A stretch of DNA of 64,000 bases from a virus: IMG/VR virus record IMGVR_UViG_3300003543_000059, positions 1 through 64,000 of that record. The stretch is one strand, 5' to 3'. The translations under genes were made by a program, and so were the position numbers. Shown in pieces: positions 1 through 64,000 of this stretch (position 1 is the first letter of the stretch; every line of letters starts with the position of its first letter). The notes beneath the pieces were generated by a model. The model worked only from the letters and a program-made list of their open reading frames with translations. It was not told the origin of the DNA and searched no databases.

Positions 1-72
1 TTCTTCTTGGATTATTTCTATTTTAGAAGTCGTTATATTTTCTTTTTGTTTAAGGTGTAGTGAATATATCAC
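1..72 (-). CDS. possible partial ORF running off the window edge
   Basis: Reading leftward from a GTG at 72, the frame stays open for 24 codons to the window edge and encodes a polar, Lys/Glu-rich peptide. It lies just downstream of the gp4-like gene on the same strand, so it could be the next gene of that unit. No clear ribosome binding site is visible and it is too short to assign a function; it may be chance. Confidence 0.25.
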   Translation of the reverse strand, partial: MIYSLHLKQKENITTSKIEIIQEE

Positions 73-79
73 ACTGAAA

Positions 80-514
80 TTATTTAAACAACTGTTTCTC
101 TGTTATTAATCTGAATGTGACTCCACGTTTCTTGCACCATTTAGCTGCTGCTTGCCATTTAGCTACGTTAATAGCGTATGTAACCTGTTGATATAATCCA
201 CTTTTACCTTTACTTTTACGTGGTGCTTTAGTTTGTGAAAACGGTTTAATTTCAATAGCTTCTTTGATGATTTGATTTCTGGTGTTTTTGTATTCCAAGT
301 AAAAATCTACCATATAATGGTGTTGACGTTTATCTGTAGGTTTGATGTAAGGGACTATCAGCTCTTCCGAGTTCCAACGTAAAACACTAGGTTGGTTATC
401 GCACCATATCATAAATTTCAGTTCATAAGAGGAACGATAAAATACCTTATCTATATCACCGATATATTTTTCACGGTTGATAACCTTGTAATAACCTTGT
501 TTGAATTTTGTCAT
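80..514 (-). CDS. head completion nuclease, T4 gp4-like
   Basis: The 144-residue protein resembles the T4 head-completion protein gp4 (about 150 residues), which acts on filled heads before tail joining. A PD-(D/E)XK-type arrangement is visible: Glu31 in an S-S-Y-E helix, Asp70 in V-D-F-Y after an I-V-P-Y-x-x-P stretch and an H-H-Y segment, then Glu88-Ile-Lys90. The C-terminus is basic with Trp and Cys residues (K-W-C-K-K-R-G), as in TnsA/gp4-like nucleases. A late-promoter-like CATAAATA lies five bases before the ATG, which could make the mRNA leaderless. The family call rests on motif pattern and length; no database search was possible. Confidence 0.75.
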   Translation of the reverse strand: MTKFKQGYYKVINREKYIGDIDKVFYRSSYELKFMIWCDNQPSVLRWNSEELIVPYIKPTDKRQHHYMVDFYLEYKNTRNQIIKEAIEIKPFSQTKAPRKSKGKSGLYQQVTYAINVAKWQAAAKWCKKRGVTFRLITEKQLFK

Positions 515-519
515 ATTCC

Positions 520-527
520 TATTTATG
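520..527 (-). promoter_or_regulatory. late promoter motif CATAAATA, five bases before ATG
   Basis: On the minus strand CATAAATA is followed by five bases (GGAAT) and the ATG of the gp4-like gene. With T4 spacing, transcription would begin at the ATG itself. Confidence 0.45.
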
Positions 528-535
528 CAAATGTA

Positions 536-564
536 TTTGCAATTATTATTCGTGCTGGTATAAT
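536..564 (+). promoter_or_regulatory. early promoter module 1
   Basis: TTTGCA at 536-541, a 17-base spacer, then TGG-TATAAT with the -10 hexamer at 559-564. The leader (AGATTCAACTTCAAA) and GGAACGCATC before the ATG match the other modules in this window. Confidence 0.8.
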
Positions 565-590
565 AGATTCAACTTCAAAAGGAACGCATC

Positions 591-794
591 ATGGCTAAAC
601 AGAACTGGTTCGAAACTCTTAACGCTGCATTAGAAGCAGAAGACTTAGTTAAATACTGGGAACTTGGGTTGAACATTGGTTATGGTGAAACTGTTTCAAT
701 GACTGCTGATGATGGTAGTCGCTATGGTAAGTATATAACCATCTATCGTTCCGACACTGGAATGTACGAAAGACCCGTTCACTATAAAAGATAG
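591..794 (+). CDS. small protein of unknown function (early)
   Basis: A 67-residue protein with no family I recognise. It starts at an ATG seven bases after an AAGGAACG ribosome binding site, 27 bases downstream of early promoter module 1. It is rich in Gly, Tyr and acidic residues and has no membrane segment. Gene 803-1042 follows after eight bases, so the two are probably co-transcribed soon after infection. Confidence 0.7.
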   Translation: MAKQNWFETLNAALEAEDLVKYWELGLNIGYGETVSMTADDGSRYGKYITIYRSDTGMYERPVHYKR

Positions 795-802
795 GAACCA
801 AC

Positions 803-1042
803 ATGACAGACTTAATAACCGAATTATCGCAAGTCAGTATTGAATACATTGACTCACAAGCTGAATTAGGTGAAAAAGAATTAGCAGCCCAACCAGTAAT
901 GGAAATAGACGATTACCAAGATGATTGGGAAGAAGAATGTGATGTAGACCAACAGGTTGAAGAAATCATTGAACAAAACAACCACGCTTGGGCTTCTGAA
1001 CAAGTAGAGCTTGATGAAATGGGTTACAACTTATATCATTGA
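803..1042 (+). CDS. small acidic protein of unknown function
   Basis: A 79-residue, strongly acidic protein with runs such as D-D-W-E-E-E-C-D-V-D and almost no basic residues. Acidic phage early proteins of this kind are often host-protein binders or DNA mimics, but that is inference only. AGGAACCAAC precedes the ATG. The gene ends convergently against the minus-strand gene 1043-2542 with no gap. Confidence 0.65.
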   Translation: MTDLITELSQVSIEYIDSQAELGEKELAAQPVMEIDDYQDDWEEECDVDQQVEEIIEQNNHAWASEQVELDEMGYNLYH

Positions 1043-2542
1043 TTATCTGAAATCACTATCAGGAGCAGATTTATTGGTGAAATCGCCAGCCAATTGAGCT
1101 TCTGTTGGTGGTGGGATAGGAGCAGGTTTCTTTTTAAATAATGCAGCAACATCATTAACATTTGGTATTGCGTCACCGAAGGCGTTTCTAGCTGAAGCGT
1201 ATGTTCCTTGAAATTTTTCCCATATACTTCCGTTCCCATTGACTTGATTAATCGCTTCTAAACCAACATCTAATAATTTTTCCATATCGGGGAAGTTTCC
1301 ACCGTTTGTCAATCCTGATGTATCAAGATTGTCTAACACTGGTTCCTGTAAATTTCTAGGAACTGATGTTGTCCCACCGATAGGTGTTGTTGATGGTAAA
1401 CCTTTACCGTTATATTGTATAGGGTGAGGTGTTTGTAAACCTGGTAATGTGGTAAGTTTGGTTATGTCGTAATCATTGCTATCTTCAGAAGCAGGGTCTA
1501 ATGAAATTGGCTTGTTTTCATTTTGGTTAGAAACTGTTTCAATATATAAACCATCATAGCTGAACTGTATTTCAATTTCAGATACTTCTTGTGAATCCAT
1601 ATCTAAATCACCAATATTAATCTCAGATATTTTCGGGTTGAAGTAATGGTATATGTTTAAACTTTGACCCCAATTCCATATATGAAATAGTTTGATACTT
1701 TTGATGATGTTATTGTCACCGGATTGACCCGCTAGTGCTGGTAAAGCTTGTAATGAAGAAGAGTTAAATGGTGTACCGCTTCTTGAATCGAAATTCATTG
1801 AATTTGTTTCATACAAATTTTGCGTTCCTTGAGGCATTTGTGCGTTAGGAATCAGAGCTTCAATATATTTTTTGTAGAACGATGTAGTTTTATTGGATTG
1901 GTCATCGTAGAATGTCATTGTCGCTGGTTGATATTCTGAAAATTTTGGTATCTTAGTTCTGAAGTTATACATGTTGACATCTTCATAATCTACTGTGATT
2001 GTTGGGCGTGATGCGCTTCTAACAGCAAAAGCCATAAAGTTTGCATCATCTTTAAAGCTAACAAAGTTTTTAGAGAATTCGAATTGAATAACATATAGGA
2101 ATTTAAACTTTGGGTGGATTGAACTATAAGCTCTATCAACAGCGTAAGGTTTAACGCGGCTATCTATCGTTTCATTTGATGCAGCAGCAGGCTGATTACC
2201 CAATAATGCTTCTAACGCTTCTAACGGTGCTTGTGCGGCACTTATAGCTGCATTAGTGAAGTTGCCTTTTGACACTTCTACAAAAACATTTTCTGCTGTA
2301 GCTATACCACTATCAACAATACTGTTAGTGTTGATACCAAATACCCCAAGTAAATTAGGGTTGATACCAACAGTAGCAAGCACAGCATTACCACCAGCTT
2401 TAATAGATGGAGCAGTACCTCTAATAGTTTTTTGTCCGAAATTACGAAAAATTTGTGGCACAGAAGAAGTGTTACCATTAAGAACGGCATTTGATACTTT
2501 TGCTAAACCTCGCAAACCTTCATTAACTCGTGAATATGCCAT
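1043..2542 (-). CDS. baseplate/tail-tube-associated protein (gp48/gp54-type candidate)
   Basis: A 499-residue virion protein candidate. Residues about 145-345 carry a tail-tube-like pattern: F-L-Y-V-I-Q-F-E-F, then S-R-P-T-I-T-V-D-Y-E-D-V-N-M-Y-N with Tyr-Asn-Phe-Arg-Thr-Lys, then P-A-T-M-T-F-Y-D-D. This is the hallmark region of tube proteins and of the T4 tube initiator/cap proteins gp54 and gp48. The flanks are Ala/Gly/Pro-rich. It is longer than T4 gp48 (about 360 residues) or gp54 (about 320), so extra domains are likely. A TATAAATA late promoter lies about 100 bases upstream. Baseplate-tube junction is the best guess; other tail roles are possible. Confidence 0.55.
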   Translation of the reverse strand: MAYSRVNEGLRGLAKVSNAVLNGNTSSVPQIFRNFGQKTIRGTAPSIKAGGNAVLATVGINPNLLGVFGINTNSIVDSGIATAENVFVEVSKGNFTNAAISAAQAPLEALEALLGNQPAAASNETIDSRVKPYAVDRAYSSIHPKFKFLYVIQFEFSKNFVSFKDDANFMAFAVRSASRPTITVDYEDVNMYNFRTKIPKFSEYQPATMTFYDDQSNKTTSFYKKYIEALIPNAQMPQGTQNLYETNSMNFDSRSGTPFNSSSLQALPALAGQSGDNNIIKSIKLFHIWNWGQSLNIYHYFNPKISEINIGDLDMDSQEVSEIEIQFSYDGLYIETVSNQNENKPISLDPASEDSNDYDITKLTTLPGLQTPHPIQYNGKGLPSTTPIGGTTSVPRNLQEPVLDNLDTSGLTNGGNFPDMEKLLDVGLEAINQVNGNGSIWEKFQGTYASARNAFGDAIPNVNDVAALFKKKPAPIPPPTEAQLAGDFTNKSAPDSDFR

Positions 2543-2563
2543 AATAACCTTGTAGATAAAGAA

Positions 2564-2583
2564 AAGGCTCCGTTAAGAGCCTT
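2564..2583 (-). terminator. hairpin terminator
   Basis: A 7-bp stem (AAGGCTC/GAGCCTT) with a 6-base loop, followed on the minus strand by TTTTC. It lies between gene 2676-3074 and the start of gene 1043-2542, so it probably ends the upstream transcript. Confidence 0.6.
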
Positions 2584-2642
2584 ATCTGAGAATTTTTACA
2601 TCCTTGTAAACATCCGTGTAAGCACGTCGTCCTTTACATTAG

Positions 2643-2650
2643 TATTTATA
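2643..2650 (-). promoter_or_regulatory. late promoter TATAAATA
   Basis: A perfect T4-type late motif on the minus strand between genes 2676-3074 and 1043-2542. The hairpin at 2564-2583 lies between this motif and gene 1043-2542, so some readthrough would be needed. Confidence 0.55.
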
Positions 2651-2675
2651 AAGTGTGCAAGTTTCTATATTACGT

Positions 2676-3074
2676 TTAATATAATACATGATTACATGTA
2701 TGATATTTGAATTCGGCAGTTATAGTATTTGCTGTAGATTCTGCGTGTGTTAATGGGCTAAACGTTAACCCCAACAATTCAACATCTTCTACGGTAAATT
2801 CTTCTATAATATCTTCACGCCCATTCAATATGCGTATTACTATTGAGTCTAAATCACCACATAACACCCCGTTAAGTTTTTTAGATACTTTGTTGTCCAT
2901 ATCATCTTCAAACGTCACATGGATTATGCTGTTAACCCCATAATTTTTAGATGGTCGTTCTGTTGATATAACTTGAAGGGTTAATATTTCAGTGTTAATA
3001 TCTGCGTTAAAGATTATGCTATAACGATTTGATATTTTAGGTTGTATGATATTACTAAGTGTGTTATTTGTCAT
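2676..3074 (-). CDS. small tail-tube-fold-like virion protein candidate
   Basis: A 132-residue protein whose middle resembles tube-fold proteins: R-Y-S-I-I-F near residue 18, then V-I-S-T-E-R-P-S followed by V-T-F-E-D-D-M, echoing the V-E-R-P-K and V-E-D-D segments of the tail tube protein at 5275-5856. Its start overlaps the stop of nuclease gene 3071-3712 by ATGA, so the two are translationally coupled. A hairpin terminator follows. A baseplate or tail role is inferred from resemblance and neighbours; it could also be a non-virion protein. Confidence 0.45.
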   Translation of the reverse strand: MTNNTLSNIIQPKISNRYSIIFNADINTEILTLQVISTERPSKNYGVNSIIHVTFEDDMDNKVSKKLNGVLCGDLDSIVIRILNGREDIIEEFTVEDVELLGLTFSPLTHAESTANTITAEFKYHTCNHVLY

Positions 3075-3712
3075 ATTTGTACCAATTGTCTTAAATGATT
3101 AGCGTGGTCTACATCGATGGTTTCAAAACTATCAAAGTATGATGCTGGAATGTGTGGGTTGTTCAAAGAACTCCCACGGTGTATAAGATATTTAAGTCTA
3201 TCTTGCACGAAGTTAACCATGCTGTCAGAACTATACCCATCTTCTAGGTCTTGTGCTTCTTTATATTGTTTCTCGTTATATTGGCGTTTAAGCAACGTTT
3301 TAGCATCATCAATGGAGTAAGATGCTTTTGGGCTTAAAATTGAATGTAGCACGTCTACGGTGACAGTATTAGCTAATAATTCACCTAATACCATATCAGT
3401 TTCAATGATTTTTTGCTTTTCAATAATCCAAGGCTTCATCATCTTAGGTGAAGCATATTTGTAATGTTCAGCACCATTGTTAAAGAAACCTATAAGCCAA
3501 TGCTTATCTTGCCATTTCTCAACATGCGAATGGCTAAAATCTCTTACGGTAGTTACTGAATTTTTAGAAGTGGATTTTAGTTCGAATGGAACCTTTTTCC
3601 CCTTCACGTTTAAGAATGCGTCAATACCACATCGTCCCTCGCTTTCATCTTTAGTAAGATTAAACAGCGTTCTCATGTAGTTCTCGCGTTTGTCGTCTTG
3701 GAATGTGTGCAT
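3071..3712 (-). CDS. PD-(D/E)XK restriction-like nuclease
   Basis: A 213-residue protein with an N-terminal nuclease-like core: Asp31 in G-I-D-A-F-L, then Glu44-Leu-Lys46 in V-P-F-E-L-K-S-T, followed by D-F-S-H-S-H-V-E-K-W and a hydrophobic strand H-W-L-I-G-F-F. This spacing (D, about 12 residues, E-x-K) fits PD-(D/E)XK nucleases, including several type II restriction enzymes. The C-terminal half is mostly helical and not recognised. A TATAAATA late motif lies exactly five bases before the ATG, suggesting late, possibly leaderless expression. Its target is unknown: it could act in packaging, DNA repair or degradation of competing DNA. Confidence 0.55.
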   Translation of the reverse strand: MHTFQDDKRENYMRTLFNLTKDESEGRCGIDAFLNVKGKKVPFELKSTSKNSVTTVRDFSHSHVEKWQDKHWLIGFFNNGAEHYKYASPKMMKPWIIEKQKIIETDMVLGELLANTVTVDVLHSILSPKASYSIDDAKTLLKRQYNEKQYKEAQDLEDGYSSDSMVNFVQDRLKYLIHRGSSLNNPHIPASYFDSFETIDVDHANHLRQLVQI

Positions 3713-3717
3713 GGTCT

Positions 3718-3725
3718 TATTTATA
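3718..3725 (-). promoter_or_regulatory. late promoter TATAAATA, five bases before ATG
   Basis: Perfect TATAAATA, then AGACC, then the ATG at 3712. By T4 late-promoter geometry the first transcribed base would be the A of the start codon. Confidence 0.65.
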
Positions 3726-3745
3726 GACCGTGAAAACGTGGGGGG

Positions 3746-3910
3746 TTAAATGGTTATACCGTAATCGTAAGTAAGTGCGGGGTGTTCAAGCAAATTACTT
3801 TCAGTTTTGTCGTCTATTTCTGGATGGTAGTCTGCGAAAAAGGCAACAATTGCACCTTGCTCATATCCATATAAAGTTTTGGGTTCATTGTGTAATTTGT
3901 ATAAATTCAT
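3746..3910 (-). CDS. 54-residue mini-member of the FPEGE-repeat family
   Basis: Its N-terminus, M-N-L-Y-K-L-H-N-E-P-K-T-L, is nearly identical to that of the two upstream repeat proteins, but it stops after 54 residues at L-T-Y-D-Y-G-I-T-I and carries no FPEGE unit. The ATG at 3910 overlaps the stop of gene 3907-4689 (ATGA). It has the same length as the mini-gene at 22989-23153. Function unknown; the start rests on the conserved N-terminal motif. Confidence 0.7.
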   Translation of the reverse strand: MNLYKLHNEPKTLYGYEQGAIVAFFADYHPEIDDKTESNLLEHPALTYDYGITI

Positions 3911-4689
3911 GTGTTCCCCATAATTTTTTCGAATTTAGTTCTATCTTTTTCGTTATCCAGAATTTCTTTAAAGTACCACAATGCTATTTGCCTATCACTA
4001 GCGATTGCTTTTTCCCCTAATTTGAATCTACCTTTCATGACCCTTTCTGCATAATAATATGAAAGATTAGAATGTTTTGCTATTGCTTCTTCACCTAAAG
4101 GAAATCTTTTATTATCCAATGTATCGGTGGCATACCAATAGGAAAGTTGCCCATCTGTGCTTATAGCTTTTTCTCCTTCAGGAAAGCTCCCTTTTATAAT
4201 ATCTCTAGCATACTCATATGCCCATTTCGACTCTTCTGTTATTGCTTCTTCACCTAAAAGGAATCTTTCTTCCTTCAATACCTCTTTGGCGTATTTGAAT
4301 GAATGTTCAGCACTTGTCGCTATAGCTGGCTCCCCTTCTGGGAAAGGATTTTTTAATATGTATCTAGCATACTCATACGCCCATTCGTAATCTTCAGCTA
4401 TAGCTGACTCCCCTTTCGGAAATGCTTTTCGTACAACAGAAAAAACGTATTCGTGGGTGTGGTCAGGAGATGTGATAATAGCGTTTTCCCCTTCTGGAAA
4501 AGGAGCCTCCAAAACTTCTTTAGCATATTTTAATGCGTATTCTGCATCATGAACGAACAAAGCTTTTCTTTTCTTTAATTCTTCTGGTTTATTTTTAAAT
4601 TTTTCCCAAACAAACTGGGGGGCTTTCATCAAAGCCACTTGATAATTCAACAAGGTAGTTGGGTTGTTATGTAATTTGTATAAATTCAT
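3907..4689 (-). CDS. FPEGE-repeat protein, 260 residues
   Basis: After an N-terminal M-N-L-Y-K-L-H-N-N-P motif and about 50 unrelated residues, the protein is built of about six tandem units of 33-37 residues. Each holds A-x-Y-A-x-x-V/I-L-x-x-x-F-P-E-G-E-x-A-I-A, so it alternates a Tyr/Ala-rich helix with an F-P-x-G-E turn. This suggests a helical solenoid used for protein binding. I do not recognise a named family with confidence. It overlaps both neighbours by ATGA and is related to genes at 4686-5198, 23200-23433, 23482-23934 and 24388-24759. Role in infection unknown. Confidence 0.7.
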   Translation of the reverse strand: MNLYKLHNNPTTLLNYQVALMKAPQFVWEKFKNKPEELKKRKALFVHDAEYALKYAKEVLEAPFPEGENAIITSPDHTHEYVFSVVRKAFPKGESAIAEDYEWAYEYARYILKNPFPEGEPAIATSAEHSFKYAKEVLKEERFLLGEEAITEESKWAYEYARDIIKGSFPEGEKAISTDGQLSYWYATDTLDNKRFPLGEEAIAKHSNLSYYYAERVMKGRFKLGEKAIASDRQIALWYFKEILDNEKDRTKFEKIMGNT

Positions 4690-5198
4690 AATAGGTCAAA
4701 ATACTCCGCATATTTATCCCACCGTTCTACGTCTTTTTTGATAGTGGCTTCGCCTTTAGGAAATCGAGCGTTCAATATGTTTATAGCGTAATTGTATGCG
4801 TATGTAGAATGAAACGCAATAGCCTCTTCACCCTCTGGGAATGGTTTACCTAAGAAAGCAGCATACATATACGCATATATGTTATCTTTCGCCATTATCG
4901 CCTCCCCTTTTGGGAATGCTCCCTCTAAAACATGATTAGCGTACTTGTAAGAATATTCCGCATCGGTAGCAATAGCATCTTCGCCTGATTCAAATCGCGT
5001 ATCATTTAACTCGCTGTGTGCGTAGACAAAGGATGTTTCTGCGTTTGACGTTAAAAAATCGGTATCTTTATCTACAAAATGTGGAAAATATCTTTTCCAG
5101 AATTTATTGAGTTGGGTCTGTTGTTCCACCTTTTTAAATAATTCGTCACTATGGTTTAGCAATTCTTTGGGTTCATTGTGATATTTGTATAAGTTCAT
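4686..5198 (-). CDS. FPEGE-repeat protein, 170 residues
   Basis: First gene of a three-gene minus-strand cluster of the same family. It begins M-N-L-Y-K-Y-H-N-E-P-K-E-L-L and carries about three repeat units, for example Y-A-N-H-V-L-E-G-A-F-P-K-G-E and F-P-E-G-E-E-A-I-A. Its stop overlaps the next ATG (ATGA). A strong hairpin terminator sits just upstream, so expression needs readthrough from the tail tube transcript or a promoter I could not identify. Function unknown; an adaptor or binding role is inferred from the repeat design. Confidence 0.7.
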   Translation of the reverse strand: MNLYKYHNEPKELLNHSDELFKKVEQQTQLNKFWKRYFPHFVDKDTDFLTSNAETSFVYAHSELNDTRFESGEDAIATDAEYSYKYANHVLEGAFPKGEAIMAKDNIYAYMYAAFLGKPFPEGEEAIAFHSTYAYNYAINILNARFPKGEATIKKDVERWDKYAEYFDLL

Positions 5199-5213
5199 AA
5201 GTCTCTCAATGTT

Positions 5214-5251
5214 AAAACGGCTCTTAAAGTTTTCACCGTAAGAGCCGTTTT
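5214..5251 (-). terminator. strong symmetric hairpin terminator
   Basis: A perfect 13-bp stem (5214-5226 with 5239-5251, AAAACGGCTCTTA and its complement) with a 12-base loop. The T-rich arm follows the tail tube gene on the minus strand. The symmetry could let it work in both directions. Confidence 0.8.
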
Positions 5252-5274
5252 CCGTTTAGCAAAAACGTTGTTAA

Positions 5275-5856
5275 TTAAACCCCAGCACCGCCAGTAGCTA
5301 ATCCAGTGTCATCGAATGTAACACCAACTTGTCTTGCGTGGTCATAACGAATAGTTAATGTGATTGTAACTGCTTCAGAAGAAGAGTAATCTAAATCACC
5401 GTAATCAACGTTTTGTAACCATGAACCTTCCAATATCCATCTTTCGATTTCTTGGTCGTTACCATCTAAATGTTGGATAACTGTAGCGAATTTGTAAAGA
5501 CTTGCTTGCTTTTGAGAAGCTAAGTATTGTCCAGCCGCACCAATCAATAACTGTTGGTTATCTTGTTGTTCTTGTATAACTTGTGTAGCTTTACCAGTAA
5601 CGTCATCTTCAACAACTAATGTAACAGGTTCAAAGGTGTGTTTACCAGCAATCCAAACTTTAGAGTTGTAACGGTTTAATTCAACTTCTTCAAAAGAAAG
5701 TTTAGGACGTTCAACAGTAGTAGCTTGTAATGATAATGGAATACCAGTTGGGCTATTCCCAATGTTTTGAAATTCCACACGCCATTTGTGCTTTTGTTTT
5801 GGTTGTAGGATACCTTGACCTATTTCTGGGATTCCTATATCTTGTATTGTACTCAT
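5275..5856 (-). CDS. tail tube protein, gp19-like
   Basis: A 193-residue protein with the length and pattern of T4-type tail tube proteins, which stack as hexameric rings inside the sheath. The diagnostic region is residues about 45-85: L-Q-A-T-T-V-E-R-P-K-L-S-F-E-E-V-E-L-N-R-Y-N-S-K, then W-I-A-G-K-H-T-F-E-P-V-T-L-V-V-E-D-D. The C-terminal part (W-L-Q-N-V-D-Y-G-D-L-D-Y, then I-T-L-T-I-R-Y-D-H-A) is also typical. A TATAAATA late promoter lies about 50 bases upstream and a strong terminator follows. Unlike T4, the sheath gene is not adjacent. Confidence 0.9.
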   Translation of the reverse strand: MSTIQDIGIPEIGQGILQPKQKHKWRVEFQNIGNSPTGIPLSLQATTVERPKLSFEEVELNRYNSKVWIAGKHTFEPVTLVVEDDVTGKATQVIQEQQDNQQLLIGAAGQYLASQKQASLYKFATVIQHLDGNDQEIERWILEGSWLQNVDYGDLDYSSSEAVTITLTIRYDHARQVGVTFDDTGLATGGAGV

Positions 5857-5879
5857 TTTTCATATCTCCATATTATCGG

Positions 5880-5908
5880 TTTACAATAATGGTATTATCG
5901 TTTATAGT
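5880..5908 (+). promoter_or_regulatory. sigma70-type promoter for the exonuclease operon
   Basis: TTTACA at 5880-5885, a 17-base spacer, and TATAGT at 5903-5908, on the plus strand ahead of gene 5942. It overlaps the minus-strand late promoter of the tail tube gene, so the two may interfere. Confidence 0.55.
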
Positions 5909-5915
5909 ATTTATA
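5908..5915 (-). promoter_or_regulatory. late promoter TATAAATA of the tail tube gene
   Basis: Perfect late motif on the minus strand, 51 bases before the tail tube start. Confidence 0.75.
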
Positions 5916-5941
5916 GAATTACCCTATAAAGGACGTGAAAA

Positions 5942-6562
5942 TTGATTTATAATGACAAACCAAGAGCTTACTTCAATCTCTTATTGGCTTTTGATTGTGA
6001 AACTTCTGCCATAAATTTTAACAACAAATTGAACCCAGCAAAAGGTTGTCAAGCTGTATCGTGGGGTATCATGATTCTTAACGCTAACACCTTAGAAACT
6101 TTAGAGGAATTGTATCTTGAAGTTAAATGGAATGGTGTATCTGAATGGTCGATGGATGCCCAGAAGGTTCATGGGTTAAGTAAAGAATATCTTGAAGAAA
6201 ATGGTGTATCAGAAGAAGACGCTTTAGTAGAGATTGCTAATCTGATTGGTAAATATTGGGCTGGTGATACAATGGTAAACACGTTAGGTCACAATTCAAT
6301 CAGTTTCGATTTACCATTTTTATTTGACCTATATGATAAACATGACTTGAAATTAAATTTTTCTTATCGTAATATAGACACCAACACGTTAGGCTTCTCA
6401 CTGTTAAGAACGTATAACTCTGATGATTTGTTTGCTAGTCTTGGGTTACCTGAAAGAAAAACACATAACGCTTTAGAAGATATACAGTATACTGTAGAAT
6501 GTGTTAGGCGTATTAGAATTTTATGGGATGCTAAAGTAGGCATCAAAGGAAAATATTTATGA
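5942..6562 (+). CDS. DnaQ-like 3'-5' exonuclease (DEDDh)
   Basis: A 206-residue protein with all three exonuclease motifs: Asp18-Cys-Glu20 in L-A-F-D-C-E-T, Asp123 in L-G-H-N-S-I-S-F-D-L-P-F-L, and His175 with Asp180 in H-N-A-L-E-D. This family removes nucleotides from 3' ends of DNA or RNA with two metal ions. It is a lone domain without a polymerase. The start is a TTG preceded by AAAGGACG; the nearest downstream ATG is out of frame. It ends with an ATGA overlap into the next gene, so it heads a four-gene operon. Confidence 0.85.
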   Translation: MIYNDKPRAYFNLLLAFDCETSAINFNNKLNPAKGCQAVSWGIMILNANTLETLEELYLEVKWNGVSEWSMDAQKVHGLSKEYLEENGVSEEDALVEIANLIGKYWAGDTMVNTLGHNSISFDLPFLFDLYDKHDLKLNFSYRNIDTNTLGFSLLRTYNSDDLFASLGLPERKTHNALEDIQYTVECVRRIRILWDAKVGIKGKYL

Positions 6563-7029
6563 GCGAAATAGTTAAGGCACCAGACGTATACAACAATGAG
6601 AAATTTACAGTGTTTCTCGCTGGTACCATTGATAACGGTGAAAGTGAAGATTGGCAAAAACAATCAGAAGAATATCTGGAAGATTTGGATATTACGATTT
6701 TGAATCCTCGAAGAGATGATTGGGATGAAAAAATAATTCCTAATGAGGACAATAAGCCTTTTAATGAGCAGGTTGGTTGGGAACTTGATGCACTAATGGA
6801 CGCTAATTTAGTGTTATTTTATTTTGCCCCTAACAGTAAATCTCCTGTTAGTATGTTAGAATTAGGGATATGTTTAGAGACACAAGATGTTATTATCGTG
6901 TGTCCAGATGGATTTTGGCGTAAAGGTAATATTGAAATCACAGCAAAACGCTATGGTATTAGTATTTTTGAAAGTTTAGAAGCTGGTTTAGCTATGGTTA
7001 GAACCAAAGTATTATGGGATATGGAATGA
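6559..7029 (+). CDS. nucleoside 2-deoxyribosyltransferase-like protein
   Basis: A 156-residue protein matching the Nuc_deoxyrib_tr_2 pattern: V-F-L-A-G-T-I-D-N-G near residue 18, L-N-P-R-R-D-D-W-D at 49-56, W-E-L-D-A-L-M-D-A-N around 75-83, and S-M-L-E-L-G-I with the probable catalytic Glu101. Such enzymes transfer or cleave the glycosidic bond of deoxynucleosides and could help remodel nucleotide pools or modified bases. It overlaps both neighbours by four bases. The substrate cannot be told from sequence. Confidence 0.8.
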   Translation: MSEIVKAPDVYNNEKFTVFLAGTIDNGESEDWQKQSEEYLEDLDITILNPRRDDWDEKIIPNEDNKPFNEQVGWELDALMDANLVLFYFAPNSKSPVSMLELGICLETQDVIIVCPDGFWRKGNIEITAKRYGISIFESLEAGLAMVRTKVLWDME

Positions 7030-7697
7030 TTAATGATTTAGTAGATGGGCTTAATGTATTAGGCGAAAGTATTGATAACGCGTTGATATTAGAATCAGCG
7101 AAAGCTTTAGAACAATTGAACCACCGTTATGAAGTGGTGCGACAACTTTCTCCTAAAGCGTTTAAAGAATTATGTAAGGAAAATATTTCTAGTGGTGTGC
7201 CATTTGACACGTTGGTAGATGAACTCAACATTCAAGCGGTACCAATGGGTGTGCAAAAAATACCTACATGGTTATTGCCTGTTGAGGGTAAAGAAGGATT
7301 AGTTAAAAACCCTGATGAACAATTTGGGGATTCTATTTTTTGTTGTGTAGATAATTCGAAAACCGAATATCATGGTGACACCTATGTGTGGATGTTTGCC
7401 AATGGTGAATGGGGTGAAGAATCCGTATTGTATATACCGATTGGCGATACTACCAGTGTTAATGCCCTAGCTGATATAAGTGTTGGTCAAGCCCTTAATA
7501 AAATGACAGAAGCATTCACAAAAGACCCCGAATTTGCATATACTTGGCATTGCAACATAGCTGTGCCAGTGATTGACATTATAGACCGTCAAACGGGTAT
7601 CAAAAATTCACACAAACTTTCTAATCAAATAGCTACTGCGCTTATGAAGCATTTGTTTAATGTTGAAACAACTTTTACTATGGAAGAACCAAAATGA
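7026..7697 (+). CDS. protein of unknown function in the exonuclease operon
   Basis: About 223 residues, no recognised family. The ATG at 7026 overlaps the previous stop as ATGA, the pattern used throughout this operon; an ATG at 7014 in the same frame is less likely. The N-terminal third is helical, the middle carries W-M-F-A-N-G-E-W-G-E-E, and the C-terminal part is mixed. It overlaps the next gene by ATGA. A nucleotide or DNA metabolism role is suggested only by neighbours. Confidence 0.7.
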   Translation: MINDLVDGLNVLGESIDNALILESAKALEQLNHRYEVVRQLSPKAFKELCKENISSGVPFDTLVDELNIQAVPMGVQKIPTWLLPVEGKEGLVKNPDEQFGDSIFCCVDNSKTEYHGDTYVWMFANGEWGEESVLYIPIGDTTSVNALADISVGQALNKMTEAFTKDPEFAYTWHCNIAVPVIDIIDRQTGIKNSHKLSNQIATALMKHLFNVETTFTMEEPK

Positions 7698-8107
7698 AAA
7701 GTCCACAACATTTATCTGCTATAGAGCTTAAAGAGTGGAGCTATACTGTTAGAGACAACAATACAGGTCAATGGATTCCGAAGCGTTTAGAGCCTTACTA
7801 CGGTATAAGACTGATTCATCGATGCAAACTTGCATGGAAAGTGTTTACGGGTGAGTATGATGCTTTAGATTGGCTAAAAGATATTAAAAAGCCGATAGTT
7901 CAGAATGCGCCAAAAATAAATGACAAATTAGAAGTTCATTCAGAAAAATTCAAAGCCAGATATATCAATTACATGATTAAACGTGGATTGAATTATTACA
8001 TGGCTGAAGATGATTACAAGAGTTTATTATGTAATTATCATAAAGGTGATTCAGACAACCCTGAAATCACCGCAGCAGAAATGTTAAGCTACTACGACAA
8101 CGATTGA
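7694..8107 (+). CDS. protein of unknown function, last gene of the operon
   Basis: A 137-residue basic and aromatic-rich protein (Y-G-I-R-L-I-H-R-C-K-L-A-W-K-V-F near residue 36) with no recognised domain. It starts in an ATGA overlap and ends convergently, overlapping the last 16 bases of the homing endonuclease gene on the other strand. Confidence 0.65.
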   Translation: MKSPQHLSAIELKEWSYTVRDNNTGQWIPKRLEPYYGIRLIHRCKLAWKVFTGEYDALDWLKDIKKPIVQNAPKINDKLEVHSEKFKARYINYMIKRGLNYYMAEDDYKSLLCNYHKGDSDNPEITAAEMLSYYDND

Positions 8108-9921
8108 TAAATAAATCGCATTTTTCCGCAATCATAAATTTTTTGTATATTATGATTCAACATATTGTCACTTTCTGATAATGTTGAATCATAATTAGGT
8201 AAATATTTTAATCCTGTGGTGTGCCTAAAGTTGAATTTGTGGCTTCTTGTTTGACCAAATATATAGCTATAATCTGGTGGGATAATTTTATCCAATACCC
8301 ATCCGGTTTGGTGGTATAAATTACCAGTACTCCATCGTAAATCAGCAAAAGATATAATTTCTGAAGGCTGATAATCATTAATAAACCGTTTAAGTAGCTT
8401 AGAAAATCCACCAGCAATTTTACATGAAGTGGCATATCTGACTAATTCAAAAACATTATCAGCTCGTTTAGCAAATGACATACACGCTACTACATTGTTA
8501 TCATGGTACAACCCTATATCTATTGATGTGTTAGTAGACCCTTGTATATGATTAAGATTATAGAACTCTTTCTTAATATTTTTATCAACCATATCTATTT
8601 GACATTTTCTAGCGTATATTGCTGGTCTATCGTCAACACCTAATAATGATTTGAGTTTTGCTTTAACTAAATTACTATTATTAATCCATTCGTCTTCGAA
8701 AACTGTTATAAGTTCTACGTCATTATTTACACACATTTTAAGTTTATCTGCATGGTATGTATTACCTAATATCAAAGAATTATGCCAAAATAAACCACAA
8801 TATTCTATAGCTATTTTCTTTGATGGTATATAGATGTCCAACTCTTTTGGGGGAATGATAGAGCGTGTGTTCGCTATGACTTCACACGAAACAATGGATT
8901 TGACGAAATTGAATATTTCTTTTTCCGCCATAGACTGTTGAAAATTTTGTGTTTCGATTCCGAAGTTGTGTAAGTGTCTAGCTAATACACCACATGAAAC
9001 ATTAATTTCATTAGATATTTGCGTTAAAGTTTTTTCTAATACTACATGTTCGTTATATAACCAATCTTTGTTTGTTATTTTTTCATATGAATCATCAGAA
9101 ATGTGGGTTTGGTTTTTGTGTTTTCTGTTATATAATGTTAAAGCCTTGTCTGTTTTATATTTTATCACTTCTGGTCTATGGCTTGGGTGTATCCAACCAT
9201 TCTCATATAATGCTTTCATGGTTTCGGCTCTTAACGCTTTACTCTCGTTCGACATATAAAGTTCTTGGTCTAATAAAGTTTGGCGAATTTTGTCCCTAGT
9301 TTCTTCTGAAGTTTCATTCCCTATATTCCAATGAACAAGTTTTCCTGAAGCATATAATTCTGTTCTTATCGAAGATAAACGGTTTTTGAACTCTTGGGTG
9401 TGCGATACGCCTTTATTCCAAGCTGGATAATTGCCTTCTTTTTTTGTGATTGATTGTTTTTGTGCAGATTTATCATATATCGACATTCCATCTACGTCTT
9501 TTTCTTTCATAGTTTTAGCAGATTTCACAGCAGCATCTTGAGCAATAGATGTTCCAGTTTCGGGGTTTATGGTTTTTTTAGTTTTAGACTGTTTAATACC
9601 ATTACGTTTTGCTAAGGTTAATCCCGATTTGTCTTTACTAGCTGAACGACATACCAATGAGCAAAATTGAATTCTTACCCCATCTTTATTAATTTTAATG
9701 TTAGTGGGTTTAGAACAATGTGGACATTTGACTTGTTCAAAAACATCATTTTGAACATACCACAATCTAACTGCTAATTTAGGGTCATTGTTTATAAAAC
9801 TGGTTTCAGACCTAAGAAGTGTTCCTAAGTGCGTACCTTCTTTACATTTTGAACTTGGTCGTTTAACCGTGGGGTCATTAAACAACTCTTTTAAATCTTG
9901 TGAATACATATCATTAACCAT
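8092..9921 (-). CDS. Vsr-like (EDxHD-type) homing endonuclease
   Basis: About 609 residues from the ATG at 9921 (an in-frame ATG at 9936 lies inside a terminator hairpin). Residues about 40-75 hold a zinc-ribbon-like C-P-H-C and C-S-L-V-C pair. The middle has DNA-binding and linker repeats typical of phage homing enzymes. The nuclease core follows: P-K-E-L-D-I-Y-I-P, I-A-I-E-Y-C-G-L-F-W-H, H-A-D-K, and F-E-D-E-W, as in the family related to very-short-patch repair enzymes. The C-terminal region matches the one at 38257-39948. It is inserted right behind the tail sheath gene. It probably spreads by cutting phages lacking it; the cut site is unknown. Confidence 0.75.
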   Translation of the reverse strand: MVNDMYSQDLKELFNDPTVKRPSSKCKEGTHLGTLLRSETSFINNDPKLAVRLWYVQNDVFEQVKCPHCSKPTNIKINKDGVRIQFCSLVCRSASKDKSGLTLAKRNGIKQSKTKKTINPETGTSIAQDAAVKSAKTMKEKDVDGMSIYDKSAQKQSITKKEGNYPAWNKGVSHTQEFKNRLSSIRTELYASGKLVHWNIGNETSEETRDKIRQTLLDQELYMSNESKALRAETMKALYENGWIHPSHRPEVIKYKTDKALTLYNRKHKNQTHISDDSYEKITNKDWLYNEHVVLEKTLTQISNEINVSCGVLARHLHNFGIETQNFQQSMAEKEIFNFVKSIVSCEVIANTRSIIPPKELDIYIPSKKIAIEYCGLFWHNSLILGNTYHADKLKMCVNNDVELITVFEDEWINNSNLVKAKLKSLLGVDDRPAIYARKCQIDMVDKNIKKEFYNLNHIQGSTNTSIDIGLYHDNNVVACMSFAKRADNVFELVRYATSCKIAGGFSKLLKRFINDYQPSEIISFADLRWSTGNLYHQTGWVLDKIIPPDYSYIFGQTRSHKFNFRHTTGLKYLPNYDSTLSESDNMLNHNIQKIYDCGKMRFIYQSLS

Positions 9922-9922
9922 A

Positions 9923-9961
9923 AAAAAACCTATCATAATTATATATCATGATAGGTTTTTT
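9923..9961 (-). terminator. terminator hairpin abutting the endonuclease start codon
   Basis: A perfect 14-bp stem (9923-9936 with 9948-9961) and an 11-base loop ending in a T7 run on the minus strand, immediately before the ATG at 9921. It can end the tail sheath transcript and also hides the only ribosome-binding-like AGG of the endonuclease gene in its arm. Confidence 0.8.
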
Positions 9962-10030
9962 GTCGAAAAATTAAAGTATTAATTCATAAAAATATAATAT
10001 GATACTTTAAGTATGATACATAACAGTCTG

Positions 10031-12103
10031 TTAAATATCGGTTCCAGTGTTAACAATACGAATTGGTATATAAATAAATTCAGCAGCTCGGACTGGTTTT
10101 AATGCTACGTCAATGTAAAGCTCATTACGGTCGATACGGTCTGGAGTGTTGTTAGACTCGTCACAGACCGTAACAGCATCATATAACCCACGCTTAACGA
10201 TTAAATCACCTAAGAAATTATCAACCAATGCTTTAAGGTTGTCTCTTGTGATTTGGTCATTAGGCTCGAACACGAAAGATAATGTGTTTTTACGTAATTG
10301 ACGTTTGATGTATTTCATTAAACGGGAAACGTTAACTCTGTCTAATGCAGAAGCATCAGGAGCAGAGGTTTTTTGACCCCAAACAATAATACCACGACCA
10401 GGGAAAAATACGATTGGATTTATATTAGTAAAATATTTATATAAATCATCACGTTGCCCTTGGTTAAGGTGTAACTGTTCGAAAGTTGTAGCAGTACCTA
10501 ATTGACCTGAAACATATCCAAGGTCAGAAACAGCAGTTACTAAACCACGTCTTGTACCAGCAGGAGCGAACCACAATTCGGAAGCTTCATCACTGAAAGC
10601 GTAAGTTCTAATTGCTGTACTTGAAGCAGGTACCATCACGTTTTTACCATCTAAGTTAGATGCTAATTGGTGTGGGTAGTAATAAGCAACATGAGTAGAT
10701 GTTTGTCTACCTGTTGTATTAGACCATGCAACAATTTCAGAAGCGTTCATATTGAAAGGGACATCACCAATAACAAAAGCTTCTTCTTGAATGTCAACAG
10801 AAAGTGCGATTAATTCATCAACAACTTCGTGATAACCAGGACATAAGATTAAGTTATATTCAAAATTTTCTGAACGGATACCTTCGTTGCTGTTGATAGT
10901 AGCTTGAAGTGCTGTTGTAATAGCAACACGTCTAGCAGCATCGTTAGCACCTAAGCTGATACCGTTTTTAAATTCTTTAGTGTATTGGAAATCATCAGCA
11001 GTCGCAATGAATAAGTTTCCACTTTCCGCTGGTAAAAATTCATCTAAGATGAAAGCACCTAATAAGTTAGCTATCCAATCAGCTACCATACCATCAAAAC
11101 CAATGTAAGTTGTTGTAGCAGGTTGGTCATAACCATTAGCATAAACATCTAATGGTGCTGAAGTAACATCATCATAAAATTCGTCTTCTAATGTGCTGAA
11201 TGAGAATGATTTGAACAAATCGATAGATGATTCGTTAGCTAATGAAATAAGCTCTGAACCAGTTACCGTTTCTTTGAATAATACTGTTCCGTCAACCGCT
11301 GGTTCAATAGCAACAAAACCAGGTAAAGCAGCAAATAATGGTGTTGGACTAACACCATCAGCTAATAACACTGTTGATGTGAAACCAGCAGAAAGAGCTG
11401 AAATTCTAATATTACCGATAGCAATTGAAGCACTACCGCCAACTAAAATGATATTCATTAAGTTTATAACATCATCATAAGTTTCGCCACCAACTAAAGT
11501 AATGCTGAAAGTTGTGAAACCAGTATTATCAATATCAGCTTGAAAATCGTATGTGCCAGCAGGAACAGTTGTAGGTGCTGTGCCAATGATAGGGTTAAGA
11601 TAGTTAACATCTTGATAACCGGAGCTTGAATCACCAGGGATATAGCCGTTAACAAGATTGTATTCGTTGATGAATTCTTGAGACAAATTTTCCAGCAATA
11701 TAGAGGTTTCCTGAACCTTTGCATTCCACATTGCACGAACGTCTAATAAATCATCGTTTAAGTTTACGTTTGCTCTTATAACAAATGCTCTGTCACCTAT
11801 ACCTAAGTAGTTGTTCAAAGCGAATAAACCATATTCGTTTCTAGCATCACCGTGGAACTGGTTGCCGGAAGTGTCTTCCAAGAAGTTGGGTAAGCCATAA
11901 AGGTCTAAACTTTGTTTTCTTGAGGTTACTGTACGAATAACATCGTATTCTTCAGTACCGACCGCTGGTGTTATACCATCAGTTTGGAGCTTTTCATCTT
12001 CCGTTGCAATGAAAAACAGGGGAACGGTGGATGCGGATACTGGGATGAAAAACGATTCATCTGTTATGGTAACCGATACACCAGGGCTAATTAATGATGC
12101 CAT
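10031..12103 (-). CDS. tail sheath protein, gp18-like
   Basis: A 690-residue protein close to the length of T4 gp18. The N-terminus, L-I-S-P-G-V-S-V-T-I-T-D-E-S-F, is the classic sheath start, and the C-terminal 120 residues (R-L-M-K-Y-I-K-R-Q-L, F-E-P-N-D, then Y-I-D-V-A-L-K-P-V-R-A-A-E-F-I) are the conserved sheath core that links subunits. The sheath contracts to drive the tube through the envelope. A TATAAATA lies about 97 bases upstream. A terminator hairpin and a homing endonuclease gene follow. Confidence 0.95.
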   Translation of the reverse strand: MASLISPGVSVTITDESFFIPVSASTVPLFFIATEDEKLQTDGITPAVGTEEYDVIRTVTSRKQSLDLYGLPNFLEDTSGNQFHGDARNEYGLFALNNYLGIGDRAFVIRANVNLNDDLLDVRAMWNAKVQETSILLENLSQEFINEYNLVNGYIPGDSSSGYQDVNYLNPIIGTAPTTVPAGTYDFQADIDNTGFTTFSITLVGGETYDDVINLMNIILVGGSASIAIGNIRISALSAGFTSTVLLADGVSPTPLFAALPGFVAIEPAVDGTVLFKETVTGSELISLANESSIDLFKSFSFSTLEDEFYDDVTSAPLDVYANGYDQPATTTYIGFDGMVADWIANLLGAFILDEFLPAESGNLFIATADDFQYTKEFKNGISLGANDAARRVAITTALQATINSNEGIRSENFEYNLILCPGYHEVVDELIALSVDIQEEAFVIGDVPFNMNASEIVAWSNTTGRQTSTHVAYYYPHQLASNLDGKNVMVPASSTAIRTYAFSDEASELWFAPAGTRRGLVTAVSDLGYVSGQLGTATTFEQLHLNQGQRDDLYKYFTNINPIVFFPGRGIIVWGQKTSAPDASALDRVNVSRLMKYIKRQLRKNTLSFVFEPNDQITRDNLKALVDNFLGDLIVKRGLYDAVTVCDESNNTPDRIDRNELYIDVALKPVRAAEFIYIPIRIVNTGTDI

Positions 12104-12200
12104 GATATTTCCTTATTTTAATGTTTTATTTTAAATTCCATTTTGTGCCGCAGAATGTGTTGGACATCACATCAACATTAAATGTTATCTCTACTACAAA

Positions 12201-12208
12201 TATTTATA
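12201..12208 (-). promoter_or_regulatory. late promoter TATAAATA of the sheath gene
   Basis: Perfect late motif on the minus strand between the gp25-like gene and the sheath gene, giving an untranslated leader of roughly 90 bases. Confidence 0.75.
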
Positions 12209-12224
12209 GGAATGGCAGAAAAAA

Positions 12225-12596
12225 TTATAAATCTTCAAAGATTATATTAAGGTTAATAGTATCAACGGTGTTAAGTTCGATGTATAACAGATTAATAATA
12301 GCTACGATAGAATTTGTGCTATATAATGGTTGAACATCTAATTGAAGTAATTCTACTCTAGGGTCTTGTTCTATAACAGCTTGTAATTCTTCTCTAACTG
12401 TAGTAACTGATGTGTGGTCTAAAGGTTCAAAGACAATATCCATCAATGTGGTACCAAAATCCGGCATCATTACTCGTTCGCCTTTCCTTGTCCATATGTG
12501 TGATAATATGTCACGTTTAACCAGTGCTAAATCTGTAACACTGAAAGAGCCTTTGGTGTTGTAATTTTGTAGTGAAAATCCTTTGTATAAAGCCAT
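12225..12596 (-). CDS. baseplate wedge protein, gp25-like
   Basis: A 123-residue protein with the gp25-like signature: D-L-A-L-V-K-R-D-I-L-S-H-I-W-T-R-K-G-E-R-V, then P-D-F-G-T-T and F-E-P-L-D. gp25 forms the core of the wedge that starts sheath assembly. It directly follows the gp5-like stop with no gap and is the last gene of the baseplate operon. Confidence 0.92.
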   Translation of the reverse strand: MALYKGFSLQNYNTKGSFSVTDLALVKRDILSHIWTRKGERVMMPDFGTTLMDIVFEPLDHTSVTTVREELQAVIEQDPRVELLQLDVQPLYSTNSIVAIINLLYIELNTVDTINLNIIFEDL

Positions 12597-14150
12597 TTAT
12601 CTTCTCCATTTTGTACTACGAGTAGGGAATATTACACCACGTTCAGCCCGACCAACACTAGAATCTTCGTAGGTATATTCTAAATTGATTGGTAAAATCC
12701 CACCAGCACCACCTAATCCATCTAATGTGTTACTTTCAAATTGTGATTCATTGTTAACTGCTCCCTCTTTGGTAGCAATCCTACCCCACGGTTCATGTTC
12801 TGGAACCTTAGAAGGTATATAAGCGTATTCTGTGAAATCTGTGGTTAACGTTGGGTCACGGTCTGTAACGACGTTAGGTAACGTTCCTGTTTTGTTTAAG
12901 TCTACTCTTGAGCCGTTTATGTAAGTTTCTAATGTACTTTTTGAATAGATGTAAGTTCCGTTTGTAACAACATCACCAAGTGCTTGGACTAATATATTGT
13001 TATCAGCTTGTAAATGATAGAAACCTTTAACATGAATTTTCATGTTGGTATCTGTCAATATATTAATGGTTTCATCCGTTTTGATGTGAAGCTGTTTCCC
13101 AGAATGAATCTTGATTTCTGCTTCACTCTTCAAATGAATGCCATCTTTAGCGTACATTTTGATTTTTTTGTTAGCAGTGAAGTTTATATCCTTTTCAGCA
13201 TGAACAGAAAAGTTGCCACTAGTGAACATATCAATGTTACCCACTTGGTCCATTTCAATCCAGTTTTCACCTTTAGCTGTTGATATATAAATTCGTTCAT
13301 TAGTATCATCTAATATGATTTGATGACCGGAAGTTGTTCTGCAACGTATTCTGCAATTTTGTTGTGAATCATCCATAGCAAATGAATGAAAACCAGGTGT
13401 AGTAATGCTGTAACCTTGTGAATCATTATTAGTTTTTCCTTCAACTTGAATTTCAGGTTGTTGTCTACTTTGTCTATACCCACGTTTGGCTTCACCCCCA
13501 CTGGTTTTGTCTGCTATATTATTGACAGTTCCCGCGTTTTGTGTTCTTAAACTATCGACCGCAGCATTTTGAGAATCAGCACCTCTGGTTTTCCATTCTT
13601 TAGCTGTTGATTTTGTGATTTTACCATTGTCGAAAGCTTCTTTACCGTTGGTGTATAACGGCTCAATTTGAGTTTCGTTACTAGCTAGTGGTCCTTCTAG
13701 ATTATCGTCCATGTAGCGACCGTGTGGTAACGTATGAGGTGTGTATTGGTCATACATGCAGCCCATCCACGCTCTATTACTTGGATTACCGTCTAAACAC
13801 ATAACCATAACATTAGCACCAACTTTTGGTATTGCCCACATTCCATATGAAACATGACCACCAGTTTGTGTATCTTCGTTTCCACGAACAGTTTTTTTAA
13901 GAGCACCACCAAAAGGAGAACAATATATGCACCAAGGAATATCATCTAAAGATTCGTCTAAATCGTCACCAAACATAGGGCAAAAAACTTTCACCCTACC
14001 CATTTGTTGGGGGTCATTAGCATCTATAAGCGTACCGATGGTCATACCACCAAATGTAGAATTCGTGAAATGAGTTTCACGCTCTAAATCTCTAGTGATT
14101 CTTTTTCTTATAGAGGAAATGTCTCTTATTTTTTTACCTTTTCTTATCAT
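12597..14150 (-). CDS. baseplate hub spike protein, gp5/VgrG-like, without lysozyme domain
   Basis: A 517-residue spike candidate. Residues about 35-160 form an OB-fold segment (G-T-L-I-D-A-N-D-P-Q-Q-M-G-R-V-K-V-F-C-P, then W-A-I-P-K-V-G-A-N-V-M-V). Residues about 260-410 contain short repeats such as I-Y-I-S-T-A-K-G, I-K-M-Y-A-K-D-G, I-K-I-H-S-G and L-H-I-K-T-D, the pattern of the trimeric beta-helix of gp5. T4 gp5 carries a lysozyme domain between these parts; here there is only a polar linker of about 100 residues and no E-x8-D-type lysozyme motif. Cell-wall cutting must be done elsewhere or is not needed. Confidence 0.85.
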   Translation of the reverse strand: MIRKGKKIRDISSIRKRITRDLERETHFTNSTFGGMTIGTLIDANDPQQMGRVKVFCPMFGDDLDESLDDIPWCIYCSPFGGALKKTVRGNEDTQTGGHVSYGMWAIPKVGANVMVMCLDGNPSNRAWMGCMYDQYTPHTLPHGRYMDDNLEGPLASNETQIEPLYTNGKEAFDNGKITKSTAKEWKTRGADSQNAAVDSLRTQNAGTVNNIADKTSGGEAKRGYRQSRQQPEIQVEGKTNNDSQGYSITTPGFHSFAMDDSQQNCRIRCRTTSGHQIILDDTNERIYISTAKGENWIEMDQVGNIDMFTSGNFSVHAEKDINFTANKKIKMYAKDGIHLKSEAEIKIHSGKQLHIKTDETINILTDTNMKIHVKGFYHLQADNNILVQALGDVVTNGTYIYSKSTLETYINGSRVDLNKTGTLPNVVTDRDPTLTTDFTEYAYIPSKVPEHEPWGRIATKEGAVNNESQFESNTLDGLGGAGGILPINLEYTYEDSSVGRAERGVIFPTRSTKWRR

Positions 14151-14164
14151 AATATTATATATCG

Positions 14165-16159
14165 TTATGCTCTAAGTGTATCTAATCTAGCTTGAGCTGT
14201 TTCACCATCAGAAACAACAGGTTTAGCTACCCACGGTTTAACAGTGAAATGTTTTTCGCCATTTATAAGTGTAGTTTTACTGCCATCTTCATTTGTCACA
14301 ATCGTGTGAACTTGTTCTGTTGTAAATGGTTTTTTCTCTTTAGCGTTAGACGTGGTTCCTTCTTCGATAGAATTTGGCATACTAATCATTTCTAATTCTT
14401 GTGTAAATAATCCACCAGAAAATTCGTTGGCAACGGAGAACACATAATATTTTCCGGTATACCAAAACGGTTCCATTTTAACAACAACACCATTTTCTTC
14501 AATTGGCATCATAATATTTATCTCTATTAACGCTGGCACTTTTTCCCAATGTGGGAATACTGAATTTTCTTCAACCTTCGTAGATTCATTTTTGCCGAAC
14601 CCTTTAGGAACTTTGTTGATAGAGTTTAATAATGCAGGGTTACCATGAATCTTGACTTTAGATTGTAGGTTTTCCAATGCAGCATGACGGTCTAATAATG
14701 ATTGAAATTCCGCAGCCTTTTTAGGACTCTTGGTGTTAGCCGTTTCTGGGTTTTTGTTATTCTTCCTATAAAAGATAGGTAATTTTTTAGGAATATTTTT
14801 CTTAGAACCATCAGAATTATCAGGGTCATTAACGTTTATTGGCTTATCGTTAGCCACTTGACTAACTACATCCGTTGGGTGCTCGGACTGTGCTCGTAAA
14901 TTATTTCCATTAGTCAATTGTTGAAAGAACACAAACCCCATTTCCATTTTCATAGAATAGTCTATAATGTCTATGTTTTGTCCAGTATAAATGTAATCAA
15001 GTGATAGTGTGTTCTCGTCCAATTGCGCTTGCAATTCAGGGTCGTTACTTTTAGAAGCGTCAAAAATGTTGCTGAACATTAATTTTTGGCGTTCAATGTA
15101 GTATTTGATGATATATTTATCTTTGTTAGACTTTAATATGGTGCGAATTTTGAACCCATATTTGTCTTTAGTTTTTGTTTCCCCAGCAGCATCATCTTTT
15201 ATTTTTTCGCATTTGTTCATGATGGTTTTAATAGCATTTTCTATTGTTATACCTTTACTAAAATCCATTGCCGCCCCAGATGTAGTAAGACCATCTGAAG
15301 TTGTTTGCTGTTGAACATCATCTACGGTATAACCTGTATCAAGCCTATATTCATCTGATAATTCATATTCGTACTCAATAGCCAAGGGGTCTATACCTTG
15401 TGCCTTTAAATCCTGAACAACACTTGAGTAATATTTGTTGTATCGAAAGTTAATCTTTTCAAACAATTTTCCTATAGCACTCTTCAACAAAGCATCCTTA
15501 GTAAGATTCATTTTTACTGTTGAAGTAATATCATTGATTTGAGGCATTTTAGATACCCCATTGTTAATGTTTACAAACTTAATATCGTATATAGCACCTT
15601 GCACATTGAATTCAGCTTCTAATTCAACTACAGTGAATATCAATGGCGCAATGTTGGTGAAATATTCCGGCTGATTAGCCTTTTCTTGGTGGTGGTCATT
15701 GTAACCAACAAAGATGGTCTTAATCATCCATACACACGAATTGTGGTCACGATTTAACGCTTCATATGTTTGTTTAATGTCATTTAAGAATCGAACCCCT
15801 TTAGGTTCATTGATTACCATTCCACCTTCAGTAACCATAGCTGTATAATTACCTGAGTTGTTATTACCGCGTTGTCCAGTAATTGATTCCCACTTCAATT
15901 CGTCAATAGCATAATGAGCATCAGTCATCCCATTAATCATAACTACATAGTTACCTTTAGTAGTTGGGTCTGTTTCCAATCTTTCGCTAGAATACAACCC
16001 ATCAACTGAACGCTTAACTACATCGTTAAGTCTGCTAGTTCCTGTTGAATTATCTGCAATGCTTATAGAAGTTGCGGTTTCAACGGTATCGCATATAACC
16101 AAAATGTGGTGGTATGAATATGTACGAAATTTTGATAATACGTTATATGGTGTGCTCAT
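14165..16159 (-). CDS. large baseplate hub protein candidate (gp27-position)
   Basis: A 664-residue protein between the gp53-like and gp5-like genes. Its position and size suggest a hub protein like gp27 (391 residues in T4) with extra sequence. The N-terminal 220 residues are beta-rich (Y-H-H-I-L-V-I-C-D, P-L-I-F-T-V-V-E-L-E-A-E-F); residues about 370-420 carry W/Y/F-rich strands; near 580 sits an I-E-I-N-I-M-M-P-I segment. The start overlaps the previous stop by one base. A peptidoglycan hydrolase motif is not evident. Function is inferred from synteny. Confidence 0.5.
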   Translation of the reverse strand: MSTPYNVLSKFRTYSYHHILVICDTVETATSISIADNSTGTSRLNDVVKRSVDGLYSSERLETDPTTKGNYVVMINGMTDAHYAIDELKWESITGQRGNNNSGNYTAMVTEGGMVINEPKGVRFLNDIKQTYEALNRDHNSCVWMIKTIFVGYNDHHQEKANQPEYFTNIAPLIFTVVELEAEFNVQGAIYDIKFVNINNGVSKMPQINDITSTVKMNLTKDALLKSAIGKLFEKINFRYNKYYSSVVQDLKAQGIDPLAIEYEYELSDEYRLDTGYTVDDVQQQTTSDGLTTSGAAMDFSKGITIENAIKTIMNKCEKIKDDAAGETKTKDKYGFKIRTILKSNKDKYIIKYYIERQKLMFSNIFDASKSNDPELQAQLDENTLSLDYIYTGQNIDIIDYSMKMEMGFVFFQQLTNGNNLRAQSEHPTDVVSQVANDKPINVNDPDNSDGSKKNIPKKLPIFYRKNNKNPETANTKSPKKAAEFQSLLDRHAALENLQSKVKIHGNPALLNSINKVPKGFGKNESTKVEENSVFPHWEKVPALIEINIMMPIEENGVVVKMEPFWYTGKYYVFSVANEFSGGLFTQELEMISMPNSIEEGTTSNAKEKKPFTTEQVHTIVTNEDGSKTTLINGEKHFTVKPWVAKPVVSDGETAQARLDTLRA

Positions 16160-16497
16160 TATTCTAACTCGCCCCCAGTTTTTTTATTTGTTATGTCGAA
16201 TAGCACTCTGCTAGGTGATGGCAATGTTAATACTTTACCAACAACTAACTCTTCTTGAATGTCTACAATGTGATTAGTTTGCAACACAATCCACGCAAAT
16301 TCTGATTTACCGTAAATCTCATAAGCTATACGGTCTGGACGTTGGGCAAATCTAGGTAATACTTCAACTTCAATATCATCATCTGATGCTTCTATATTGT
16401 ATCGTTCCCACCATTTAACCTTACCAGCGTTGTTGTAATATGCTAACCCGCCTTGTGTGTATCTTGATGATTTTGCTAATAATACGTCACTGTTCAT
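16159..16497 (-). CDS. baseplate wedge protein, gp53-like
   Basis: A 112-residue protein with R-P-D-R-I-A-Y-E-I-Y-G-K-S-E-F-A-W-I-V-L near residue 53, then a LysM-like G-K-V-L-T-L-P-S-P near the C-terminus. This is the pattern of gp53-family wedge proteins, which T4 uses to join wedges around the hub. It is shorter than T4 gp53 (about 196 residues), so it represents the core domain. It lies ten bases after gene 16507-17169. Confidence 0.7.
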   Translation of the reverse strand: MNSDVLLAKSSRYTQGGLAYYNNAGKVKWWERYNIEASDDDIEVEVLPRFAQRPDRIAYEIYGKSEFAWIVLQTNHIVDIQEELVVGKVLTLPSPSRVLFDITNKKTGGELE

Positions 16498-16506
16498 AAT
16501 GAATCC

Positions 16507-17169
16507 TTAAAAATGTGAAAGGTTGCCAGCTTTAAAATCTGCCAAACTAAATTTAGAATATTCTTGTGGTGAATGTGATTCCGTTAACTGAACATCGAGG
16601 TTCATAATAACTGGGAATGGTTCACCTGTTGCTAAAGGTATATATGTTATGTCAGATGGGTAGGTGTTGGTCAACTGAGTGATAATGATAGGTATCTTAT
16701 ATAGGTTACCAACACGGTCTAACACATCAGGACTTTGGTTCAACGTTGTGCCATCAGCATAAGCTGTTAAATGTAAAACGTCTGGTGGCGAACCTAACAA
16801 GTTTCTAGCTGCTTTAACATTGCTTGCTTCTCTTGACTGTGATGCTGTTTCTTTTGCTGTATATGTTTCAGGAGAACCGCTTTGTCCAAAGTAAGGCATT
16901 GTCCAACTTCTCATAAGCTGTAAATGTCTAGAATTTTTTTCAGCTTCTTCTACCGTTCTGGATATAAATTTTGCTACTAAAGAGAAAGTTCTAGTTGATG
17001 AATTGCCATATGCGTAAATGTTCCCAGGCATGTGGATTAAGTCTAAATTCTTATAATTCACGTTTCTAGTTTCGTTTAATTCGGGTGTCACATTAAAAAC
17101 CACCACGTCATTGGGGTTGGCAATTGATGCAATCTTAACCTTATAGCGGTCTTCAGGTAATTCAGCCAT
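16507..17169 (-). CDS. baseplate tube-cap/initiator-like protein
   Basis: A 220-residue protein, first of the baseplate operon. Residues 25-80 (T-P-E-L-N-E-T-R-N-V-N-Y-K, H-M-P-G-N-I-Y-A-Y, then S-T-R-T-F-S-L-V-A-K-F) resemble tube-fold proteins at the tail-baseplate junction of contractile phages. Near residue 135 lies P-P-D-V-L-H-L-T-A-Y and the C-terminus has M-N-L-D-V-Q-L-T-E. A gp48- or gp54-like role fits its position, but gene 1043-2542 competes for the same job. Confidence 0.5.
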   Translation of the reverse strand: MAELPEDRYKVKIASIANPNDVVVFNVTPELNETRNVNYKNLDLIHMPGNIYAYGNSSTRTFSLVAKFISRTVEEAEKNSRHLQLMRSWTMPYFGQSGSPETYTAKETASQSREASNVKAARNLLGSPPDVLHLTAYADGTTLNQSPDVLDRVGNLYKIPIIITQLTNTYPSDITYIPLATGEPFPVIMNLDVQLTESHSPQEYSKFSLADFKAGNLSHF

Positions 17170-17180
17170 TTTTCCTTCCT

Positions 17181-17188
17181 TATAAATA
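17181..17188 (+). promoter_or_regulatory. late-type motif TATAAATA upstream of the sigma gene
   Basis: A plus-strand TATAAATA 100 bases before the gp55-like gene. It could allow late expression of the late sigma factor itself, or be a chance match in AT-rich DNA. Confidence 0.4.
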
Positions 17189-17194
17189 TTCTTG

Positions 17195-17202
17195 TATTTA
17201 TT
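17195..17202 (-). promoter_or_regulatory. late promoter variant AATAAATA for the baseplate operon
   Basis: Minus-strand AATAAATA about 26 bases before the first baseplate gene; one mismatch to TATAAATA. It is the only candidate late promoter for the five-gene baseplate operon. Confidence 0.4.
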
Positions 17203-17229
17203 ACAATTGGAACTTTACTAAATTATAAT
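17201..17229 (+). promoter_or_regulatory. sigma70-type promoter of the late sigma gene
   Basis: TTACAA at 17201-17206, 17-base spacer, perfect TATAAT at 17224-17229. Confidence 0.5.
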
Positions 17230-17288
17230 ATTCTGATATTCTAATAAAGGTAAAATCCAATAAAAACAATAATAAAGGAAAAACATCT

Positions 17289-17819
17289 ATGTCAGATTCT
17301 ACGAAAGAAGAAAAACCACAAGTAGACCCAACACCTGCCCCACCTAAACGTAAGGGGCGAAAGAAAAACTTTCTTAATAACAGTGACTTATTAAATGAAA
17401 CGATATTAAGCCAAGAGCAGGGTAGAATGACAGAAAAATTAGCAACTATGTTGTTAGTTTTGTGTGATAAATATAAAAAATCAAAACAAGGTGACTTCAC
17501 CCGTTACACGTTCTTTAACGAAATGAAATCTAATGCCTTAGAAAATTTGGTTAAAAATGCTTGGCGTAAATTTGATGCTGAAAGGTTTTCAAATGCGTTT
17601 GCTTTCTATACCCAATGCGTACATAACTCTTACTTGCAATATCTCACTTATGAAAAACGTCACAGAAATATTCGTGATGCTTTGTTGGTTTCCCACGGTA
17701 AAACACCATCATTCAAATATATGGAAGAACATGCTGAAAAATCTTCTGGCACTTATTCCTCTGATGAAATGGTAGATTCTGGTGCGGATTTGAATTATGA
17801 CGGTGCTATGGTAGAATAA
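17289..17819 (+). CDS. late transcription sigma factor, gp55-like
   Basis: A 176-residue protein, about the length of T4 gp55 (185). After a Pro/Lys-rich head it reads N-N-S-D-L-L near residue 30, Y-T-F-F-N-E-M-K-S-N-A around 75-85, then F-D-A-E-R-F-S-N-A-F-A-F-Y-T-Q with a nearby E-K-R-H-R, matching the sigma region 2-like core of gp55. gp55 directs host RNA polymerase to TATAAATA promoters, with the sliding clamp as activator in T4. About twenty such motifs in this window fit that role. A sigma70-type promoter precedes the gene and AAAGGAAAAAC precedes the ATG. Confidence 0.85.
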   Translation: MSDSTKEEKPQVDPTPAPPKRKGRKKNFLNNSDLLNETILSQEQGRMTEKLATMLLVLCDKYKKSKQGDFTRYTFFNEMKSNALENLVKNAWRKFDAERFSNAFAFYTQCVHNSYLQYLTYEKRHRNIRDALLVSHGKTPSFKYMEEHAEKSSGTYSSDEMVDSGADLNYDGAMVE

Positions 17820-17823
17820 CTTC

Positions 17824-17852
17824 TTGACAATTCAATGACACTACACTATTAT
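17824..17852 (+). promoter_or_regulatory. strong sigma70 promoter for the gp47/gp46 operon
   Basis: Consensus TTGACA at 17824-17829, 17-base spacer, TATTAT at 17847-17852. It has no TTTGCA box, so it differs from the repeated early modules. Confidence 0.75.
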
Positions 17853-17882
17853 GCAGTTTAAAATTGTTAACGGTGGGGTGTT

Positions 17883-18020
17883 ATGAATCTGAGTGTTGGA
17901 ACAGGAATAGCTATAGTTAGTATGTGGGCATTGCCTGTAGCTTGTAGTGTAATCATGAAAAACATGCGAAGACTATGGGTTAAATACGCATGGGACAAAG
18001 CGAGAACTATTAAAGAATGA
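17883..18020 (+). CDS. small membrane peptide, 45 residues
   Basis: Starts at an ATG after GGTGGGGTG, 31 bases past a consensus promoter. Residues 5-25 form a hydrophobic helix (G-T-G-I-A-I-V-S-M-W-A-L-P-V-A), followed by a basic tail, so it is probably an inner-membrane peptide. Its TGA overlaps the gp47-like start (ATGA), which supports translation. Confidence 0.65.
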   Translation: MNLSVGTGIAIVSMWALPVACSVIMKNMRRLWVKYAWDKARTIKE

Positions 18021-19090
18021 AAATGTTTGACAAATGCGCTATGTTTACTGATATACATTTTGGTAGACGTAATAACAGTGAAGCGCACAATAAGGACTGT
18101 TTAAATTTTGTAGAATGGTTTTGTGAACAGGTCAAAAATGACCCCACGATTGACCATATTATGTTCTTAGGTGATTGGTTTGAAACTCGTAGTGCTATCG
18201 ACCAAGAAACCATTAACTACTCTCAGAAAGCGTTTGACTTGCTTGAAGCACTTGAAATGCCCATCTACATGTTAGTAGGTAATCATGATTTGTATCGTAA
18301 ATTTTCTAGGGATATTAACTCGTCTAACATCTTTAAAGAATACAACAATCTTATCATCATTCAGGAGCCTGAAGTTCGACCGGAACTTCATGATTCATTC
18401 TTGACACCATTTTTGTTCAGCCATGAATTTGAAGAAGTTGTTAAATACAGTAAGTACAAGACGTGGTTTGGTCATTTGGAACTGAACGACTTTTACATTA
18501 CAGGGTATTACAATGTTAAAATGGAACACGGAGCAGACCCGAAACTCTTTAAAGATGTCGATAGGATATTTACTGGACACTATCATCGTAGGCAGTCTTA
18601 CAATAATATTCACTATATTGGTTCTCCATTTGGCTTCGATTTTAGTGATATAGACGATTTCGACAAAGGTATGGCTACTTTCAGCCACATTACCGAAGTA
18701 ACAGAATATTTCAATTATGAAGAAGGTGCCAAGTTCACCCAAATCAAACTAACCAAACTCTTAACAGATTTAAAAGCTGGAACTCTCAAATACCCTAACA
18801 ATATTTCGATACGTTGTGTGTTGGACATGGTGTTGGATTATGAGAAACATATGACAGTTAAAGACCTGATTATGAAGTCTTTTGATGTTAGAGAGTTAAA
18901 GTTTGATGACCCTATCGAACTAAGACAATCATTGATGAACGCTGACACCGAAGAAGTTGATATTCTTATGGAAAACGAAGACGGTGAATTGCCAGAACTT
19001 AAAGAATTGGTTATAATCATGTTAGCTAAAATTGACACCGATAAAATTGACAATGACCTGTTGGTGAAACTATATAAAGAAATAACATAA
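18017..19090 (+). CDS. recombination endonuclease subunit, gp47-like (SbcD/Mre11)
   Basis: A 357-residue metallophosphoesterase with the Mre11 motif set: Asp12-x-His14 (T-D-I-H-F-G), Asp53 (F-L-G-D-W-F-E), Asn89-His90-Asp91 (V-G-N-H-D-L), then G-H-L-E-L and G-H-Y-H-R. It matches T4 gp47 (339 residues), which with gp46 resects DNA ends for recombination-dependent replication and degrades host DNA. It overlaps the preceding small gene by ATGA. The partner gp46-like gene lies 600 bases downstream behind three small genes. Confidence 0.93.
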   Translation: MKMFDKCAMFTDIHFGRRNNSEAHNKDCLNFVEWFCEQVKNDPTIDHIMFLGDWFETRSAIDQETINYSQKAFDLLEALEMPIYMLVGNHDLYRKFSRDINSSNIFKEYNNLIIIQEPEVRPELHDSFLTPFLFSHEFEEVVKYSKYKTWFGHLELNDFYITGYYNVKMEHGADPKLFKDVDRIFTGHYHRRQSYNNIHYIGSPFGFDFSDIDDFDKGMATFSHITEVTEYFNYEEGAKFTQIKLTKLLTDLKAGTLKYPNNISIRCVLDMVLDYEKHMTVKDLIMKSFDVRELKFDDPIELRQSLMNADTEEVDILMENEDGELPELKELVIIMLAKIDTDKIDNDLLVKLYKEIT

Positions 19091-19320
19091 TGGAAGAATT
19101 AGAAAAAATTGCTGACTATCTTTGTGGATATGTGGTAGAATCTAATTCTATTCGTGTTGATACTGGTGACCGTACCAGTAAAGAAAACTACGATGACTTA
19201 TTGGATTTAGAATCTGATATTGGTCATTTAATGGTAGAATGGGATGTTGTCGATAAATGGGCTGACCATGATACCCAAATTATAACGTTTCAAAAGGTTA
19301 AGAAAAATGGCAAGATTTAA
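19090..19320 (+). CDS. small protein of unknown function between gp47 and gp46
   Basis: A 76-residue protein starting in a TAATG overlap with the gp47-like gene. It is acidic in the middle, has one Cys and no membrane segment or known motif. It overlaps the next gene by 14 bases, so the cluster is translated as one unit. Confidence 0.7.
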   Translation: MEELEKIADYLCGYVVESNSIRVDTGDRTSKENYDDLLDLESDIGHLMVEWDVVDKWADHDTQIITFQKVKKNGKI

Positions 19321-19507
19321 AGTGAAAGGCGAAGGTTTCGGTGGATTTATGGCGTGGGTGTTTGGCGTGTTATTATCGTTTGCGGCTATCTACGCCTTCT
19401 ATTGGGTATTCAAATCATTCAGCTATTGGTTGTTCTATGAAGACATGGTGCAAGACACAGTAAAAGAAATGCTTGGGCGTTATGTTAAACCTGAATCATT
19501 AAAATAA
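19307..19507 (+). CDS. small membrane protein
   Basis: A 66-residue protein with a basic N-terminus and one long, very aromatic hydrophobic stretch at residues 13-45 (M-A-W-V-F-G-V-L-L-S-F-A-A-I-Y-A-F-Y-W), giving one or two membrane passes. It overlaps the preceding gene by 14 bases. Function unknown. Confidence 0.7.
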   Translation: MARFKVKGEGFGGFMAWVFGVLLSFAAIYAFYWVFKSFSYWLFYEDMVQDTVKEMLGRYVKPESLK

Positions 19508-19508
19508 C

Positions 19509-19694
19509 ATGGAAAATATCTGGAATCGTTTAGACCTACTCGCTGGTGCTCAACTCTCTCATTTTCGCTATCTCGACTTCGAAAGATACAAACAAGAGTT
19601 GATAGAGCGTGATGTTAATTATACCCAAGAAGGTGAAATCTTATTAGAGAAATTCATTTGGGGCGAAGCTTACGAAACACATCATAATGATTAA
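19509..19694 (+). CDS. small protein of unknown function
   Basis: A 61-residue acidic, helical protein (E-R-Y-K-Q-E-L-I-E-R-D near the middle). It begins directly after the membrane protein gene and overlaps the gp46-like start by eight bases. No recognised domain. Confidence 0.65.
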   Translation: MENIWNRLDLLAGAQLSHFRYLDFERYKQELIERDVNYTQEGEILLEKFIWGEAYETHHND

Positions 19695-21438
19695 TTTTCT
19701 ATCTGTAGATTTTAAAAACTTTCAAAGTTATGGTAATGCTGTTACTAGTTTCACTTTTAATAGTGATGGCACCAATCTTATCAATGGCGAAAATGGTGCT
19801 GGTAAATCCTCCATCATTTCAGCATTGGTGTATGGTTGCTATGGTAAATCCACCGAAGGGCTTAAAGACAACGACTTAATCAACAATATCAACGGTAAAA
19901 ATATGGAAGTTACTGTTATATTTGAGAAAGGTGGGACGTATTACAAAGTCTATCGCGGTAGAAAGACCAAAGATGGTGACCAAGTTCGTCTATGGGAAAA
20001 TGATGTTAATGATTTTCCCAGTACAGAGGTTTTCAACGATAAGAATGAAAAAACACTGGTTCCTGCCAAGTTTACGAACGATAAGGTTGAACGTATCATT
20101 AACATTTCCTATGAGTTGTTCATTAGAATCGTGGTGTTTTCTGCTAATAGCAAACCGTTCTTTGAACTAACACCTCGCACTGGAGCGGCAAACCAATCAG
20201 ACATCATTGAAGAACTTTTCGAAATCACTGAGTTGGCTGCAAATGCTGACAAGCTTAAAGATAAGACCAAAGAAACTGACACAGCTTTACAGGTTGAAAT
20301 GTCAAAGTCTGAAATGGTGGTCAAAGAACTTGAACGTTATAAAATTCAAATCACCAACATTGAAACGCGTATAGCAAAATGGGATGTCGATACTAAAGAC
20401 ACAATATCTAAGCTTAAAAAAGCTTTAGGTAAAGTTGAAGATGTTTCATTAGAAGATGAAAAGGGTTTTCATAAACAACGTGATGATTTACAAAAAGAAA
20501 TCAATGATGTTGAAGGTAAAATTAAAACTTTGAAAAGTCATATTCGAGATGAACTGTGTAGTAAGCTTAAACTTATCAATGAGTTAGAGCATCTTAATAA
20601 TGCTGAATGTCCGTATTGTTTTCAAAAGTTTGAGGCACCGGAAAAGATTGAATCGTGTGGTGCGTCGATTAAGACACATGACGAAACTATAGCTCTCACT
20701 GATGAAGCCAAAAGCAAGCTTGATGATGAACTTCGTGATTATCTAACCAACATGGATTTGATTACAGATTCCATAACGATTGATAACTTAGAAGAATTGT
20801 TAGCTATTCAGAATCAGAAAGAAGTGATACTGGACAAAATTGATGATTTGAAACAATCTGTGAACCCACACAACGAATCATTAACCGAGTTGAAGGATTC
20901 ACCTGTTAAATCGCATGATATGAGCCTTATCAATGACTTAACTACGAGAAAGGAACATCAAAAATTCTTGTATAAATTGTTGACAGATAAGAATAGCTTT
21001 ATTCGTAAAACTTTACTAAATAAACATCTACCGTATCTTAATGAAAGGTTGTATTACTATCTAACTGAGATGAATTTACCGCATACGGTGGAATTTGGGC
21101 AAGATTTAAGCGCAGTAATAACAAAGTATGGCAAGACTCTTAACTTTAAGAGTTTGTCCACTGGTCAACGTTCTCGTGTGAATTTGGCGTTATCATTTGC
21201 TTTCCGTGATATATTGCAGAAAATTTATGGTATGATTAACATTTACATTCTGGACGAAGTGTTAGACCGTGGCTTAGATAGTGAAGGTGTGGAATTAGCT
21301 GCAAAGCTATTGAAACGTAAAGGGGTTGAAGAAGATGTATCGATTTACATCATTACACATCGTAATGAGCTAGATAACTTCTTCGACAATATTATAACAG
21401 TAGAAATGGATAACAATTTTTCAAGGATTAAAGAATGA
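19687..21438 (+). CDS. recombination endonuclease subunit, gp46-like (SbcC/Rad50)
   Basis: A 583-residue ABC-type ATPase. Walker A is G-E-N-G-A-G-K40-S-S; coiled coils fill residues about 170-300 and 330-420; the zinc hook C-P-Y-C is near residue 308; the signature motif L-S-T-G-Q-R-S-R is near 490; and Walker B with the D-loop (I-Y-I-L-D-E-V-L-D) is near 518. T4 gp46 has 560 residues. With the gp47-like nuclease it processes DNA ends. It overlaps the next small gene by ATGA. Confidence 0.94.
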   Translation: MINFLSVDFKNFQSYGNAVTSFTFNSDGTNLINGENGAGKSSIISALVYGCYGKSTEGLKDNDLINNINGKNMEVTVIFEKGGTYYKVYRGRKTKDGDQVRLWENDVNDFPSTEVFNDKNEKTLVPAKFTNDKVERIINISYELFIRIVVFSANSKPFFELTPRTGAANQSDIIEELFEITELAANADKLKDKTKETDTALQVEMSKSEMVVKELERYKIQITNIETRIAKWDVDTKDTISKLKKALGKVEDVSLEDEKGFHKQRDDLQKEINDVEGKIKTLKSHIRDELCSKLKLINELEHLNNAECPYCFQKFEAPEKIESCGASIKTHDETIALTDEAKSKLDDELRDYLTNMDLITDSITIDNLEELLAIQNQKEVILDKIDDLKQSVNPHNESLTELKDSPVKSHDMSLINDLTTRKEHQKFLYKLLTDKNSFIRKTLLNKHLPYLNERLYYYLTEMNLPHTVEFGQDLSAVITKYGKTLNFKSLSTGQRSRVNLALSFAFRDILQKIYGMINIYILDEVLDRGLDSEGVELAAKLLKRKGVEEDVSIYIITHRNELDNFFDNIITVEMDNNFSRIKE

Positions 21439-21569
21439 TACGATTCGTAAGTAAGATTTTACCAGCAAAATTAGTAATGGAATTGGAATGTGCTGCTAGT
21501 GATAGGGGTATGACTATAGTAGATTTTTTGTGGTTTGTTATAAACAAGCATGACGAGAATACTTTATAG
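21435..21569 (+). CDS. small peptide, 44 residues
   Basis: Starts in an ATGA overlap with the gp46-like stop and ends at a TAG. The sequence has a helical core (A-K-L-V-M-E-L-E-C-A-A) followed by M-T-I-V-D-F-L-W-F-V, which may form a short arc-like or hydrophobic helix. Function unknown; coupling is the main evidence. Confidence 0.55.
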   Translation: MIRFVSKILPAKLVMELECAASDRGMTIVDFLWFVINKHDENTL

Positions 21570-21634
21570 CAGGTACCAGTTTGCCGCTACGAAGCTTTTT
21601 GCCGCCCAAAAACGCTCATAACTAATTGATTTAT

Positions 21635-21868
21635 ATGTCAGAAAAGAGAAAACCAACATACACACTGTTGCTCAAAAAAGAGGGCAACACAAAATCCGAT
21701 AAATTGGAGCTTTTTGATAAGTTTTTGTACCCAGAATTTAAGAATAGAGGTGGTGTTTGGCGGCTTCGTGTTAATGGTAAATGGTTTCCCGCAAATGCGA
21801 AAGAACCTAGATTTTTTACAGGAACAGAAGTTCGGAATATGTTCTTTAGGCAGATAATGTTATGGTAG
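21635..21868 (+). CDS. small basic protein of unknown function
   Basis: From the ATG at 21635, a 77-residue basic protein (M-S-E-K-R-K-P-T-Y-T-L-L-L-K-K; W-R-L-R-V-N-G-K-W-F-P). A TTG nine bases upstream in frame is an alternative start; neither has a strong ribosome binding site. It overlaps the next gene start. It may bind nucleic acid, judged from charge only. Confidence 0.6.
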   Translation: MSEKRKPTYTLLLKKEGNTKSDKLELFDKFLYPEFKNRGGVWRLRVNGKWFPANAKEPRFFTGTEVRNMFFRQIMLW

Positions 21869-22122
21869 TTAATATTAAAGATGATGAATGCGACATTTAC
21901 ATAGGTCGTGGTTCAAAGTGGGGTAATCCTTTTCGCATTAATATTGATGGTAATCGTGAAGAAGTTTTAGCCTTATATGAAATGTGGCTTATGAACAACC
22001 CAGAATTAATGACAGATTTACCTGAGTTAGAAGGTAAGATATTGGGGTGCCACTGTAAGCCTAAAGCTTGTCATGGTGATATTATTGAACAACTAATAGA
22101 AGTAAAAAAATATGTTGACTGA
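21862..22122 (+). CDS. DUF4326-type protein
   Basis: An 86-residue protein with the typical pattern of the DUF4326 family: Y-I-G-R-G-S-K-W-G-N-P-F near residue 13, and the C-terminal G-C-H-C-K-P-K-A-C-H-G-D. The Cys/His cluster suggests metal binding. The family is common in phages and has no settled function. It overlaps both neighbours by a few bases. Confidence 0.8.
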   Translation: MVVNIKDDECDIYIGRGSKWGNPFRINIDGNREEVLALYEMWLMNNPELMTDLPELEGKILGCHCKPKACHGDIIEQLIEVKKYVD

Positions 22123-22465
22123 TTTTGAAACAGGGTTTAACGATGAAACCTCTTATATGGATTATCTAAGAACTTACCCTAGAGATGGTAAGCACCTAAT
22201 ACTGCATACAGATTTACCGTGTAGTATCACAAAAGGTTCCGACCCTTTCTGGTTTCGTGACGATAAAAATATAGACCGCGAAAGTAAAACACAATTCTGG
22301 TATGTTAGTTTTGATTTGATGCCATATAATATCCCTATAAAGGCATTTCTGACTGTAGAGAATGCTTATAAGTATGCTCTATCGTGCTACATTAACTATC
22401 TAGATGTTGAATCCAAACGTTGTCATGATATTCTAATCAATCTGAATCTCCCACCAAAGGAGTGA
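22112..22465 (+). CDS. protein of unknown function
   Basis: A 117-residue protein with several aromatic strands (F-W-Y-V-S-F-D-L-M-P-Y) and a C-terminal Asp/Asn-rich helix. No recognised domain. It starts inside the preceding gene's end (11-base overlap), so it is translated with it. Confidence 0.65.
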   Translation: MLTDFETGFNDETSYMDYLRTYPRDGKHLILHTDLPCSITKGSDPFWFRDDKNIDRESKTQFWYVSFDLMPYNIPIKAFLTVENAYKYALSCYINYLDVESKRCHDILINLNLPPKE

Positions 22466-22476
22466 TTTTTAAGCTT

Positions 22477-22484
22477 TATAAATA
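22477..22484 (+). promoter_or_regulatory. late promoter TATAAATA of the resolvase gene
   Basis: Perfect late motif 28 bases before the RuvC-like gene. Confidence 0.75.
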
Positions 22485-22512
22485 GTTGAAAAACTATGAT
22501 AAGGCTTAAAAA

Positions 22513-22992
22513 ATGTATAAAATTACTATGGGGATTGACCAATCTTTTTCTTGCACTGGTATTGTTGTTTTTGATGGCAATGATTATATGATTCATCATC
22601 AAACTATTAAGACTAAAAAAGAAGAAGGTTCTATATTTAAACGAAGTCTAATAATAACTAATAATATTATAGATTTAATTAAATTATATGGCGTAGACCG
22701 AATTAATATTGAAGGATTAGCATTTGGGAATATGCCAGGTAATGCTACTAGAGATTTAGCGTGTTTACAAGGCGTGATAATAACTAAAATATTAGATGTA
22801 TTGGGTAAAGAATGTAATATTATACCGCCTAAAACTGTTAAAAAAATAGCTACTGGTAATGGTAATGCCTCAAAAAGTGATATGATAGCATCATTACCAG
22901 AAAAAATATTAGAAGAGTTTAAATTAAAAGGGTACCGTAAAACCACAGGCATGGCTGATGTGACAGATGCTTTTTTTATTGGTAAATTTTAA
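22513..22992 (+). CDS. RuvC-like Holliday junction resolvase
   Basis: A 159-residue RNase H-fold protein of RuvC length. The four acidic residues are visible: Asp9 (G-I-D-Q-S-F-S-C-T-G), Glu67 (I-N-I-E-G-L), and Asp149/Asp152 (A-D-V-T-D-A). It would cut branched DNA to free packaging substrate, the task of the unrelated gp49 in T4. Late timing from a TATAAATA promoter fits. Codons here are unusually AT-rich compared with the gp46/47 genes. Its end overlaps the mini-gene 22989-23153 on the other strand. Confidence 0.85.
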   Translation: MYKITMGIDQSFSCTGIVVFDGNDYMIHHQTIKTKKEEGSIFKRSLIITNNIIDLIKLYGVDRINIEGLAFGNMPGNATRDLACLQGVIITKILDVLGKECNIIPPKTVKKIATGNGNASKSDMIASLPEKILEEFKLKGYRKTTGMADVTDAFFIGKF

Positions 22993-23153
22993 TGTGTGTA
23001 TTTAAAAGCGTACTTGGGGTCTTTTTTCATAATCTGTTCGTATGGTGTCATTTCTTTAGGTTCGTGTTGGTGCCAACCCCACACTTGTTGTGGTGATATT
23101 TTGTCGAAACCATGAAGGCTTTCTCTGTCTGCGTGTAAACGATATAAGTCCAT
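22989..23153 (-). CDS. 54-residue mini-member of the FPEGE-repeat family
   Basis: Begins M-D-L-Y-R-L-H-A-D-R-E-S-L and ends K-D-P-K-Y-A-F-K-Y-T-H, matching the family N-terminus and one half-repeat. It is exactly as long as the mini-gene at 3746-3910. A CATAAATA late-type motif lies 28 bases upstream on the same strand. Its stop overlaps the end of the RuvC-like gene. Function unknown. Confidence 0.65.
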   Translation of the reverse strand: MDLYRLHADRESLHGFDKISPQQVWGWHQHEPKEMTPYEQIMKKDPKYAFKYTH

Positions 23154-23166
23154 TCTTTCAACCTTT

Positions 23167-23174
23167 TATAAATA
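23167..23174 (+). promoter_or_regulatory. late promoter TATAAATA for the repeat-protein cluster
   Basis: Perfect late motif 25 bases before gene 23200, divergent from the minus-strand motif at 23181-23188. Confidence 0.7.
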
Positions 23175-23180
23175 TTACTA

Positions 23181-23188
23181 TATTTATG
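23181..23188 (-). promoter_or_regulatory. late promoter variant CATAAATA of the mini-gene
   Basis: Minus-strand CATAAATA 27 bases before the ATG at 23153. Confidence 0.5.
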
Positions 23189-23199
23189 AGAAACGACAA

Positions 23200-23433
23200 A
23201 TGAACTTTTTAAAACTACATAATGAACCGGAAAAATTAGCTGGCTATGAAGAGTTGTTAAATAATGCTACTTTTATATGGACAGAGCTTACTGATATGGA
23301 TAGCGCAGATTATGATGAATATTTTGCTGATACCACAGTTCTTGAACCATATGAACATGTTTTAGCGAAAGACCCTTATTATGTGTATATGTATGCGCAT
23401 TATGTATTGGATGCTCAGTTTCCTGAAGGGTGA
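23200..23433 (+). CDS. FPEGE-repeat protein, ends early at a frameshift
   Basis: A 77-residue reading frame starting M-N-F-L-K-L-H-N-E-P-E-K-L and stopping right after F-P-E-G at a TGA. Dropping one G of the GGG before that stop restores the family sequence (E-G-E-D-A-I-A-K...) for another 18 codons to a TAG at 23486-23488, which overlaps the next gene's ATG. The full product would have about 95 residues. Either the gene is mutated or the ribosome shifts +1 here. A late promoter precedes it. Confidence 0.65.
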   Translation: MNFLKLHNEPEKLAGYEELLNNATFIWTELTDMDSADYDEYFADTTVLEPYEHVLAKDPYYVYMYAHYVLDAQFPEG

Positions 23434-23488
23434 AGATGCTATAGCAAAAACTTTGTTTGCAAAACAATATAGAGAAGACCAATGGTAG
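23425..23488 (+). other. frameshift site and +1-frame continuation of gene 23200
   Basis: At GAA-GGG-TGA the zero frame ends. The +1 frame (GGT-GAA-GAT-GCT-ATA) continues the conserved repeat to TAG 23486-23488. A Gly-tRNA on GGG could slip to GGT with the stop codon in the A site, as in stop-codon-linked +1 frameshifting. A simple one-base insertion is equally compatible. Confidence 0.5.
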
Positions 23489-23934
23489 ATGAAGAAGAAT
23501 TAAACCTATATAGATATTACAGTAAACCACAAGATTTGTATGAGTTTGAAGATACACTTACTGCTAAATTTTTTGAATGGTATGATGGATTTGATGAAAA
23601 CGATTATGATGGTACGTATGAAGAAATTACAGAATCTCCACGATTAGCTTTTTTGTTTGTTAAACGTATGATAGGTAGACCGTTTCCCGCATTGGAAAGT
23701 GTTATAGCTAAAGACGCTAAATATGCGTATCAGTATGCACAAAATATATTAGATGCCCCGTTTCCTGAAGGTGAAGCCGCCATTGCTAAAGATGCGAATC
23801 AATCGTATTTCTATTCTACTGCTGTCTTGGGTGAACCTTTCATCAAAGGCGAAGAAGCCATAAAGAAAAGCAAAGCGTGGAGCAATCATTATTATAGGAA
23901 ATACCCAAACAGGGATTATTTAGGAAGGAAATAA
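23482..23934 (+). CDS. FPEGE-repeat protein, 150 residues
   Basis: After a short acidic head, the family motif L-N-L-Y-R-Y-Y-S-K-P-Q-D-L appears, followed by two to three repeat units (F-V-K-R-M-I-G-R-P-F-P-A, Y-A-Q-N-I-L-D-A-P-F-P-E-G-E-A-A-I-A, then a final F-I-K-G-E). The ATG overlaps the stop of the +1 frame of the previous gene, suggesting translational coupling to the frameshifted product. Function unknown. Confidence 0.7.
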   Translation: MVDEEELNLYRYYSKPQDLYEFEDTLTAKFFEWYDGFDENDYDGTYEEITESPRLAFLFVKRMIGRPFPALESVIAKDAKYAYQYAQNILDAPFPEGEAAIAKDANQSYFYSTAVLGEPFIKGEEAIKKSKAWSNHYYRKYPNRDYLGRK

Positions 23935-23935
23935 A

Positions 23936-24391
23936 ATGTTACTACACGAAATATTTGATAGACCTTTACCATACAAACAGGTAAGCTCTTCGTCACACAA
24001 AGATTCATTTGAATTTACCACATCTGGAGGTATTACAATCAATGTCAATGTGTTTAAGATTCCAGATTTTAGACAAGCTGGTGTTGATATTGATGGTGCT
24101 GGTATAGGGTTTGACTTCCAGAACACAGAATTTGAGGGTGATAAAGAAGGTATAACTGGCACTAGTGACGAGTTTGAAGTTTTTTCGACCGTGATAACCA
24201 TCATTAGGAAAGCGTTGCTAGAACACGACCCTGAGTTGGTAGCATTTGGTGCTCATGAAGGTAACAGACAGTCGTTATACGATAAAATGATTAAGTTTAT
24301 GCAACGTAAATATTCTTATGAACTATTAGATACGCCTCCTGTGATGTTCCCATTGGGTGATTCCAAGTATTATGTGTTGAAAAAACTATGA
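23936..24391 (+). CDS. protein of unknown function with an internal-protein-like N-terminus
   Basis: A 151-residue protein beginning M-L-L-H-E-I-F, very like M-L-L-L-E-I-F at 24801. A clear L-x-E cleavage site is less obvious here than in the other members. The middle is beta-rich (G-G-I-T-I-N-V-N-V-F; V-D-I-D-G-A-G-I-G-F-D-F), and an A-F-G-A-H-E-G-N-R-Q segment near residue 105 resembles small GNAT-like phage proteins, but not convincingly. AGGAAATAAA precedes the ATG, and the stop overlaps the next start (ATGA). Confidence 0.6.
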   Translation: MLLHEIFDRPLPYKQVSSSSHKDSFEFTTSGGITINVNVFKIPDFRQAGVDIDGAGIGFDFQNTEFEGDKEGITGTSDEFEVFSTVITIIRKALLEHDPELVAFGAHEGNRQSLYDKMIKFMQRKYSYELLDTPPVMFPLGDSKYYVLKKL

Positions 24392-24759
24392 TAGAATTCA
24401 ATCTATACAAAATATTTAATAACCCAGAAGAGCTGGATTTATATGATGGGATGGTTAATGGTAATGTGGATATATTCTGGGATACGTATAAAGATAATGC
24501 TGATAAGCTTAAAACTAATGAAAATTTGATTTCTAGTCGAGCAGATTATTCATACAAATACGCTAAAAACATATTAGATGGACAACGTTTCCCTAAAGGT
24601 GAAGATGCCATTGCCACTAATGCTGAATACGCATTTAGATATGCTAGAGATACGTTGAAAAAAAGATTTAAAAAAGGTGAGGATGTCATCTATAAAAGTG
24701 AATATTCTGATATATATGACGATTTCCTCCAATCTTTAAAGAATATACCAGTAGATTGA
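24388..24759 (+). CDS. FPEGE-repeat protein, 123 residues
   Basis: Starts in an ATGA overlap. It has the family head (F-N-L-Y-K-I-F-N-N-P-E-E-L) and about two repeat units (Y-A-K-N-I-L-D-G-Q-R-F-P-K-G-E-D-A-I-A and Y-A-R-D-T-L-K-K-R-F-K-K-G-E-D). Last family member of this cluster. Function unknown. Confidence 0.7.
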   Translation: MIEFNLYKIFNNPEELDLYDGMVNGNVDIFWDTYKDNADKLKTNENLISSRADYSYKYAKNILDGQRFPKGEDAIATNAEYAFRYARDTLKKRFKKGEDVIYKSEYSDIYDDFLQSLKNIPVD

Positions 24760-24766
24760 TAAATAA

Positions 24767-24774
24767 TATAAATA
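24767..24774 (+). promoter_or_regulatory. late promoter TATAAATA
   Basis: Perfect motif 26 bases before the ATG at 24801; an adjacent GATAAATA at 24759-24766 may also serve. Confidence 0.7.
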
Positions 24775-24800
24775 CTTTAAAAATATATAAAGGAAACACA

Positions 24801-25583
24801 ATGTTACTATTAGAAATATTCAAAAAAATGAGTCTTACCGAAACATTTGTAATGCTGTTGATGGAAGGTAAGCTTGACAAAATGGCAGAAATGTATTCTG
24901 AAAAGTTGGAAGACCGTTTTGATAATGATAATCGAGTTCCCGCCAATATGAAAGCCAGATTAAGTCAAGGTGAGAACATTGCTGGTAATTTGATAAACCT
25001 ATTTGCCGAAATTGACCCAACTCGTAAAAAAAGCAACGTTCAATGGATGATTATACAATATATTAAAGGTGAACATTTAGAAGATATTGACCATGCTAAA
25101 AGGGCATTAACCACACTTGAAAAATATAAAGGGAAAATAGCAAAGAATCAAATCATGCAATATAAAAGTATTGCTGAATTGAATGCAGAAATTGAAAAGG
25201 TTATTAAAAGTGGTGATGTAAATGATTTAGACAACATTCCACCCGAAGAAGCCACGTATGTTGTGAATTCGCCTAACTTTAAAATCATTATACCTAAAAC
25301 ACATAAAGCTTCTTGTAAGTATGGTGCGTCAGGTTGGTGTACTACTAATGACGATGACCATTATTATAAAAATTATACTGGTCAAGGTGATTTATACATC
25401 ATAATGGTTGGTGGTGGTACAGACCCTAAGAAATATCAATTATCTTATGAAGGCGGGGAATTTAATAACTCTCAAAATAAACCTTTAACACAGCATGATA
25501 TAGATACTTTGTCTAAATTTCCACAGTATAAAGATTTCTTGAACATGTTGATTAAAAAGCATTATTCTAAGTATTTCAAATAA
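24801..25583 (+). CDS. predicted packaged protein with a C-x-Y-G...W-C-T motif
   Basis: From the ATG at 24801 (AAAGGAAACACA before it), 260 residues. Residues 1-23 (M-L-L-L-E-I-F ... L-L-M-E-G) fit a capsid-targeting peptide with cleavage after L-M-E22. Residues about 170-215 carry S-C-K-Y-G-A-S-G-W-C-T-T followed by Y-T-G-Q-G-D-L-Y-I-I-M-V, a motif I recall from several uncharacterised phage proteins. Helical regions fill the rest. A late promoter precedes it. Enzymatic function is unknown; the two conserved Cys residues are notable. Confidence 0.65.
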   Translation: MLLLEIFKKMSLTETFVMLLMEGKLDKMAEMYSEKLEDRFDNDNRVPANMKARLSQGENIAGNLINLFAEIDPTRKKSNVQWMIIQYIKGEHLEDIDHAKRALTTLEKYKGKIAKNQIMQYKSIAELNAEIEKVIKSGDVNDLDNIPPEEATYVVNSPNFKIIIPKTHKASCKYGASGWCTTNDDDHYYKNYTGQGDLYIIMVGGGTDPKKYQLSYEGGEFNNSQNKPLTQHDIDTLSKFPQYKDFLNMLIKKHYSKYFK

Positions 25584-25591
25584 TTAGTACC

Positions 25592-26125
25592 ATGACTTTC
25601 AAACAATATTTGGTTGAAAGTGGTGTACTAGATGACATTTTAGGTAGTTTCGATTCTGATTCTCAAGAGTCGCAGCTACCTAAAGCTCCACCACCTACTA
25701 ACATTCCACCTCGAATTATACAAGCACCCAAACAAGATAAGTTTGTAGATTACTATTATGGTATGGAACTCAAGAAATTGCTACGTGGTGAACCTATTAC
25801 TATAAAAAATATTGCCGAACTTTATGCGTTTGATTATATGGCTCCTAGAGATAGCGTGACGTTAAATTTGTCAGTTGATGACATTGCAAAATATAAAGAA
25901 TATGATATAACCCGTGAACAAGAACCTGAACGTTGGGGTAAATTGTATTCATCAATCAAAGCTAATGGGGTGCAAACCGCTGGCACCATAATTTTAGACC
26001 GGATTCATAATGGCAGTAATGCTGGAAGTGTTGGTGTATTGTTAGGTGAAGGTAATCATCGGTTAGCTATTAGTATAGCGTTGGGCTTAAAAACAATGCC
26101 TATAAATTTCAGCGTCAAAAAGTAA
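25592..26125 (+). CDS. ParB-like protein with capsid-targeting N-terminus
   Basis: A 177-residue protein beginning M-T-F-K-Q-Y-L-V-E9-S, close to the T4 internal-protein signal (M-K-T-Y-Q-E-F-I-A-E), so cleavage after Glu9 is predicted. The C-terminus has G-E-G-N-H-R-L-A-I-S-I-A-L-G-L and M-P-I-N-F, the hallmark of ParB/sulfiredoxin-like domains; an upstream L-Y-S-S-I-K-A-N-G-V stretch fits the same fold. ParB-like proteins bind or nick DNA or hydrolyse nucleotides. The segment 30-45 is Pro-rich. It could be ejected with the DNA; this is inference. Confidence 0.65.
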   Translation: MTFKQYLVESGVLDDILGSFDSDSQESQLPKAPPPTNIPPRIIQAPKQDKFVDYYYGMELKKLLRGEPITIKNIAELYAFDYMAPRDSVTLNLSVDDIAKYKEYDITREQEPERWGKLYSSIKANGVQTAGTIILDRIHNGSNAGSVGVLLGEGNHRLAISIALGLKTMPINFSVKK

Positions 26126-26145
26126 GACCCCATCACAAAATTAAA

Positions 26146-26174
26146 TTTGCAATTCTCTACCGTGTTGGTATAAT
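26146..26174 (+). promoter_or_regulatory. early promoter module 2
   Basis: TTTGCA 26146-26151, 17-base spacer, TGG-TATAAT 26169-26174, then the shared leader AGACTCAACTTAAAC and GGTGAGCATC before the ATG at 26203. Confidence 0.85.
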
Positions 26175-26202
26175 AGACTCAACTTAAACAAAGGTGAGCA
26201 TC

Positions 26203-26520
26203 ATGGCTAAGAAAATATTCAAATTCATCAACACTGCGGGTCATGGTTATCTGGTAGTCCCAAACAAAATCATTAAAAAATATCTTGAACTTCTTATTGA
26301 CACAGATAAGTTATCTGATGTATCATACAGCTATTGGCAAAGAAAGAATTGCTATCTTGAAGAAGATGTTGAAGCTTATAAATTTCTTGAATGGTATGAA
26401 AAAGATGTGGGCGTAAAGCCTTCCATTTCTGAAACATATCAAGAAGATATTCGTAAAACACGTCCAATAAATTGGGTGGTAGGTATCGACCAAGCTGATG
26501 GTTCGCATTGGATTATATAA
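26203..26520 (+). CDS. small early protein of unknown function
   Basis: 105 residues from the ATG at 26203; the frame is open to a GTG at 26194 but the leader-module layout favours the ATG. Mixed helix/strand, aromatic-rich, C-terminus G-S-H-W-I-I. No recognised family. Confidence 0.7.
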   Translation: MAKKIFKFINTAGHGYLVVPNKIIKKYLELLIDTDKLSDVSYSYWQRKNCYLEEDVEAYKFLEWYEKDVGVKPSISETYQEDIRKTRPINWVVGIDQADGSHWII

Positions 26521-26522
26521 CC

Positions 26523-26714
26523 ATGAATGAGTTATTACAATGGGAAATTGATTGGATTAATGCCCACCCAGAACGGTACGAAGGGACAATGCACAGGAAA
26601 GCTGTCATTGGAAATATAACAAAAATGTATCAACTCAGAGAAGTAAAAAAATTTATAAAACATTTTAATGATAATCTTGATATTATACAACAAAATAAAT
26701 ACCAATCAATATAA
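26523..26714 (+). CDS. small protein of unknown function
   Basis: From the ATG two bases after the previous stop, 63 residues; a TTG at 26508 in the same frame is an alternative. Helical and basic at the C-terminus (R-E-V-K-K-F-I-K-H-F). No known motif. Confidence 0.6.
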   Translation: MNELLQWEIDWINAHPERYEGTMHRKAVIGNITKMYQLREVKKFIKHFNDNLDIIQQNKYQSI

Positions 26715-26744
26715 TAGCTATAACTTAACCAAAAAGGTAATGAT

Positions 26745-27032
26745 ATGAGCAATTACACATTTAAAACTTCCGTGGTCACTATACGTGATGTCGAGCATGA
26801 GGTTGTAGTGAATTTTGACTATTCACCACCGGAAGAAGAAAAATTCAATCCACTGGAAGGTATTGGGAATCCATATTCCCCAGCAGAAGTTTCTTTACTC
26901 AGTGTTGACACTGTACTTTTCAATGCTACAACTTTAAATTTTGTTGATGTCCCTGACCAACTACCTAAATCTGAATGGGATTTGTTGGAAATGAGAGCGT
27001 TTGACCATGTGGAAGAAGTGGAAGGTGAATAA
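26745..27032 (+). CDS. small acidic protein of unknown function
   Basis: A 95-residue acidic protein after AAAAGGTAATGAT. Beta-rich beginning (V-V-T-I-R-D-V-E-H-E-V-V-V-N-F) and an acidic C-terminus. It overlaps the next start by one base (TAATG). Confidence 0.65.
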   Translation: MSNYTFKTSVVTIRDVEHEVVVNFDYSPPEEEKFNPLEGIGNPYSPAEVSLLSVDTVLFNATTLNFVDVPDQLPKSEWDLLEMRAFDHVEEVEGE

Positions 27033-27439
27033 TGAACTTAATATTATCAGAACATGCAGCACACCGTTGGGAAGCAAGATTTCCTAATATAAATTTTTAC
27101 GCTGTGGTACCAACAGCAATAAGGTTAACATCAAGATTCGCCAGAGTTTTCAGACAACGCCACGAAGATGCTTCTGGTTGCCTAGAGCGAAGAGATTATT
27201 ACTACGTTTACGAGGCTGGGATTATTTTAGTCTGTCATGGTAAAATTGTGGTCACGGTTCTTAAAACATCTCGCGAAATGCATGAGTTTCTTAACAGATG
27301 CCAATTGAAAAAAGAAAATTCTGCATTAAGACCACAATATAAATCTAAAACGTGTGGTATCATTAAACGTGAAAAACAAGCGAGACACGATAGAAGACCT
27401 CCTTCTAATCGTGATATACTAAACGAATACGCATTTTAA
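27032..27439 (+). CDS. basic protein of unknown function
   Basis: A 135-residue protein with an N-terminal H-A-A-H-R-W-E-A-R-F near residue 8 and two beta strands (Y-Y-Y-V-Y-E-A-G-I-I-L-V and K-I-V-V-T-V-L), loosely like small RelE/DUF4258-type proteins. The C-terminal 40 residues are very basic. A nucleic-acid role is possible. It is translationally linked to the preceding gene. Confidence 0.6.
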   Translation: MNLILSEHAAHRWEARFPNINFYAVVPTAIRLTSRFARVFRQRHEDASGCLERRDYYYVYEAGIILVCHGKIVVTVLKTSREMHEFLNRCQLKKENSALRPQYKSKTCGIIKREKQARHDRRPPSNRDILNEYAF

Positions 27440-27442
27440 TAT

Positions 27443-29041
27443 ATGACAATAATGGATAGTTGGGTATCAGAGCATACCCCAAGAATTTCCCAAGAAAAAG
27501 GGTTGGGGTGGTTAGAAGAACAAACCACCAAATATAATATAGTAGAAATGCCAGTCGGTGCTGGAAAGTCAACCTATGGATTAACATATTCAAATTGGCT
27601 TTCTGGTGATACTGGTGGTGATTCTTTTATACTAACACCTCAAAAAATCTTACAAGCTCAATATGAAACAGAAAAACTTTTAAAACCTAATGGGTTAGCT
27701 TCGCTGTACGGTAAAGCTAACTATTCATGTATGGATTTAGAAACATCTTGTGACCTTGGGTTGAAGTTTAAAGGTAAAGATTCATGTAAATATTGCATCT
27801 ATAAAGCAGCCTTAGACCGTGCTGTACGAAGTAATAACTTGGTTCTGAACTACACGTTAGCCTTATTGATGTTTGGTTACACTGGAGTGTTTGAGCCTCG
27901 TAAACTGATGATATGTGACGAAGCGCATAATCTTGAAAGCCAATTAGTAGATTTCAATTTAGTTTCGATTAACAGTAAACGGTTAGATATGCTAGGTATG
28001 GGTAAAAAGTTACCTGTGTTTGGTATAATTGATAGTGCATTTAACTGGCTCGATGATACCTATGAGCCTATATTGAAAGAAAAAGTTCTGCGTTTAGAAG
28101 ATGAAGCAGAAGATATTGTTGAATACACAATGCCTAAGATGATGAAGCCGGAAGAACGATATGTTCTAAAGATGGCTGAAAAACTTCGTAATCATTTAGA
28201 TGTGGTTAACACATTTTTAAACAAAGGGTTAGATGTTATTGGTAAAGATTTTGTATTGATGTCTGATGATGATACATTGCAGTTTAAATCTATCTACGGT
28301 AAAACAAATTTCCGTGAAATGTTAGACCCAATGGCAGACAAATTTTTGTTTATGTCTGGTACCATCATTGATAAAAATGAATACAGCAAAAGCCTTGGGC
28401 TAGACCCTGATGAAGTTTCGTTCTTATCGCTTGATTCAGAATTTTCATCTTCGAATAGACCTGTAGTTTATATGGGTGGTACAAAAGTTAACGCTAAATG
28501 GATGCAACCCGAAAATGATGCAGGTAGAGATAAGTATCTTGATAACATTAAAGAGATACTATCACTACACAAAAACGAAAAAGGCATCATACACACTGGA
28601 AACTTTAAAATAGCTGAATGGTTGGTGGAACGATTAGAAGATGGGAACCACACGATTTACCATCATAATCCTGGTTCCGACCATAAAAGAGAAGCTATAA
28701 TCAAAGCATACTTATTAGACCCTAAACCAAGCATCATGATTTCTCCATCAATGACAGAAGGTGTTGATTTGAAAAATGATTTGGGTAGGTTTGCTATCAT
28801 TGCTAAATTAGCATTCCCTTATCTTGGCGATAAATGGATTAAAAAACGTTTAGAATTATCACAAGAATGGTATGCTATTGAAGTTGTGAAAGCAATGATT
28901 CAAGGGTGTGGTCGTGTAGTGAGGTCTAAGACTGATTTAGGTACATGTTATATCGTTGATGAATCGTGGGCTTACTTCTATCGTAAGAACGCTCATTTGT
29001 TCCCTAAATGGTGGCGTGAAGCTTACGTTGTGATAGATTAA
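27443..29041 (+). CDS. XPD/DinG-like superfamily 2 helicase with Fe-S cysteines
   Basis: A 532-residue helicase. Walker A is M-P-V-G-A-G-K42-S-T; four cysteines C96, C103, C115 and C118 follow, as in the iron-sulfur domain of XPD/DinG enzymes; the DEAH box is D159-E-A-H162. Further on are F-M-S-G-T-I-I (motif III-like), S-P-S-M-T-E-G-V-D-L (motif V) and Q-G-C-G-R-V-V-R (motif VI). These enzymes unwind DNA 5'-3', often at repair or R-loop structures. T4 lacks such a gene, so this is a lineage-specific helicase. The start follows gene 27032 by three bases. Confidence 0.88.
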   Translation: MTIMDSWVSEHTPRISQEKGLGWLEEQTTKYNIVEMPVGAGKSTYGLTYSNWLSGDTGGDSFILTPQKILQAQYETEKLLKPNGLASLYGKANYSCMDLETSCDLGLKFKGKDSCKYCIYKAALDRAVRSNNLVLNYTLALLMFGYTGVFEPRKLMICDEAHNLESQLVDFNLVSINSKRLDMLGMGKKLPVFGIIDSAFNWLDDTYEPILKEKVLRLEDEAEDIVEYTMPKMMKPEERYVLKMAEKLRNHLDVVNTFLNKGLDVIGKDFVLMSDDDTLQFKSIYGKTNFREMLDPMADKFLFMSGTIIDKNEYSKSLGLDPDEVSFLSLDSEFSSSNRPVVYMGGTKVNAKWMQPENDAGRDKYLDNIKEILSLHKNEKGIIHTGNFKIAEWLVERLEDGNHTIYHHNPGSDHKREAIIKAYLLDPKPSIMISPSMTEGVDLKNDLGRFAIIAKLAFPYLGDKWIKKRLELSQEWYAIEVVKAMIQGCGRVVRSKTDLGTCYIVDESWAYFYRKNAHLFPKWWREAYVVID

Positions 29042-29043
29042 TT

Positions 29044-29334
29044 ATGAATAAAGATATTTTTGTATTTGCTGTCGGGATAAACGCATTCTATGATTTTAAA
29101 ATGAATGAGCTTGATGGTAACGAGCCTTATCGTATACCTAGAATGGTTTATGTTGGTAATGTTAATGCTTGTAGAGGTATTGCTAAACCAACAATCATCA
29201 TTCTTGATGGTGCTGAACATAATAAAAGATATAACGCAGAATTCTTTAAAGGATTGATTGATATACCATTTAGCGACATTGACCGAATGATATTAGAAAA
29301 TTTTCAGATTAAAATCTTGCAAACTTATTTGTAG
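29044..29334 (+). CDS. small protein of unknown function
   Basis: A 96-residue protein two bases after the helicase stop. It starts M-N-K-D-I-F-V-F-A-V-G-I and has a hydrophobic strand P-T-I-I-I-L-D-G-A. No known family. The early promoter of the next gene begins inside its end. Confidence 0.65.
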   Translation: MNKDIFVFAVGINAFYDFKMNELDGNEPYRIPRMVYVGNVNACRGIAKPTIIILDGAEHNKRYNAEFFKGLIDIPFSDIDRMILENFQIKILQTYL

Positions 29335-29344
29335 CTGTTATAAT
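29316..29344 (+). promoter_or_regulatory. early promoter module 3
   Basis: CTTGCA 29316-29321, 17-base spacer, TGT-TATAAT 29339-29344, leader AGACCCATCTTAAAC and GGTGACTGTT before the ATG at 29376. It overlaps the end of the preceding gene. Confidence 0.75.
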
Positions 29345-29375
29345 AGACCCATCTTAAACAAAAACGGTGACTGTT

Positions 29376-29654
29376 ATGCAAACTGATGAAGAACGTGAAG
29401 AATCAATAAAAAACCACATTCAAGGTCTTATTAGCGATTTGAACTGTATGTCAATTGATGATGAACAGTTAGCGAAAGTTATATCGTCAACCATCAACAG
29501 CAATCACCGCACGTTGCAACAATCTTTCTTTCGTGTACTCAAAGGTGCCATTGAACATTATGGTAAATACGCATACACTGACCAACGCAATGAAGCATCA
29601 AGAGATTGGTGTAATGAAGCGTCAAAGGTAGAAATGAACATTCCATTCATTTAA
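29376..29654 (+). CDS. small early protein of unknown function
   Basis: 92 residues from the ATG at 29376; an in-frame GTG at 29367 is less likely given the module layout. Acidic and helical at the N-terminus, with A-I-E-H-Y-G-K-Y-A near the end. No recognised domain. Confidence 0.65.
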   Translation: MQTDEEREESIKNHIQGLISDLNCMSIDDEQLAKVISSTINSNHRTLQQSFFRVLKGAIEHYGKYAYTDQRNEASRDWCNEASKVEMNIPFI

Positions 29655-29675
29655 GGTTAACAATAGGGGATTGAT

Positions 29676-29849
29676 ATGTCTAGTCAAAGAGAACCAAGAC
29701 GTAGATACGGTGATACAACAGGTTTAGGGCAACGTGAATTGTCTGAATTGCCTACAGTACCATTAACGGCTTTAGACGTTATAAAGGCTGCTGAAATAGT
29801 GTTAGCCAATGAACGCAAAAGAACACAGAACTTATATGGAAACCATTAA
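29676..29849 (+). CDS. small protein, 57 residues
   Basis: ATG after TAGGGGATTGAT. The N-terminus is Arg-rich (R-E-P-R-R-R-Y) and residues 30-48 form a helix (L-D-V-I-K-A-A-E-I-V-L-A). The stop overlaps the next ATG by one base (TAATG), supporting that both are translated. Confidence 0.6.
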   Translation: MSSQREPRRRYGDTTGLGQRELSELPTVPLTALDVIKAAEIVLANERKRTQNLYGNH

Positions 29850-30046
29850 TGCGATTTGAACTAACAGATGAACAATTTGACCAGTATATAATTTGGCAAC
29901 GTGCCCACAAATGCACAGTTAGAGATGTTGGTGCCATTGGCGGTAAGATTACATTTGAATTCACTCCTACTGGATTAGGTGTGATACAAATGGTTAAATG
30001 TGTCTGCGGAAAAACATTAAACTTAACTAACACGGATGATTGGTGA
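29849..30046 (+). CDS. small protein with a Cys pair
   Basis: A 65-residue protein in a TAATG overlap. Mixed fold with a C-terminal C-V-C-G-K half zinc site. Its TGA overlaps the next ATG. Function unknown. Confidence 0.6.
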   Translation: MRFELTDEQFDQYIIWQRAHKCTVRDVGAIGGKITFEFTPTGLGVIQMVKCVCGKTLNLTNTDDW

Positions 30047-30237
30047 TGAAGAAAGCGTTTTGTGATTATTGTAATACTGAAATCACCGAAACTAATAATG
30101 GAAATTCTACTATAAAACCAAGGAAACTTGACGAGTTGAATTTGGAAGTGTTAGTGTATCCTAAAGGTTCCCCCCTCGTGCGTGGTGATGTATGTAAACC
30201 ATGTTTGTTAAAACTTGTAACAGAATTTTGTAGGTGA
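30046..30237 (+). CDS. small zinc-ribbon-like protein
   Basis: 63 residues from the ATG at 30046 (TGATG overlap). Two CxxC pairs, C-D-Y-C near the start and C-K-P-C near residue 54, suggest one zinc-binding knuckle. It may be a small DNA- or protein-binding factor. Confidence 0.65.
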   Translation: MKKAFCDYCNTEITETNNGNSTIKPRKLDELNLEVLVYPKGSPLVRGDVCKPCLLKLVTEFCR

Positions 30238-30242
30238 AGATA

Positions 30243-30500
30243 ATGGCTAAAAAATTAAAAGTGTGGGGTGGAATGACGTTTCGAATTAGTAAATCTTCCA
30301 GAACGATTGTTGCTGCTTACACGAAAAAACGAGCTATGGAGCTTCTTGGTTTAACGCCACACGCAATGAAAGAGTATTGGTCTATAACTGGTAACAAGGT
30401 TGAAATTGAGGTAGCTACTGGAACCCCAGAAACGGTTTTTTGTGCTGTCAGAGATGGTTATTCACTAACAGTTGAAGAATTTGTAGCGTTCGAGAAGTAG
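30243..30500 (+). CDS. small basic protein of unknown function
   Basis: 85 residues from the ATG at 30243, after AGGTGAAGATA; a GTG at 30234 overlapping the previous stop is an alternative. Lys/Arg-rich N-terminal half with a helix A-Y-T-K-K-R-A-M-E-L-L. Confidence 0.6.
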   Translation: MAKKLKVWGGMTFRISKSSRTIVAAYTKKRAMELLGLTPHAMKEYWSITGNKVEIEVATGTPETVFCAVRDGYSLTVEEFVAFEK

Positions 30501-30502
30501 TT

Positions 30503-30576
30503 CACACAAATAAATTTGCAATCTGTTCACCGTTTGGTATAATAGTACCAACTTCAACGAAATGGTGAGCAACATG
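30503..30576 (+). repeat. 74-base promoter-leader repeat, copy A
   Basis: From CACACAAATAAATTTG to the ATG this stretch is nearly identical to 31544-31617, with about nine substitutions. Gene sequences on either side are unrelated, so the module itself was duplicated. Confidence 0.75.
30515..30543 (+). promoter_or_regulatory. early promoter module 4
   Basis: TTTGCA 30515-30520, 17-base spacer, TGG-TATAAT 30538-30543, preceded by CACACAAATAAA. Confidence 0.85.
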
Positions 30577-30867
30577 TTATCAAAAACCACAACAAATTAT
30601 GCCAATAAACGTGGCTTAGATGTTACAAACCATATCATCAATGAAGACGGTACATTCAAAAACGTGACAAACACTATTTGGGTATGGGAAGACGACAACG
30701 TTTCAGAGCCTTTATTCATATACACCTCTAATGACGATGGTTCATTCACATTGCACGGTAACATATATCTTGCTGATTCAATCAAAGAAGAACTCCCAGC
30801 TCACATTAAAGACGAAAAACATCTTAGAGAAGTATTGGCGTTTGTTGCGAAAGAATTAACTGCGTAA
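30574..30867 (+). CDS. small early protein of unknown function
   Basis: 97 residues from the ATG at 30574, chosen because the conserved leader ends GGTGAGCAAC-ATG; an ATG at 30562 in the same frame lies inside the leader. Contains T-I-W-V-W-E-D-D and F-I-Y-T-S strands and an acidic C-terminal helix. Confidence 0.7.
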   Translation: MLSKTTTNYANKRGLDVTNHIINEDGTFKNVTNTIWVWEDDNVSEPLFIYTSNDDGSFTLHGNIYLADSIKEELPAHIKDEKHLREVLAFVAKELTA

Positions 30868-30880
30868 ATCCTACTGATTT

Positions 30881-30888
30881 GATAAATA
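30881..30888 (+). promoter_or_regulatory. late promoter variant GATAAATA
   Basis: One mismatch to TATAAATA, 25 bases before the ATG of the predicted packaged protein at 30914. Confidence 0.5.
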
Positions 30889-30913
30889 TTGATTAAACAT
30901 AAAGGGTATCATC

Positions 30914-31534
30914 ATGGATAAGCAAACAACATTTAAAGAGTTTTTAACTGAAAGTTCTTTAACAAGAGTATATCAACATTCTAAACAACATGCTATTGGC
31001 ACTATCACTGCGTTTAGATATGGTTATGAAGACGAAGATGGAGAAACCATACCATATACCAAACGGGAAAATAAACAGCGTAATAAATCTCTGTTAGCAA
31101 AACTATTAAGATATGGATACAGTATTACAGCAGTTAAAGGCACCTACATTGAAAATTACAATTCAGACGATGCTAGGGAAGTTGCTGAAGATGTATATTT
31201 AGTTGTAGATATAGGAGAACGTAACGATTTGAGAAAGAATTTGAAAAAACTTGGTGTTGAATTTGACCAAGATTCAATTTTGTTTGTTCCCAAAGGTGCT
31301 CAACGTGGTGAATTAATTGGTACCAACCATACGGGGTTCCCAGGTTTTGATAAGATAAATTATCTGAAAAATCCTATTTTTGGTAGAAATGGTGAATTCT
31401 ATACAAGAGTTAATGGTAGACCATTTATTCTAAAAGAATCAACATCATTTGTCGAGAAACCAGTGAAAGGTTGGGGTAGAAACTATTCGATTAAATTGAC
31501 CGCAGAAAAATCTTGGCAAGAAATCGAAGTTTGA
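30914..31534 (+). CDS. predicted packaged protein with capsid-targeting N-terminus
   Basis: A 206-residue protein starting M-D-K-Q-T-T-F-K-E-F-L-T-E13-S, which matches the T4 internal-protein signal pattern with cleavage after Glu13. The body contains G-T-I-T-A-F-R near residue 28, N-K-Q-R-N-K-S-L-L-A-K-L, G-T-Y-I-E-N, and D-S-I-L-F-V-P-K-G...L-I-G-T-N-H, a pattern I recall from uncharacterised phage proteins. A late-type GATAAATA precedes it. No enzymatic motif is clear. Confidence 0.65.
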   Translation: MDKQTTFKEFLTESSLTRVYQHSKQHAIGTITAFRYGYEDEDGETIPYTKRENKQRNKSLLAKLLRYGYSITAVKGTYIENYNSDDAREVAEDVYLVVDIGERNDLRKNLKKLGVEFDQDSILFVPKGAQRGELIGTNHTGFPGFDKINYLKNPIFGRNGEFYTRVNGRPFILKESTSFVEKPVKGWGRNYSIKLTAEKSWQEIEV

Positions 31535-31543
31535 TAACTCTAT

Positions 31544-31617
31544 CACACAAATAAATTTGTAATTTGTTCCCCGTTTGGTATAATGGTACCAACTTCAACC
31601 AAACGGGGAACATCATG
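31544..31617 (+). repeat. 74-base promoter-leader repeat, copy B
   Basis: Near-identical partner of 30503-30576, ending at the ATG of the following gene. Confidence 0.75.
31556..31584 (+). promoter_or_regulatory. early promoter module 5
   Basis: TTTGTA 31556-31561, 17-base spacer, TGG-TATAAT 31579-31584. Confidence 0.85.
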
Positions 31618-31791
31618 AACACTATTCCAGCTTTACCTAACAAAGATAAATTGTTATCTTTGTTATCTGATGGTTATGTGGGGATTCCTAATTGGTCAGA
31701 TGAAGAACAGCAAGAAGTGTATGCAGCGTTAAAATCGTTGTCATTCCATTGCTACAGAACAGAAAAATTTTTGGAGATAAATATTGACTGA
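31615..31791 (+). CDS. small early protein, 58 residues
   Basis: Starts at the module ATG (GGGGAACATC-ATG). Helical and acidic C-terminal half with W-S-D-E-E-Q-Q-E-V-Y. Overlaps the next gene's TTG start by eight bases. Function unknown. Confidence 0.65.
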   Translation: MNTIPALPNKDKLLSLLSDGYVGIPNWSDEEQQEVYAALKSLSFHCYRTEKFLEINID

Positions 31792-31966
31792 AGAAGCTGC
31801 ACTATATTCACCACAAGATGTTATTGACCTTAGAAACGAACTTGGCTGTTCGTTAATGGAGGCTAAACGGGTGTTTGATATAAAAATGTTGGTGATTGAG
31901 ATTACCCAAGCTAAAACACTTGAAGATTTAAAGCCTGTGTTATTGAAAATAGTTACTATGTTATGA
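31784..31966 (+). CDS. small UBA-like helical protein
   Basis: A 60-residue protein with a TTG start eight bases after GGAG. The segment V-I-D-L-R-N-E-L-G-C-S-L-M-E-A-K-R resembles the first helices of a UBA-like three-helix domain such as in EF-Ts (L-R-x-x-T-G-x-x-x-x-x-x-K). Fold guess only. ATGA overlap with the next gene. Confidence 0.6.
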   Translation: MTEEAALYSPQDVIDLRNELGCSLMEAKRVFDIKMLVIEITQAKTLEDLKPVLLKIVTML

Positions 31967-32211
31967 AACTGTTTGTAGATGAATTAGAAGCTGCTGAAGT
32001 TGGCTATGCTGAATTAATACGTATAGGCAAAGAGCAGAATGCTGACCATTATGCACCTTTTGAATTTGAAGGTACCAATGGTGGTGCTGCTGTATTGTGG
32101 AAAGATGGATTGATAATAGCTTATTTTCTGATAGTAAGAAATGAAAATAACTATTCAATATTGATACAAAATGAAATAGAAGGTGGTTACGATGCCAAAG
32201 AAAACGATTAG
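31963..32211 (+). CDS. small protein of unknown function
   Basis: An 82-residue protein in an ATGA overlap. Contains a strand pair A-A-V-L-W-K-D-G-L-I-I-A-Y-F-L-I. Acidic. It overlaps the next gene by about 20 bases. Confidence 0.6.
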   Translation: MKLFVDELEAAEVGYAELIRIGKEQNADHYAPFEFEGTNGGAAVLWKDGLIIAYFLIVRNENNYSILIQNEIEGGYDAKEND

Positions 32212-32506
32212 TACCACGTTAACCGTGGACAAACAGAAGTTAAGAGATGAACAATTTCTAGATATTCACCATGAAGTGTCACTAGACGTTGATGCACCTG
32301 GTATTGACATTTGGACGTTCCCAGACGGTAGCCATGACGGTGAATTGATATGGGCGTATTTGCCTGAAATTGTTGATAACCTGTTAGAATATGAAGAATT
32401 CGAAGAGTTCATCATTGATGATTGGATTAGCGCATTCAAAGACGAAATCAAAAAGATGGAAGCTTACAAAGCCAAACTTCAAGATAAAACCAATGATTCC
32501 GAATAG
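32192..32506 (+). CDS. small acidic protein of unknown function
   Basis: 104 residues from the ATG at 32192 (AGAAGGTGG upstream). Strongly acidic in the middle (E-Y-E-E-F-E-E-F-I-I-D-D-W) with a Lys-rich C-terminal helix. Confidence 0.6.
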   Translation: MPKKTISTTLTVDKQKLRDEQFLDIHHEVSLDVDAPGIDIWTFPDGSHDGELIWAYLPEIVDNLLEYEEFEEFIIDDWISAFKDEIKKMEAYKAKLQDKTNDSE

Positions 32507-32762
32507 ACCAATGACCCTTCATGGTGTCCAGATATTCATAGCATCCCCTGTAACGGTTCCTAACTATCGTATTGATGATAAGGTTCAGTTGGGTGATGAA
32601 TATCGAAAATATATCAATGAGTGGCTTTATGACTTCTTTGGTGGTACCATCATTGAAGTCGTTGAAGATGATGTGACTTTTAAAGCTCCTGAAGGGTTGG
32701 TAATGAATCAGAAAACTTATAACAAACTTGAAGTACAACTGGACTACCTGAATCACATATAA
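32493..32762 (+). CDS. small protein of unknown function
   Basis: 89 residues from the ATG at 32493, overlapping the previous gene by 14 bases; an ATG at 32511 is also possible. Contains V-Q-I-F-I-A-S-P-V-T-V-P near the start and a beta-rich C-terminal half. Confidence 0.55.
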   Translation: MIPNRPMTLHGVQIFIASPVTVPNYRIDDKVQLGDEYRKYINEWLYDFFGGTIIEVVEDDVTFKAPEGLVMNQKTYNKLEVQLDYLNHI

Positions 32763-32782
32763 TTACAATCCACTCATGCGTT

Positions 32783-32790
32783 TATAAATA
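32783..32790 (+). promoter_or_regulatory. late promoter TATAAATA, five bases before ATG
   Basis: TATAAATA, then AAGGC, then the ATG of the small terminase gene: the same five-base spacing as at 3712 and 514. Confidence 0.65.
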
Positions 32791-32795
32791 AAGGC

Positions 32796-33221
32796 ATGAG
32801 TAAAGCTATAGACAACGCATTTGACATAGAACCATATGACCCAGAATCAACTGAATTGATTGATTATGCTGAGATGGCAAACTTGCCTTCTGTAAATGTA
32901 ATTCACCCCGATTATGATATAAAAGATTCTGAAATTGAAGACCAATTTCAAGAAGTTTATGATAAAGCTATGACTGCATTTGACACTCAGGTTGATGCTA
33001 CTGAAGATATTGAGGGTAAATATCTCGCTCGTAATTCTGAAGTTGCCAACCAACTACTAACAACAGCACTTCAAGCTGCCAAAGAAAAAGCCAGTCTTAA
33101 ACAACATTCCGACCATCTTAAAATCAAAAAAGACATTAAAGGCAATACTACCAACATTCAAAACAATGTCATGATGGACAGAAATGAACTGTTGAAGATG
33201 ATGAAAGGTGATATTGAGTAA
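32796..33221 (+). CDS. terminase small subunit candidate, gp16-like
   Basis: A 141-residue acidic, helical protein two genes ahead of the large terminase. Residues 45-75 and 80-110 are helix-rich (V-A-N-Q-L-L-T-T-A-L-Q-A-A-K-E-K-A), followed by a Lys/Asn tail and D-R-N-E-L-L-K-M-M-K. T4 gp16 has 164 residues with a coiled-coil core. The assignment rests on size, composition and position. A late promoter sits five bases before the ATG. Confidence 0.6.
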   Translation: MSKAIDNAFDIEPYDPESTELIDYAEMANLPSVNVIHPDYDIKDSEIEDQFQEVYDKAMTAFDTQVDATEDIEGKYLARNSEVANQLLTTALQAAKEKASLKQHSDHLKIKKDIKGNTTNIQNNVMMDRNELLKMMKGDIE

Positions 33222-33261
33222 TTATATATACTAATGTGTTCAATCAAATTAGGTATATATC

Positions 33262-33798
33262 ATGAACAAAGTTCCTTCCCCCGTAGATTTTTATAAACAA
33301 AATTTAACATGGTTTGACCACAAACTATACAATCTAGACGCATACGACCCTGAACAATCATTAAATAAAAAAATTCATTTTTTCGGTGATAGACGTGCTG
33401 GCAATACGTACACGCTATTGTTAACGGTTCTTCATAATTTATTAACCAATCCTAATAAGCAAATGGTTTTTATGCGTAGTTTCACTATACTTGTGACTGA
33501 TGATATGTTTAGAACTTTATATGAAATGTATAAAGAGCTAGAAGAAACTACCCCAAATTTTCAAATGTTTAACACCATAGTGGCTAGAACTAGATATTCT
33601 ATTACTTTTAGTAATGGTAGTTATCTTAAAAAAATGGGTAAAGATTTACCCATTGCTATGCGTGGGTTATATGGTTATGATTTTTGGTTTGTTGGTGATG
33701 AAACCAACATGTATAAACCTGAAGATTTTAGAATCATCGAAGAAGCTAAATGCAATCTTACATATAGGTACAATCTAAGAGAGCTATACGCCAACTGA
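33262..33798 (+). CDS. degenerate terminase-like ATPase domain protein
   Basis: A 178-residue protein that looks like a lone N-terminal ATPase domain of a terminase. A P-loop-like G42-D-R-R-A-G47-N-T sits where G-x4-G-K-T is expected, with Asn48 instead of the catalytic Lys. It is followed by M-V-F-M-R-S-F, an N-G-S-Y-L segment, a G-L-Y-G-Y stretch, and W-F-V-G-D-E-T-N where Walker B would be. The nuclease domain is absent. It lies between small and large terminase genes. It may be an inactive paralogue, a motor regulator, or a decaying gene. Confidence 0.45.
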   Translation: MNKVPSPVDFYKQNLTWFDHKLYNLDAYDPEQSLNKKIHFFGDRRAGNTYTLLLTVLHNLLTNPNKQMVFMRSFTILVTDDMFRTLYEMYKELEETTPNFQMFNTIVARTRYSITFSNGSYLKKMGKDLPIAMRGLYGYDFWFVGDETNMYKPEDFRIIEEAKCNLTYRYNLRELYAN

Positions 33799-33824
33799 AA
33801 ATAACATCATTTACAAAATCCTTG

Positions 33825-33832
33825 TATAAATA
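33825..33832 (+). promoter_or_regulatory. late promoter TATAAATA of the large terminase
   Basis: Perfect late motif 24 bases before the GTG start at 33857. Confidence 0.75.
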
Positions 33833-33856
33833 TCAGACAATTACAAGGATTTTAAT

Positions 33857-34234
33857 GTGGCAAGTAACAATCTTAAACGTGCTAATGAGTTAGTCGCTTA
33901 TAAGCCTGAAGACCTCATAGAACTGAGAAAATGTTCTCAAGACCCAATATATTTTATAAAAAAATATTGTAAAATTGAACACCCTCTTCACGGTATTATA
34001 CCGTTTGACCTATATCCATATCAAGAAGATTTAATTAAATCATTTTTAGAAAATCGTTTTACTTTGGCTCTCTGCTCTCGCCAATTGGGGAAATGTTTTT
34101 TAAACACTACTTTTATAAATAGTATTAAGAAGCCAAACGGTTTCAAACGTTTAGTGCTTAAATTATTTTATAAGAGAGAATATGATGCGATATTTAGAAA
34201 ACCGAAGACTGAAAAGACCTCTGAACACTATTAA
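33857..34234 (+). CDS. terminase large subunit, N-terminal fragment with split-intein N-part
   Basis: 125 residues from a GTG after CAAGGATTTTAAT. Residues 1-79 are the start of a gp17-like terminase, with an adenine-binding-like F-D-L-Y-P-Y-Q-E-D and ending exactly inside Walker A at C-S-R-Q-L-G-K79. Cys80 begins an intein N-part (C-F-L-N-T-T-F-I-N-S). T4 gp17 reads S-R-Q-L-G-K-T-T, and the missing T-T is found after the matching intein C-part at 35645. The two ORFs must be joined by protein trans-splicing to give a working packaging motor. The 3' end overlaps the endonuclease ORF by 53 bases. Confidence 0.85.
   Translation: MASNNLKRANELVAYKPEDLIELRKCSQDPIYFIKKYCKIEHPLHGIIPFDLYPYQEDLIKSFLENRFTLALCSRQLGKCFLNTTFINSIKKPNGFKRLVLKLFYKREYDAIFRKPKTEKTSEHY
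34094..34231 (+). other. split intein, N-terminal part (46 residues)
   Basis: Begins with Cys80 of gene 33857 directly after the terminase Walker A Lys79. Only the first splicing block is present; blocks B, F and G are in the next terminase ORF. Such a short N-part is like the atypically split inteins described in phage terminases. Confidence 0.8.
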
Positions 34235-35135
34235 AATTGAAAATTTAAAATATATCAACATACCCGAAGATTATATTTTATATCGTGATGGTTCTAAATT
34301 GAATTATATTATCAAAGATGATGATGTAGATAAGATTATAAAGGATGAACGCAAAGCTTATCAACGTAAACTGAAAACTTCAGAAGAATTTCTGTTAACT
34401 AAGGCTTTTATTAAGAATACTAACGGAAATATAATTTCTGATAAACAAAGAGTTGAAATTGAACGAGTTATGTATGCTATGTGGAAATATAATGAAATGT
34501 TGAGAATAGAAACTCTAGTATTATTGCTTAATAATGGAATAGAAACAAAATTGTTAGAACGTATTAGATTATTGGGTAATTTGAAGGCTACTGATTCAAG
34601 ATTTAACAAAATATTGTTATATGGGATAAAAAAAGGATTAGAAGAATTTAGAATTAACAAATCTGAAAGAGTGAAAGGTTCTAACAATCCAGCTTATCAA
34701 CATGGCGGGAAATTAAGTCCATATAGCAAAAAATTTATCAAATATGATAGTTCTGATGAAAGTGAAAATATCAGAAAATCTATGTTCGATAAAAATATAA
34801 AGAACAGGAATGATAATCAAAATAACACATGTAGATTAGATTATTACACATCAAGAGGTCGTTCGGAAGAAGATGCTGTGTTGGCTTTGAAGAAACGTCA
34901 AACTACATTTTCAAAACAAAAATGTATTGACAAATATGGTGATGTAAAAGGTTTTAACGTTTGGAAGAAACGTCAAAATAAATGGCAAGGCACATTAACA
35001 TCTAAATCTCAAGAAGAAATTGATATTATTAACAAAAAGAAAAGAAGCATTGGTGGTTGCTCTAAAATAGCTACTGAGTTATTTGGGTCTTTAGGGTATG
35101 GTTTTGCGAGATATGATGGTAATGGTGGCGAATAA
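34182..35135 (+). CDS. homing endonuclease-like ORF inside the terminase break
   Basis: 317 residues lying between the two terminase fragments. It has N-N-P-A-Y-Q-H-G-G-K-L-S-P near residue 165, and two R-Q-x-x-F/K-W modules: L-K-K-R-Q-T-T-F-S-K-Q-K-C-I-D-K-Y-G and V-W-K-K-R-Q-N-K-W. These occur in phage homing enzymes of the Vsr-like type. The catalytic region seen in the endonucleases at 8092 and 38257 is missing: the protein ends soon after S-K-I-A-T-E-L-F. It is therefore probably truncated, or relies on another nuclease. The true start may be downstream of the overlap. Confidence 0.6.
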   Translation: MMRYLENRRLKRPLNTIKIENLKYINIPEDYILYRDGSKLNYIIKDDDVDKIIKDERKAYQRKLKTSEEFLLTKAFIKNTNGNIISDKQRVEIERVMYAMWKYNEMLRIETLVLLLNNGIETKLLERIRLLGNLKATDSRFNKILLYGIKKGLEEFRINKSERVKGSNNPAYQHGGKLSPYSKKFIKYDSSDESENIRKSMFDKNIKNRNDNQNNTCRLDYYTSRGRSEEDAVLALKKRQTTFSKQKCIDKYGDVKGFNVWKKRQNKWQGTLTSKSQEEIDIINKKKRSIGGCSKIATELFGSLGYGFARYDGNGGE

Positions 35136-35170
35136 GAATAAAATAATAACAGAATGTAAGGATTTTATAA

Positions 35171-35644
35171 ATGAATGGGATAATGAACTTTTCGCATCTT
35201 AAAGAGAAAATATTAAAATGGTGTTTAAGTGAAGAAGCTGTTATTTATGGTGAACTATATAAACAATACCAAACTAACAAAGTAGAACGATACCAACAAA
35301 ATAAACTTAAATTTGTTGAAGAATCTGAACCGAATGATTTGTTTATTAAAACACCTTCAGGAATATCACCAATAAAACGATTATTGAAAACTGTTGAATA
35401 TGATGTATATCGTATTACTTTGGAAAACGAATTATTCTTAGAATGCGCTGATGAACATTTATTGATAGGCGAATATGGTGATGCTATATTCGCTAAAGAT
35501 AGCAAAGGAACTACATTAAGAACGATTAAAGGACCATCTGCTGTTGTAAGCGTAGAACCATTGAATCGTTCTGAATCTATGTACGATATAGAGATTGATG
35601 GTGATGACCATACATATCATACTAATGGAATATTATCACATAAT
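35171..35644 (+). other. split intein, C-terminal part (158 residues)
   Basis: Block B is seen as E-C-A-D-E-H-L-L near residue 93, block F as Y-D-I-E-I-D-G-D-D-H-T-Y near 138-149, and block G ends S-H-N158, followed by Thr159 as the splicing nucleophile of the extein. No endonuclease motif is inside. Confidence 0.8.
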
Positions 35645-38257
35645 ACAACTTGCGCTGCTGCTTTCTTCTTGTGGTACGCAACATTTGAAGAACATAAGAC
35701 TGTTCTTATCGTATCAAACAAAGAATCAAACGCTACAGAATTCATTCATCGTCTTCAGGTTATGTATGAATACTTACCTAAATGGTTGAAGGCTGGTGTT
35801 GATGGTGAATGGAATAAAAAATCTGTTGGTTTTGATAATGGTTGTCGTGTTATATCAAGAGCGACTTCAGACTCATCAGCAAGGGGTTTATCATTATCTA
35901 TCGTATTTGCAGACGAACTTGCATTCGTTAGGGATAACATTCAAGATGAATTTTGGGCTGCTCTATCACCAACATTATCATGCGTTACGGGTGATACACT
36001 GGTATTGACCAAAAATGGCTATGAAAAAATAGAAGATTTTCATAAAGGTAAAGGTGTTGGTGATTATTTTGAAATAGATGGTGTAGAAGTGTACGGTAAA
36101 GAAGGTATTGAACCATTATCGCATGGTTATGTATCACCAGAAAGCGATACTTTAATTATAGAAACACAACGCGGTTTTATGATAGAGGTTACTCATAATC
36201 ATCCATTATACGCGTTAACAGAAAACCCTGAAATGGTTAAAGCTAAAAATTTAACTACAGCGAACTATTTAAGAATTGATTATGGGATGAATCATTTTGG
36301 AAAAAAATCTTTAGATAGTGACATCGCTTATATGTTAGGTGGATATATAGCCGAGGGGTGGTCATCACATTTTAAAAATGCTAAAGGTGAACGGGTTAAT
36401 TCTGCCATATATATAGCAAACCTTGACAGTGATTTTCGTGAAGTGTTTTATCGAAATGGTTTTAGTGACGACCTTAATCAATCACACAAAATTAGAAAAT
36501 TTGGTGTAGATGTGTGCAGGTTTTGGGAAAACGAATATGGTATAAATTTTACTCAAAAATGTTATGACAAAGAAATACCACATTATATCATGCAATCTAA
36601 TAGTAAGACTATTGGCATGTTTCTTAGGGGGTTATATGATGGTGATGGTAGTATTACTGTAAATCGAGGGATTAATCTTACATCTACTAGTAGAAAATTA
36701 ATTCAGCAAGTTCAAATTTTATTGATGAATTTTGGCATTTTAACTACGCTGGTTAAAAATGATGCTGAAAAAATAATGATACGTGAGCGTGAAAGCTGTA
36801 GACTTTTGCCACAAGGAAAACCTATTCAATCATTAAGAGATAGTTGGGGGTTGAACATATCACGTTCAAACGCTGGTTTATTCCAGCGGTGTGTAGGTTT
36901 TAATATAAAGTATAAAGGGGATAAATTAGAAGAATGTATTAAAAAATATCCTCAAGATGATTACAAACAGAAAGTCATCCCTTTTGACATTATAAAAAAT
37001 GTTATATCTAACATAGTAGAATCAAGCGGAAAAACAAAAAAATGGTTTAGAGATAAAGGGTGTCGTTTAGATAAACTTTTTAATAAATCCACAGAAAGAA
37101 CGTGTACACTTAGATGGTTGGAAGTTTTTTACAAAGCTGTTAGACATATGGATTGTGTAGCTCAATATCACAATATATTCAATGAATTGTTAGGATATGA
37201 TTGTATATGGGATAAAATAAAAACTATAACTCCATCAACTAATAAGACGTATGATTTCACGGTACCAAAAACCCACACTTTTTTACAAAACGGTATTTTA
37301 GGTAGCAATACGGGTGGTTCGTGTATCGTGGCATCAACACCTAATGGTGACATGAACTTATTCGCTCAATTAGCCAGAGCATCAGAAGCAAAAACTAACG
37401 AATTCGTATTTAAAAAATATATCTGGGAAGATGTACCAGAACGTGATGAAGCTTGGAAGAAGTCTGAAATCATGCGGATTGGTGAAGAGAAATTTTTACA
37501 AGAACATTTGTGCCACTTCTTATCTAGTGAAGCCATGCTTATTAGTAGCATGGTTCTATCCACTATTAAACCCAAACAACACGTTCGGGAACTTAAAGAA
37601 TTCAAATTGTGGGATTCTTTTTCTCCTGAAAAATCTTACATTGTTGGTGTTGACCCTAGCACCGGAATTGATAATGACTTTTCGGTTATCGAGGTCTTTG
37701 AATTTCCTACTATGATTCAAGTAGGGGAATTTCGTTCAAACACTTGCAACACTACACAATTATACCAAGCTTTAAAAGGTATTCTTATCATGATGGAACG
37801 TGTTGGGTGCCAGATATTTTACAGTTCGGAAAATAATGGCATCGGTGAAGGGTTGTTGGTGTGTATTGAAAATGATGAAAATGCACCGGAACATGCTGAG
37901 TTCGTAACGCAAGCGAATTCTAAACGTGAAGGTTTTGCTACGACCAACAAGAGCAAAATTAAAGCTTGTATTAAGTTGCGTGAAATGTTTGAATCTGGTA
38001 AGATTGAAATTAAATCGGAGCATTTGTTATTTGAGCTTAAAAATTTCATTAGAACCAAAGCATCATATGAGGCTCAGCCTGGTGCTACAGATGATTGTAT
38101 ATCCGCAGTGCTGATAGTTATTAGAATTTTAGAAGAAATAATATTGTATGATGATAGAGCTTATGCTATGATGGAAGAAAGTTTAGGAGAAGATTATTTC
38201 TCTAATGATGTATATGACGAGAATGGTGTTGATGCGGCAATGCCAATAGTTTTTTAA
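35171..38257 (+). CDS. terminase large subunit, C-terminal fragment with two inteins
   Basis: 1028 residues. Residues 1-158 are the C-part of the split intein, ending H-T-N-G-I-L-S-H-N158. The terminase resumes at T159-T-C-A-A-A, completing Walker A. The ATPase body follows, with the Walker B region I-V-F-A-D-E-L-A-F near 246-254. A second intein occupies 271-713 (Cys271 to Asn713), then T-G-G-S-C-I-V-A-S-T-P-N-G, the coupling motif. The nuclease domain has V-G-V-D-P-S-T-G and a final A-T-D-D-C-I-S-A acidic motif. After both splicing events the motor would have about 506 residues from this ORF plus 79 from the first, near T4 gp17 length (610). Confidence 0.9.
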   Translation: MNGIMNFSHLKEKILKWCLSEEAVIYGELYKQYQTNKVERYQQNKLKFVEESEPNDLFIKTPSGISPIKRLLKTVEYDVYRITLENELFLECADEHLLIGEYGDAIFAKDSKGTTLRTIKGPSAVVSVEPLNRSESMYDIEIDGDDHTYHTNGILSHNTTCAAAFFLWYATFEEHKTVLIVSNKESNATEFIHRLQVMYEYLPKWLKAGVDGEWNKKSVGFDNGCRVISRATSDSSARGLSLSIVFADELAFVRDNIQDEFWAALSPTLSCVTGDTLVLTKNGYEKIEDFHKGKGVGDYFEIDGVEVYGKEGIEPLSHGYVSPESDTLIIETQRGFMIEVTHNHPLYALTENPEMVKAKNLTTANYLRIDYGMNHFGKKSLDSDIAYMLGGYIAEGWSSHFKNAKGERVNSAIYIANLDSDFREVFYRNGFSDDLNQSHKIRKFGVDVCRFWENEYGINFTQKCYDKEIPHYIMQSNSKTIGMFLRGLYDGDGSITVNRGINLTSTSRKLIQQVQILLMNFGILTTLVKNDAEKIMIRERESCRLLPQGKPIQSLRDSWGLNISRSNAGLFQRCVGFNIKYKGDKLEECIKKYPQDDYKQKVIPFDIIKNVISNIVESSGKTKKWFRDKGCRLDKLFNKSTERTCTLRWLEVFYKAVRHMDCVAQYHNIFNELLGYDCIWDKIKTITPSTNKTYDFTVPKTHTFLQNGILGSNTGGSCIVASTPNGDMNLFAQLARASEAKTNEFVFKKYIWEDVPERDEAWKKSEIMRIGEEKFLQEHLCHFLSSEAMLISSMVLSTIKPKQHVRELKEFKLWDSFSPEKSYIVGVDPSTGIDNDFSVIEVFEFPTMIQVGEFRSNTCNTTQLYQALKGILIMMERVGCQIFYSSENNGIGEGLLVCIENDENAPEHAEFVTQANSKREGFATTNKSKIKACIKLREMFESGKIEIKSEHLLFELKNFIRTKASYEAQPGATDDCISAVLIVIRILEEIILYDDRAYAMMEESLGEDYFSNDVYDENGVDAAMPIVF
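35981..37309 (+). other. second terminase intein with LAGLIDADG endonuclease
   Basis: 443 residues, in frame. It starts C-V-T-G-D-T-L-V and ends N-G-I-L-G-S-N before Thr. Block B is T-H-N-H-P-L-Y-A. Two LAGLIDADG-type motifs are present: M-L-G-G-Y-I-A-E-G around 36330-36357 and F-L-R-G-L-Y-D-G-D-G around 36619-36649. It interrupts the terminase just before the coupling motif, a highly conserved site. Confidence 0.88.
38192..38211 (+). repeat. 20-bp direct repeat, left copy (in terminase 3' end)
   Basis: GATTATTTCTCTAATGATGT, encoding D-Y-F-S-N-D-V near the terminase C-terminus. Identical to 39947-39966, just after the endonuclease gene. Confidence 0.9.
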
Positions 38258-39948
38258 TGATGTATGACAAAAAATTGAAGGAAATTGGGTACCATTTATC
38301 GAATGGTGGTAATATAGGAAATTACTGGCGTAATGTAAAATTGAAAGAATTATTACTAAAAGAAACAGATTTTTTAGTAGGTGTCAATACTAACATTGAG
38401 CGAATGTATTATATTATTAATGATTTAAGAGAACAACAACGATGCGTTTGCTCCAAATTAACTAGTGTTAAACGAGTAAAGGGGTATTATATAGTTCAAT
38501 CGTGTTCTAGGCATTGCGCTATGTCTGTGATTGGTAATGATGGTTTAACTGGTTATGAGAGAATAGGTAAAAAGACTAAAGATGCAATGGAAGTTGTAGG
38601 AGATGATGGACTAACAGGTTATGAACGTAATTCGGTTAAAATATCTAAAACCTTAAATAGTGTTCAGGAATCGGGAAAGACTAGAGGACAAGAATTGGGG
38701 GAATTGAGTGCTATAGCTCGAACTGTTGTTGATGTTAGCAGTGGGTTAACTATTAACCAAAAAAATGGTAAAAAAGTTTCGAAAACATTAATGGCTATTC
38801 AACCTTCTGGAAAAACTAGAGGGAAAGAATTGGGTGAGTTGGCTAGAAAAGTAAGAATAGTGGAAGATGATAATGGGTTGAACGGGTATCAACGGTCAGC
38901 TTTAATGATGTCAAAAACAGTTAAAAAACAAAAATACTATGAGCATAAAGATAAAATAGAATCATTGGGTTTCACCGTTCTCAGTAGTTTAAGTGAATAT
39001 TATAAAGATGTATATTTTAGATATAAATGTAATACGTGTAACCAACAAAACTACACACGATACAGAAATTTGAGATGTTTAAAATGTAATCCTTACAACA
39101 AATCTATAGCGGAACAAGAAATTATAGATTATTGTGATTCATACGTTTTAGTTAAATCTAACGCTAGAAATATTATATCACCATTAGAACTTGATGTGTA
39201 TGTGGAAAGTTTGAATCTTGCCATTGAATATAATGGATTATTCTGGCATAATCACAATAAACTTGAAAACAAAAATTACCATCTCAATAAAACTGAATTA
39301 TGTGAAGCTAAAGGAATTCATCTTCTTCATATTTTTGAAAATGAATGGCTCGACCCCACAAAACAAAATATTTGGAAGTCAATCATATCAAATAAATTAG
39401 GTCATTCCACACGATTATACGCTCGGAACTGCGGGATAAGAACAGTATCAAGCGTTGAAAAGTGTGAGTTCTTAAAAGCTAATCATCTTCAAGGTGATTG
39501 CCCTTCATCTGTTAATGTTGGGTTATATCATAATGATGAATTGGTTTCATTGATGACCTTTGGGAAATCAAGGTTTAGTAAAAAATATGATTGGGAGTTG
39601 TTACGTTTTTGTAATACATTAAATGTTAGTGTTGTTGGTGGAGCATCACGTTTGTTGAAACGTTTTCGAGCGTTAAACGATGGCTCAATCGTTTCTTACG
39701 CTGATAAACGTAGAAGCAATGGCAATCTATACAAACAACTAGGGTTCAGTCATAGCCATGATTCTAAGCCAAATTACTGGTATTTTAAAAGCGGTGATAT
39801 AATGTTAGAATCTAGAGTCAAATATCAAAAACATAAATTATCAAAAATTTTAAAATATTTTGATTCTGATTTGTCAGAAAGTGATAATATGAATAATAAC
39901 GGATACCATAAAATTTATGATTGCGGTAATCAAGTTTGGGTGTTATGA
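38257..39948 (+). CDS. Vsr-like (EDxHD-type) homing endonuclease
   Basis: A 563-residue protein starting one base inside the terminase stop (TAATG). Residues about 85-230 hold three G-L-T-G-Y-E-type modules with K-T-R-G-x-E-L-G-E-L, then a zinc-ribbon pair C-N-T-C / C-L-K-C. The nuclease core reads P-L-E-L-D-V-Y-V, L-A-I-E-Y-N-G-L-F-W-H, Y-H-L-N-K-T, and F-E-N-E-W. The C-terminal domain (A-N-H-L-Q-G-D, G-L-Y-H-N-D-E-L-V, S-Y-A-D-K-R-R-S-N-G-N-L-Y) matches 8092-9921. It is probably a mobile gene that homes into the terminase 3' end. Confidence 0.8.
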   Translation: MMYDKKLKEIGYHLSNGGNIGNYWRNVKLKELLLKETDFLVGVNTNIERMYYIINDLREQQRCVCSKLTSVKRVKGYYIVQSCSRHCAMSVIGNDGLTGYERIGKKTKDAMEVVGDDGLTGYERNSVKISKTLNSVQESGKTRGQELGELSAIARTVVDVSSGLTINQKNGKKVSKTLMAIQPSGKTRGKELGELARKVRIVEDDNGLNGYQRSALMMSKTVKKQKYYEHKDKIESLGFTVLSSLSEYYKDVYFRYKCNTCNQQNYTRYRNLRCLKCNPYNKSIAEQEIIDYCDSYVLVKSNARNIISPLELDVYVESLNLAIEYNGLFWHNHNKLENKNYHLNKTELCEAKGIHLLHIFENEWLDPTKQNIWKSIISNKLGHSTRLYARNCGIRTVSSVEKCEFLKANHLQGDCPSSVNVGLYHNDELVSLMTFGKSRFSKKYDWELLRFCNTLNVSVVGGASRLLKRFRALNDGSIVSYADKRRSNGNLYKQLGFSHSHDSKPNYWYFKSGDIMLESRVKYQKHKLSKILKYFDSDLSESDNMNNNGYHKIYDCGNQVWVL

Positions 39949-39966
39949 TTATTTCTCTAATGATGT
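39947..39966 (+). repeat. 20-bp direct repeat, right copy (old terminase end)
   Basis: Same 20 bases as 38192-38211, followed at once by TTGA. Read in the terminase frame it gives D-Y-F-S-N-D-V-stop, so it looks like the original 3' end of the terminase gene, left behind after insertion. Confidence 0.85.
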
Positions 39967-39994
39967 TTGACTATTTCCTGTATTTTAAGTATAA

Positions 39995-40002
39995 TATAAA
40001 TA
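39995..40002 (+). promoter_or_regulatory. late promoter TATAAATA
   Basis: Perfect motif 23 bases before the ATG at 40026. Confidence 0.75.
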
Positions 40003-40025
40003 TAGAATTAACTATGAGGAAAAAC

Positions 40026-40409
40026 ATGAAACTTAAAGATATTACTGAAGCCGTTTCCAAAAAAGAACCAATCTTTACCAAAGACGAATTAGCATATTTG
40101 AAATCTGAACTAGCTGGAGAAGGTTTTTCCGGTAAAGCTGTGGTTTCAACTAAACCAACCATCCGAAATTCTAAAAGAAAAAAAGGGGATTACCTGTGGA
40201 ATGGTGAAAAGTCTTCCATAGTATATAAACGTATAATGGATTTAGATACGGGCAAAATCATTAAAAGGTCTTATACTTCTTCTTCGGCTTATGGTATTGA
40301 AGATGCTTCTATTCTGGCAGTTGAACAATGGAGGAATGGGGAAGGAATGAAATTATTCAAGTATGAACAATTACCATCGGATGTTCGTGCAAAATTTGAT
40401 ATGATGTAA
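40026..40409 (+). CDS. predicted packaged protein with capsid-targeting N-terminus
   Basis: 127 residues from the ATG at 40026, chosen for its GAGGAAAAAC ribosome binding site and the late promoter upstream; longer in-frame starts lie before the promoter. It begins M-K-L-K-D-I-T-E8-A, fitting cleavage after I-T-E. The body is basic and has a Y-T-S-S-S-A-Y-G-I-E-D-A-S-I-L-A-V-E-Q-W-R segment. Function unknown. Confidence 0.6.
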   Translation: MKLKDITEAVSKKEPIFTKDELAYLKSELAGEGFSGKAVVSTKPTIRNSKRKKGDYLWNGEKSSIVYKRIMDLDTGKIIKRSYTSSSAYGIEDASILAVEQWRNGEGMKLFKYEQLPSDVRAKFDMM

Positions 40410-40426
40410 AATATAATGGTGTTTTA

Positions 40427-40480
40427 ATGTTAGAAATCAAATTAGAGAAATTAGAAAAATCGTTGTTAAATGAAAGGTGA
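40427..40480 (+). CDS. possible 17-residue peptide
   Basis: M-L-E-I-K-L-E-K-L-E-K-S-L-L-N-E-R, an amphipathic helix of Leu and Lys/Glu. First in a chain of very short ORFs; little ribosome-binding sequence. May be chance. Confidence 0.3.
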   Translation: MLEIKLEKLEKSLLNER

Positions 40481-40483
40481 CGT

Positions 40484-40570
40484 ATGAAACAACAGCGAAA
40501 AGAAAGATTTGCCCCTTTCTGGGGAAACGTTTATGTATGGGTAATGGCTGTATGGGTTGGTAATTTATAA
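40484..40570 (+). CDS. possible 28-residue membrane peptide
   Basis: ATG after AAAGGTGACGT. Basic head (K-Q-Q-R-K-E-R) followed by an aromatic hydrophobic stretch (F-W-G-N-V-Y-V-W-V-M-A-V-W-V-G). The stop overlaps the next ATG (TAATG). Plausible small inner-membrane peptide. Confidence 0.45.
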   Translation: MKQQRKERFAPFWGNVYVWVMAVWVGNL

Positions 40571-40698
40571 TGGAACAAAAAGCGGTGGAACGACATGAAA
40601 CAAGTAACAATGGCATATCTTCCTTTGTTACGGTTATGGAAGATGACAAATGCTCAAGAGAAATCGGTGTTTGTACGGCAATGCCGAGTCCATTGTAA
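40570..40698 (+). CDS. possible 42-residue protein
   Basis: Starts in a TAATG overlap with the preceding peptide and has two Cys residues (D-D-K-C-S-R-E-I-G-V-C). Function unknown; coupling is the only support. Confidence 0.45.
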   Translation: MEQKAVERHETSNNGISSFVTVMEDDKCSREIGVCTAMPSPL

Positions 40699-40742
40699 TG
40701 CAATTTGAAATCAGATTATGCGATTGACAATAGGTGATTTAG

Positions 40743-40973
40743 TTGAACAAGTTTAAGGTGTATGACACTGTTTGGATGCTGTCAAACAATACCCCCATAG
40801 AACAAAAGGTTTTTGCTGTAGTTGAAAGCATGGATTATTGGAAAACAGGTACCGAATTCAGGTATCATGTGGTAAATTCTCAGATAGGTGCTGGTTGGGG
40901 TAACAATGAAGGTGTAATACGCGGTGAAGATGAATTATACGCTTCTAAACAAGAACTTTTAGAATCATTATGA
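40743..40973 (+). CDS. small protein of unknown function
   Basis: 76 residues from a TTG start after ATAGGTGATT. SH3-like barrel features: Y-D-T-V-W-M-L near the start and G-T-E-F-R-Y-H-V-V in the middle. It ends in an ATGA overlap. Confidence 0.6.
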   Translation: MNKFKVYDTVWMLSNNTPIEQKVFAVVESMDYWKTGTEFRYHVVNSQIGAGWGNNEGVIRGEDELYASKQELLESL

Positions 40974-41170
40974 AAAAACCGGAAATATTAACAGGTAGAC
41001 AAATTGATTTGCAGATGGCTATCACTAATCGTGACAAAGTTGCTCTCAATAACATGTACCATATCAAAGAAATCACAATTGAAGAATTGGTCGATGCGGT
41101 CATTGCGATAGATGAATCGGTAACCGATTGGGCTAAATGTAAACGTTGGTGGAAATCATTATGGGTGTAG
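40970..41170 (+). CDS. small protein of unknown function
   Basis: 66 residues in an ATGA overlap; helical, with a C-terminal W-A-K-C-K-R-W-W-K-S-L-W cluster. No known family. Confidence 0.6.
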   Translation: MKKPEILTGRQIDLQMAITNRDKVALNNMYHIKEITIEELVDAVIAIDESVTDWAKCKRWWKSLWV

Positions 41171-41610
41171 GATACGATAATTTCGTTGCTGTGTTGAAAA
41201 AGTTTTGCCCTGAATCAAAACACGATGAAGTAAAAAGACTGTTGTCTAATATTACCTTTGAATACAGACGAATTGACGATATTAACCCCACGCCACTCCC
41301 TGTTTCAAAAAAACACGAGAAGCTAATACATTTGTTTGAAAAACGTCATAATATGAAATTCGAACGGGACCCGAATCGTGATATTTTAGTGTTTAATTCG
41401 ATGAATCGTATAGTCGTATACTATGATGGTGCGATAGACGTTACTATAAAGGGTGTGAAGTTTACATTAGAAGAATCTTTAGAAATTTTTACAGAAGATT
41501 TCGTTGAAAAATTAGATAACATGGATGACGATATAACACGCATCATTGAATTAACGATAAAGCATAAAGCTCGTCATAAAAGGAATATCTTAAAAAATAC
41601 AAAGTTATAA
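41161..41610 (+). CDS. protein of unknown function
   Basis: 149 residues from the ATG at 41161 (GTGGAAATCATT upstream), overlapping the previous gene by ten bases. Basic N-terminal half, one V-V-Y-Y-D-G-A-I-D-V strand and a basic tail. Confidence 0.6.
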   Translation: MGVGYDNFVAVLKKFCPESKHDEVKRLLSNITFEYRRIDDINPTPLPVSKKHEKLIHLFEKRHNMKFERDPNRDILVFNSMNRIVVYYDGAIDVTIKGVKFTLEESLEIFTEDFVEKLDNMDDDITRIIELTIKHKARHKRNILKNTKL

Positions 41611-41613
41611 ATA
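41606..41613 (+). promoter_or_regulatory. late promoter TATAAATA in tandem with early module 6
   Basis: Perfect late motif about 95 bases before gene 41708, upstream of the early promoter; together they could keep this gene on throughout infection. Confidence 0.5.
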
Positions 41614-41644
41614 CAACAAGTGAGTAGTCGTTCACACAAATAAA

Positions 41645-41673
41645 TTTGCAATTTCCTATCGTGTTGGTATAAT
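41645..41673 (+). promoter_or_regulatory. early promoter module 6
   Basis: TTTGCA 41645-41650, 17-base spacer, TGG-TATAAT 41668-41673, preceded by CACACAAATAAA. Confidence 0.85.
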
Positions 41674-41707
41674 AGACACAACTTAAACGATTTTAGAGGA
41701 TTTCATC

Positions 41708-42955
41708 ATGACTGCTCAATATGACTTAGAAGCTGAAAACATTTTTCGAATCCCTGAAGAAAATCTTGAATTAGTTAAAGCTAAAATCGCAAAGCTTAAC
41801 AGTAAAGCACTCAAATTAGGTTGCACTCCTGTTACCATCACTATTTTGGAAAGAATAGACCAAGAAGTTAAGGCTGACAAATTAGACCCTTTCGATTCCA
41901 GAACTTACACTCGCTTCTATTACATTATTGAAGTGTTAGGGACTGCTCCTGTATTAGATGGTTGGTCATTCGTTGCGAAATTAGACCACGAATATTCAAC
42001 TCCTATCATCACATCATTACCTGATGTTAAGGTGCCTACAATTTATCGTAACCATGATGCTTCATGTGACCATTGCAAATCTAACAGAGCACGTAAAATC
42101 ACTTACGTAGTTCAAAACGTTAATACCTTAGAGTATAAACATGTTGGTAAATCTTGTTTAAAAGATTTTTTAGGTCACATCAGCCCTACTGCGGCATTAC
42201 GCTATTTTGAATTCTTATCATCTATCAGTGATGAATTAGAAGCATTTGAAAATTCTGCTGGTCGTGGTGTTGAACGTTACGCAGTTAGAGAAGTGTTAGC
42301 AACTGCTAAATTAATATCTGATGTTTACGGTTATGTATCAGCTAAGAAAGCTCGTGAAGAATTTAACGATGAAGGTCAGCCAAAATATGATGCTACTAAC
42401 TGGGATGTTAGTAACTATTACTTCAATGACATTTTCAAAAGAGAATTTGTTGCTGATTACGGACATGTCACTGAAGAACATTTAGAGTTCGCTGATGAAG
42501 TAATTGAGTTCTTCAAAGCTAAAGAAGCTAACAGCGATTACATGTATAATCTTCATAGTTTAATTGAAGAGCGTTATATCAAATCAAAAGAATTTCCCAT
42601 TGTCGTATCAATGGTCGGTGTTTACTTAAACCACATTGCTAAAGCTAAAGAAGAAGCTGAAACTAAAAAGTTGAATGAATGGTTCGGTGAAGCTAAAAAA
42701 CGCCAAGAAGCTATCGTAAAGGTTATCCACATACGTTCTTATGAAAGTCAATTCGGTATTGGGTATGTTATTAAAATGGTTGACGATGAAGGTAGAACTA
42801 TCGTATGGTTCGCTTCTAACAAAACTCTTGATGAAGGTGACACCTATAAAGTCAAATTAACTGTTAAAGACCATGATGAATATAAAGGTTGGAAACAAAC
42901 TATCGTTAACCGTGTATCAGTATTAGAAGTATTAGAAGGTGGTGAAAGTGAGTAA
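41708..42955 (+). CDS. early protein with zinc-like Cys motif and OB-like C-terminus
   Basis: A 415-residue protein, the largest early gene here. Residues 118-152 carry C120-D-H-C123 and V-G-K-S-C150-L-K-D-F, a treble-clef-like zinc site. Residues about 335-410 read F-G-I-G-Y-V-I-K-M-V-D-D-E-G-R-T-I-V-W-F, then G-D-T-Y-K-V-K-L-T-V-K-D-H, resembling an OB-fold for nucleic-acid binding. I recall similar proteins in other phages annotated only as hypothetical. A DNA-binding role is inferred. Both early and late promoters precede it. Confidence 0.7.
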   Translation: MTAQYDLEAENIFRIPEENLELVKAKIAKLNSKALKLGCTPVTITILERIDQEVKADKLDPFDSRTYTRFYYIIEVLGTAPVLDGWSFVAKLDHEYSTPIITSLPDVKVPTIYRNHDASCDHCKSNRARKITYVVQNVNTLEYKHVGKSCLKDFLGHISPTAALRYFEFLSSISDELEAFENSAGRGVERYAVREVLATAKLISDVYGYVSAKKAREEFNDEGQPKYDATNWDVSNYYFNDIFKREFVADYGHVTEEHLEFADEVIEFFKAKEANSDYMYNLHSLIEERYIKSKEFPIVVSMVGVYLNHIAKAKEEAETKKLNEWFGEAKKRQEAIVKVIHIRSYESQFGIGYVIKMVDDEGRTIVWFASNKTLDEGDTYKVKLTVKDHDEYKGWKQTIVNRVSVLEVLEGGESE

Positions 42956-43169
42956 GTATAGAATCCGGTCGTATAACTGCTTAGGTGGTAGAGCGTATCA
43001 AGCTCAAATCAAATTTATGTGGGTTTTTTGGATGAATCTGATAGATGAAAGATTGCCTCGATTTCAAAATCGAAATGCGGTATATGCTACTTTTCAAGAA
43101 TGTTCTGATTTTATTAAACTATGCAAAGCTGATGATAATAAAGCGGATGCTGAAATAACCGACATGTGA
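42948..43169 (+). CDS. small basic protein of unknown function
   Basis: 73 residues from a GTG eight bases after AGGTGG, overlapping the previous stop; a GTG at 42939 in frame is possible. Basic, Trp-containing N-terminal half. Its stop overlaps the next gene region. Confidence 0.55.
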   Translation: MSKYRIRSYNCLGGRAYQAQIKFMWVFWMNLIDERLPRFQNRNAVYATFQECSDFIKLCKADDNKADAEITDM

Positions 43170-43171
43170 TT

Positions 43172-43471
43172 ATGAGTAAAGAAAACCGCCAACCATCATA
43201 TCGAGAATTAGAAGATGAAGTTTTAAGACTACGTGAGGGTATTGCCGCTTTAATTAAGGTGACTCCCCCAGCGTTTTCTAATTTAAGCCCTATAACGGTC
43301 GTAGCCATGTCTTCTACCGAAATACACTCACATGTTAAAGAACTCTTAGAAGAACCAGAGATACAGCCATATTGCACAGAATGTGGCTGTGTATCATTAG
43401 GTTATCTGGAAGAGTACGCTAATGGTGAATTTTGGGAATGTAATGAATGTGGGAATAAATTCTTATGGTGA
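43172..43471 (+). CDS. small zinc-ribbon protein
   Basis: 99 residues from the ATG at 43172. A helical N-terminal half (R-E-L-E-D-E-V-L-R-L-R-E) is followed by a C-terminal zinc ribbon with C-T-E-C and C-N-E-C pairs. May be a small transcription or replication adaptor. Confidence 0.65.
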   Translation: MSKENRQPSYRELEDEVLRLREGIAALIKVTPPAFSNLSPITVVAMSSTEIHSHVKELLEEPEIQPYCTECGCVSLGYLEEYANGEFWECNECGNKFLW

Positions 43472-43695
43472 TTAAAGTATATCACGACGGGAAAGCCTGT
43501 AGGGACGTTCCTGCTGTTATTGTGGGTAGACGTAAGGGTAAACTGCTTATCGAGTTCACAGTCGAAGAATATGACCCCACGATTGACGATTACAAAGAAG
43601 TTACCGAGCCTAGATGGTTTATTCGTAGAAGACTTGACAATGGTGGTGTTTATGAATGCCAAGGTTGGAACTACTGGTATTATGCTAATGGGTGA
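43465..43695 (+). CDS. small beta-rich protein of unknown function
   Basis: 76 residues, starting seven bases inside the previous gene. Beta-rich (A-V-I-V-G-R-R-K-G-K-L-L-I-E-F-T-V) with a Trp/Tyr-rich C-terminus. No known family. Confidence 0.6.
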   Translation: MVIKVYHDGKACRDVPAVIVGRRKGKLLIEFTVEEYDPTIDDYKEVTEPRWFIRRRLDNGGVYECQGWNYWYYANG

Positions 43696-43714
43696 TTAAG
43701 TTCACACAATCAAA

Positions 43715-43743
43715 TTTGCTTTTATCGTTGCAGATGGTATAAT
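43715..43743 (+). promoter_or_regulatory. early promoter module 7
   Basis: TTTGCT 43715-43720, 17-base spacer, TGG-TATAAT 43738-43743, leader AGACTCAACTTAAAC, then GGGGAACATC-ATG. Confidence 0.85.
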
Positions 43744-43773
43744 AGACTCAACTTAAACGAAACGGGGAACATC

Positions 43774-44037
43774 ATGCCAAAGTTAAAATATGAAGGTCTT
43801 GAAGCTGGAACTAAAATTAGAGCATATGATTTTCCTCCTATGCCTGACCGTGATGACCATTACGTCGAAGGTGTTATTGACCATGTATCGGAAGAATATG
43901 GTTACAAAGCATATTACGTAAATGTCGAGGTTGACACTTCGCGTAAATTCACAAGTCGTAAAGCCGTGTTGGTTCCAATGGAATCTGACATGGACTATGA
44001 TGGTCGTGTAGTAGTATTAGAAGGTGAGACAGCATAA
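43774..44037 (+). CDS. small early protein of unknown function
   Basis: 87 residues at the module 7 ATG. SH3-like: G-T-K-I-R-A-Y-D-F near residue 12, V-E-G-V-I-D-H-V, then Y-V-N-V-E-V-D. Acidic. Confidence 0.7.
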   Translation: MPKLKYEGLEAGTKIRAYDFPPMPDRDDHYVEGVIDHVSEEYGYKAYYVNVEVDTSRKFTSRKAVLVPMESDMDYDGRVVVLEGETA

Positions 44038-44066
44038 ATACAAGCCAACAAGTTGTTCAGATAGCC

Positions 44067-44219
44067 ATGCGGGTGGTAGCTGAACATATCAATTCTTTAA
44101 ACCGCCAAGCTGATTTAGCTGCTGGTCATGCCCCAAGAGTTCATGACGATTTAAGAACGCAAGAAATTAAATTGCGTAAAGCGGTAAGAACTATCGAATC
44201 ACATTTTTCTAATTATTGA
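44067..44219 (+). CDS. small helical peptide, 50 residues
   Basis: An ATG-initiated frame with a helical, Arg/His-rich sequence (V-V-A-E-H-I-N-S-L-N-R-Q-A; R-K-A-V-R-T-I-E). The frame is open 39 bases upstream without a start codon, and no ribosome binding site is clear, so the start is uncertain. Confidence 0.45.
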   Translation: MRVVAEHINSLNRQADLAAGHAPRVHDDLRTQEIKLRKAVRTIESHFSNY

Positions 44220-44227
44220 GGTGTATT

Positions 44228-44527
44228 ATGGATGCTTATGAGAAAATGGCATATACGTATTTTGGGTTAGAACAAGAAGGGCAAGCCGAAGCGTTAAGTG
44301 CCGGAATATTGAATCTGGTTTCTCCTGAAGATAGAGCAGAACTTCTGATTGAATTCGCAAAAGAAGCTATACACTGCGAATATGTTGATAACTACCGCTT
44401 TTACCCACACGATATGCGTGAAGAGTTTTATGCTCAAGCTGAAAAAGGATGTTGTGGTTCCGTTAACATCACGGTTAAGTGTAAAAGCAACAATATGTAT
44501 CGAGTAGGTTTCAACTACGGACACTAA
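44228..44527 (+). CDS. small protein of unknown function
   Basis: 99 residues from the ATG at 44228 after GAGGTGTATT. Helical and acidic, with a Cys-Cys-Gly turn near residue 78 and a beta-rich end. No known family. Confidence 0.65.
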   Translation: MDAYEKMAYTYFGLEQEGQAEALSAGILNLVSPEDRAELLIEFAKEAIHCEYVDNYRFYPHDMREEFYAQAEKGCCGSVNITVKCKSNNMYRVGFNYGH

Positions 44528-44529
44528 TC

Positions 44530-44537
44530 TATAAATA
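44530..44537 (+). promoter_or_regulatory. late promoter TATAAATA of the packaged-protein operon
   Basis: Perfect motif (TATAAATACTA) 24 bases before gene 44562, which heads four coupled or closely spaced genes. Confidence 0.8.
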
Positions 44538-44561
44538 CTAGTAAAATTCATTAGGGAAGTT

Positions 44562-46268
44562 ATGAAGTTACTAGAAATCTTACATCAATATGAGCATTAT
44601 ATTGATGTCTTGTTAGAAGCATCTGACTACAATATGATGTTCCCTGACCAATTCGTTGAAAAAGTTTCATCTGTATTACCTAAATACAATCGCACTTTTT
44701 TCAACGCGTCAATAGCAAAAGCCAAGAAAACTCTTAAACGTGAAGACCGTATCGTATGGTATTTGCGTTTATTGCGTCTAGAAATTGTTTTCCAATATTA
44801 TCATAAAACACCGAAGACAGAAGAAACGAAAGCTATTCTTGATACTGAATTAAAGAAGTACAACAAGAAGTCCAGACAAAATCTTACGTGGGACAAATTA
44901 AAAGCATTTTTTCCTATTAATCCTATACTTACTGCATTAGAACATTATCTTAGTTTAAAAATTAATGACATCAATCGTTATGTTTTTAAATATCAAAGTC
45001 CAGCAGAAATATCACAAGAATTTATGGAACTTGAAGAAGAATACAATGATTCTATGGGGGATGAAGACCGTTTAATTCCAGAAAATGATGAAATCGTTTT
45101 CTTGGATTGTGGTGGTGGTTTTAAATGGTTTAATCTTGAAAGAGCTTCATGTAGCGCAGAAGCTAAAGCTATGGGTCATTGTGGTAATTCGCCTTCAGGG
45201 TATGACAGCAACCAAACTATATTATCATTGAGGCAGTTTGTCAAGAAAGGTGACCAAGGCTATTGGAAACCTATTGCCACTTTTATTTATCACATTAACG
45301 AAAAATCGTTAGGTGAAATGAAAGGTAAGAACAACACTAAGCCAGTCAAACGTTATCACCCACAAATTTTAAAACTCTTATATGATGATAGAATTCAAGC
45401 TATACATGGTGGTGGCTATTTGCCTGAAGAAAATTTCAGTGTAAATGATTTAGATGAAGCTGTAAGGGATAAGCTGTTAGAAGCTAAACCACGTTTAATG
45501 TCATTCATGGATAGAATTGATAAGGACGGTATCACCGAAGAAATTTTGAAAGAGTTGGAAAATGCTGGTGCCACTATTGACTATAAAAATAAAGAATATC
45601 CTTACGTTTTAGAAACATTTGATAATCTTGGTGAAATGGTAGATGATATAGGCAATGACACAGCACAATGGATAATGAACGTGTTGGAAGGAAATGTGCA
45701 TGTTGACTTTGATGAAGGATTAGACGACAAACAAATTTTTGACGACAATCTATCACATCAACAAGAAGAAATCATACGAGAATATATTAGAACGAATCAC
45801 CAAGAATTATATGATGAAGCTGAAGAAGCAAATGGCGGTGATGACCCAGATTGGTACGAACTTTCTGAACAAATATCTGGTGATGATTGGTTTGCGAATT
45901 GGCTCGAAGAATTTAAGAGATTGCCTAGTGATGCGCAAAGAGCTGGTACCGAAAATGAAATGTCAAAAGCTTTAACGAGCAGTTTAGAATCGCTTGAACA
46001 TGAATTTGATATTGGAGTTTTTCAGCATGGCGATAATGTTTGGGATTCTAAATACACGGCTAACCTAAGAAAATACGAATTGAAAGAATTTTCTGGTTTT
46101 GGTTATGATATTACTTCAGCAGAAGATTTTATCGAAGCTTTAGGTGAACATATGGCAGAAGAGAATATGGAACTGAAAGTTGCCGCGCCTTATTATGGTT
46201 TTGATATTGATTCATTTAACCAAGAAGCGAAACAACTACTTGAACAATTGGAAGAGAAAAACAAATGA
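44562..46268 (+). CDS. large predicted packaged protein with PcfJ-like C...GHC motif
   Basis: A 568-residue protein starting M-K-L-L-E-I-L ... D-V-L-L-E19-A, which fits a capsid-targeting peptide cut after Glu19. Residues about 190-225 contain A-S-C-S-A-E-A-K-A-M-G-H-C-G-N, then I-L-S-L-R-Q, reminiscent of a motif in PcfJ-like and other mobile-element proteins; a G-E-M-K-G-K-N-N stretch follows. The C-terminal 250 residues are very acidic. An N-terminal helical region (40-160) is shared with the next gene. Enzymatic role unknown. Confidence 0.65.
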   Translation: MKLLEILHQYEHYIDVLLEASDYNMMFPDQFVEKVSSVLPKYNRTFFNASIAKAKKTLKREDRIVWYLRLLRLEIVFQYYHKTPKTEETKAILDTELKKYNKKSRQNLTWDKLKAFFPINPILTALEHYLSLKINDINRYVFKYQSPAEISQEFMELEEEYNDSMGDEDRLIPENDEIVFLDCGGGFKWFNLERASCSAEAKAMGHCGNSPSGYDSNQTILSLRQFVKKGDQGYWKPIATFIYHINEKSLGEMKGKNNTKPVKRYHPQILKLLYDDRIQAIHGGGYLPEENFSVNDLDEAVRDKLLEAKPRLMSFMDRIDKDGITEEILKELENAGATIDYKNKEYPYVLETFDNLGEMVDDIGNDTAQWIMNVLEGNVHVDFDEGLDDKQIFDDNLSHQQEEIIREYIRTNHQELYDEAEEANGGDDPDWYELSEQISGDDWFANWLEEFKRLPSDAQRAGTENEMSKALTSSLESLEHEFDIGVFQHGDNVWDSKYTANLRKYELKEFSGFGYDITSAEDFIEALGEHMAEENMELKVAAPYYGFDIDSFNQEAKQLLEQLEEKNK

Positions 46269-46756
46269 AACTTAAAGAAATTCTAGAATATTACGAAAGA
46301 TACATTGACATGCTCTTAGAAGCTGTCAATTATAACCAGATGTTTTCACCTACCTTAATTCAACATTTAGGTGCTGATGCGAATGAGATAAAAACCTATA
46401 TAGCTAAAGTTAAGAGCACACTGAAACGAGAAGATAGAATCGTGTGGTTCTTACGTTTGTTCAAAATGAATTTAATCGGTAAAGCTTTAGATAAAAACAA
46501 GACCCCAGAATTTAGAGCATATGCTGATAAGGAATTACAGAAGTATAATTCTAAAGCTGGTACACATGCCACATATTCAGGGTTGAAGCGTATGCCTTCA
46601 TTGACACGCGCATTAGCAAAGCTGGAACATTATTACAGCATGGGAATTAACAAAGTTGATACCCACGTTTTAAAATATCAGCCCATCGAAGAAATTATTT
46701 CTCAATTTGAAAAATGGGAAAATGAACATCTAGCCAAAAATTCTGGTGATGAATGA
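46265..46756 (+). CDS. predicted packaged protein, short paralogue of 44562
   Basis: 163 residues, ATGA-coupled to 44562. The first 150 residues parallel those of its neighbour: M-K-L-K-E-I-L ... D-M-L-L-E19-A, then L-K-R-E-D-R-I-V-W-F-L-R-L and L-E-H-Y-Y-S-M-G-I-N. It lacks the Cys/His domain, so it is a duplicated targeting-plus-helical module standing alone. Predicted to enter the head and be cut after Glu19. Confidence 0.7.
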   Translation: MKLKEILEYYERYIDMLLEAVNYNQMFSPTLIQHLGADANEIKTYIAKVKSTLKREDRIVWFLRLFKMNLIGKALDKNKTPEFRAYADKELQKYNSKAGTHATYSGLKRMPSLTRALAKLEHYYSMGINKVDTHVLKYQPIEEIISQFEKWENEHLAKNSGDE

Positions 46757-47400
46757 AATTAAATGAAATTAAACTCTTAAACGAAACACCATTACCCGAC
46801 GATTGGGATGGTGACATATACAATGAACGCATATCATTTGCTAAACGTATAAGATATGCTCAAGAACGTGCAAAAAAGCTTGGTACAGGCTCTTCACGCG
46901 TCGCTTTTGAAATACCCTATAAAGGACGACTAACAGTTCTTAAAATCGCTAAGAATCGCAAGGGGATGGCTCAGAATGAAGTTGAAGCGAACTTGATGTC
47001 TGATTATTATCTTATGAGCATGGGTATCGTTATTCCTATGATTGATTATGATGAACGTAATGCAATGCCAACATGGATTCATACAGAGAAAGCTGAAAAA
47101 ATGACACTTCCTAAGTTCAGAAAATTTACAGGTGGTGGGGATTTTAGAGACTTAGTAAATTACGCATTAGCACTAACAGGTAATGCTGGTAGGTACCAAA
47201 GCGTTGATTTGAAAAATCCTCCGGTTGATGTTGAATTAGAATTTGTGCAAGATTTCACTGAAGCTGTTGGTAACTATCAAGGTTCAATAGAATTTTTAGA
47301 TGCAGCACAAAAAGCAAATTGGGGAATATACAAAGGTGACCCAGTTATGATTGACATTGGACTAAGTTCTGATGTATACAAAGAACATTACAGTAGGTAA
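46753..47400 (+). CDS. kinase-like protein, predicted packaged
   Basis: 215 residues in an ATGA overlap. The start, M-K-L-N-E-I-K-L-L-N-E11-T, fits the targeting pattern. A kinase-like N-lobe follows: G44-T-G46-S-S-R-V-A-F-E (glycine loop), V-L-K64-I-A (Lys), and E76/E78 in Q-N-E-V-E-A. Near the end, I-D201-I-G-L resembles the metal-binding D-x-G, but a canonical H-R-D loop is not obvious. Similar small kinase-like proteins occur in other phages. It may phosphorylate a host or virion target, or be a pseudokinase. Confidence 0.6.
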   Translation: MKLNEIKLLNETPLPDDWDGDIYNERISFAKRIRYAQERAKKLGTGSSRVAFEIPYKGRLTVLKIAKNRKGMAQNEVEANLMSDYYLMSMGIVIPMIDYDERNAMPTWIHTEKAEKMTLPKFRKFTGGGDFRDLVNYALALTGNAGRYQSVDLKNPPVDVELEFVQDFTEAVGNYQGSIEFLDAAQKANWGIYKGDPVMIDIGLSSDVYKEHYSR

Positions 47401-47404
47401 GAGT

Positions 47405-47653
47405 ATGGAAACTAAGCAAACATTCAAAGAATTTTTAGAAGAACGAGCGTATGAAGGTAATAATTATCGTGAAACCTTTAAGGTTGATGGAAAAATGTTG
47501 AAGTTCTACCGTTTAGACCGTGATAAAGGTCAAGCTGCTTACATAAATGGTGATAAGATTTACATTATGGATGGTGATAAAGTAGTCTCTACCACCACCA
47601 AAGATAAATTTGACGATAAAATTGCGGACGAACCTAGACGCTTTACGCCTTAA
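47405..47653 (+). CDS. small predicted packaged protein
   Basis: 82 residues from the ATG at 47405, four bases after the previous stop. Begins M-E-T-K-Q-T-F-K-E-F-L-E-E13, nearly the same signal as gene 30914. The rest is a small, charged beta-rich domain with I-Y-I-M-D-G-D-K. Convergent with the amidoligase-like gene, overlapping by four bases. Confidence 0.65.
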   Translation: METKQTFKEFLEERAYEGNNYRETFKVDGKMLKFYRLDRDKGQAAYINGDKIYIMDGDKVVSTTTKDKFDDKIADEPRRFTP

Positions 47654-49563
47654 TCAGAAAATAACTTATAACGCTCTTTGTCGGATTTAGCCATACCATG
47701 AATTCGTTTCATTGGGTGTTTAGCTTTAAACACTTCGTTCCCGTTGTTATCTTGGGTGTATTGAACCACCATTTTTTTATCTACATCAGGTCTGTTGGTG
47801 GTTAGTGCGTAATATACATCACCCGTTTTAGTGTCGGTTAGATATAGATTGCCTCGTTTATTCAAAGGTTTTTCACGGTAAGCTGGTGCTTCAGTTGAAT
47901 GTTTTTCTATAAGTCTTAGTAACTTCGTATCATATTCACGTTTTTTATAGTTAGGTTCCATGCCTAGTTTCAACAAATAGCAGAATCTTAATATGAAGGT
48001 TTTAATAAGCCCAAATTTTTTATGGTAATTTTCACCACCTAAATATCTGAATTCAATACGACCGTCTTCATTAAAAGCGTTCATACGATTGATACCATTA
48101 GACTTCTGATTAACTGGCATCAATGCTGTTATGATTTCCTTTTTCAATTTGGTGTAATCAGAAGCAGATAACCCATAATATTTAGCTTGTAATCCACTAG
48201 CAGCGTTTTGTATCCATTGCGTCATGGAATCAGCCCAACCACCATCTAAACGGTCTTCAAAGTGTTTTAGAATCAAACCTTCTTCCATAAACAACATCAT
48301 CTTGAACACGTCAAGCTTATCAAGATTGAAATTTTTATAACTTAGGTTGACATGGAACCCAGTTTCTCCTGCGCCTCTACTTATAGTCGCACCGTTATCA
48401 TCAATATAATCAAAAACCTGTTCCATAGATTCTAATCCGGCTTGTAATGAAAGTTTAGGTGATGTTATTTCTACCCCACCCTCGTCTAATGAAAGCGACC
48501 CATCTTCAACAATGTTCCATTCATTTTCATCACTACCATTAACGTCTAGGGTATACGGAAAATCGTTGTGATTGAATTTGTTGGCGATTAAGCCTTCAAA
48601 ATTATCATCACCATAAGTTCCATTATGTAGACTATCCAGCAATTCTTCGTTAGCTGAATCATATTCGTTTTCGTCGAATGCTTCATCGTACCCCATAAGC
48701 TTAATAAACGATTCTTCTTGGTCGGTTAAAGCTTCAAAGATGGCACCTTCTATGTGTTTCTTAATATCTGTTTTGGTTTCCTTTTTAAAGAAATATTCAA
48801 TAGTATCAATGATTTCTGAAGGAACTGTTGGTATTTTAACACCTTCTTTATCTAAAAATTTGTTGTGTGCCATATAGTCACTGAATCTTTGAACTTCAAG
48901 AGGTACATCATCTTTACTAATCTTGTAGTAGCTTTCACCTTTCACGTTAGTTTCTAGTGAGGTAACTTCTTGATATTTTTTAACTAATTTGAATTCTGGT
49001 TTATTTGCGTTTTGAAATCCATTAAGGTGCAACCCATAAGGTTCCAACTGTTTCATCGTCCATTCTCTAGCTTGATGATTGATAGCTGTTCTATCATCAC
49101 TTTCACTTTCTAATTTTGTGATTATATTTTGGCGTTTATTTGATATATCGTGGTACTTAGCAAGTGTTAATGGTTTATATGATGTGCCATTGGTTTTATT
49201 GAACTCTTCTACAGTTTTAATCCACTCTTTTTCCTTATTTTTAACAGCTTTCTTGCCAGCTTTAGCGCGTTGTTCATCAAACTGTTCTTGGTATGGCGAT
49301 AAATCTATCGTTGTTTGAAGGTTAACTATTTTTTTGACAAAGGCTTCGTATATTTCTGTAGCTTCTTCACTATAGTGTTTATAGTCTTTATGTTCATACA
49401 TATCAGAAAAATCATCATTACTATCACCAAACCCAGCTAAGTTGTTATCATAGTATTCATATTCCAGACCTAAGAAAAATTTAGTATCATTCATTATTTC
49501 TCTATAAGAAGAAGCGTGAACCTTTTCGGTGATAAGATATTGTTTGAAAGTAAGAGATGCCAT
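47650..49563 (-). CDS. amidoligase-like protein, predicted packaged (long paralogue)
   Basis: 637 residues starting M-A-S-L-T-F-K-Q-Y-L-I-T-E13-K. The enzyme-like region is spread: L-G-L-E34-Y-E36-Y near the start, then after a 280-residue acidic/helical insert G-G-V-E-I-T-S-P, G-F-H-V-N-L-S-Y, F-K-M-M-L-F-M-E-E-G, and G-R-I-E-F-R-Y-L-G-G. This order (E-x-E, E-x-x-S-P, G-x-H-x-N, E-F-R) fits glutamine-synthetase-like amidoligases, which join amino groups to carboxylates using ATP. It is a diverged paralogue of 50339-51973. A GATAAATA late motif lies upstream. Substrate unknown. Confidence 0.65.
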   Translation of the reverse strand: MASLTFKQYLITEKVHASSYREIMNDTKFFLGLEYEYYDNNLAGFGDSNDDFSDMYEHKDYKHYSEEATEIYEAFVKKIVNLQTTIDLSPYQEQFDEQRAKAGKKAVKNKEKEWIKTVEEFNKTNGTSYKPLTLAKYHDISNKRQNIITKLESESDDRTAINHQAREWTMKQLEPYGLHLNGFQNANKPEFKLVKKYQEVTSLETNVKGESYYKISKDDVPLEVQRFSDYMAHNKFLDKEGVKIPTVPSEIIDTIEYFFKKETKTDIKKHIEGAIFEALTDQEESFIKLMGYDEAFDENEYDSANEELLDSLHNGTYGDDNFEGLIANKFNHNDFPYTLDVNGSDENEWNIVEDGSLSLDEGGVEITSPKLSLQAGLESMEQVFDYIDDNGATISRGAGETGFHVNLSYKNFNLDKLDVFKMMLFMEEGLILKHFEDRLDGGWADSMTQWIQNAASGLQAKYYGLSASDYTKLKKEIITALMPVNQKSNGINRMNAFNEDGRIEFRYLGGENYHKKFGLIKTFILRFCYLLKLGMEPNYKKREYDTKLLRLIEKHSTEAPAYREKPLNKRGNLYLTDTKTGDVYYALTTNRPDVDKKMVVQYTQDNNGNEVFKAKHPMKRIHGMAKSDKERYKLFSD

Positions 49564-49582
49564 AGTATGTTATCCGTGTTGA

Positions 49583-49612
49583 TTTGCTATTATTTATCAT
49601 TTTTGATACAAT
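49583..49612 (+). promoter_or_regulatory. weak early promoter module 9
   Basis: TTTGCT 49583-49588, 18-base spacer, TACAAT 49607-49612, then AGCACCAAC as in the other leaders. Weaker than the rest; it overlaps the minus-strand late motif. Confidence 0.45.
49591..49598 (-). promoter_or_regulatory. late promoter variant GATAAATA of the amidoligase-like gene
   Basis: Minus-strand GATAAATA 27 bases before the ATG at 49563, divergent from gene 49647. Confidence 0.5.
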
Positions 49613-49635
49613 AGCACCAACACATTAGTAACTTT

Positions 49636-49643
49636 GATAAATA
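49636..49643 (+). promoter_or_regulatory. late promoter variant GATAAATA
   Basis: Plus-strand GATAAATA three bases before the ATG of the cyclotransferase-like gene. Transcripts from it would be almost leaderless or start inside the gene, so its use is doubtful. Confidence 0.3.
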
Positions 49644-49646
49644 GAT

Positions 49647-50108
49647 ATGAAAAAAACATTAGTTTTTGTTTACGGAAGTTTAAAGAAAGGGTATAGTAAC
49701 CACGAGGTTCTGGACGATTCGATATTTGTTGGTGACCATGTTACTGATGAAAAATACACCATGTTAAGCATGGGAGCGTTCCCTTGTGTTGATGATGGTG
49801 GCACTACACCTATACACGGTGAAGTGTATGCGGTTACTGATGAAACACTGAACAATCTTGATATACTTGAAGGTTGTCCACGGTTTTTTAAACGTAAAAT
49901 GTTAACAAGTACTTACGGTGAACTCGTGATGTATGTTATTAACAAGGAATGTTTAGTAGGCGAAGAATACCCTGTCATTAAAAGTGGTATATGGGAAAAC
50001 CCTTGGGAAATGGAAGAAGCATATGATATTGACCAAGAAGTTGAATCGTGGGTAGAATATGATGACGATGAAGACAATTATAAATGTCAACATCGTAGTG
50101 AATATTAA
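49647..50108 (+). CDS. gamma-glutamylcyclotransferase-like protein (AIG2/GGCT fold)
   Basis: A 153-residue protein with the family start V-F-V-Y9-G-S-L-K-K-G, then G-E59-V-Y-A-V and L-D-I-L-E-G at 71-76. Members release 5-oxoproline from gamma-glutamyl amines or peptides. The C-terminal 45 residues are acidic and extra. It sits between two amidoligase-like genes; amidoligase and cyclotransferase genes are known to neighbour each other in bacteria. Together they suggest making and undoing of a gamma-glutamyl amide link, but the substrate is unknown. Confidence 0.8.
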   Translation: MKKTLVFVYGSLKKGYSNHEVLDDSIFVGDHVTDEKYTMLSMGAFPCVDDGGTTPIHGEVYAVTDETLNNLDILEGCPRFFKRKMLTSTYGELVMYVINKECLVGEEYPVIKSGIWENPWEMEEAYDIDQEVESWVEYDDDEDNYKCQHRSEY

Positions 50109-50125
50109 CTATTAGAGGTGATGTT

Positions 50126-50320
50126 GTGAATAGACCTAAAGTTGGACAAGTATTTATTAAGAAAGGGTTAGAACGCGAAATAGTAGACGTTCATTTTCGA
50201 GGGCATAGTAAACCTAATGATTACGATGTAGTTTGGCGAAGACCAAACACACACAAAAAATATACAATTTGGTTGCCGTATTGGACAAATTGGGTAGCCA
50301 GTGCAGAACTGGTAGAATAA
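50126..50320 (+). CDS. small basic protein of unknown function
   Basis: 64 residues from a GTG after GAGGTGATGTT; the nearby ATG at 50121 is out of frame. SH3-like beta protein (V-G-Q-V-F-I-K-K-G; Y-D-V-V-W-R-R-P) with a Trp-rich end. It lies between the cyclotransferase-like and amidoligase-like genes and may be co-expressed with them. Confidence 0.6.
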   Translation: MNRPKVGQVFIKKGLEREIVDVHFRGHSKPNDYDVVWRRPNTHKKYTIWLPYWTNWVASAELVE

Positions 50321-50338
50321 CATGGCAAAGGACATGGA

Positions 50339-51973
50339 ATGTTGGGAACATTTAAAGATTATTTAATCACAGAAAAAGTAAGTCAATCAGAATACGAAGA
50401 GATACTGGGTTCAGCTAAATATCGTGTTGGTATGGAGTTCGAATACATTGACAATGAGGTTCTAAGAGCCACTGCTGGTGAATTCGAATTCGATATGTTG
50501 TGGGAAGGTTACAAGAAATTTATCCACAATGTTGAAAAAGCACAAAAAGAAGCTGAAGAAATTCGTGAAAAATGGCTAGAAGAACAACGTACCATCATTC
50601 AAAAACGTATCACTGAATTGCAAGGTGAAGACGGTGATGAAGATGACATAGATACTCTTCAAGATGCTATGAAAGGTGACGGTGACTTCTACGAACTTGA
50701 TGGTTTTGAAGGGTTAGACGATTTGTCTCATGAATTTGATTTATTCGAAGAAGAACCATATTTCGATGTACCAGAAATCCCAGATGCTTTAATAGATTTT
50801 TGGGCTGAAGTTGTCACCGATGATAAAACACACGCTCAACCAGACGAAAAAGATATTCGCGAAGCTATTACGCAAGCAGTGCATGAAGCATTGTTTGACC
50901 CCGAATCTGATTTTGACGCTGACATCATGCCTAAAGCTTATAACATGGTGGATTTTCAACACTTTGACCCTACACAGGTTCAACCATCCTTAGAATCAAT
51001 TGATTCCGGCTTTAACTTTGAAGAATTTCCATATAAAAACTATGTTATCGGTGGGTATAATGAGAACCAACACATTGTTAACAAATGGCGAATAGAAACC
51101 GATGAATCATTAGAGCCTAGAGCTGGTGGTATAGAAGTTGTTTCGCCTATTACAGACTTACGCGATACGTTAGTTATCGTTAAACAGATGTTTGACTTTA
51201 TTAATAGCAATGGTTATACGAATAAATCGTGTGGGTTACATGCTAACATGAGTTTTAAAGGTTATGATTTGAAAGAGTTAGATGTGTTCAAGATGATGTT
51301 GTTCATGGAAGAAGGATTCATTTGGCAACATTTCCCTGACCGTAATGTAGCATCAGAATATCTGAGATTTACATATCAAGTTATTGCTGGAAACACCAAC
51401 ATTAGCAGTGATTTGTTAAAGGATTTCAATAAAGCTGATATAGCTAAAGCTAAAACCATTATCAAAAATTCTCAAAACAATATATTGAAATGGATGCAAG
51501 TAGCCCCTAATAAGGTTAATGGTATCAATGTATTATCACAACAAGGTTCTGCTGCTAAAAAGTTCAGAGATGGTAGGATTGAGTTTAGATATATTGGTGG
51601 TAAGGATTATTCTAAAAAATACAAACAAGTTAGGCTACAGCTTTTAAGATATGCGTTTTTATTGAGGCTGGGAATGGACCCCAACTTCAAAAAGAAAGAA
51701 TATATCACTAAAGTAGCAAGAATGATTGAAAATTATGCTGAACATTTTCCTAAGAATGTTAGAGCTGAACGTTTAGCTGACTTGGAACTGTTAGTTACTG
51801 ATGTTGTGAATAATGATGTTTATATGACCAGTAAAGACGATGAAAGCGGAACGATTATGCAATATTCTACGGATGCGGTAGATAAGAAGAAGCTTATAGG
51901 TACGATTACTCCTGATATGCTGAAGGTTCGTATGAGAACGCAGCCAGAAAGATACCAGATGTATCGAGGATAA
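50339..51973 (+). CDS. amidoligase-like protein, predicted packaged (short paralogue)
   Basis: 544 residues starting M-L-G-T-F-K-D-Y-L-I-T-E12-K. Motifs in order: V-G-M-E33-F-E35-Y; an acidic/helical middle (90-250); G-G-I-E-V-V-S-P; C-G-L-H-A-N-M-S-F-K; F-K-M-M-L-F-M-E-E-G; and G-R-I-E-F-R-Y-I-G-G. The last three blocks are almost the same as in 47650-49563, so the two genes are paralogues now in opposite orientation around the cyclotransferase-like gene. Predicted to be carried in the head and act in the host or in the capsid; activity is unproven. Confidence 0.68.
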   Translation: MLGTFKDYLITEKVSQSEYEEILGSAKYRVGMEFEYIDNEVLRATAGEFEFDMLWEGYKKFIHNVEKAQKEAEEIREKWLEEQRTIIQKRITELQGEDGDEDDIDTLQDAMKGDGDFYELDGFEGLDDLSHEFDLFEEEPYFDVPEIPDALIDFWAEVVTDDKTHAQPDEKDIREAITQAVHEALFDPESDFDADIMPKAYNMVDFQHFDPTQVQPSLESIDSGFNFEEFPYKNYVIGGYNENQHIVNKWRIETDESLEPRAGGIEVVSPITDLRDTLVIVKQMFDFINSNGYTNKSCGLHANMSFKGYDLKELDVFKMMLFMEEGFIWQHFPDRNVASEYLRFTYQVIAGNTNISSDLLKDFNKADIAKAKTIIKNSQNNILKWMQVAPNKVNGINVLSQQGSAAKKFRDGRIEFRYIGGKDYSKKYKQVRLQLLRYAFLLRLGMDPNFKKKEYITKVARMIENYAEHFPKNVRAERLADLELLVTDVVNNDVYMTSKDDESGTIMQYSTDAVDKKKLIGTITPDMLKVRMRTQPERYQMYRG

Positions 51974-51974
51974 A

Positions 51975-52003
51975 TTTGCATTTTGAAATCTACGTGATAT
52001 AAT
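51975..52003 (+). promoter_or_regulatory. early promoter module 8
   Basis: TTTGCA 51975-51980, 17-base spacer, TGA-TATAAT 51998-52003, leader AGACTCTAATTTAATC and GAGGTAAATATC before the ATG. Confidence 0.8.
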
Positions 52004-52035
52004 AGACTCTAATTTAATCAAACGAGGTAAATATC

Positions 52036-52218
52036 ATGAGAACTTTATTCAATATGTTCATAGTAGTGTTAGTGTTAGTTGCTGCATATATGCCATTAGC
52101 TTGGTGGGGTTATTACATCATAGCTTCTATTGTTGTGACTTATTTAGCTACACTAATGTTCAACAATGGTTCGGATATTGACCCAGCGCATAATGATTAT
52201 TCAACAAATGGAGAATAA
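52036..52218 (+). CDS. small membrane protein (early)
   Basis: 60 residues with two hydrophobic segments (F-I-V-V-L-V-L-V-A-A-Y and Y-Y-I-I-A-S-I-V-V-T-Y) and a short acidic tail. Two inner-membrane passes are likely. It could be a superinfection-exclusion or lysis-related protein; the sequence does not decide. Confidence 0.7.
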   Translation: MRTLFNMFIVVLVLVAAYMPLAWWGYYIIASIVVTYLATLMFNNGSDIDPAHNDYSTNGE

Positions 52219-52348
52219 TTTCATTTGGTTGGTAGCAACCATCACATTTTTCGCGGTTTTCTTCCTTATGAAGCCGTTTGATTATCTGGTTCTTGTCGTA
52301 GTTATAGGTATTTGTTTAAAGAATGGTTATGACCACAAAATTCGGTAA
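52208..52348 (+). CDS. small membrane protein
   Basis: 46 residues from an ATG overlapping the end of the previous gene. Two hydrophobic segments (F-I-W-L-V-A-T-I-T-F-F-A-V-F-F and Y-L-V-L-V-V-V-I-G-I). It forms a pair of small membrane proteins with its neighbour. A longer in-frame start at 52166 is possible. Confidence 0.55.
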   Translation: MENNFIWLVATITFFAVFFLMKPFDYLVLVVVIGICLKNGYDHKIR

Positions 52349-52366
52349 AGTTTTGGTGAGCTGAGT

Positions 52367-52374
52367 TATAAATA
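52367..52374 (+). promoter_or_regulatory. late promoter TATAAATA
   Basis: Perfect motif 26 bases before the 19-residue ORF at 52401 and 94 before gene 52469. Confidence 0.7.
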
Positions 52375-52400
52375 CTCCATAGCCATTTACAGGAACCATC

Positions 52401-52460
52401 ATGAAAATCGAAAACGACGAAGACCATTACGAATTCGTCGCTGTACCCAGCAATAATTAA
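52401..52460 (+). CDS. 19-residue leader peptide candidate
   Basis: ATG after AGGAACCATC; encodes M-K-I-E-N-D-E-D-H-Y-E-F-V-A-V-P-S-N-N. Its stop is eight bases before the SWIM-type gene, so it may couple translation. Confidence 0.4.
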   Translation: MKIENDEDHYEFVAVPSNN

Positions 52461-52468
52461 GGATTACC

Positions 52469-53086
52469 ATGCAAGAACAACCATTAGTAGACGTTAACGA
52501 AGCAATTTTTATACCTAGCCTTGATGTGCTTAGTAGCTTAGGTGACAATCCTATTATGCTGGAAACCACGTTTTCAGACATGATGACTAGTTTGAGCAAT
52601 CCCAATAACTTCAATACAAAGATGCGTCAACATGCGACACAACCTATCGTTGTTTCACAGTTGAAGATAATTCCTTATGTTGGTGTGAAGACGATATTGT
52701 TTAAAGGTGTGATTAAAGGTTCTACCGGAAAAACATATGACACACATGTTTTATTCAAACGTGTTAATTTTGTGGGTGATGTAGATGATGTAGAAGACAT
52801 TGACAAGGATGTGGTTGAGTTTGTTGCTGCTGATGGTGAAACGTATTACATTGAGCGTATAAACCTTGCTAAACACGATTTAAGTGTGTCTTGTAACTGT
52901 TTAGACTTCAAGTGGACGTTTGCCAGACACAACGCTAAGACCAAAGATTTGTATGGTGGTGCTCCTGCTCCGTATAAGCCTAAAACCGATAGACCTTCAC
53001 GTAACCTTAATGACAAACCTGCAATGTGCAAGCATTTAATTAAGACTGTTGATGCTTTGGTGCAAGCTGATATGGCTAAAGAGTAA
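52469..53086 (+). CDS. SWIM-type zinc-binding protein
   Basis: 205 residues. A C-terminal CxC...CxH zinc signature is clear: S-C142-N-C144-L-D-F and C187-K-H189-L, the SWIM pattern found in DNA- or protein-binding domains, including phage virion-related proteins. A Gly/Pro-rich insert (L-Y-G-G-A-P-A-P-Y) lies between. Late promoter upstream; GGATTACC precedes the ATG. A late DNA- or head-associated role is inferred. Confidence 0.7.
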   Translation: MQEQPLVDVNEAIFIPSLDVLSSLGDNPIMLETTFSDMMTSLSNPNNFNTKMRQHATQPIVVSQLKIIPYVGVKTILFKGVIKGSTGKTYDTHVLFKRVNFVGDVDDVEDIDKDVVEFVAADGETYYIERINLAKHDLSVSCNCLDFKWTFARHNAKTKDLYGGAPAPYKPKTDRPSRNLNDKPAMCKHLIKTVDALVQADMAKE

Positions 53087-53094
53087 AAACTTTT

Positions 53095-53102
53095 TATAAA
53101 TA
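53095..53102 (+). promoter_or_regulatory. late promoter TATAAATA
   Basis: Perfect motif 31 bases before the ATG at 53134. Confidence 0.75.
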
Positions 53103-53133
53103 GGTGTAATAACCATTATAAGAGGATTCCAAA

Positions 53134-53304
53134 ATGGCTGAAGAAAATACACAAGATGCGGTAGTTGAAGATGATGTTACTACTCCGGTAGTTGAGCCTA
53201 AACCTACGCCTAAACCTGCTGTTACTAGAGCAAATAGTAATGTCCCAGCAAACAAACCTGTAAATGTTGGTAACGCTCCACAAAACAAACCTGTAAATAT
53301 ATAG
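53134..53304 (+). CDS. small Pro/Asn-rich late protein, 56 residues
   Basis: ATG after AGAGGATTCCAAA. Acidic start followed by P-K-P-T-P-K-P and two near-copies of N-K-P-V-N (A-N-K-P-V-N-V and Q-N-K-P-V-N-I). A disordered peptide; it might be a head decoration or linker. Followed by a hairpin terminator. Confidence 0.65.
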   Translation: MAEENTQDAVVEDDVTTPVVEPKPTPKPAVTRANSNVPANKPVNVGNAPQNKPVNI

Positions 53305-53312
53305 GAAACGAT

Positions 53313-53340
53313 AAGAACCGTTTCGGGAGTTACGGTTCTT
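53313..53340. terminator. bidirectional hairpin between convergent genes
   Basis: A 9-bp stem (AAGAACCGT with ACGGTTCTT) and 10-base loop between the plus-strand gene 53134 and the minus-strand gene ending at 53339. T tracts are short, so efficiency is uncertain. Confidence 0.6.
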
Positions 53341-54241
53341 AAACTTCTGCAATACCACCTTTCTTAAATCTTACTGTTGCTGTAGGCTTCGGTTTTTCAA
53401 CTGTGTTGAGAATATCTAAAACTTTTTCATCAATCTTAGACACTTTGTAACCACCTTTCTTAACTGGCTTATCATCAGCTATTTCATCCGCTATTTTTTG
53501 AATTTCAGATTTAACATCTTTAGGCTCAACATCAACCTTTTTAAATACAGGCTTATCAGCTTTGTTTACTTCCTTAGTAATTTCACTTGCTAATTTTTCA
53601 ATGTCTGATTTCACTTTCTTAGGTGCAGGAGCTTTTGCTTTGCTATCTTTCTTGATGGAATCTTTTACAATTTCACTAGCTATTTTATCAATTTCAGTTT
53701 TTACGACTTTTTTAGGAGCAGGACCTTTTTCTTTGTTATTTTCTTCTTTATCTTTTTGTTTATTTACCTCAGACTTCAGAAGTTTTAATTCAGGAACCTT
53801 TTTCTTAGATGTTGCTTTCTTAGTGACAACTTCCTCTTCTTCCTTAGCTTTCTGTACTGGTTTCTGAATTTTAGGTTTTTCGGTTGTATCAGATTTAGGT
53901 TTTTCGGTTGCCGTGGATTTAACTGATTTGTTTTCTATGTTCTTAACATATAATTCAGCACTCTTGATAACATTTAATGTACCTTCATATGGCATAAAAT
54001 GATAACCACTAGTGATAACATCAATATGAAATTTGTAAAGTGTGGTTTCTAAACTATCCATTTCTGGAATAGTTACTGACCATTTTTTACCAGATAATTT
54101 TTTACATGGAATGGAAAAATCGTATTCTTTAGCTTCTATAACAAAATTTACCTTTTCATCATTAGCTTCAACACCTTCGATGTCCAAGTCGAATTCTATG
54201 ATATTGGCTTTGGTTTTGATTATGTTTATGTTTTTATCCAT
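53339..54241 (-). CDS. virion protein candidate with Lys/Glu-rich repeats
   Basis: 300 residues. Residues 1-110 form an Ig-like beta domain (I-I-E-F-D-L-D-I; W-S-V-T-I-P-E-M; Y-K-F-H-I-D-V). The rest is disordered and charged with three loose copies of E-I-D-K-I-A-S-E-I / D-I-E-K-L-A-S-E-I / E-I-Q-K-I-A-D-E-I and K-A-P-A-P-K-K linkers. Scaffold- or neck-like proteins can look this way. It is the last gene of a three-gene minus-strand late unit. Confidence 0.55.
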   Translation of the reverse strand: MDKNINIIKTKANIIEFDLDIEGVEANDEKVNFVIEAKEYDFSIPCKKLSGKKWSVTIPEMDSLETTLYKFHIDVITSGYHFMPYEGTLNVIKSAELYVKNIENKSVKSTATEKPKSDTTEKPKIQKPVQKAKEEEEVVTKKATSKKKVPELKLLKSEVNKQKDKEENNKEKGPAPKKVVKTEIDKIASEIVKDSIKKDSKAKAPAPKKVKSDIEKLASEITKEVNKADKPVFKKVDVEPKDVKSEIQKIADEIADDKPVKKGGYKVSKIDEKVLDILNTVEKPKPTATVRFKKGGIAEV

Positions 54242-54253
54242 CCTGTTATTCCT

Positions 54254-54724
54254 TTATGATTTTCGTAAATTTCTAAGCTTCACGATAATCGAATTAATTT
54301 TTAGTTTCAAATTAGTTATAGATGTTCTAATTTGATGTTCTGTTGTATTGACTAGATTAACTATATTTATTAAAGCTTTGTAGGGTTTCGGCTTCATTAG
54401 GTATTCTTTCTCTACTTCATGACCATTAATGTTTATTTTAACTATAACTAAATTCTTTAGTTTAGCAAGTGGGTCAAGGTCTGTAGGGATATAATAATCT
54501 GGTTGTAACTCTTGAGCTACAGGTTTGTATAAATTTTGTATTTCGCCAGGTCTTAAAGGATAACTACCACCACCACCATTACGTTCATGTGGGTCTGATG
54601 GTATTATAATCTCAACACAGCCAAACAAATGCCAACGTTCTGCTGTGATTAACGGGCTACAGCCAGCACCTAAACCATTAGTTATTAAGACTCCCGCTGC
54701 AAAATCTTGGTGAACAGTTGCCAT
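54254..54724 (-). CDS. virion protein candidate of unknown function
   Basis: 156 residues, overlapping the preceding start by one base. Gly-rich (V-L-I-T-N-G-L-G-A-G; N-G-G-G-G-S-Y) first half and a helical C-terminal half ending K-L-R-N-L-R-K-S. No named family. Its company suggests a structural or assembly role. Confidence 0.5.
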   Translation of the reverse strand: MATVHQDFAAGVLITNGLGAGCSPLITAERWHLFGCVEIIIPSDPHERNGGGGSYPLRPGEIQNLYKPVAQELQPDYYIPTDLDPLAKLKNLVIVKININGHEVEKEYLMKPKPYKALINIVNLVNTTEHQIRTSITNLKLKINSIIVKLRNLRKS

Positions 54725-55326
54725 TATTGTGGGTCACGAATACAAATTTCTGTGATTGATGGATTACCACCAGCATCTTTAAGGTCAAAAACTGTTAAAG
54801 GTGTAGTACCATTATCATCATAGATGGTTAATGTCATAGCTGTTTTATCTATCTGGGTGCGGTTTCTGTCGTATTTAAGCAACGTTTCACATAAAGCTAT
54901 GATAGAGGTCGTATCAATCTTAATCGATGCTGTATCGGCTTTAATTTGATTCAACATTAATCCTGTTGTGCCTGTGTCAATATGGTCTGTTGCCTGTTCT
55001 TCCCAAACACCATCGACAACAGCGTTAATAGTTGCATCAGAAAGAGTATCTTCCGAGATTGAAGCCACAGTAAAGCGTTCTGATTGTGATAACGTGTTGT
55101 CTTCAGCATCAGAGCGTATTACATATTCGTTTGTTTCTACATAACCGTTAGCCACAGTGAATATGTATTTGTAAAACCCATCATTAATTTCACTCATTAA
55201 ACCGTCCGGTGAACCTATAACTAAAGTTTCTCCTGCTGGAGTTACATTCCAGATACGAATAGATGGAGATAGCCCCAATTTAGGGGTTCCGTTCTTACTG
55301 AAATATGATGTAATTGTTAGACTCAT
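54724..55326 (-). CDS. virion protein candidate, beta-rich
   Basis: 200 residues, first gene of the minus-strand unit. N-terminal carbohydrate-binding-like beta region (P-S-I-R-I-W-N-V-T-P; G-F-Y-K-Y-I-F-T-V-A), then T-T-G-L-M-L-N-Q-I-K-A-D-T-A-S-I, and a C-terminal R-T-Q-I-D-K-T-A-M-T-L-T-I-Y-D-D-N-G-T-T-P segment seen in many phage structural proteins. A tail or head accessory role is likely. Confidence 0.55.
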   Translation of the reverse strand: MSLTITSYFSKNGTPKLGLSPSIRIWNVTPAGETLVIGSPDGLMSEINDGFYKYIFTVANGYVETNEYVIRSDAEDNTLSQSERFTVASISEDTLSDATINAVVDGVWEEQATDHIDTGTTGLMLNQIKADTASIKIDTTSIIALCETLLKYDRNRTQIDKTAMTLTIYDDNGTTPLTVFDLKDAGGNPSITEICIRDPQ

Positions 55327-55354
55327 TGAATTATCCTTAACTTTACTTTTAATA

Positions 55355-55362
55355 TATTTATA
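55355..55362 (-). promoter_or_regulatory. late promoter TATAAATA, minus arm of a divergent pair
   Basis: Minus-strand TATAAATA 28 bases before gene 55326; shares four bases with the plus-strand motif at 55359. Confidence 0.75.
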
Positions 55363-55366
55363 AATA
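55359..55366 (+). promoter_or_regulatory. late promoter TATAAATA, plus arm of a divergent pair
   Basis: Plus-strand TATAAATA 41 bases before gene 55408. Together with its partner it forms the 12-bp palindrome TATTTATAAATA. Confidence 0.75.
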
Positions 55367-55407
55367 CTTCAAAACACTATTTTTAATAACTTTTTTAGGA
55401 TTGAGCA

Positions 55408-55674
55408 ATGAGTGACAAATTTTCGTTAATAAGTGAATATACCACACAAGGGAAAGCCGACAAAAAAACAGAAGAAGCCAAAGTTGAAGCTATTGCTCTT
55501 AAAGTGAAATACCAAGAATATCTTATTGAAATTGATTCAAAAGAATGCAGTGTATATATTCCTGTCAGAGAGTGCAAAAACTTTGAAAGTATTCTTGAAC
55601 ATTCTACAGATATATCTGCCTTCCAATTAAAGAAATTATTAAGAGAATTTCGTGGCATTAGAAATATAGGATAA
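55408..55674 (+). CDS. small protein at the head of the fiber operon
   Basis: 88 residues after TAGGATTGAGCA. Helical and charged (K-A-D-K-K-T-E-E-A-K-V-E-A-I-A-L-K-V-K), with F-Q-L-K-K-L-L-R-E-F-R-G near the end. Unknown; it may be an assembly factor for the fibers. Confidence 0.6.
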   Translation: MSDKFSLISEYTTQGKADKKTEEAKVEAIALKVKYQEYLIEIDSKECSVYIPVRECKNFESILEHSTDISAFQLKKLLREFRGIRNIG

Positions 55675-55676
55675 CT

Positions 55677-56027
55677 ATGGCAATTGTATTAACAAAACCA
55701 TTAGTCAGCAATACTGGCGGGTATGAATCGGTATCAGGGGGAACTGTTATAAGCGGGAATACTGAATTAGTAGATTCCTCCATTGTTAAAACTGTGAAAT
55801 GGATAATAGAAATCATCGACCAAACCAACAGTAAAATATCTTCATACGAAATATTGGCTATTAATCAGTTTGGAACGATAGTAACGTTTAACAAATACGG
55901 TATAGTAGGCGACAAAATTAAACACAAACCAGAAGCAATATCGAATGGGGTGAATATCGATTTAATGATAACTAATAACGAATTGATAAATATAGATTAT
56001 AAAATAACTAAATTAGAAGTAAGATAA
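55677..56027 (+). CDS. small virion/fiber-associated protein
   Basis: 116 residues, two bases after the previous stop. Beta-rich (V-K-W-I-I-E-I-I-D; G-V-N-I-D-L-M-I-T-N-N-E). Similar short proteins occur next to phage fibers. No named family. Confidence 0.55.
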   Translation: MAIVLTKPLVSNTGGYESVSGGTVISGNTELVDSSIVKTVKWIIEIIDQTNSKISSYEILAINQFGTIVTFNKYGIVGDKIKHKPEAISNGVNIDLMITNNELINIDYKITKLEVR

Positions 56028-56041
56028 AAAGGAGAACTAAA

Positions 56042-57277
56042 ATGGGATTAGATTTATTTAGAATTGGACTGGGCTTAGATATTGAATCAGAAGACGGTTC
56101 ATCGAATGCGTATGTCATACAAGGAGCAGGATTACCAGGTGGTGATACGTCTGAACAGGATGCGGCACCAATAGGTTCTGCGTATATGAGAACAGATGTA
56201 GAAACTAACAATCTACAGTTCTATTACAAATGGTCTACAGCTAATAACAGTGCTGCGGATTGGAAACAAGCAACCAGTAAAGAATATGTTGATGCTGTAG
56301 CCAGCGGTTTATCTTGGAGAGAGCCAGCGTTAGTTCATGATTCTTCTACATATGCGAACATTGCTGCTGCTGAAACTGCTGCAAACGTTGCTGATACCGT
56401 TGATGGTATTACAATTGTGGTTGATAGTAGACTTTTATTTTCTGATTTAACTTCTGGTAATGATAATGTTTATATTGTTAGTGGTGGGACTGGCGCATGG
56501 ACTTTCACAGAAGACACTAATGCTGCTACTGATGGTGATGCGGTCTTAATCCAACAAGGTACTTATGCTGAAGAGCAATGGACTTTTGATGGAACAGATT
56601 GGGTTCAATTTGGTAGTGCTGGTGGTGCAGCGGAATTGGGATACTTACGTGCATTCGTTGGTAAAACAGGTCCAGGTTCAGAATCACCTACATACACATC
56701 AACTGATATTATCACTCAAGGTGATAATTTAGAAATTGCTATTGGTAAATTAGATGGTTCAATCGGAACACAAGCTTACACTAATGATAACGTTGTAACT
56801 GATGGTGAATCTACTACAGCAAGTATTGACGCTTTAGACATTGCTTTAGGTAACCAAACTTATACTAATGATAACGTTGTAACTGATGGTGAATCTACTA
56901 CAGCAAGTATTGATGCTATTGATACCGCAATTGGTGATTTACAAAATGAAACATTAGAAATCACTGGAACAAATGTTGTTGCTCTTGCTGGTATTACATT
57001 AGACACATTACCTTTAGCTGATGCTACACAAGTTGAATGGATGGTTCAGGCTCGTGAAAACGGAACTCCAGCGAACAGACGTGGGGTTATTATCCATGCG
57101 TTCAATGATGGTTCAACATTAATTGACTTTTCGCGTTCAAACAGACTTAAATTAGGCTCTAATATAGCTGGATTCAAACTTACTGCTGACATTAATGGCA
57201 CTGATATGCGTTTAAGATTAGAATCTACTAACAACATTGATTATGTTGTTAAACGTATTTCTTATAGCTCATTCTAA
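56042..57277 (+). CDS. fiber/adhesin-like virion protein with internal repeats
   Basis: 411 residues after AAGGAGAACTAAA. Residues 20-80 include I-G-S-A-Y-M-R-T-D-V and W-K-Q-A-T-S-K-E-Y-V-D-A-V-A-S-G-L-S-W, a junction block also seen in the large fiber at 60521. Residues about 240-295 hold two 28-residue units of Y-T-N-D-N-V-V-T-D-G-E-S-T-T. The C-terminus is a compact beta domain. Probably a fiber subunit. Confidence 0.65.
   Translation: MGLDLFRIGLGLDIESEDGSSNAYVIQGAGLPGGDTSEQDAAPIGSAYMRTDVETNNLQFYYKWSTANNSAADWKQATSKEYVDAVASGLSWREPALVHDSSTYANIAAAETAANVADTVDGITIVVDSRLLFSDLTSGNDNVYIVSGGTGAWTFTEDTNAATDGDAVLIQQGTYAEEQWTFDGTDWVQFGSAGGAAELGYLRAFVGKTGPGSESPTYTSTDIITQGDNLEIAIGKLDGSIGTQAYTNDNVVTDGESTTASIDALDIALGNQTYTNDNVVTDGESTTASIDAIDTAIGDLQNETLEITGTNVVALAGITLDTLPLADATQVEWMVQARENGTPANRRGVIIHAFNDGSTLIDFSRSNRLKLGSNIAGFKLTADINGTDMRLRLESTNNIDYVVKRISYSSF
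56780..56829 (+). repeat. 50-bp direct repeat, copy 1
   Basis: Perfectly repeated at 56864-56913, period 84 bases (28 codons), in frame within the fiber gene. Confidence 0.9.
56864..56913 (+). repeat. 50-bp direct repeat, copy 2
   Basis: Identical to 56780-56829. The DNA identity implies a recent in-frame duplication or gene-conversion event. Confidence 0.9.
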
Positions 57278-57292
57278 TAACATAGGGTACAC

Positions 57293-58813
57293 ATGGCAAA
57301 CATAGATGATGCCTTCACGATTGACACGTTATCGCTAGAGGATAACGTGTTAATCACTTCAGGGGTGATTGACCCTACGATTGGTGGTGGGTTTGAAGCT
57401 CCTATAGGTTCCATCTTTTTGAGAACCAATGGGTTAATGTATCAAAAAACGAACACTGCTGATGTTGCTTGGTCACAATTTAGCTTTGGTAGTGCTTCAC
57501 TTGATGAATTAGTAAAAATATCAGCAAATGATACTACTTCCGACTATCTTAATGGTAAACTTAATGTTGGTTCTAGTTTAACTATTACCGAAAACAATGA
57601 TGGTTCAAATGAAACTCTAACCATAGACACTTCAATACCTTTAGCATCCATTCAAACTGAAATAGATAATATAGAAGCTGCTAGTGGTGGGGTTTTTGAT
57701 ACTGATGGTAATTTTGATAGTGCTATAGTAGACACCGCTCTGCAATCTGTTGTTACCCCAACTGATTTATTAGATACTTTGAATCAAATGGATACTGCTA
57801 TTTTTGGTAGTGTTCCAATTACAGATTTAGCCACTGTGGTGGTTTCTAGGTCGGTTCCCATACCTGTTGCGCTTACTTATACAGATTTATCTTGGGATTT
57901 AACCAATGTCGAAAACATACCATCTATTATCGAGCATGATGTAGTAAATACAGATAATATTATAGTAAAAGAGACTGGATTATACTTAGTAGCTTTTTCT
58001 TTATCAATTGACGCTAATGCACTGGAAGCAATATATGATATAAGAATCAGAATTAATGATACAACTGTTATGTCTGGTTCTATACGTCAAATTTCTGAAG
58101 ATGATGAAATAAACGATGTGTCTAATTGTTTAACTGTTGAATTAATAGCCAACGATTTTCTTACACTTCAAGTTCAATCTAATGGTACAGGTGATGTGTT
58201 AGGTGCTACTAGTAATATGATGGTTACTCGACTAAAAGGTGTTAAGGGTGATAAAGGTGATGCTGGTCTAACTGGTTCAGGTTCCAATGTTAATGTTTTA
58301 GATGATGGAACAGCGGTACCAAATACACCACACGCTAATTTGAATTTTAGAAATAATTTCACATTAACTGATAATGCTGGGACTGTTGATATTGATGTAG
58401 ACTACCCCGTATTTGGTACCGAATATTTCAGAGCAGAAAGCTTAGGGTTAACCACTTCAACATCAACCGCCTTTTTAAATAAGACTACATTAACAGTTAA
58501 CAATTTAGTTGGTGGTGTTTATAGAATAGGTGTTAGTTATGGGTGGAATCATAACAATGCTAGTAATGATTTTGAATCAAGAATACAAGAAAATAATGTG
58601 AATATAGTTGAAATACATAAGCAAGAACCTAAAGACCCACAAGGAAATTTTGGTAATTCTGGTACGTCACAACGACATTATATTGACAGAATTATATATA
58701 GAACATTATTACCTGCCACTTCATATACGTATGATTTAGATTTTAGAACTGATGCCAATGGCACAGCTTCCGGTATATGGGAAGCAATTATAGAATTTTG
58801 GAGGGTTGAATAA
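57293..58813 (+). CDS. tail fiber-like protein with short collagen-like stretch
   Basis: 506 residues. N-terminal block A-P-I-G-S-I-F-L-R-T-N-G near residue 37 is like that of gene 56042. Beta-rich shaft, then G-V-K-G-D-K-G-D-A-G-L near 315 (collagen-like triplets), then a C-terminal beta-sandwich of about 150 residues (V-Y-R-I-G-V-S-Y-G-W; Y-T-Y-D-L-D-F-R-T). This resembles TNF/C1q-like heads of phage fibers. Overlaps the next gene by one base. Confidence 0.7.
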   Translation: MANIDDAFTIDTLSLEDNVLITSGVIDPTIGGGFEAPIGSIFLRTNGLMYQKTNTADVAWSQFSFGSASLDELVKISANDTTSDYLNGKLNVGSSLTITENNDGSNETLTIDTSIPLASIQTEIDNIEAASGGVFDTDGNFDSAIVDTALQSVVTPTDLLDTLNQMDTAIFGSVPITDLATVVVSRSVPIPVALTYTDLSWDLTNVENIPSIIEHDVVNTDNIIVKETGLYLVAFSLSIDANALEAIYDIRIRINDTTVMSGSIRQISEDDEINDVSNCLTVELIANDFLTLQVQSNGTGDVLGATSNMMVTRLKGVKGDKGDAGLTGSGSNVNVLDDGTAVPNTPHANLNFRNNFTLTDNAGTVDIDVDYPVFGTEYFRAESLGLTTSTSTAFLNKTTLTVNNLVGGVYRIGVSYGWNHNNASNDFESRIQENNVNIVEIHKQEPKDPQGNFGNSGTSQRHYIDRIIYRTLLPATSYTYDLDFRTDANGTASGIWEAIIEFWRVE

Positions 58814-59553
58814 TGTCAATATTTTATTATAGAACTAAGGATAATATATGTCCAGCAATTTTTCAAAACGAAATAAATAATGATGGGATAATCACTACTG
58901 CCATTGAATATATTAGGGTGGATGATGAAGTGAATCTAACATTCGCTTTTGCTTCATCTATTTCAACCGCAGAAGAAACACAATTAGACGTTTTATTAAA
59001 TGCTCACATATGCATCCGACCTGATGATGGCGGTGATGGCGGAGCTGTTGACAGTAGTGATGATGGAGATGATAACCCTATTGCGACTTTATTATCAACA
59101 AATTTTGGTAGAATTTTTCAATATAACTTTTATGAAGATGGTTCAGCTAAAAATAAATGGCTAGAATTTTCAGATGGTACAGGATGTGATGAAACGGCTG
59201 GTGTTATACCGTGGGATTGTAAATTAATAGCAATTACATATTCCAATGAAAGAAAGAATACGGATGTTACGTTAGAAGTTAGAACCGCACCGTTAAATAG
59301 TGGTGCAACTGATGTGTTAGCGAAAGGATGGGTTATCGTTGATGCAAGAACTGGCGTTCAAAAGAATTTCCCGACTGATGTTAATTTTTCTACAGGCGAT
59401 AAAGTTGGGGTGTATTTTAAACATACATCAGGAACCTACCCTAAAAAGCCACATGTCAGTTTATTCTTTTTAATAACTGAAACGGGTAATACGTTAGAAA
59501 CTATAACGGAAAACCATTCTGGGGATTTCGGTAGCGGCTCATATGATGATTAG
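58813..59553 (+). CDS. fiber-operon virion protein
   Basis: 246 residues in a TAATG overlap. An acidic Asp/Gly linker near residue 75 (D-D-G-G-D-G-G-A; D-D-G-D-D-N) separates two halves; the C-terminal half is a beta domain with T-L-E-V-R-T-A-P and H-V-S-L-F-F-L-I-T. A receptor-binding or assembly role is likely. Confidence 0.6.
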   Translation: MSIFYYRTKDNICPAIFQNEINNDGIITTAIEYIRVDDEVNLTFAFASSISTAEETQLDVLLNAHICIRPDDGGDGGAVDSSDDGDDNPIATLLSTNFGRIFQYNFYEDGSAKNKWLEFSDGTGCDETAGVIPWDCKLIAITYSNERKNTDVTLEVRTAPLNSGATDVLAKGWVIVDARTGVQKNFPTDVNFSTGDKVGVYFKHTSGTYPKKPHVSLFFLITETGNTLETITENHSGDFGSGSYDD

Positions 59554-59562
59554 GATTAAAAA

Positions 59563-60510
59563 ATGAAATTAGTGAAAATTAAAAACACAGGTGTAATAGG
59601 AACATGGGTAGGGCAAACTATACAACCATTAGAATATTACACTTTAGAAAATGACAAAGAATTATATAAATGGGAAGAAAGTGAAACTGTTTATGCTGAT
59701 ATAGCTAATGGTAGACTAGTTATCAACAATGGCACTGATATTGTTGATGATATGACACCATTTGATGGTTGGAACTGGTTATCAAGTGATGAAAAATTAC
59801 CAATATCAAACTTAGACGGTGTTAAACTTGCTGTGCATGGTTCATCAAAACCTTATATTGAAGGTAATACGACTTACGCTGTTTGGACTGGTTCTGGTGA
59901 TAACGCTATGACAGGTATGATGTGTGATGGTGATTTATTAGAATTTGATTTAATCCCAGGTAAAGCAGAACACGTTATTGACGTTAAATACAATCAAATG
60001 ATGAACGGAAGAGTTTGGATTCATGAAGGGTATTTGAAATTTGAAAATGGCAGTGCTGGAGATTATATTGATGCTGTTGTTGTTGCCGCAGCTACACCGT
60101 TACAAACCTCAGTTAATTTAGATTTAATAGTTACCGACAACTGGATAACATATTCAACTGGTGGTGCTGGAACAGGAACACATGGGTTTGCTGATGCTAC
60201 TAAAATTGTGTTGGTTCCTAGACCTTTTTCGCAAGATGGTGATTGGGATTATGATGGTGTAAATTTAACACCAAACTTCACTAGCACGGGTGGATATAAA
60301 ATGTCTGATATTGAAAGAATAGTCAGTAAGTATATGAATAAATTACCGTGTCGTGGCACTTGTCACAATTATTTCAGCATGACTTCTGATGACACAACAG
60401 AATTATTACAGAATTATTTTATAAGAATAACAGCGCACAACGTTTCAGATACTACATGGTTTGCTTCCGCTATTATAGAAATTTTTAGAGAAAGAACATT
60501 TAACCCATAA
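59563..60510 (+). CDS. fiber-operon virion protein
   Basis: 315 residues. N-terminal domain with V-K-I-K-N-T-G-V and I-Q-P-L-E-Y-Y-T-L; C-terminal half beta-rich with Cys pair C-R-G-T-C-H near residue 270 and F-I-R-I-T-A-H-N-V at the end. Probably a receptor-binding or fiber-linker protein. No named family. Confidence 0.6.
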   Translation: MKLVKIKNTGVIGTWVGQTIQPLEYYTLENDKELYKWEESETVYADIANGRLVINNGTDIVDDMTPFDGWNWLSSDEKLPISNLDGVKLAVHGSSKPYIEGNTTYAVWTGSGDNAMTGMMCDGDLLEFDLIPGKAEHVIDVKYNQMMNGRVWIHEGYLKFENGSAGDYIDAVVVAAATPLQTSVNLDLIVTDNWITYSTGGAGTGTHGFADATKIVLVPRPFSQDGDWDYDGVNLTPNFTSTGGYKMSDIERIVSKYMNKLPCRGTCHNYFSMTSDDTTELLQNYFIRITAHNVSDTTWFASAIIEIFRERTFNP

Positions 60511-60520
60511 GGATTTTGGA

Positions 60521-63196
60521 ATGAACATTACATTTAAACAGGGTATCATTAGGTATCCAACCACAGGAAGTTCACAGTCATTCCTTAAAAAGAGCGGAAC
60601 AACAGTCGATTTATTGGCTGATAATGGTTCCACATTAGTAACTTTTGCCCACGGCACTAGTGATTATACTTATGAAGAATTACTAACAGTTTCAAATGCT
60701 TGGATAGGACCTTTTAGTGCTGGTTCTGAATATTGGTTATACTGGGATTTAGACACATTAACAGGATTAAGAACGTTTGGTTACACAGAACTTCAACCTG
60801 CTATCAGTTCTACTAAACCTTCAGCTCCATTACAAGGTCAACATTGGTATGACCTAGCAACTAACAAAATGATGGTTTGGGAAACAACGGTTTGGCGTAA
60901 TGTTATTCGAGTTTTTTCTGCTTATTATGATGGGATAGATTTCGCTTCTATGGGTCTTGGTGTTGGTAGCTTCCCTTTTGCTGGTTCACAAGTCGGTATC
61001 ACAAACATTCAAGCTGTTGCTGGTAAATTATTATTTAGCGATAACGGTAAACCAATTTTAAAAGCTAACAAAGAATTTTTCACAACTGAATCTGTTTTTA
61101 ACGTCAACGGCTCGAATATTGACACATTAAGATTAGAATCATCATATGAAATTGTTAAAGCTAATGAAACATTAGCACGATACCATGTGGTGCATTATAT
61201 TGATGATAATATAGTTGAATTTGCTGATTATAGTGATGCAAATTCAATATTAGGTATGGTTACAGAAGATGTTATCATTAATGGTTTAACGAACGTTATT
61301 TTAAATGGTGTGATTAATAATTCTTCTTGGAATTTTGCTGACCCCATAGGTGCCTTATTGTGGGTATCGGAAGCGGGTGAATTGGTCAATGCTGACCCAC
61401 ATTTAACAGATGTGATAAACAATCCAAAGCAACACCCTTCAATTGCTAAAGTAATATCTCCTACTTCTATACTGTTTCAACCAACATATCAAACAGAAAT
61501 TGATGTTATTGCTAAGATAAACCCAGCTACAACTGGTGAATTAGGTGTTGTGAAGCTTACAACCGATGCTATAGACGGATTACATCCTATCGTAGTAACT
61601 GATACCGACCCAAGATTAACGGACGAAAGAACGGCTTTACCGCACGTTCATGACGCTTTAAATACTGTCTTTGCTACTGATAGCGGAATGACATCAATCA
61701 ACGTTAGAAACGCTTTAGACGAGCTTAATGATGGTAAAGCTGATATAGCGGGAACAACCTTTACTGGTAGTGTATTATTATCTGGCACCCCAACAACCAA
61801 CTTAGAAGCAGCGAATAAAAAATATGTTGATGATTTGGTTTCAGGATTAAGTTGGATAGAACCAATTCAATTCGTTAATGTAATTGGTGACACTCTTGGT
61901 ACTCCACCAGCAACACCGTTAGTATCAGATACTTACATCATTCCTACTCTTGGTTCTCCTTCTGGTGATTGGTTAGCATTTACTAATGATGATATTGTTC
62001 AATGGGATGGTACCCAATGGAATGTTATAGGTAATTTAACTACGTTAACAGTGCCAACACGTTTTGGTATTGCTATGACAACCGCAACCACAGCATTCGG
62101 AACATTCATTACCCATGAAGCTGACATTGCAACATATGATAGTGGTGTTTGGACTTTTGAAACTCCTGTAGATAATAACGCGGTGTTGGTTAATAGTGAG
62201 CTTGATGTTCATGCTTATCACCAATTCGTTTATGATACCGAATGGATTGAATTTGCTGGACCACATACAATATTAGCTGGTGTTAATCTTGAACAGGTTC
62301 AAAACACATTCAATGTTAAAAACGTTGTAGATGGTGGAACGATTGACGCATTAACTTTAAACGGTTCTTCTGACACTGATTTTGTTGCTGTAAGCGGTGA
62401 TGTTATGACAGGAACATTAACTTTAAATGCTGACCCTGCTTTAGCTTTAGAAGCTGCAACAAAACAATATGTAGATAGTAAAGCATCAAGCTTGCCGGAA
62501 TTGACAGATGTTGACCCCGCATTAGCACCTATTGATGATGATGTGTTGTATTATGAGAACGCTTCAAGTCTTTGGAAAAGTAAGCAAATTGTAACTGGTG
62601 GCGGTGGTGGCGGTAGTCCGTACACTTTTTCCCCGTTACCATACATAGCGACAGTTAATGGAACGTCATTTGATAGCAACAACAATGGTGATATATTATT
62701 ATCGAATCAAGATTTGACTGCATCTGGCACGGCTGCAACGTGGGATTCTGTTATATCGACAACAGGAAAAAGTAGCGGCAAACATTATGTTGAATACACA
62801 ATTCTTAATACTAATGGTAATAATGAAAACATTTTTGGTATAGCTGGTTTACCTGTAGATTTTAATAATTTTATAGGTTCAGATTTAACCAGTTTTTCGT
62901 GGTATGGGAAAACTGGACAAACATACCATAATGGTGTTTTAACACAATTTGGTCAATCCTATACACAAAGCGGGATTGTTCTTGGTATGGCATTAGATTT
63001 AGATTCAAACACGGTTCTATTTTCAAGAAATGCTCAAGCCCAAATTATAAAACTAATACCTATTGAAATTTTAAATACAGGTAGTGTTTTTGTGGGTGTT
63101 TCCGCAAAATTAAACAATGGTGGGACAATCAATTTTGGTGACACACCATTCTCATTTCCACCACCAGCAGGGTTTATTCCTTGGAATGGAAGTTAA
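60521..63196 (+). CDS. large tail fiber with C-terminal SPRY-like domain
   Basis: 891 residues. Residues 1-320 form an N-terminal head-attachment region (Q-G-Q-H-W-Y-D-L-A-T-N-K-M-M-V-W). Shaft repeats include A-A-N-K-K-Y-V-D-D-L-V and A-A-T-K-Q-Y-V-D-S-K, the short helical junctions common in phage fibers. A Gly-run linker (T-G-G-G-G-G-G-S) near 705 leads to a SPRY/B30.2-like domain (S-G-K-H-Y-V-E-Y-T-I; F-S-W-Y-G-K-T-G; G-M-A-L-D-L-D-S-N-T-V-L-F-S; V-F-V-G-V-S-A). Such domains bind proteins, so it may hold the receptor-binding tip. Confidence 0.75.
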   Translation: MNITFKQGIIRYPTTGSSQSFLKKSGTTVDLLADNGSTLVTFAHGTSDYTYEELLTVSNAWIGPFSAGSEYWLYWDLDTLTGLRTFGYTELQPAISSTKPSAPLQGQHWYDLATNKMMVWETTVWRNVIRVFSAYYDGIDFASMGLGVGSFPFAGSQVGITNIQAVAGKLLFSDNGKPILKANKEFFTTESVFNVNGSNIDTLRLESSYEIVKANETLARYHVVHYIDDNIVEFADYSDANSILGMVTEDVIINGLTNVILNGVINNSSWNFADPIGALLWVSEAGELVNADPHLTDVINNPKQHPSIAKVISPTSILFQPTYQTEIDVIAKINPATTGELGVVKLTTDAIDGLHPIVVTDTDPRLTDERTALPHVHDALNTVFATDSGMTSINVRNALDELNDGKADIAGTTFTGSVLLSGTPTTNLEAANKKYVDDLVSGLSWIEPIQFVNVIGDTLGTPPATPLVSDTYIIPTLGSPSGDWLAFTNDDIVQWDGTQWNVIGNLTTLTVPTRFGIAMTTATTAFGTFITHEADIATYDSGVWTFETPVDNNAVLVNSELDVHAYHQFVYDTEWIEFAGPHTILAGVNLEQVQNTFNVKNVVDGGTIDALTLNGSSDTDFVAVSGDVMTGTLTLNADPALALEAATKQYVDSKASSLPELTDVDPALAPIDDDVLYYENASSLWKSKQIVTGGGGGGSPYTFSPLPYIATVNGTSFDSNNNGDILLSNQDLTASGTAATWDSVISTTGKSSGKHYVEYTILNTNGNNENIFGIAGLPVDFNNFIGSDLTSFSWYGKTGQTYHNGVLTQFGQSYTQSGIVLGMALDLDSNTVLFSRNAQAQIIKLIPIEILNTGSVFVGVSAKLNNGGTINFGDTPFSFPPPAGFIPWNGS

Positions 63197-63214
63197 CGGG
63201 GTTAAGGAACAATA

Positions 63215-63553
63215 ATGACAGTACTAATATTGAACAATACAAAAGAATATATCGAATATGATGCTACCGGAGCATCTAGCGATACAGTATTTACTATGAC
63301 ATTACCAAATAATGTTACAGGAACTAGGGATAGAATAGTTTTGATGGTTTCGTATAATACTTCTTCTGGTCACAATTTCACATGGTCTGGAACACCTATC
63401 TTATGGCAAGATAATGATGAACCATCCAGAATTGGTGATTATAATTCAGATAGAGAAACTATGAAAATAGAATTATGGAAAGACCCTCTTACTGGACATT
63501 GGTTAGGGTCTTATATTAGATATACACAAAATGGCGGTGGTGGTAGTTATTAA
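63215..63553 (+). CDS. small fiber-associated beta protein
   Basis: 112 residues. Beta-rich (D-R-I-V-L-M-V-S-Y; W-S-G-T-P-I-L-W-Q) with a C-terminal Gly run (N-G-G-G-G-S-Y) like the linker of the large fiber. May be a tip domain or chaperone. Confidence 0.55.
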   Translation: MTVLILNNTKEYIEYDATGASSDTVFTMTLPNNVTGTRDRIVLMVSYNTSSGHNFTWSGTPILWQDNDEPSRIGDYNSDRETMKIELWKDPLTGHWLGSYIRYTQNGGGGSY

Positions 63554-64000
63554 TTGGCTATAATATCACACAAACATAAGCTTATCATTGCAAGACCAAC
63601 AAAAACAGGCTCGTCAAGTTTTCATGCCAGTATAGTGTTATCTGGTATGTTGGGTGAACAAGATATGTTTAGTAAATTAGATGTCCTGTCTAAGTTAAAA
63701 CACGAACCTAAACTATACTGGCATTGGACACCTCACAACATATTAAGAAGACACTACGTAACAGAAGACCAGTTCAATGAATATGAAATTATTACTACTA
63801 TAAGACACCCTCTCGAACGATATATCTCAGCGTTTTTCTTTATGGCTCATTTACGAAAAAGTTCTAATAACATTAACGTTTTTAAAAATTTGATACGTTC
63901 TAAAGGTGCGGCTATCCATGATACCAAACTTGGTTCTAAGCAAAGCGAGTATTTTAAACATAATGGTGAATTCATTAAAAATTTAATCGTGGTTCCCACT
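63554..64000 (+). CDS. sulfotransferase-like protein (cut by window end)
   Basis: 149 codons seen, from a TTG directly after the previous stop; the end is outside the window. Two sulfotransferase signatures are visible: R-P-T-K-T-G-S-S-S-F near residue 15 (5'-phosphosulfate loop of PAPS) and T-I-R-H-P-L-E-R-Y-I-S-A-F near residue 88 (3'-phosphate site). These enzymes move sulfate from PAPS to a hydroxyl or amine. Its place at the end of the fiber operon suggests a target linked to receptors or fibers. The start codon is uncertain. Confidence 0.75.
   Translation, partial: MAIISHKHKLIIARPTKTGSSSFHASIVLSGMLGEQDMFSKLDVLSKLKHEPKLYWHWTPHNILRRHYVTEDQFNEYEIITTIRHPLERYISAFFFMAHLRKSSNNINVFKNLIRSKGAAIHDTKLGSKQSEYFKHNGEFIKNLIVVPT

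Follow-up and report, generated by a model that had tools for sequence, protein, structure and literature searches.

Capsid-targeting sequences in T4 and other phages

The capsid-targeting sequence of phage T4 has been known for decades, mainly from a few small proteins of the T-even phages. The T4 internal proteins (IPs) that carry it are injected anti-restriction proteins (PMC9026906, PMC12373910), and mutation of the IPIII sequence has linked positions 4 and 7 to targeting and positions 8 and 10 to processing (PMC9026906). In T4 Alt, cleavage follows ITE-6 (PMC5694885). Removal of a propeptide after x-x-E by a gp21-related protease is also a feature common to the giant phages of the phiKZ/SPN3US type, whose propeptides are mostly long, often more than 100 residues, and have another motif (PMC5694885).

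Virion-associated enzymes have been described for the cyanophage S-CREM2, among them a SAM hydrolase, an APH/ChoK-like kinase, a cytidylyltransferase and a Cas9-like protein, and the N-termini of these resemble the type A tag described below. The available part of that study suggests enzyme encapsulation and makes no mention of a targeting tag. Enzymes that destroy SAM are likewise known from T3 (SAMase) and Svi3-3 (SAM lyase) and, to our knowledge, have not been described as packaged.

The tagged genes and their late promoters

The window analysed here, a stretch of 64 kb, is part of a 77.9-kb contig of the T4 superfamily whose tail sheath is nearest to that of the jumbo phage XacN1; the sheath of RAS14 is also close. 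About 11 genes, approximately one tenth of those in the contig, start with a short tag of one of two kinds, named types A and B. The original prediction had attributed T4-like N-termini to ten of them; all ten carry one of the two tags, with open reading frames and the starts given there, and 23936, which had been missed, belongs to the set as well. The genes, named by their first coding position where a strand is not given, are listed with the predicted cut marked by a slash:

23936..24391, plus strand: type B, MLLHE/IFDRPL, Alt-like; DUF6934-like body
24801..25583, plus strand: type B/A, counted as B, MLLLEIFKKMSLTETFVMLLME/G; body with a C-x-Y-G...W-C-T motif
25592..26125, plus strand: type A, MTFKQYLVE/S; ParB/Srx-like GEGNHRLA motif, recognised by eye
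30914..31534, plus strand: type A, MDKQTTFKEFLTE/S; SAM lyase family
40026..40409, plus strand: type B, MKLKDITE/A; body of no recognised family, found by motif and late promoter
44562..46268, plus strand: type B, MKLLEILHQYEHYIDVLLE/A; body PcfJ-like by eye
46265..46756, plus strand: type B, MKLKEILEYYERYIDMLLE/A; paralogous to the N-terminal region of 44562
46753..47400, plus strand: type B, MKLNEIKLLNE/T; protein-kinase-like fold
47405..47653, plus strand: type A, METKQTFKEFLEE/R; small protein of 82 aa, found by motif scan
47650..49563, minus strand: type A, MASLTFKQYLITE/K; Amidoligase_2 (PF12224, E=1.4e-10)
50339..51973, plus strand: type A, MLGTFKDYLITE/K; Amidoligase_2 (PF12224, E=7e-5)

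The bodies behind the tags had been considered unrelated. They include a kinase-like protein, two amidoligases and an enzyme that is likely to destroy SAM. Most are indeed unrelated, the exceptions being two pairs of paralogues, 49563 minus with 50339 (38% identical over their first 83 aa) and 44562 with 46265 (42% over 169 aa). Relatives or paralogues back 8 of the 11 proteins.

Several of the genes had also been said to possess late promoters, and these were located 31-34 nt or so upstream of five. The T4-type late promoter TATAAATA, which occurs in its exact form 26 times where 13.6 occurrences are expected, lies 31-34 nt upstream of 24801, 40026 and 44562 (at 24767, 39995 and 44530, respectively), and GATAAATA is found approximately 33 nt upstream of 30914 and 49563 minus, as it is upstream of the TerL gene. 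Late expression of these five genes is thus predicted from their upstream sequences.

Two tags with T4 counterparts

In its form T-F-K-x-F/Y-L-x-E, the type A tag matches the capsid-targeting sequence of T4 IPII and IPIII at the targeting and cleavage residues, with an aromatic residue at position 4, Phe or Tyr at 7, Leu or Ile at 8 and Glu at 10, so that the proposed likeness to T4 internal proteins holds at the residues that mutation has shown to be important (PMC9026906). The spacing is exact in 30914, 47405 and 25592, the last of which is one residue shorter ahead of the aromatic position, while 49563 minus and 50339 have one additional residue preceding the tag Glu. When open reading frames of at least 60 aa in all six frames of the whole contig were scanned with [TSA][FYW][KQNRE].[FYL][LIVM].{1,2}E, there were five matches, all of them 1-5 residues past a start codon; in a similar scan of T4, the motif was close to an ATG in 2 of 23 occurrences, which are IPII and IPIII only. 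With a looser expression and automatic start calling, the enrichment was not significant in several relatives, including T4.

The type B tag, M-K/L-L-x-E-I/L followed by LxE, resembles instead the propeptides of T4 gp24 (MAKINELLRE/STT) and Alt (MELITE/LFD), to which it corresponds in register and in predicted cut. The expression M[KRL][LIVMF].[EDN][ILVMF] is matched by the starts of 6 of 105 predicted genes and by none of 343 internal Met positions (P=1.5e-4), and shuffling of the N-termini reached six such starts in 0 of 2,000 trials. Both signals are united in 24801 (MLLLEIF...TFVMLLME), whose start position is conserved in one relative (L119).

The set resembles T4 IPII and IPIII (MKTYQEFIAE) in the type A residues, tag length, cut-site Glu and, as far as promoters can tell, late expression. 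Unlike the T4 IPs, the tagged proteins number at least 11 in part of one genome, several have large enzyme-like bodies of up to 637 aa, and no T4 IP body is recognisable among them. Type B, which in T4 is found on one vertex protein and one ADP-ribosyltransferase, here precedes roughly half of the cargo and can change places with type A. Capsid-targeted, injected proteins were already known from T4; new are the size of the set, its enzyme content, the use of two tags that can replace each other, and a rule by which such proteins can be detected.

Conservation of the predicted cleavage site

In the kinase-like family of 46753, the tag is variable among 13 sampled orthologues, and types A and B are exchanged on the same body (MKISELLSE, MKVKELLLE, MKMQEILFE, MKDLSFKNYLIE, MKFADFLLTE and others), whereas the predicted cleavage Glu, E11, is invariant and L9 is present in 90%. 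A conserved [LI]-x-E junction is also seen as an aligned LxE or IxE column in the families of 24801 (three relatives) and of the amidoligases, where the relatives of 50339 in SCTP-2 have INE/G and IQE/G at the junction. The SAM lyases have E/SS, their variable tags preceding a conserved ESSL[STA]R, and gp31 of SCTP-2, a relative of 44562 in its body, begins MRLNNLFE/S. In Alishewanella phage Slicko01, the predicted Glu is followed by APLPDDWD in the kinase and by SSLSR in the SAM lyase. By itself, L/I-x-E was uninformative as a predictor of virion proteins, with no enrichment in PA5oct.

Relatives in virions and the protease

Purified virions of S-CREM2 or PA5oct contain tag-bearing relatives of three of the proteins (30914, 24801 and 23936), as detected by MS. 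In S-CREM2, the SAM lyase, the relative of 30914, is present in virions with 19 peptides, virion ORFs 6, 12, 13, 14, 136 and 154 have A-like N-termini, and the tag is carried by five virion proteins and by at most one of approximately 169 others (Fisher P=0.0006-0.003 for the five strict cases). In PA5oct, the virion proteins include EST35_0205, a relative of 24801, and, by ESI-MS/MS, the product of 242891 minus, MHLFELFDQIEKY, which is related in its body to 23936. A strict type B expression, fixed after the virion N-termini had been seen, matches 7 of 93 PA5oct virion proteins and 3 of 352 others (P=0.001); type A was not enriched there (1 of 93 and 2 of 352). In the published MS data consulted, N-termini cut at the predicted Glu do not appear.

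All complete relatives that were searched encode a gp21-type S77 protease, as do 6 of 7 IMG/VR contigs related to this one. The partial contig itself yielded neither the protease nor gp20-gp23, since it does not include the head genes. The view that the set is packaged in the head gains support from the relatives in virions, the invariant cleavage Glu and the S77 protease of the relatives.

Proposed function and alternative explanations

Very probably, the tagged proteins are internal components of the head in a T4-superfamily phage and are packaged, cut and ejected with the DNA. The tags, their excess at gene starts, the conserved cleavage Glu, the late promoters, and the protease and virion proteins of relatives are well-supported observations behind this reading; from them we infer that the proteins are packaged and cleaved in this phage and then ejected, and which targets they may have. 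After late expression, a propeptide of 5-22 residues would dock each protein on the prohead core, a gp21-type protease would cleave after the Glu of [LIF]-x-E and free the body inside the head, and the bodies, by analogy with T4, may be delivered into the host along with the DNA and act ahead of phage gene expression.

It is unlikely that the tags serve only to hold scaffold or structural parts on the prohead core while the head is assembled, with no delivery of effectors. LxE propeptides do occur in T4 gp24, gp67, gp21 and gp22, and in a PA5oct gene between the portal and prohead protease genes; however, several bodies here belong to enzyme families (SAM lyase, amidoligase) or have a kinase fold, and are patchy in occurrence and away from the head gene cluster, and the T4 counterparts Alt and IPI-III are ejected (PMC9026906, PMC12373910). 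Much less probable still is an origin of the shared N-termini by duplication or shuffling of 5' segments, or by a preference in translation start, with no role in packaging. The two paralogue pairs and the frequency of lysine-rich starts would fit such an origin, but it is the residues Phe, Phe/Tyr, Leu/Ile and Glu that are kept, with no conservation at the codon or RBS level, L-x-E alone is retained when A and B are exchanged on one body, and tagged proteins are over-represented among published virion proteins. Chance resemblance, with just one or two true internal proteins, can practically be dismissed in view of the motif statistics in the contig and T4 and the relatives or paralogues of 8 of the 11 proteins, even though the motif is short, M-K-L-x-E-I is of low complexity, and the motif is the sole support for 25592 and 47405 and is joined for 40026 by the promoter.

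Probable enzymes among the tagged proteins

Among the enzyme domains originally proposed, the amidoligase reading is upheld by Pfam, both proteins passing the cut-off for PF12224 (50339 barely), and the kinase-like protein by its fold, while the ParB-like assignment of 25592 comes down to one motif seen by eye; this protein had no Pfam match, and relatives were looked for and not found. Pfam families were likewise not matched by the bodies of 24801, 40026, 44562, 46265 and 46753, the match of 23936 to PF22028 was weak (E=7e-5, below the cut-off), and a back-translated peptide search of IMG/VR retrieved no relatives of 25592, 30914, 44562 or 50339.

A protein kinase fold is predicted for 46753 from its AlphaFold model (pLDDT 79), for which the best Foldseek matches are protein kinases (E ~1e-4, low TM of 0.3-0.4). 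Invariant in its family are G44, G46, K64, E78, D201 and G203, corresponding to a Gly-rich loop, Lys, Glu and D-x-G. The kinase-like protein and the amidoligases may modify host proteins or metabolites.

The membership of 30914 in the SAM lyase family (PF23780, E=1.8e-9) had been overlooked. The protein retains the active site, with conserved catalytic G-x-Y, E and Q-[DE]: G76, Y78, E92 and Q119 are invariant and D or E comes next in 6 of 6 sequences. Paired by eye from motif order, their counterparts in Svi3-3 are Gly56, Tyr58, Glu69, Gln104 and Glu105. A PDB sequence search with 30914 gave no significant match; judged by these residues, it is likely a SAM lyase. Its catalytic residues are shared with T3 SAMase and the Svi3-3 lyases, from which it differs in having a capsid tag. 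The likeliest single function is that it would lower host SAM and thereby keep SAM-dependent restriction or BREX from acting when the DNA enters.

The tag as a delivery signal

The logic of the T4 tag reaches a contig with relatives among the jumbo phages, and is consistent with the virion proteomes published for two other phages. It yields a sequence rule that predicts injected proteins across T4-superfamily genomes, makes packaged SAM lyases a likely common means of countering restriction, and suggests that natural tags could be used to load phage heads with proteins. We lean slightly towards the broader view that the two interchangeable, removable tags constitute an open delivery system of the T4 superfamily, in which 5-22 residues route almost any domain and the arsenals are pre-emptive, SAM lyases disarming SAM-dependent restriction at DNA entry. 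In IMG/VR, the exact tag MKTFKEF stands ahead of 41 unrelated bodies, and Glu occupies position 10 in 26 of the 41 clusters (P=3e-25). One candidate (L177), with choline-binding repeats behind MKTFKEFFEK and no Glu at position 10, is probably a chance match. The commonest cargo after this tag is a SAM lyase.

N-terminal tags at gene starts

The ten genes described in the original prediction as sharing T4-like N-termini are all present with these N-termini, and a further tagged gene, 23936, was absent from that list. The genes, named by their start or end coordinate in the window, carry two types of tag:

Type A, T-F-K-x-F/Y-L-x-E: 25592, 30914, 47405, 49563 (minus strand), 50339
Type B, M-K/L-L-x-E-I/L followed by LxE: 23936, 24801, 40026, 44562, 46265, 46753

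Type A occurs five times across the six frames, each time at most five residues from a start, and in a similar scan of T4 the only near-ATG matches are IPII and IPIII, the two known proteins. Type B is found at the start of 6 of 105 predicted genes and at none of 343 internal methionines; its count at gene starts was never equalled when N-termini were shuffled. The bodies, thought to be unrelated, mostly are, but two pairs within the set are paralogous, which leaves about nine independent cases. Late promoters, expected for several of the genes, were found as TATAAATA or GATAAATA 31-34 nt upstream of five of them, and the TerL gene is likewise preceded by one of this kind.

In T4, type B has parallels in Alt (MELITE/LFD, the slash marking the known or predicted cut after Glu) and in gp24 (MAKINELLRE/STT), which is cleaved after residue 10. 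The gp24 site agrees with the propeptide length of 10-20 residues given in the literature, where Alt is cleaved after ITE-6 (PMC5694885). In the IPIII tag, MKTYQEFIAE, residues 4 and 7 are required for targeting and 8 and 10 for processing (PMC9026906), and the residues that type A conserves, Phe, Phe/Tyr, Leu and Glu, correspond to these four. The uncharacterised, 54-aa T4 protein gp61.1 (NC_000866 18966-19130, minus) begins with a type-A tag, MKTFKEFIKE/D, and because of this start may be an additional T4 internal protein.

Predicted cut site and prohead protease

The kinase-like protein 46753 was compared in a set of 13 orthologues, composed of the window's own, those of phages XacN1 and Slicko01, and ten IMG/VR loci (two identical). 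Their bodies are alignable from [ATVM]P[LV]P..WD on, ahead of which stand MKLNEIKLLNE, MKQVRLSQFLSE, MKIYNLYSTLLE, MKISELLSE, MKVKELLLE, MKMQEILFE, MKVKDILKE, MKDLSFKNYLIE, MKELSFKNYLIE, MKFADFLLTE, MKLDNLYRTLIQE and MRAFEFLTEQTLDE; A and B tags interchange, the cut-site Glu is invariant, and Leu at Glu-2 is 90% conserved. In the SAM-lyase family the tags also vary and are followed by a conserved ESSL[STA]R. LLME/G, LLLE/D and TLYE/D share one alignment column in the 24801 family, as do ITE/K, INE/G and IQE/G in the amidoligases.

An S77 prohead protease is encoded by all eight annotated relatives first searched (including SCTP-2 and XacN1), by T4, and by six of seven related IMG/VR contigs. 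The 77,882-bp virus record has no end repeats, and its first 64 kb form the window. Genes for a T4-type tail and for recombination are present, together with a large terminase that has an intein-like insertion. The most similar tail sheaths are found in Xanthomonas phage XacN1 (43%) and the Stenotrophomonas phages CM1/RAS14, followed by PA5oct, CBB and RaK2. No gp21-type protease is present in the 77,882-bp contig and no gp20-gp23 were seen among its ORFs, so the head genes are placed outside it.

By eye, intein-like insertions lie in terminase and DNA polymerase genes (window 33857-39948; sequence L001 10346-14086), with homing-endonuclease-like ORFs nearby and others at window 8092-9936 (minus) and L001 4803-6446; a sulfotransferase-like ORF adjoins tail-fibre genes at L001 554-1216. 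Paralogous MNLYK/MNLYR-type repeat proteins (FPKGE-A-IA...YA repeats) flank the tagged region (window 3907-5198 minus, 23200-24759 plus), and similar genes adjoin the 24801 relative in L119.

Tagged proteins in virions and proposed mechanism

In purified virions of cyanophage S-CREM2, 52 proteins were detected (PMC10665884). A motif scan predating the reading of its virion table picked ORF6 (SAM lyase), ORF154 and two short, spurious-looking ORFs, and the table lists both ORF6 and ORF154. By inspection, virion proteins ORF14 (kinase), ORF13 and ORF136 have A-like N-terminal tags, and the virion-detected ORF12 (OR473000 7704-10313, minus; annotated as a Cas9 nuclease) has a type-A tag, RFASFMAE/A, about twenty residues from its start. 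Strict tags mark five virion proteins versus 0-1 of about 169 other genes (P=0.0006-0.003), with a regex loosened in part once the virion list was known. In PA5oct, whose virion proteins include relatives of 24801 and 23936, strict type B marks 7 of 93 ESI-MS/MS-labelled proteins versus 3 of 352 others (P=0.001), with a regex fixed only once virion N-termini were known; type A alone is not enriched in the same comparison.

The tagged genes would be transcribed late, as the promoters support, and by homology the tag would dock each protein on the prohead core; gp21 would cut after Glu, a step for which the comparative evidence is strong. The cleaved proteins would be retained in the head, as the relatives found in virions suggest, and by analogy to the T4 internal proteins and Alt would be ejected, possibly acting on host defences or metabolism ahead of phage gene expression, for which the SAM lyase is the best-founded case. 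T4 is already known for such a tagged internal-protein system; new in this variant are the scale, the enzyme content and the interchange of two tags, of which a literature search of open-access text found no description.

Cargo

The enzyme-like domains anticipated for the set include an amidoligase and a kinase-like domain, both of which were recovered, and a SAM-lyase family protein is present besides:

30914: SAM-lyase family (PF23780); G-x-Y, E and Q-[DE], which active SAM lyases conserve (PMC7877911), occur in that order
49563 (minus) and 50339: Amidoligase_2
46753: kinase fold according to a Foldseek comparison of its AlphaFold model (E about 1e-4, TM low), in which tag residues 1-11 are of low confidence (below 50)

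Across IMG/VR, the pattern MKTFKEF retrieved at least 83 proteins in at least 41 sequence clusters; among the matches listed, the largest cluster (25) is SAM lyase (PF23780, 2.4e-17), one is ART-PolyVal (1e-23), and position 10, outside the pattern, is majority Glu in 26 of 41.

In relatives, a compact cargo island of five clustered type-A-tagged genes, including one for a kinase-like protein, lies at 2046-6544 of L112 (IMG/VR contig G006, 82 kb). Other tagged proteins seen by eye are GNAT-like (L116), 2H-phosphoesterase-like (L118) and ADP-ribosyltransferase-like (FHATL and YHGSP motifs; Slicko01 OQ508956 86.5-97.6 kb, minus, including a cluster at 87-92 kb), the last with N-termini of the form MKIxxLYxxLLxE.
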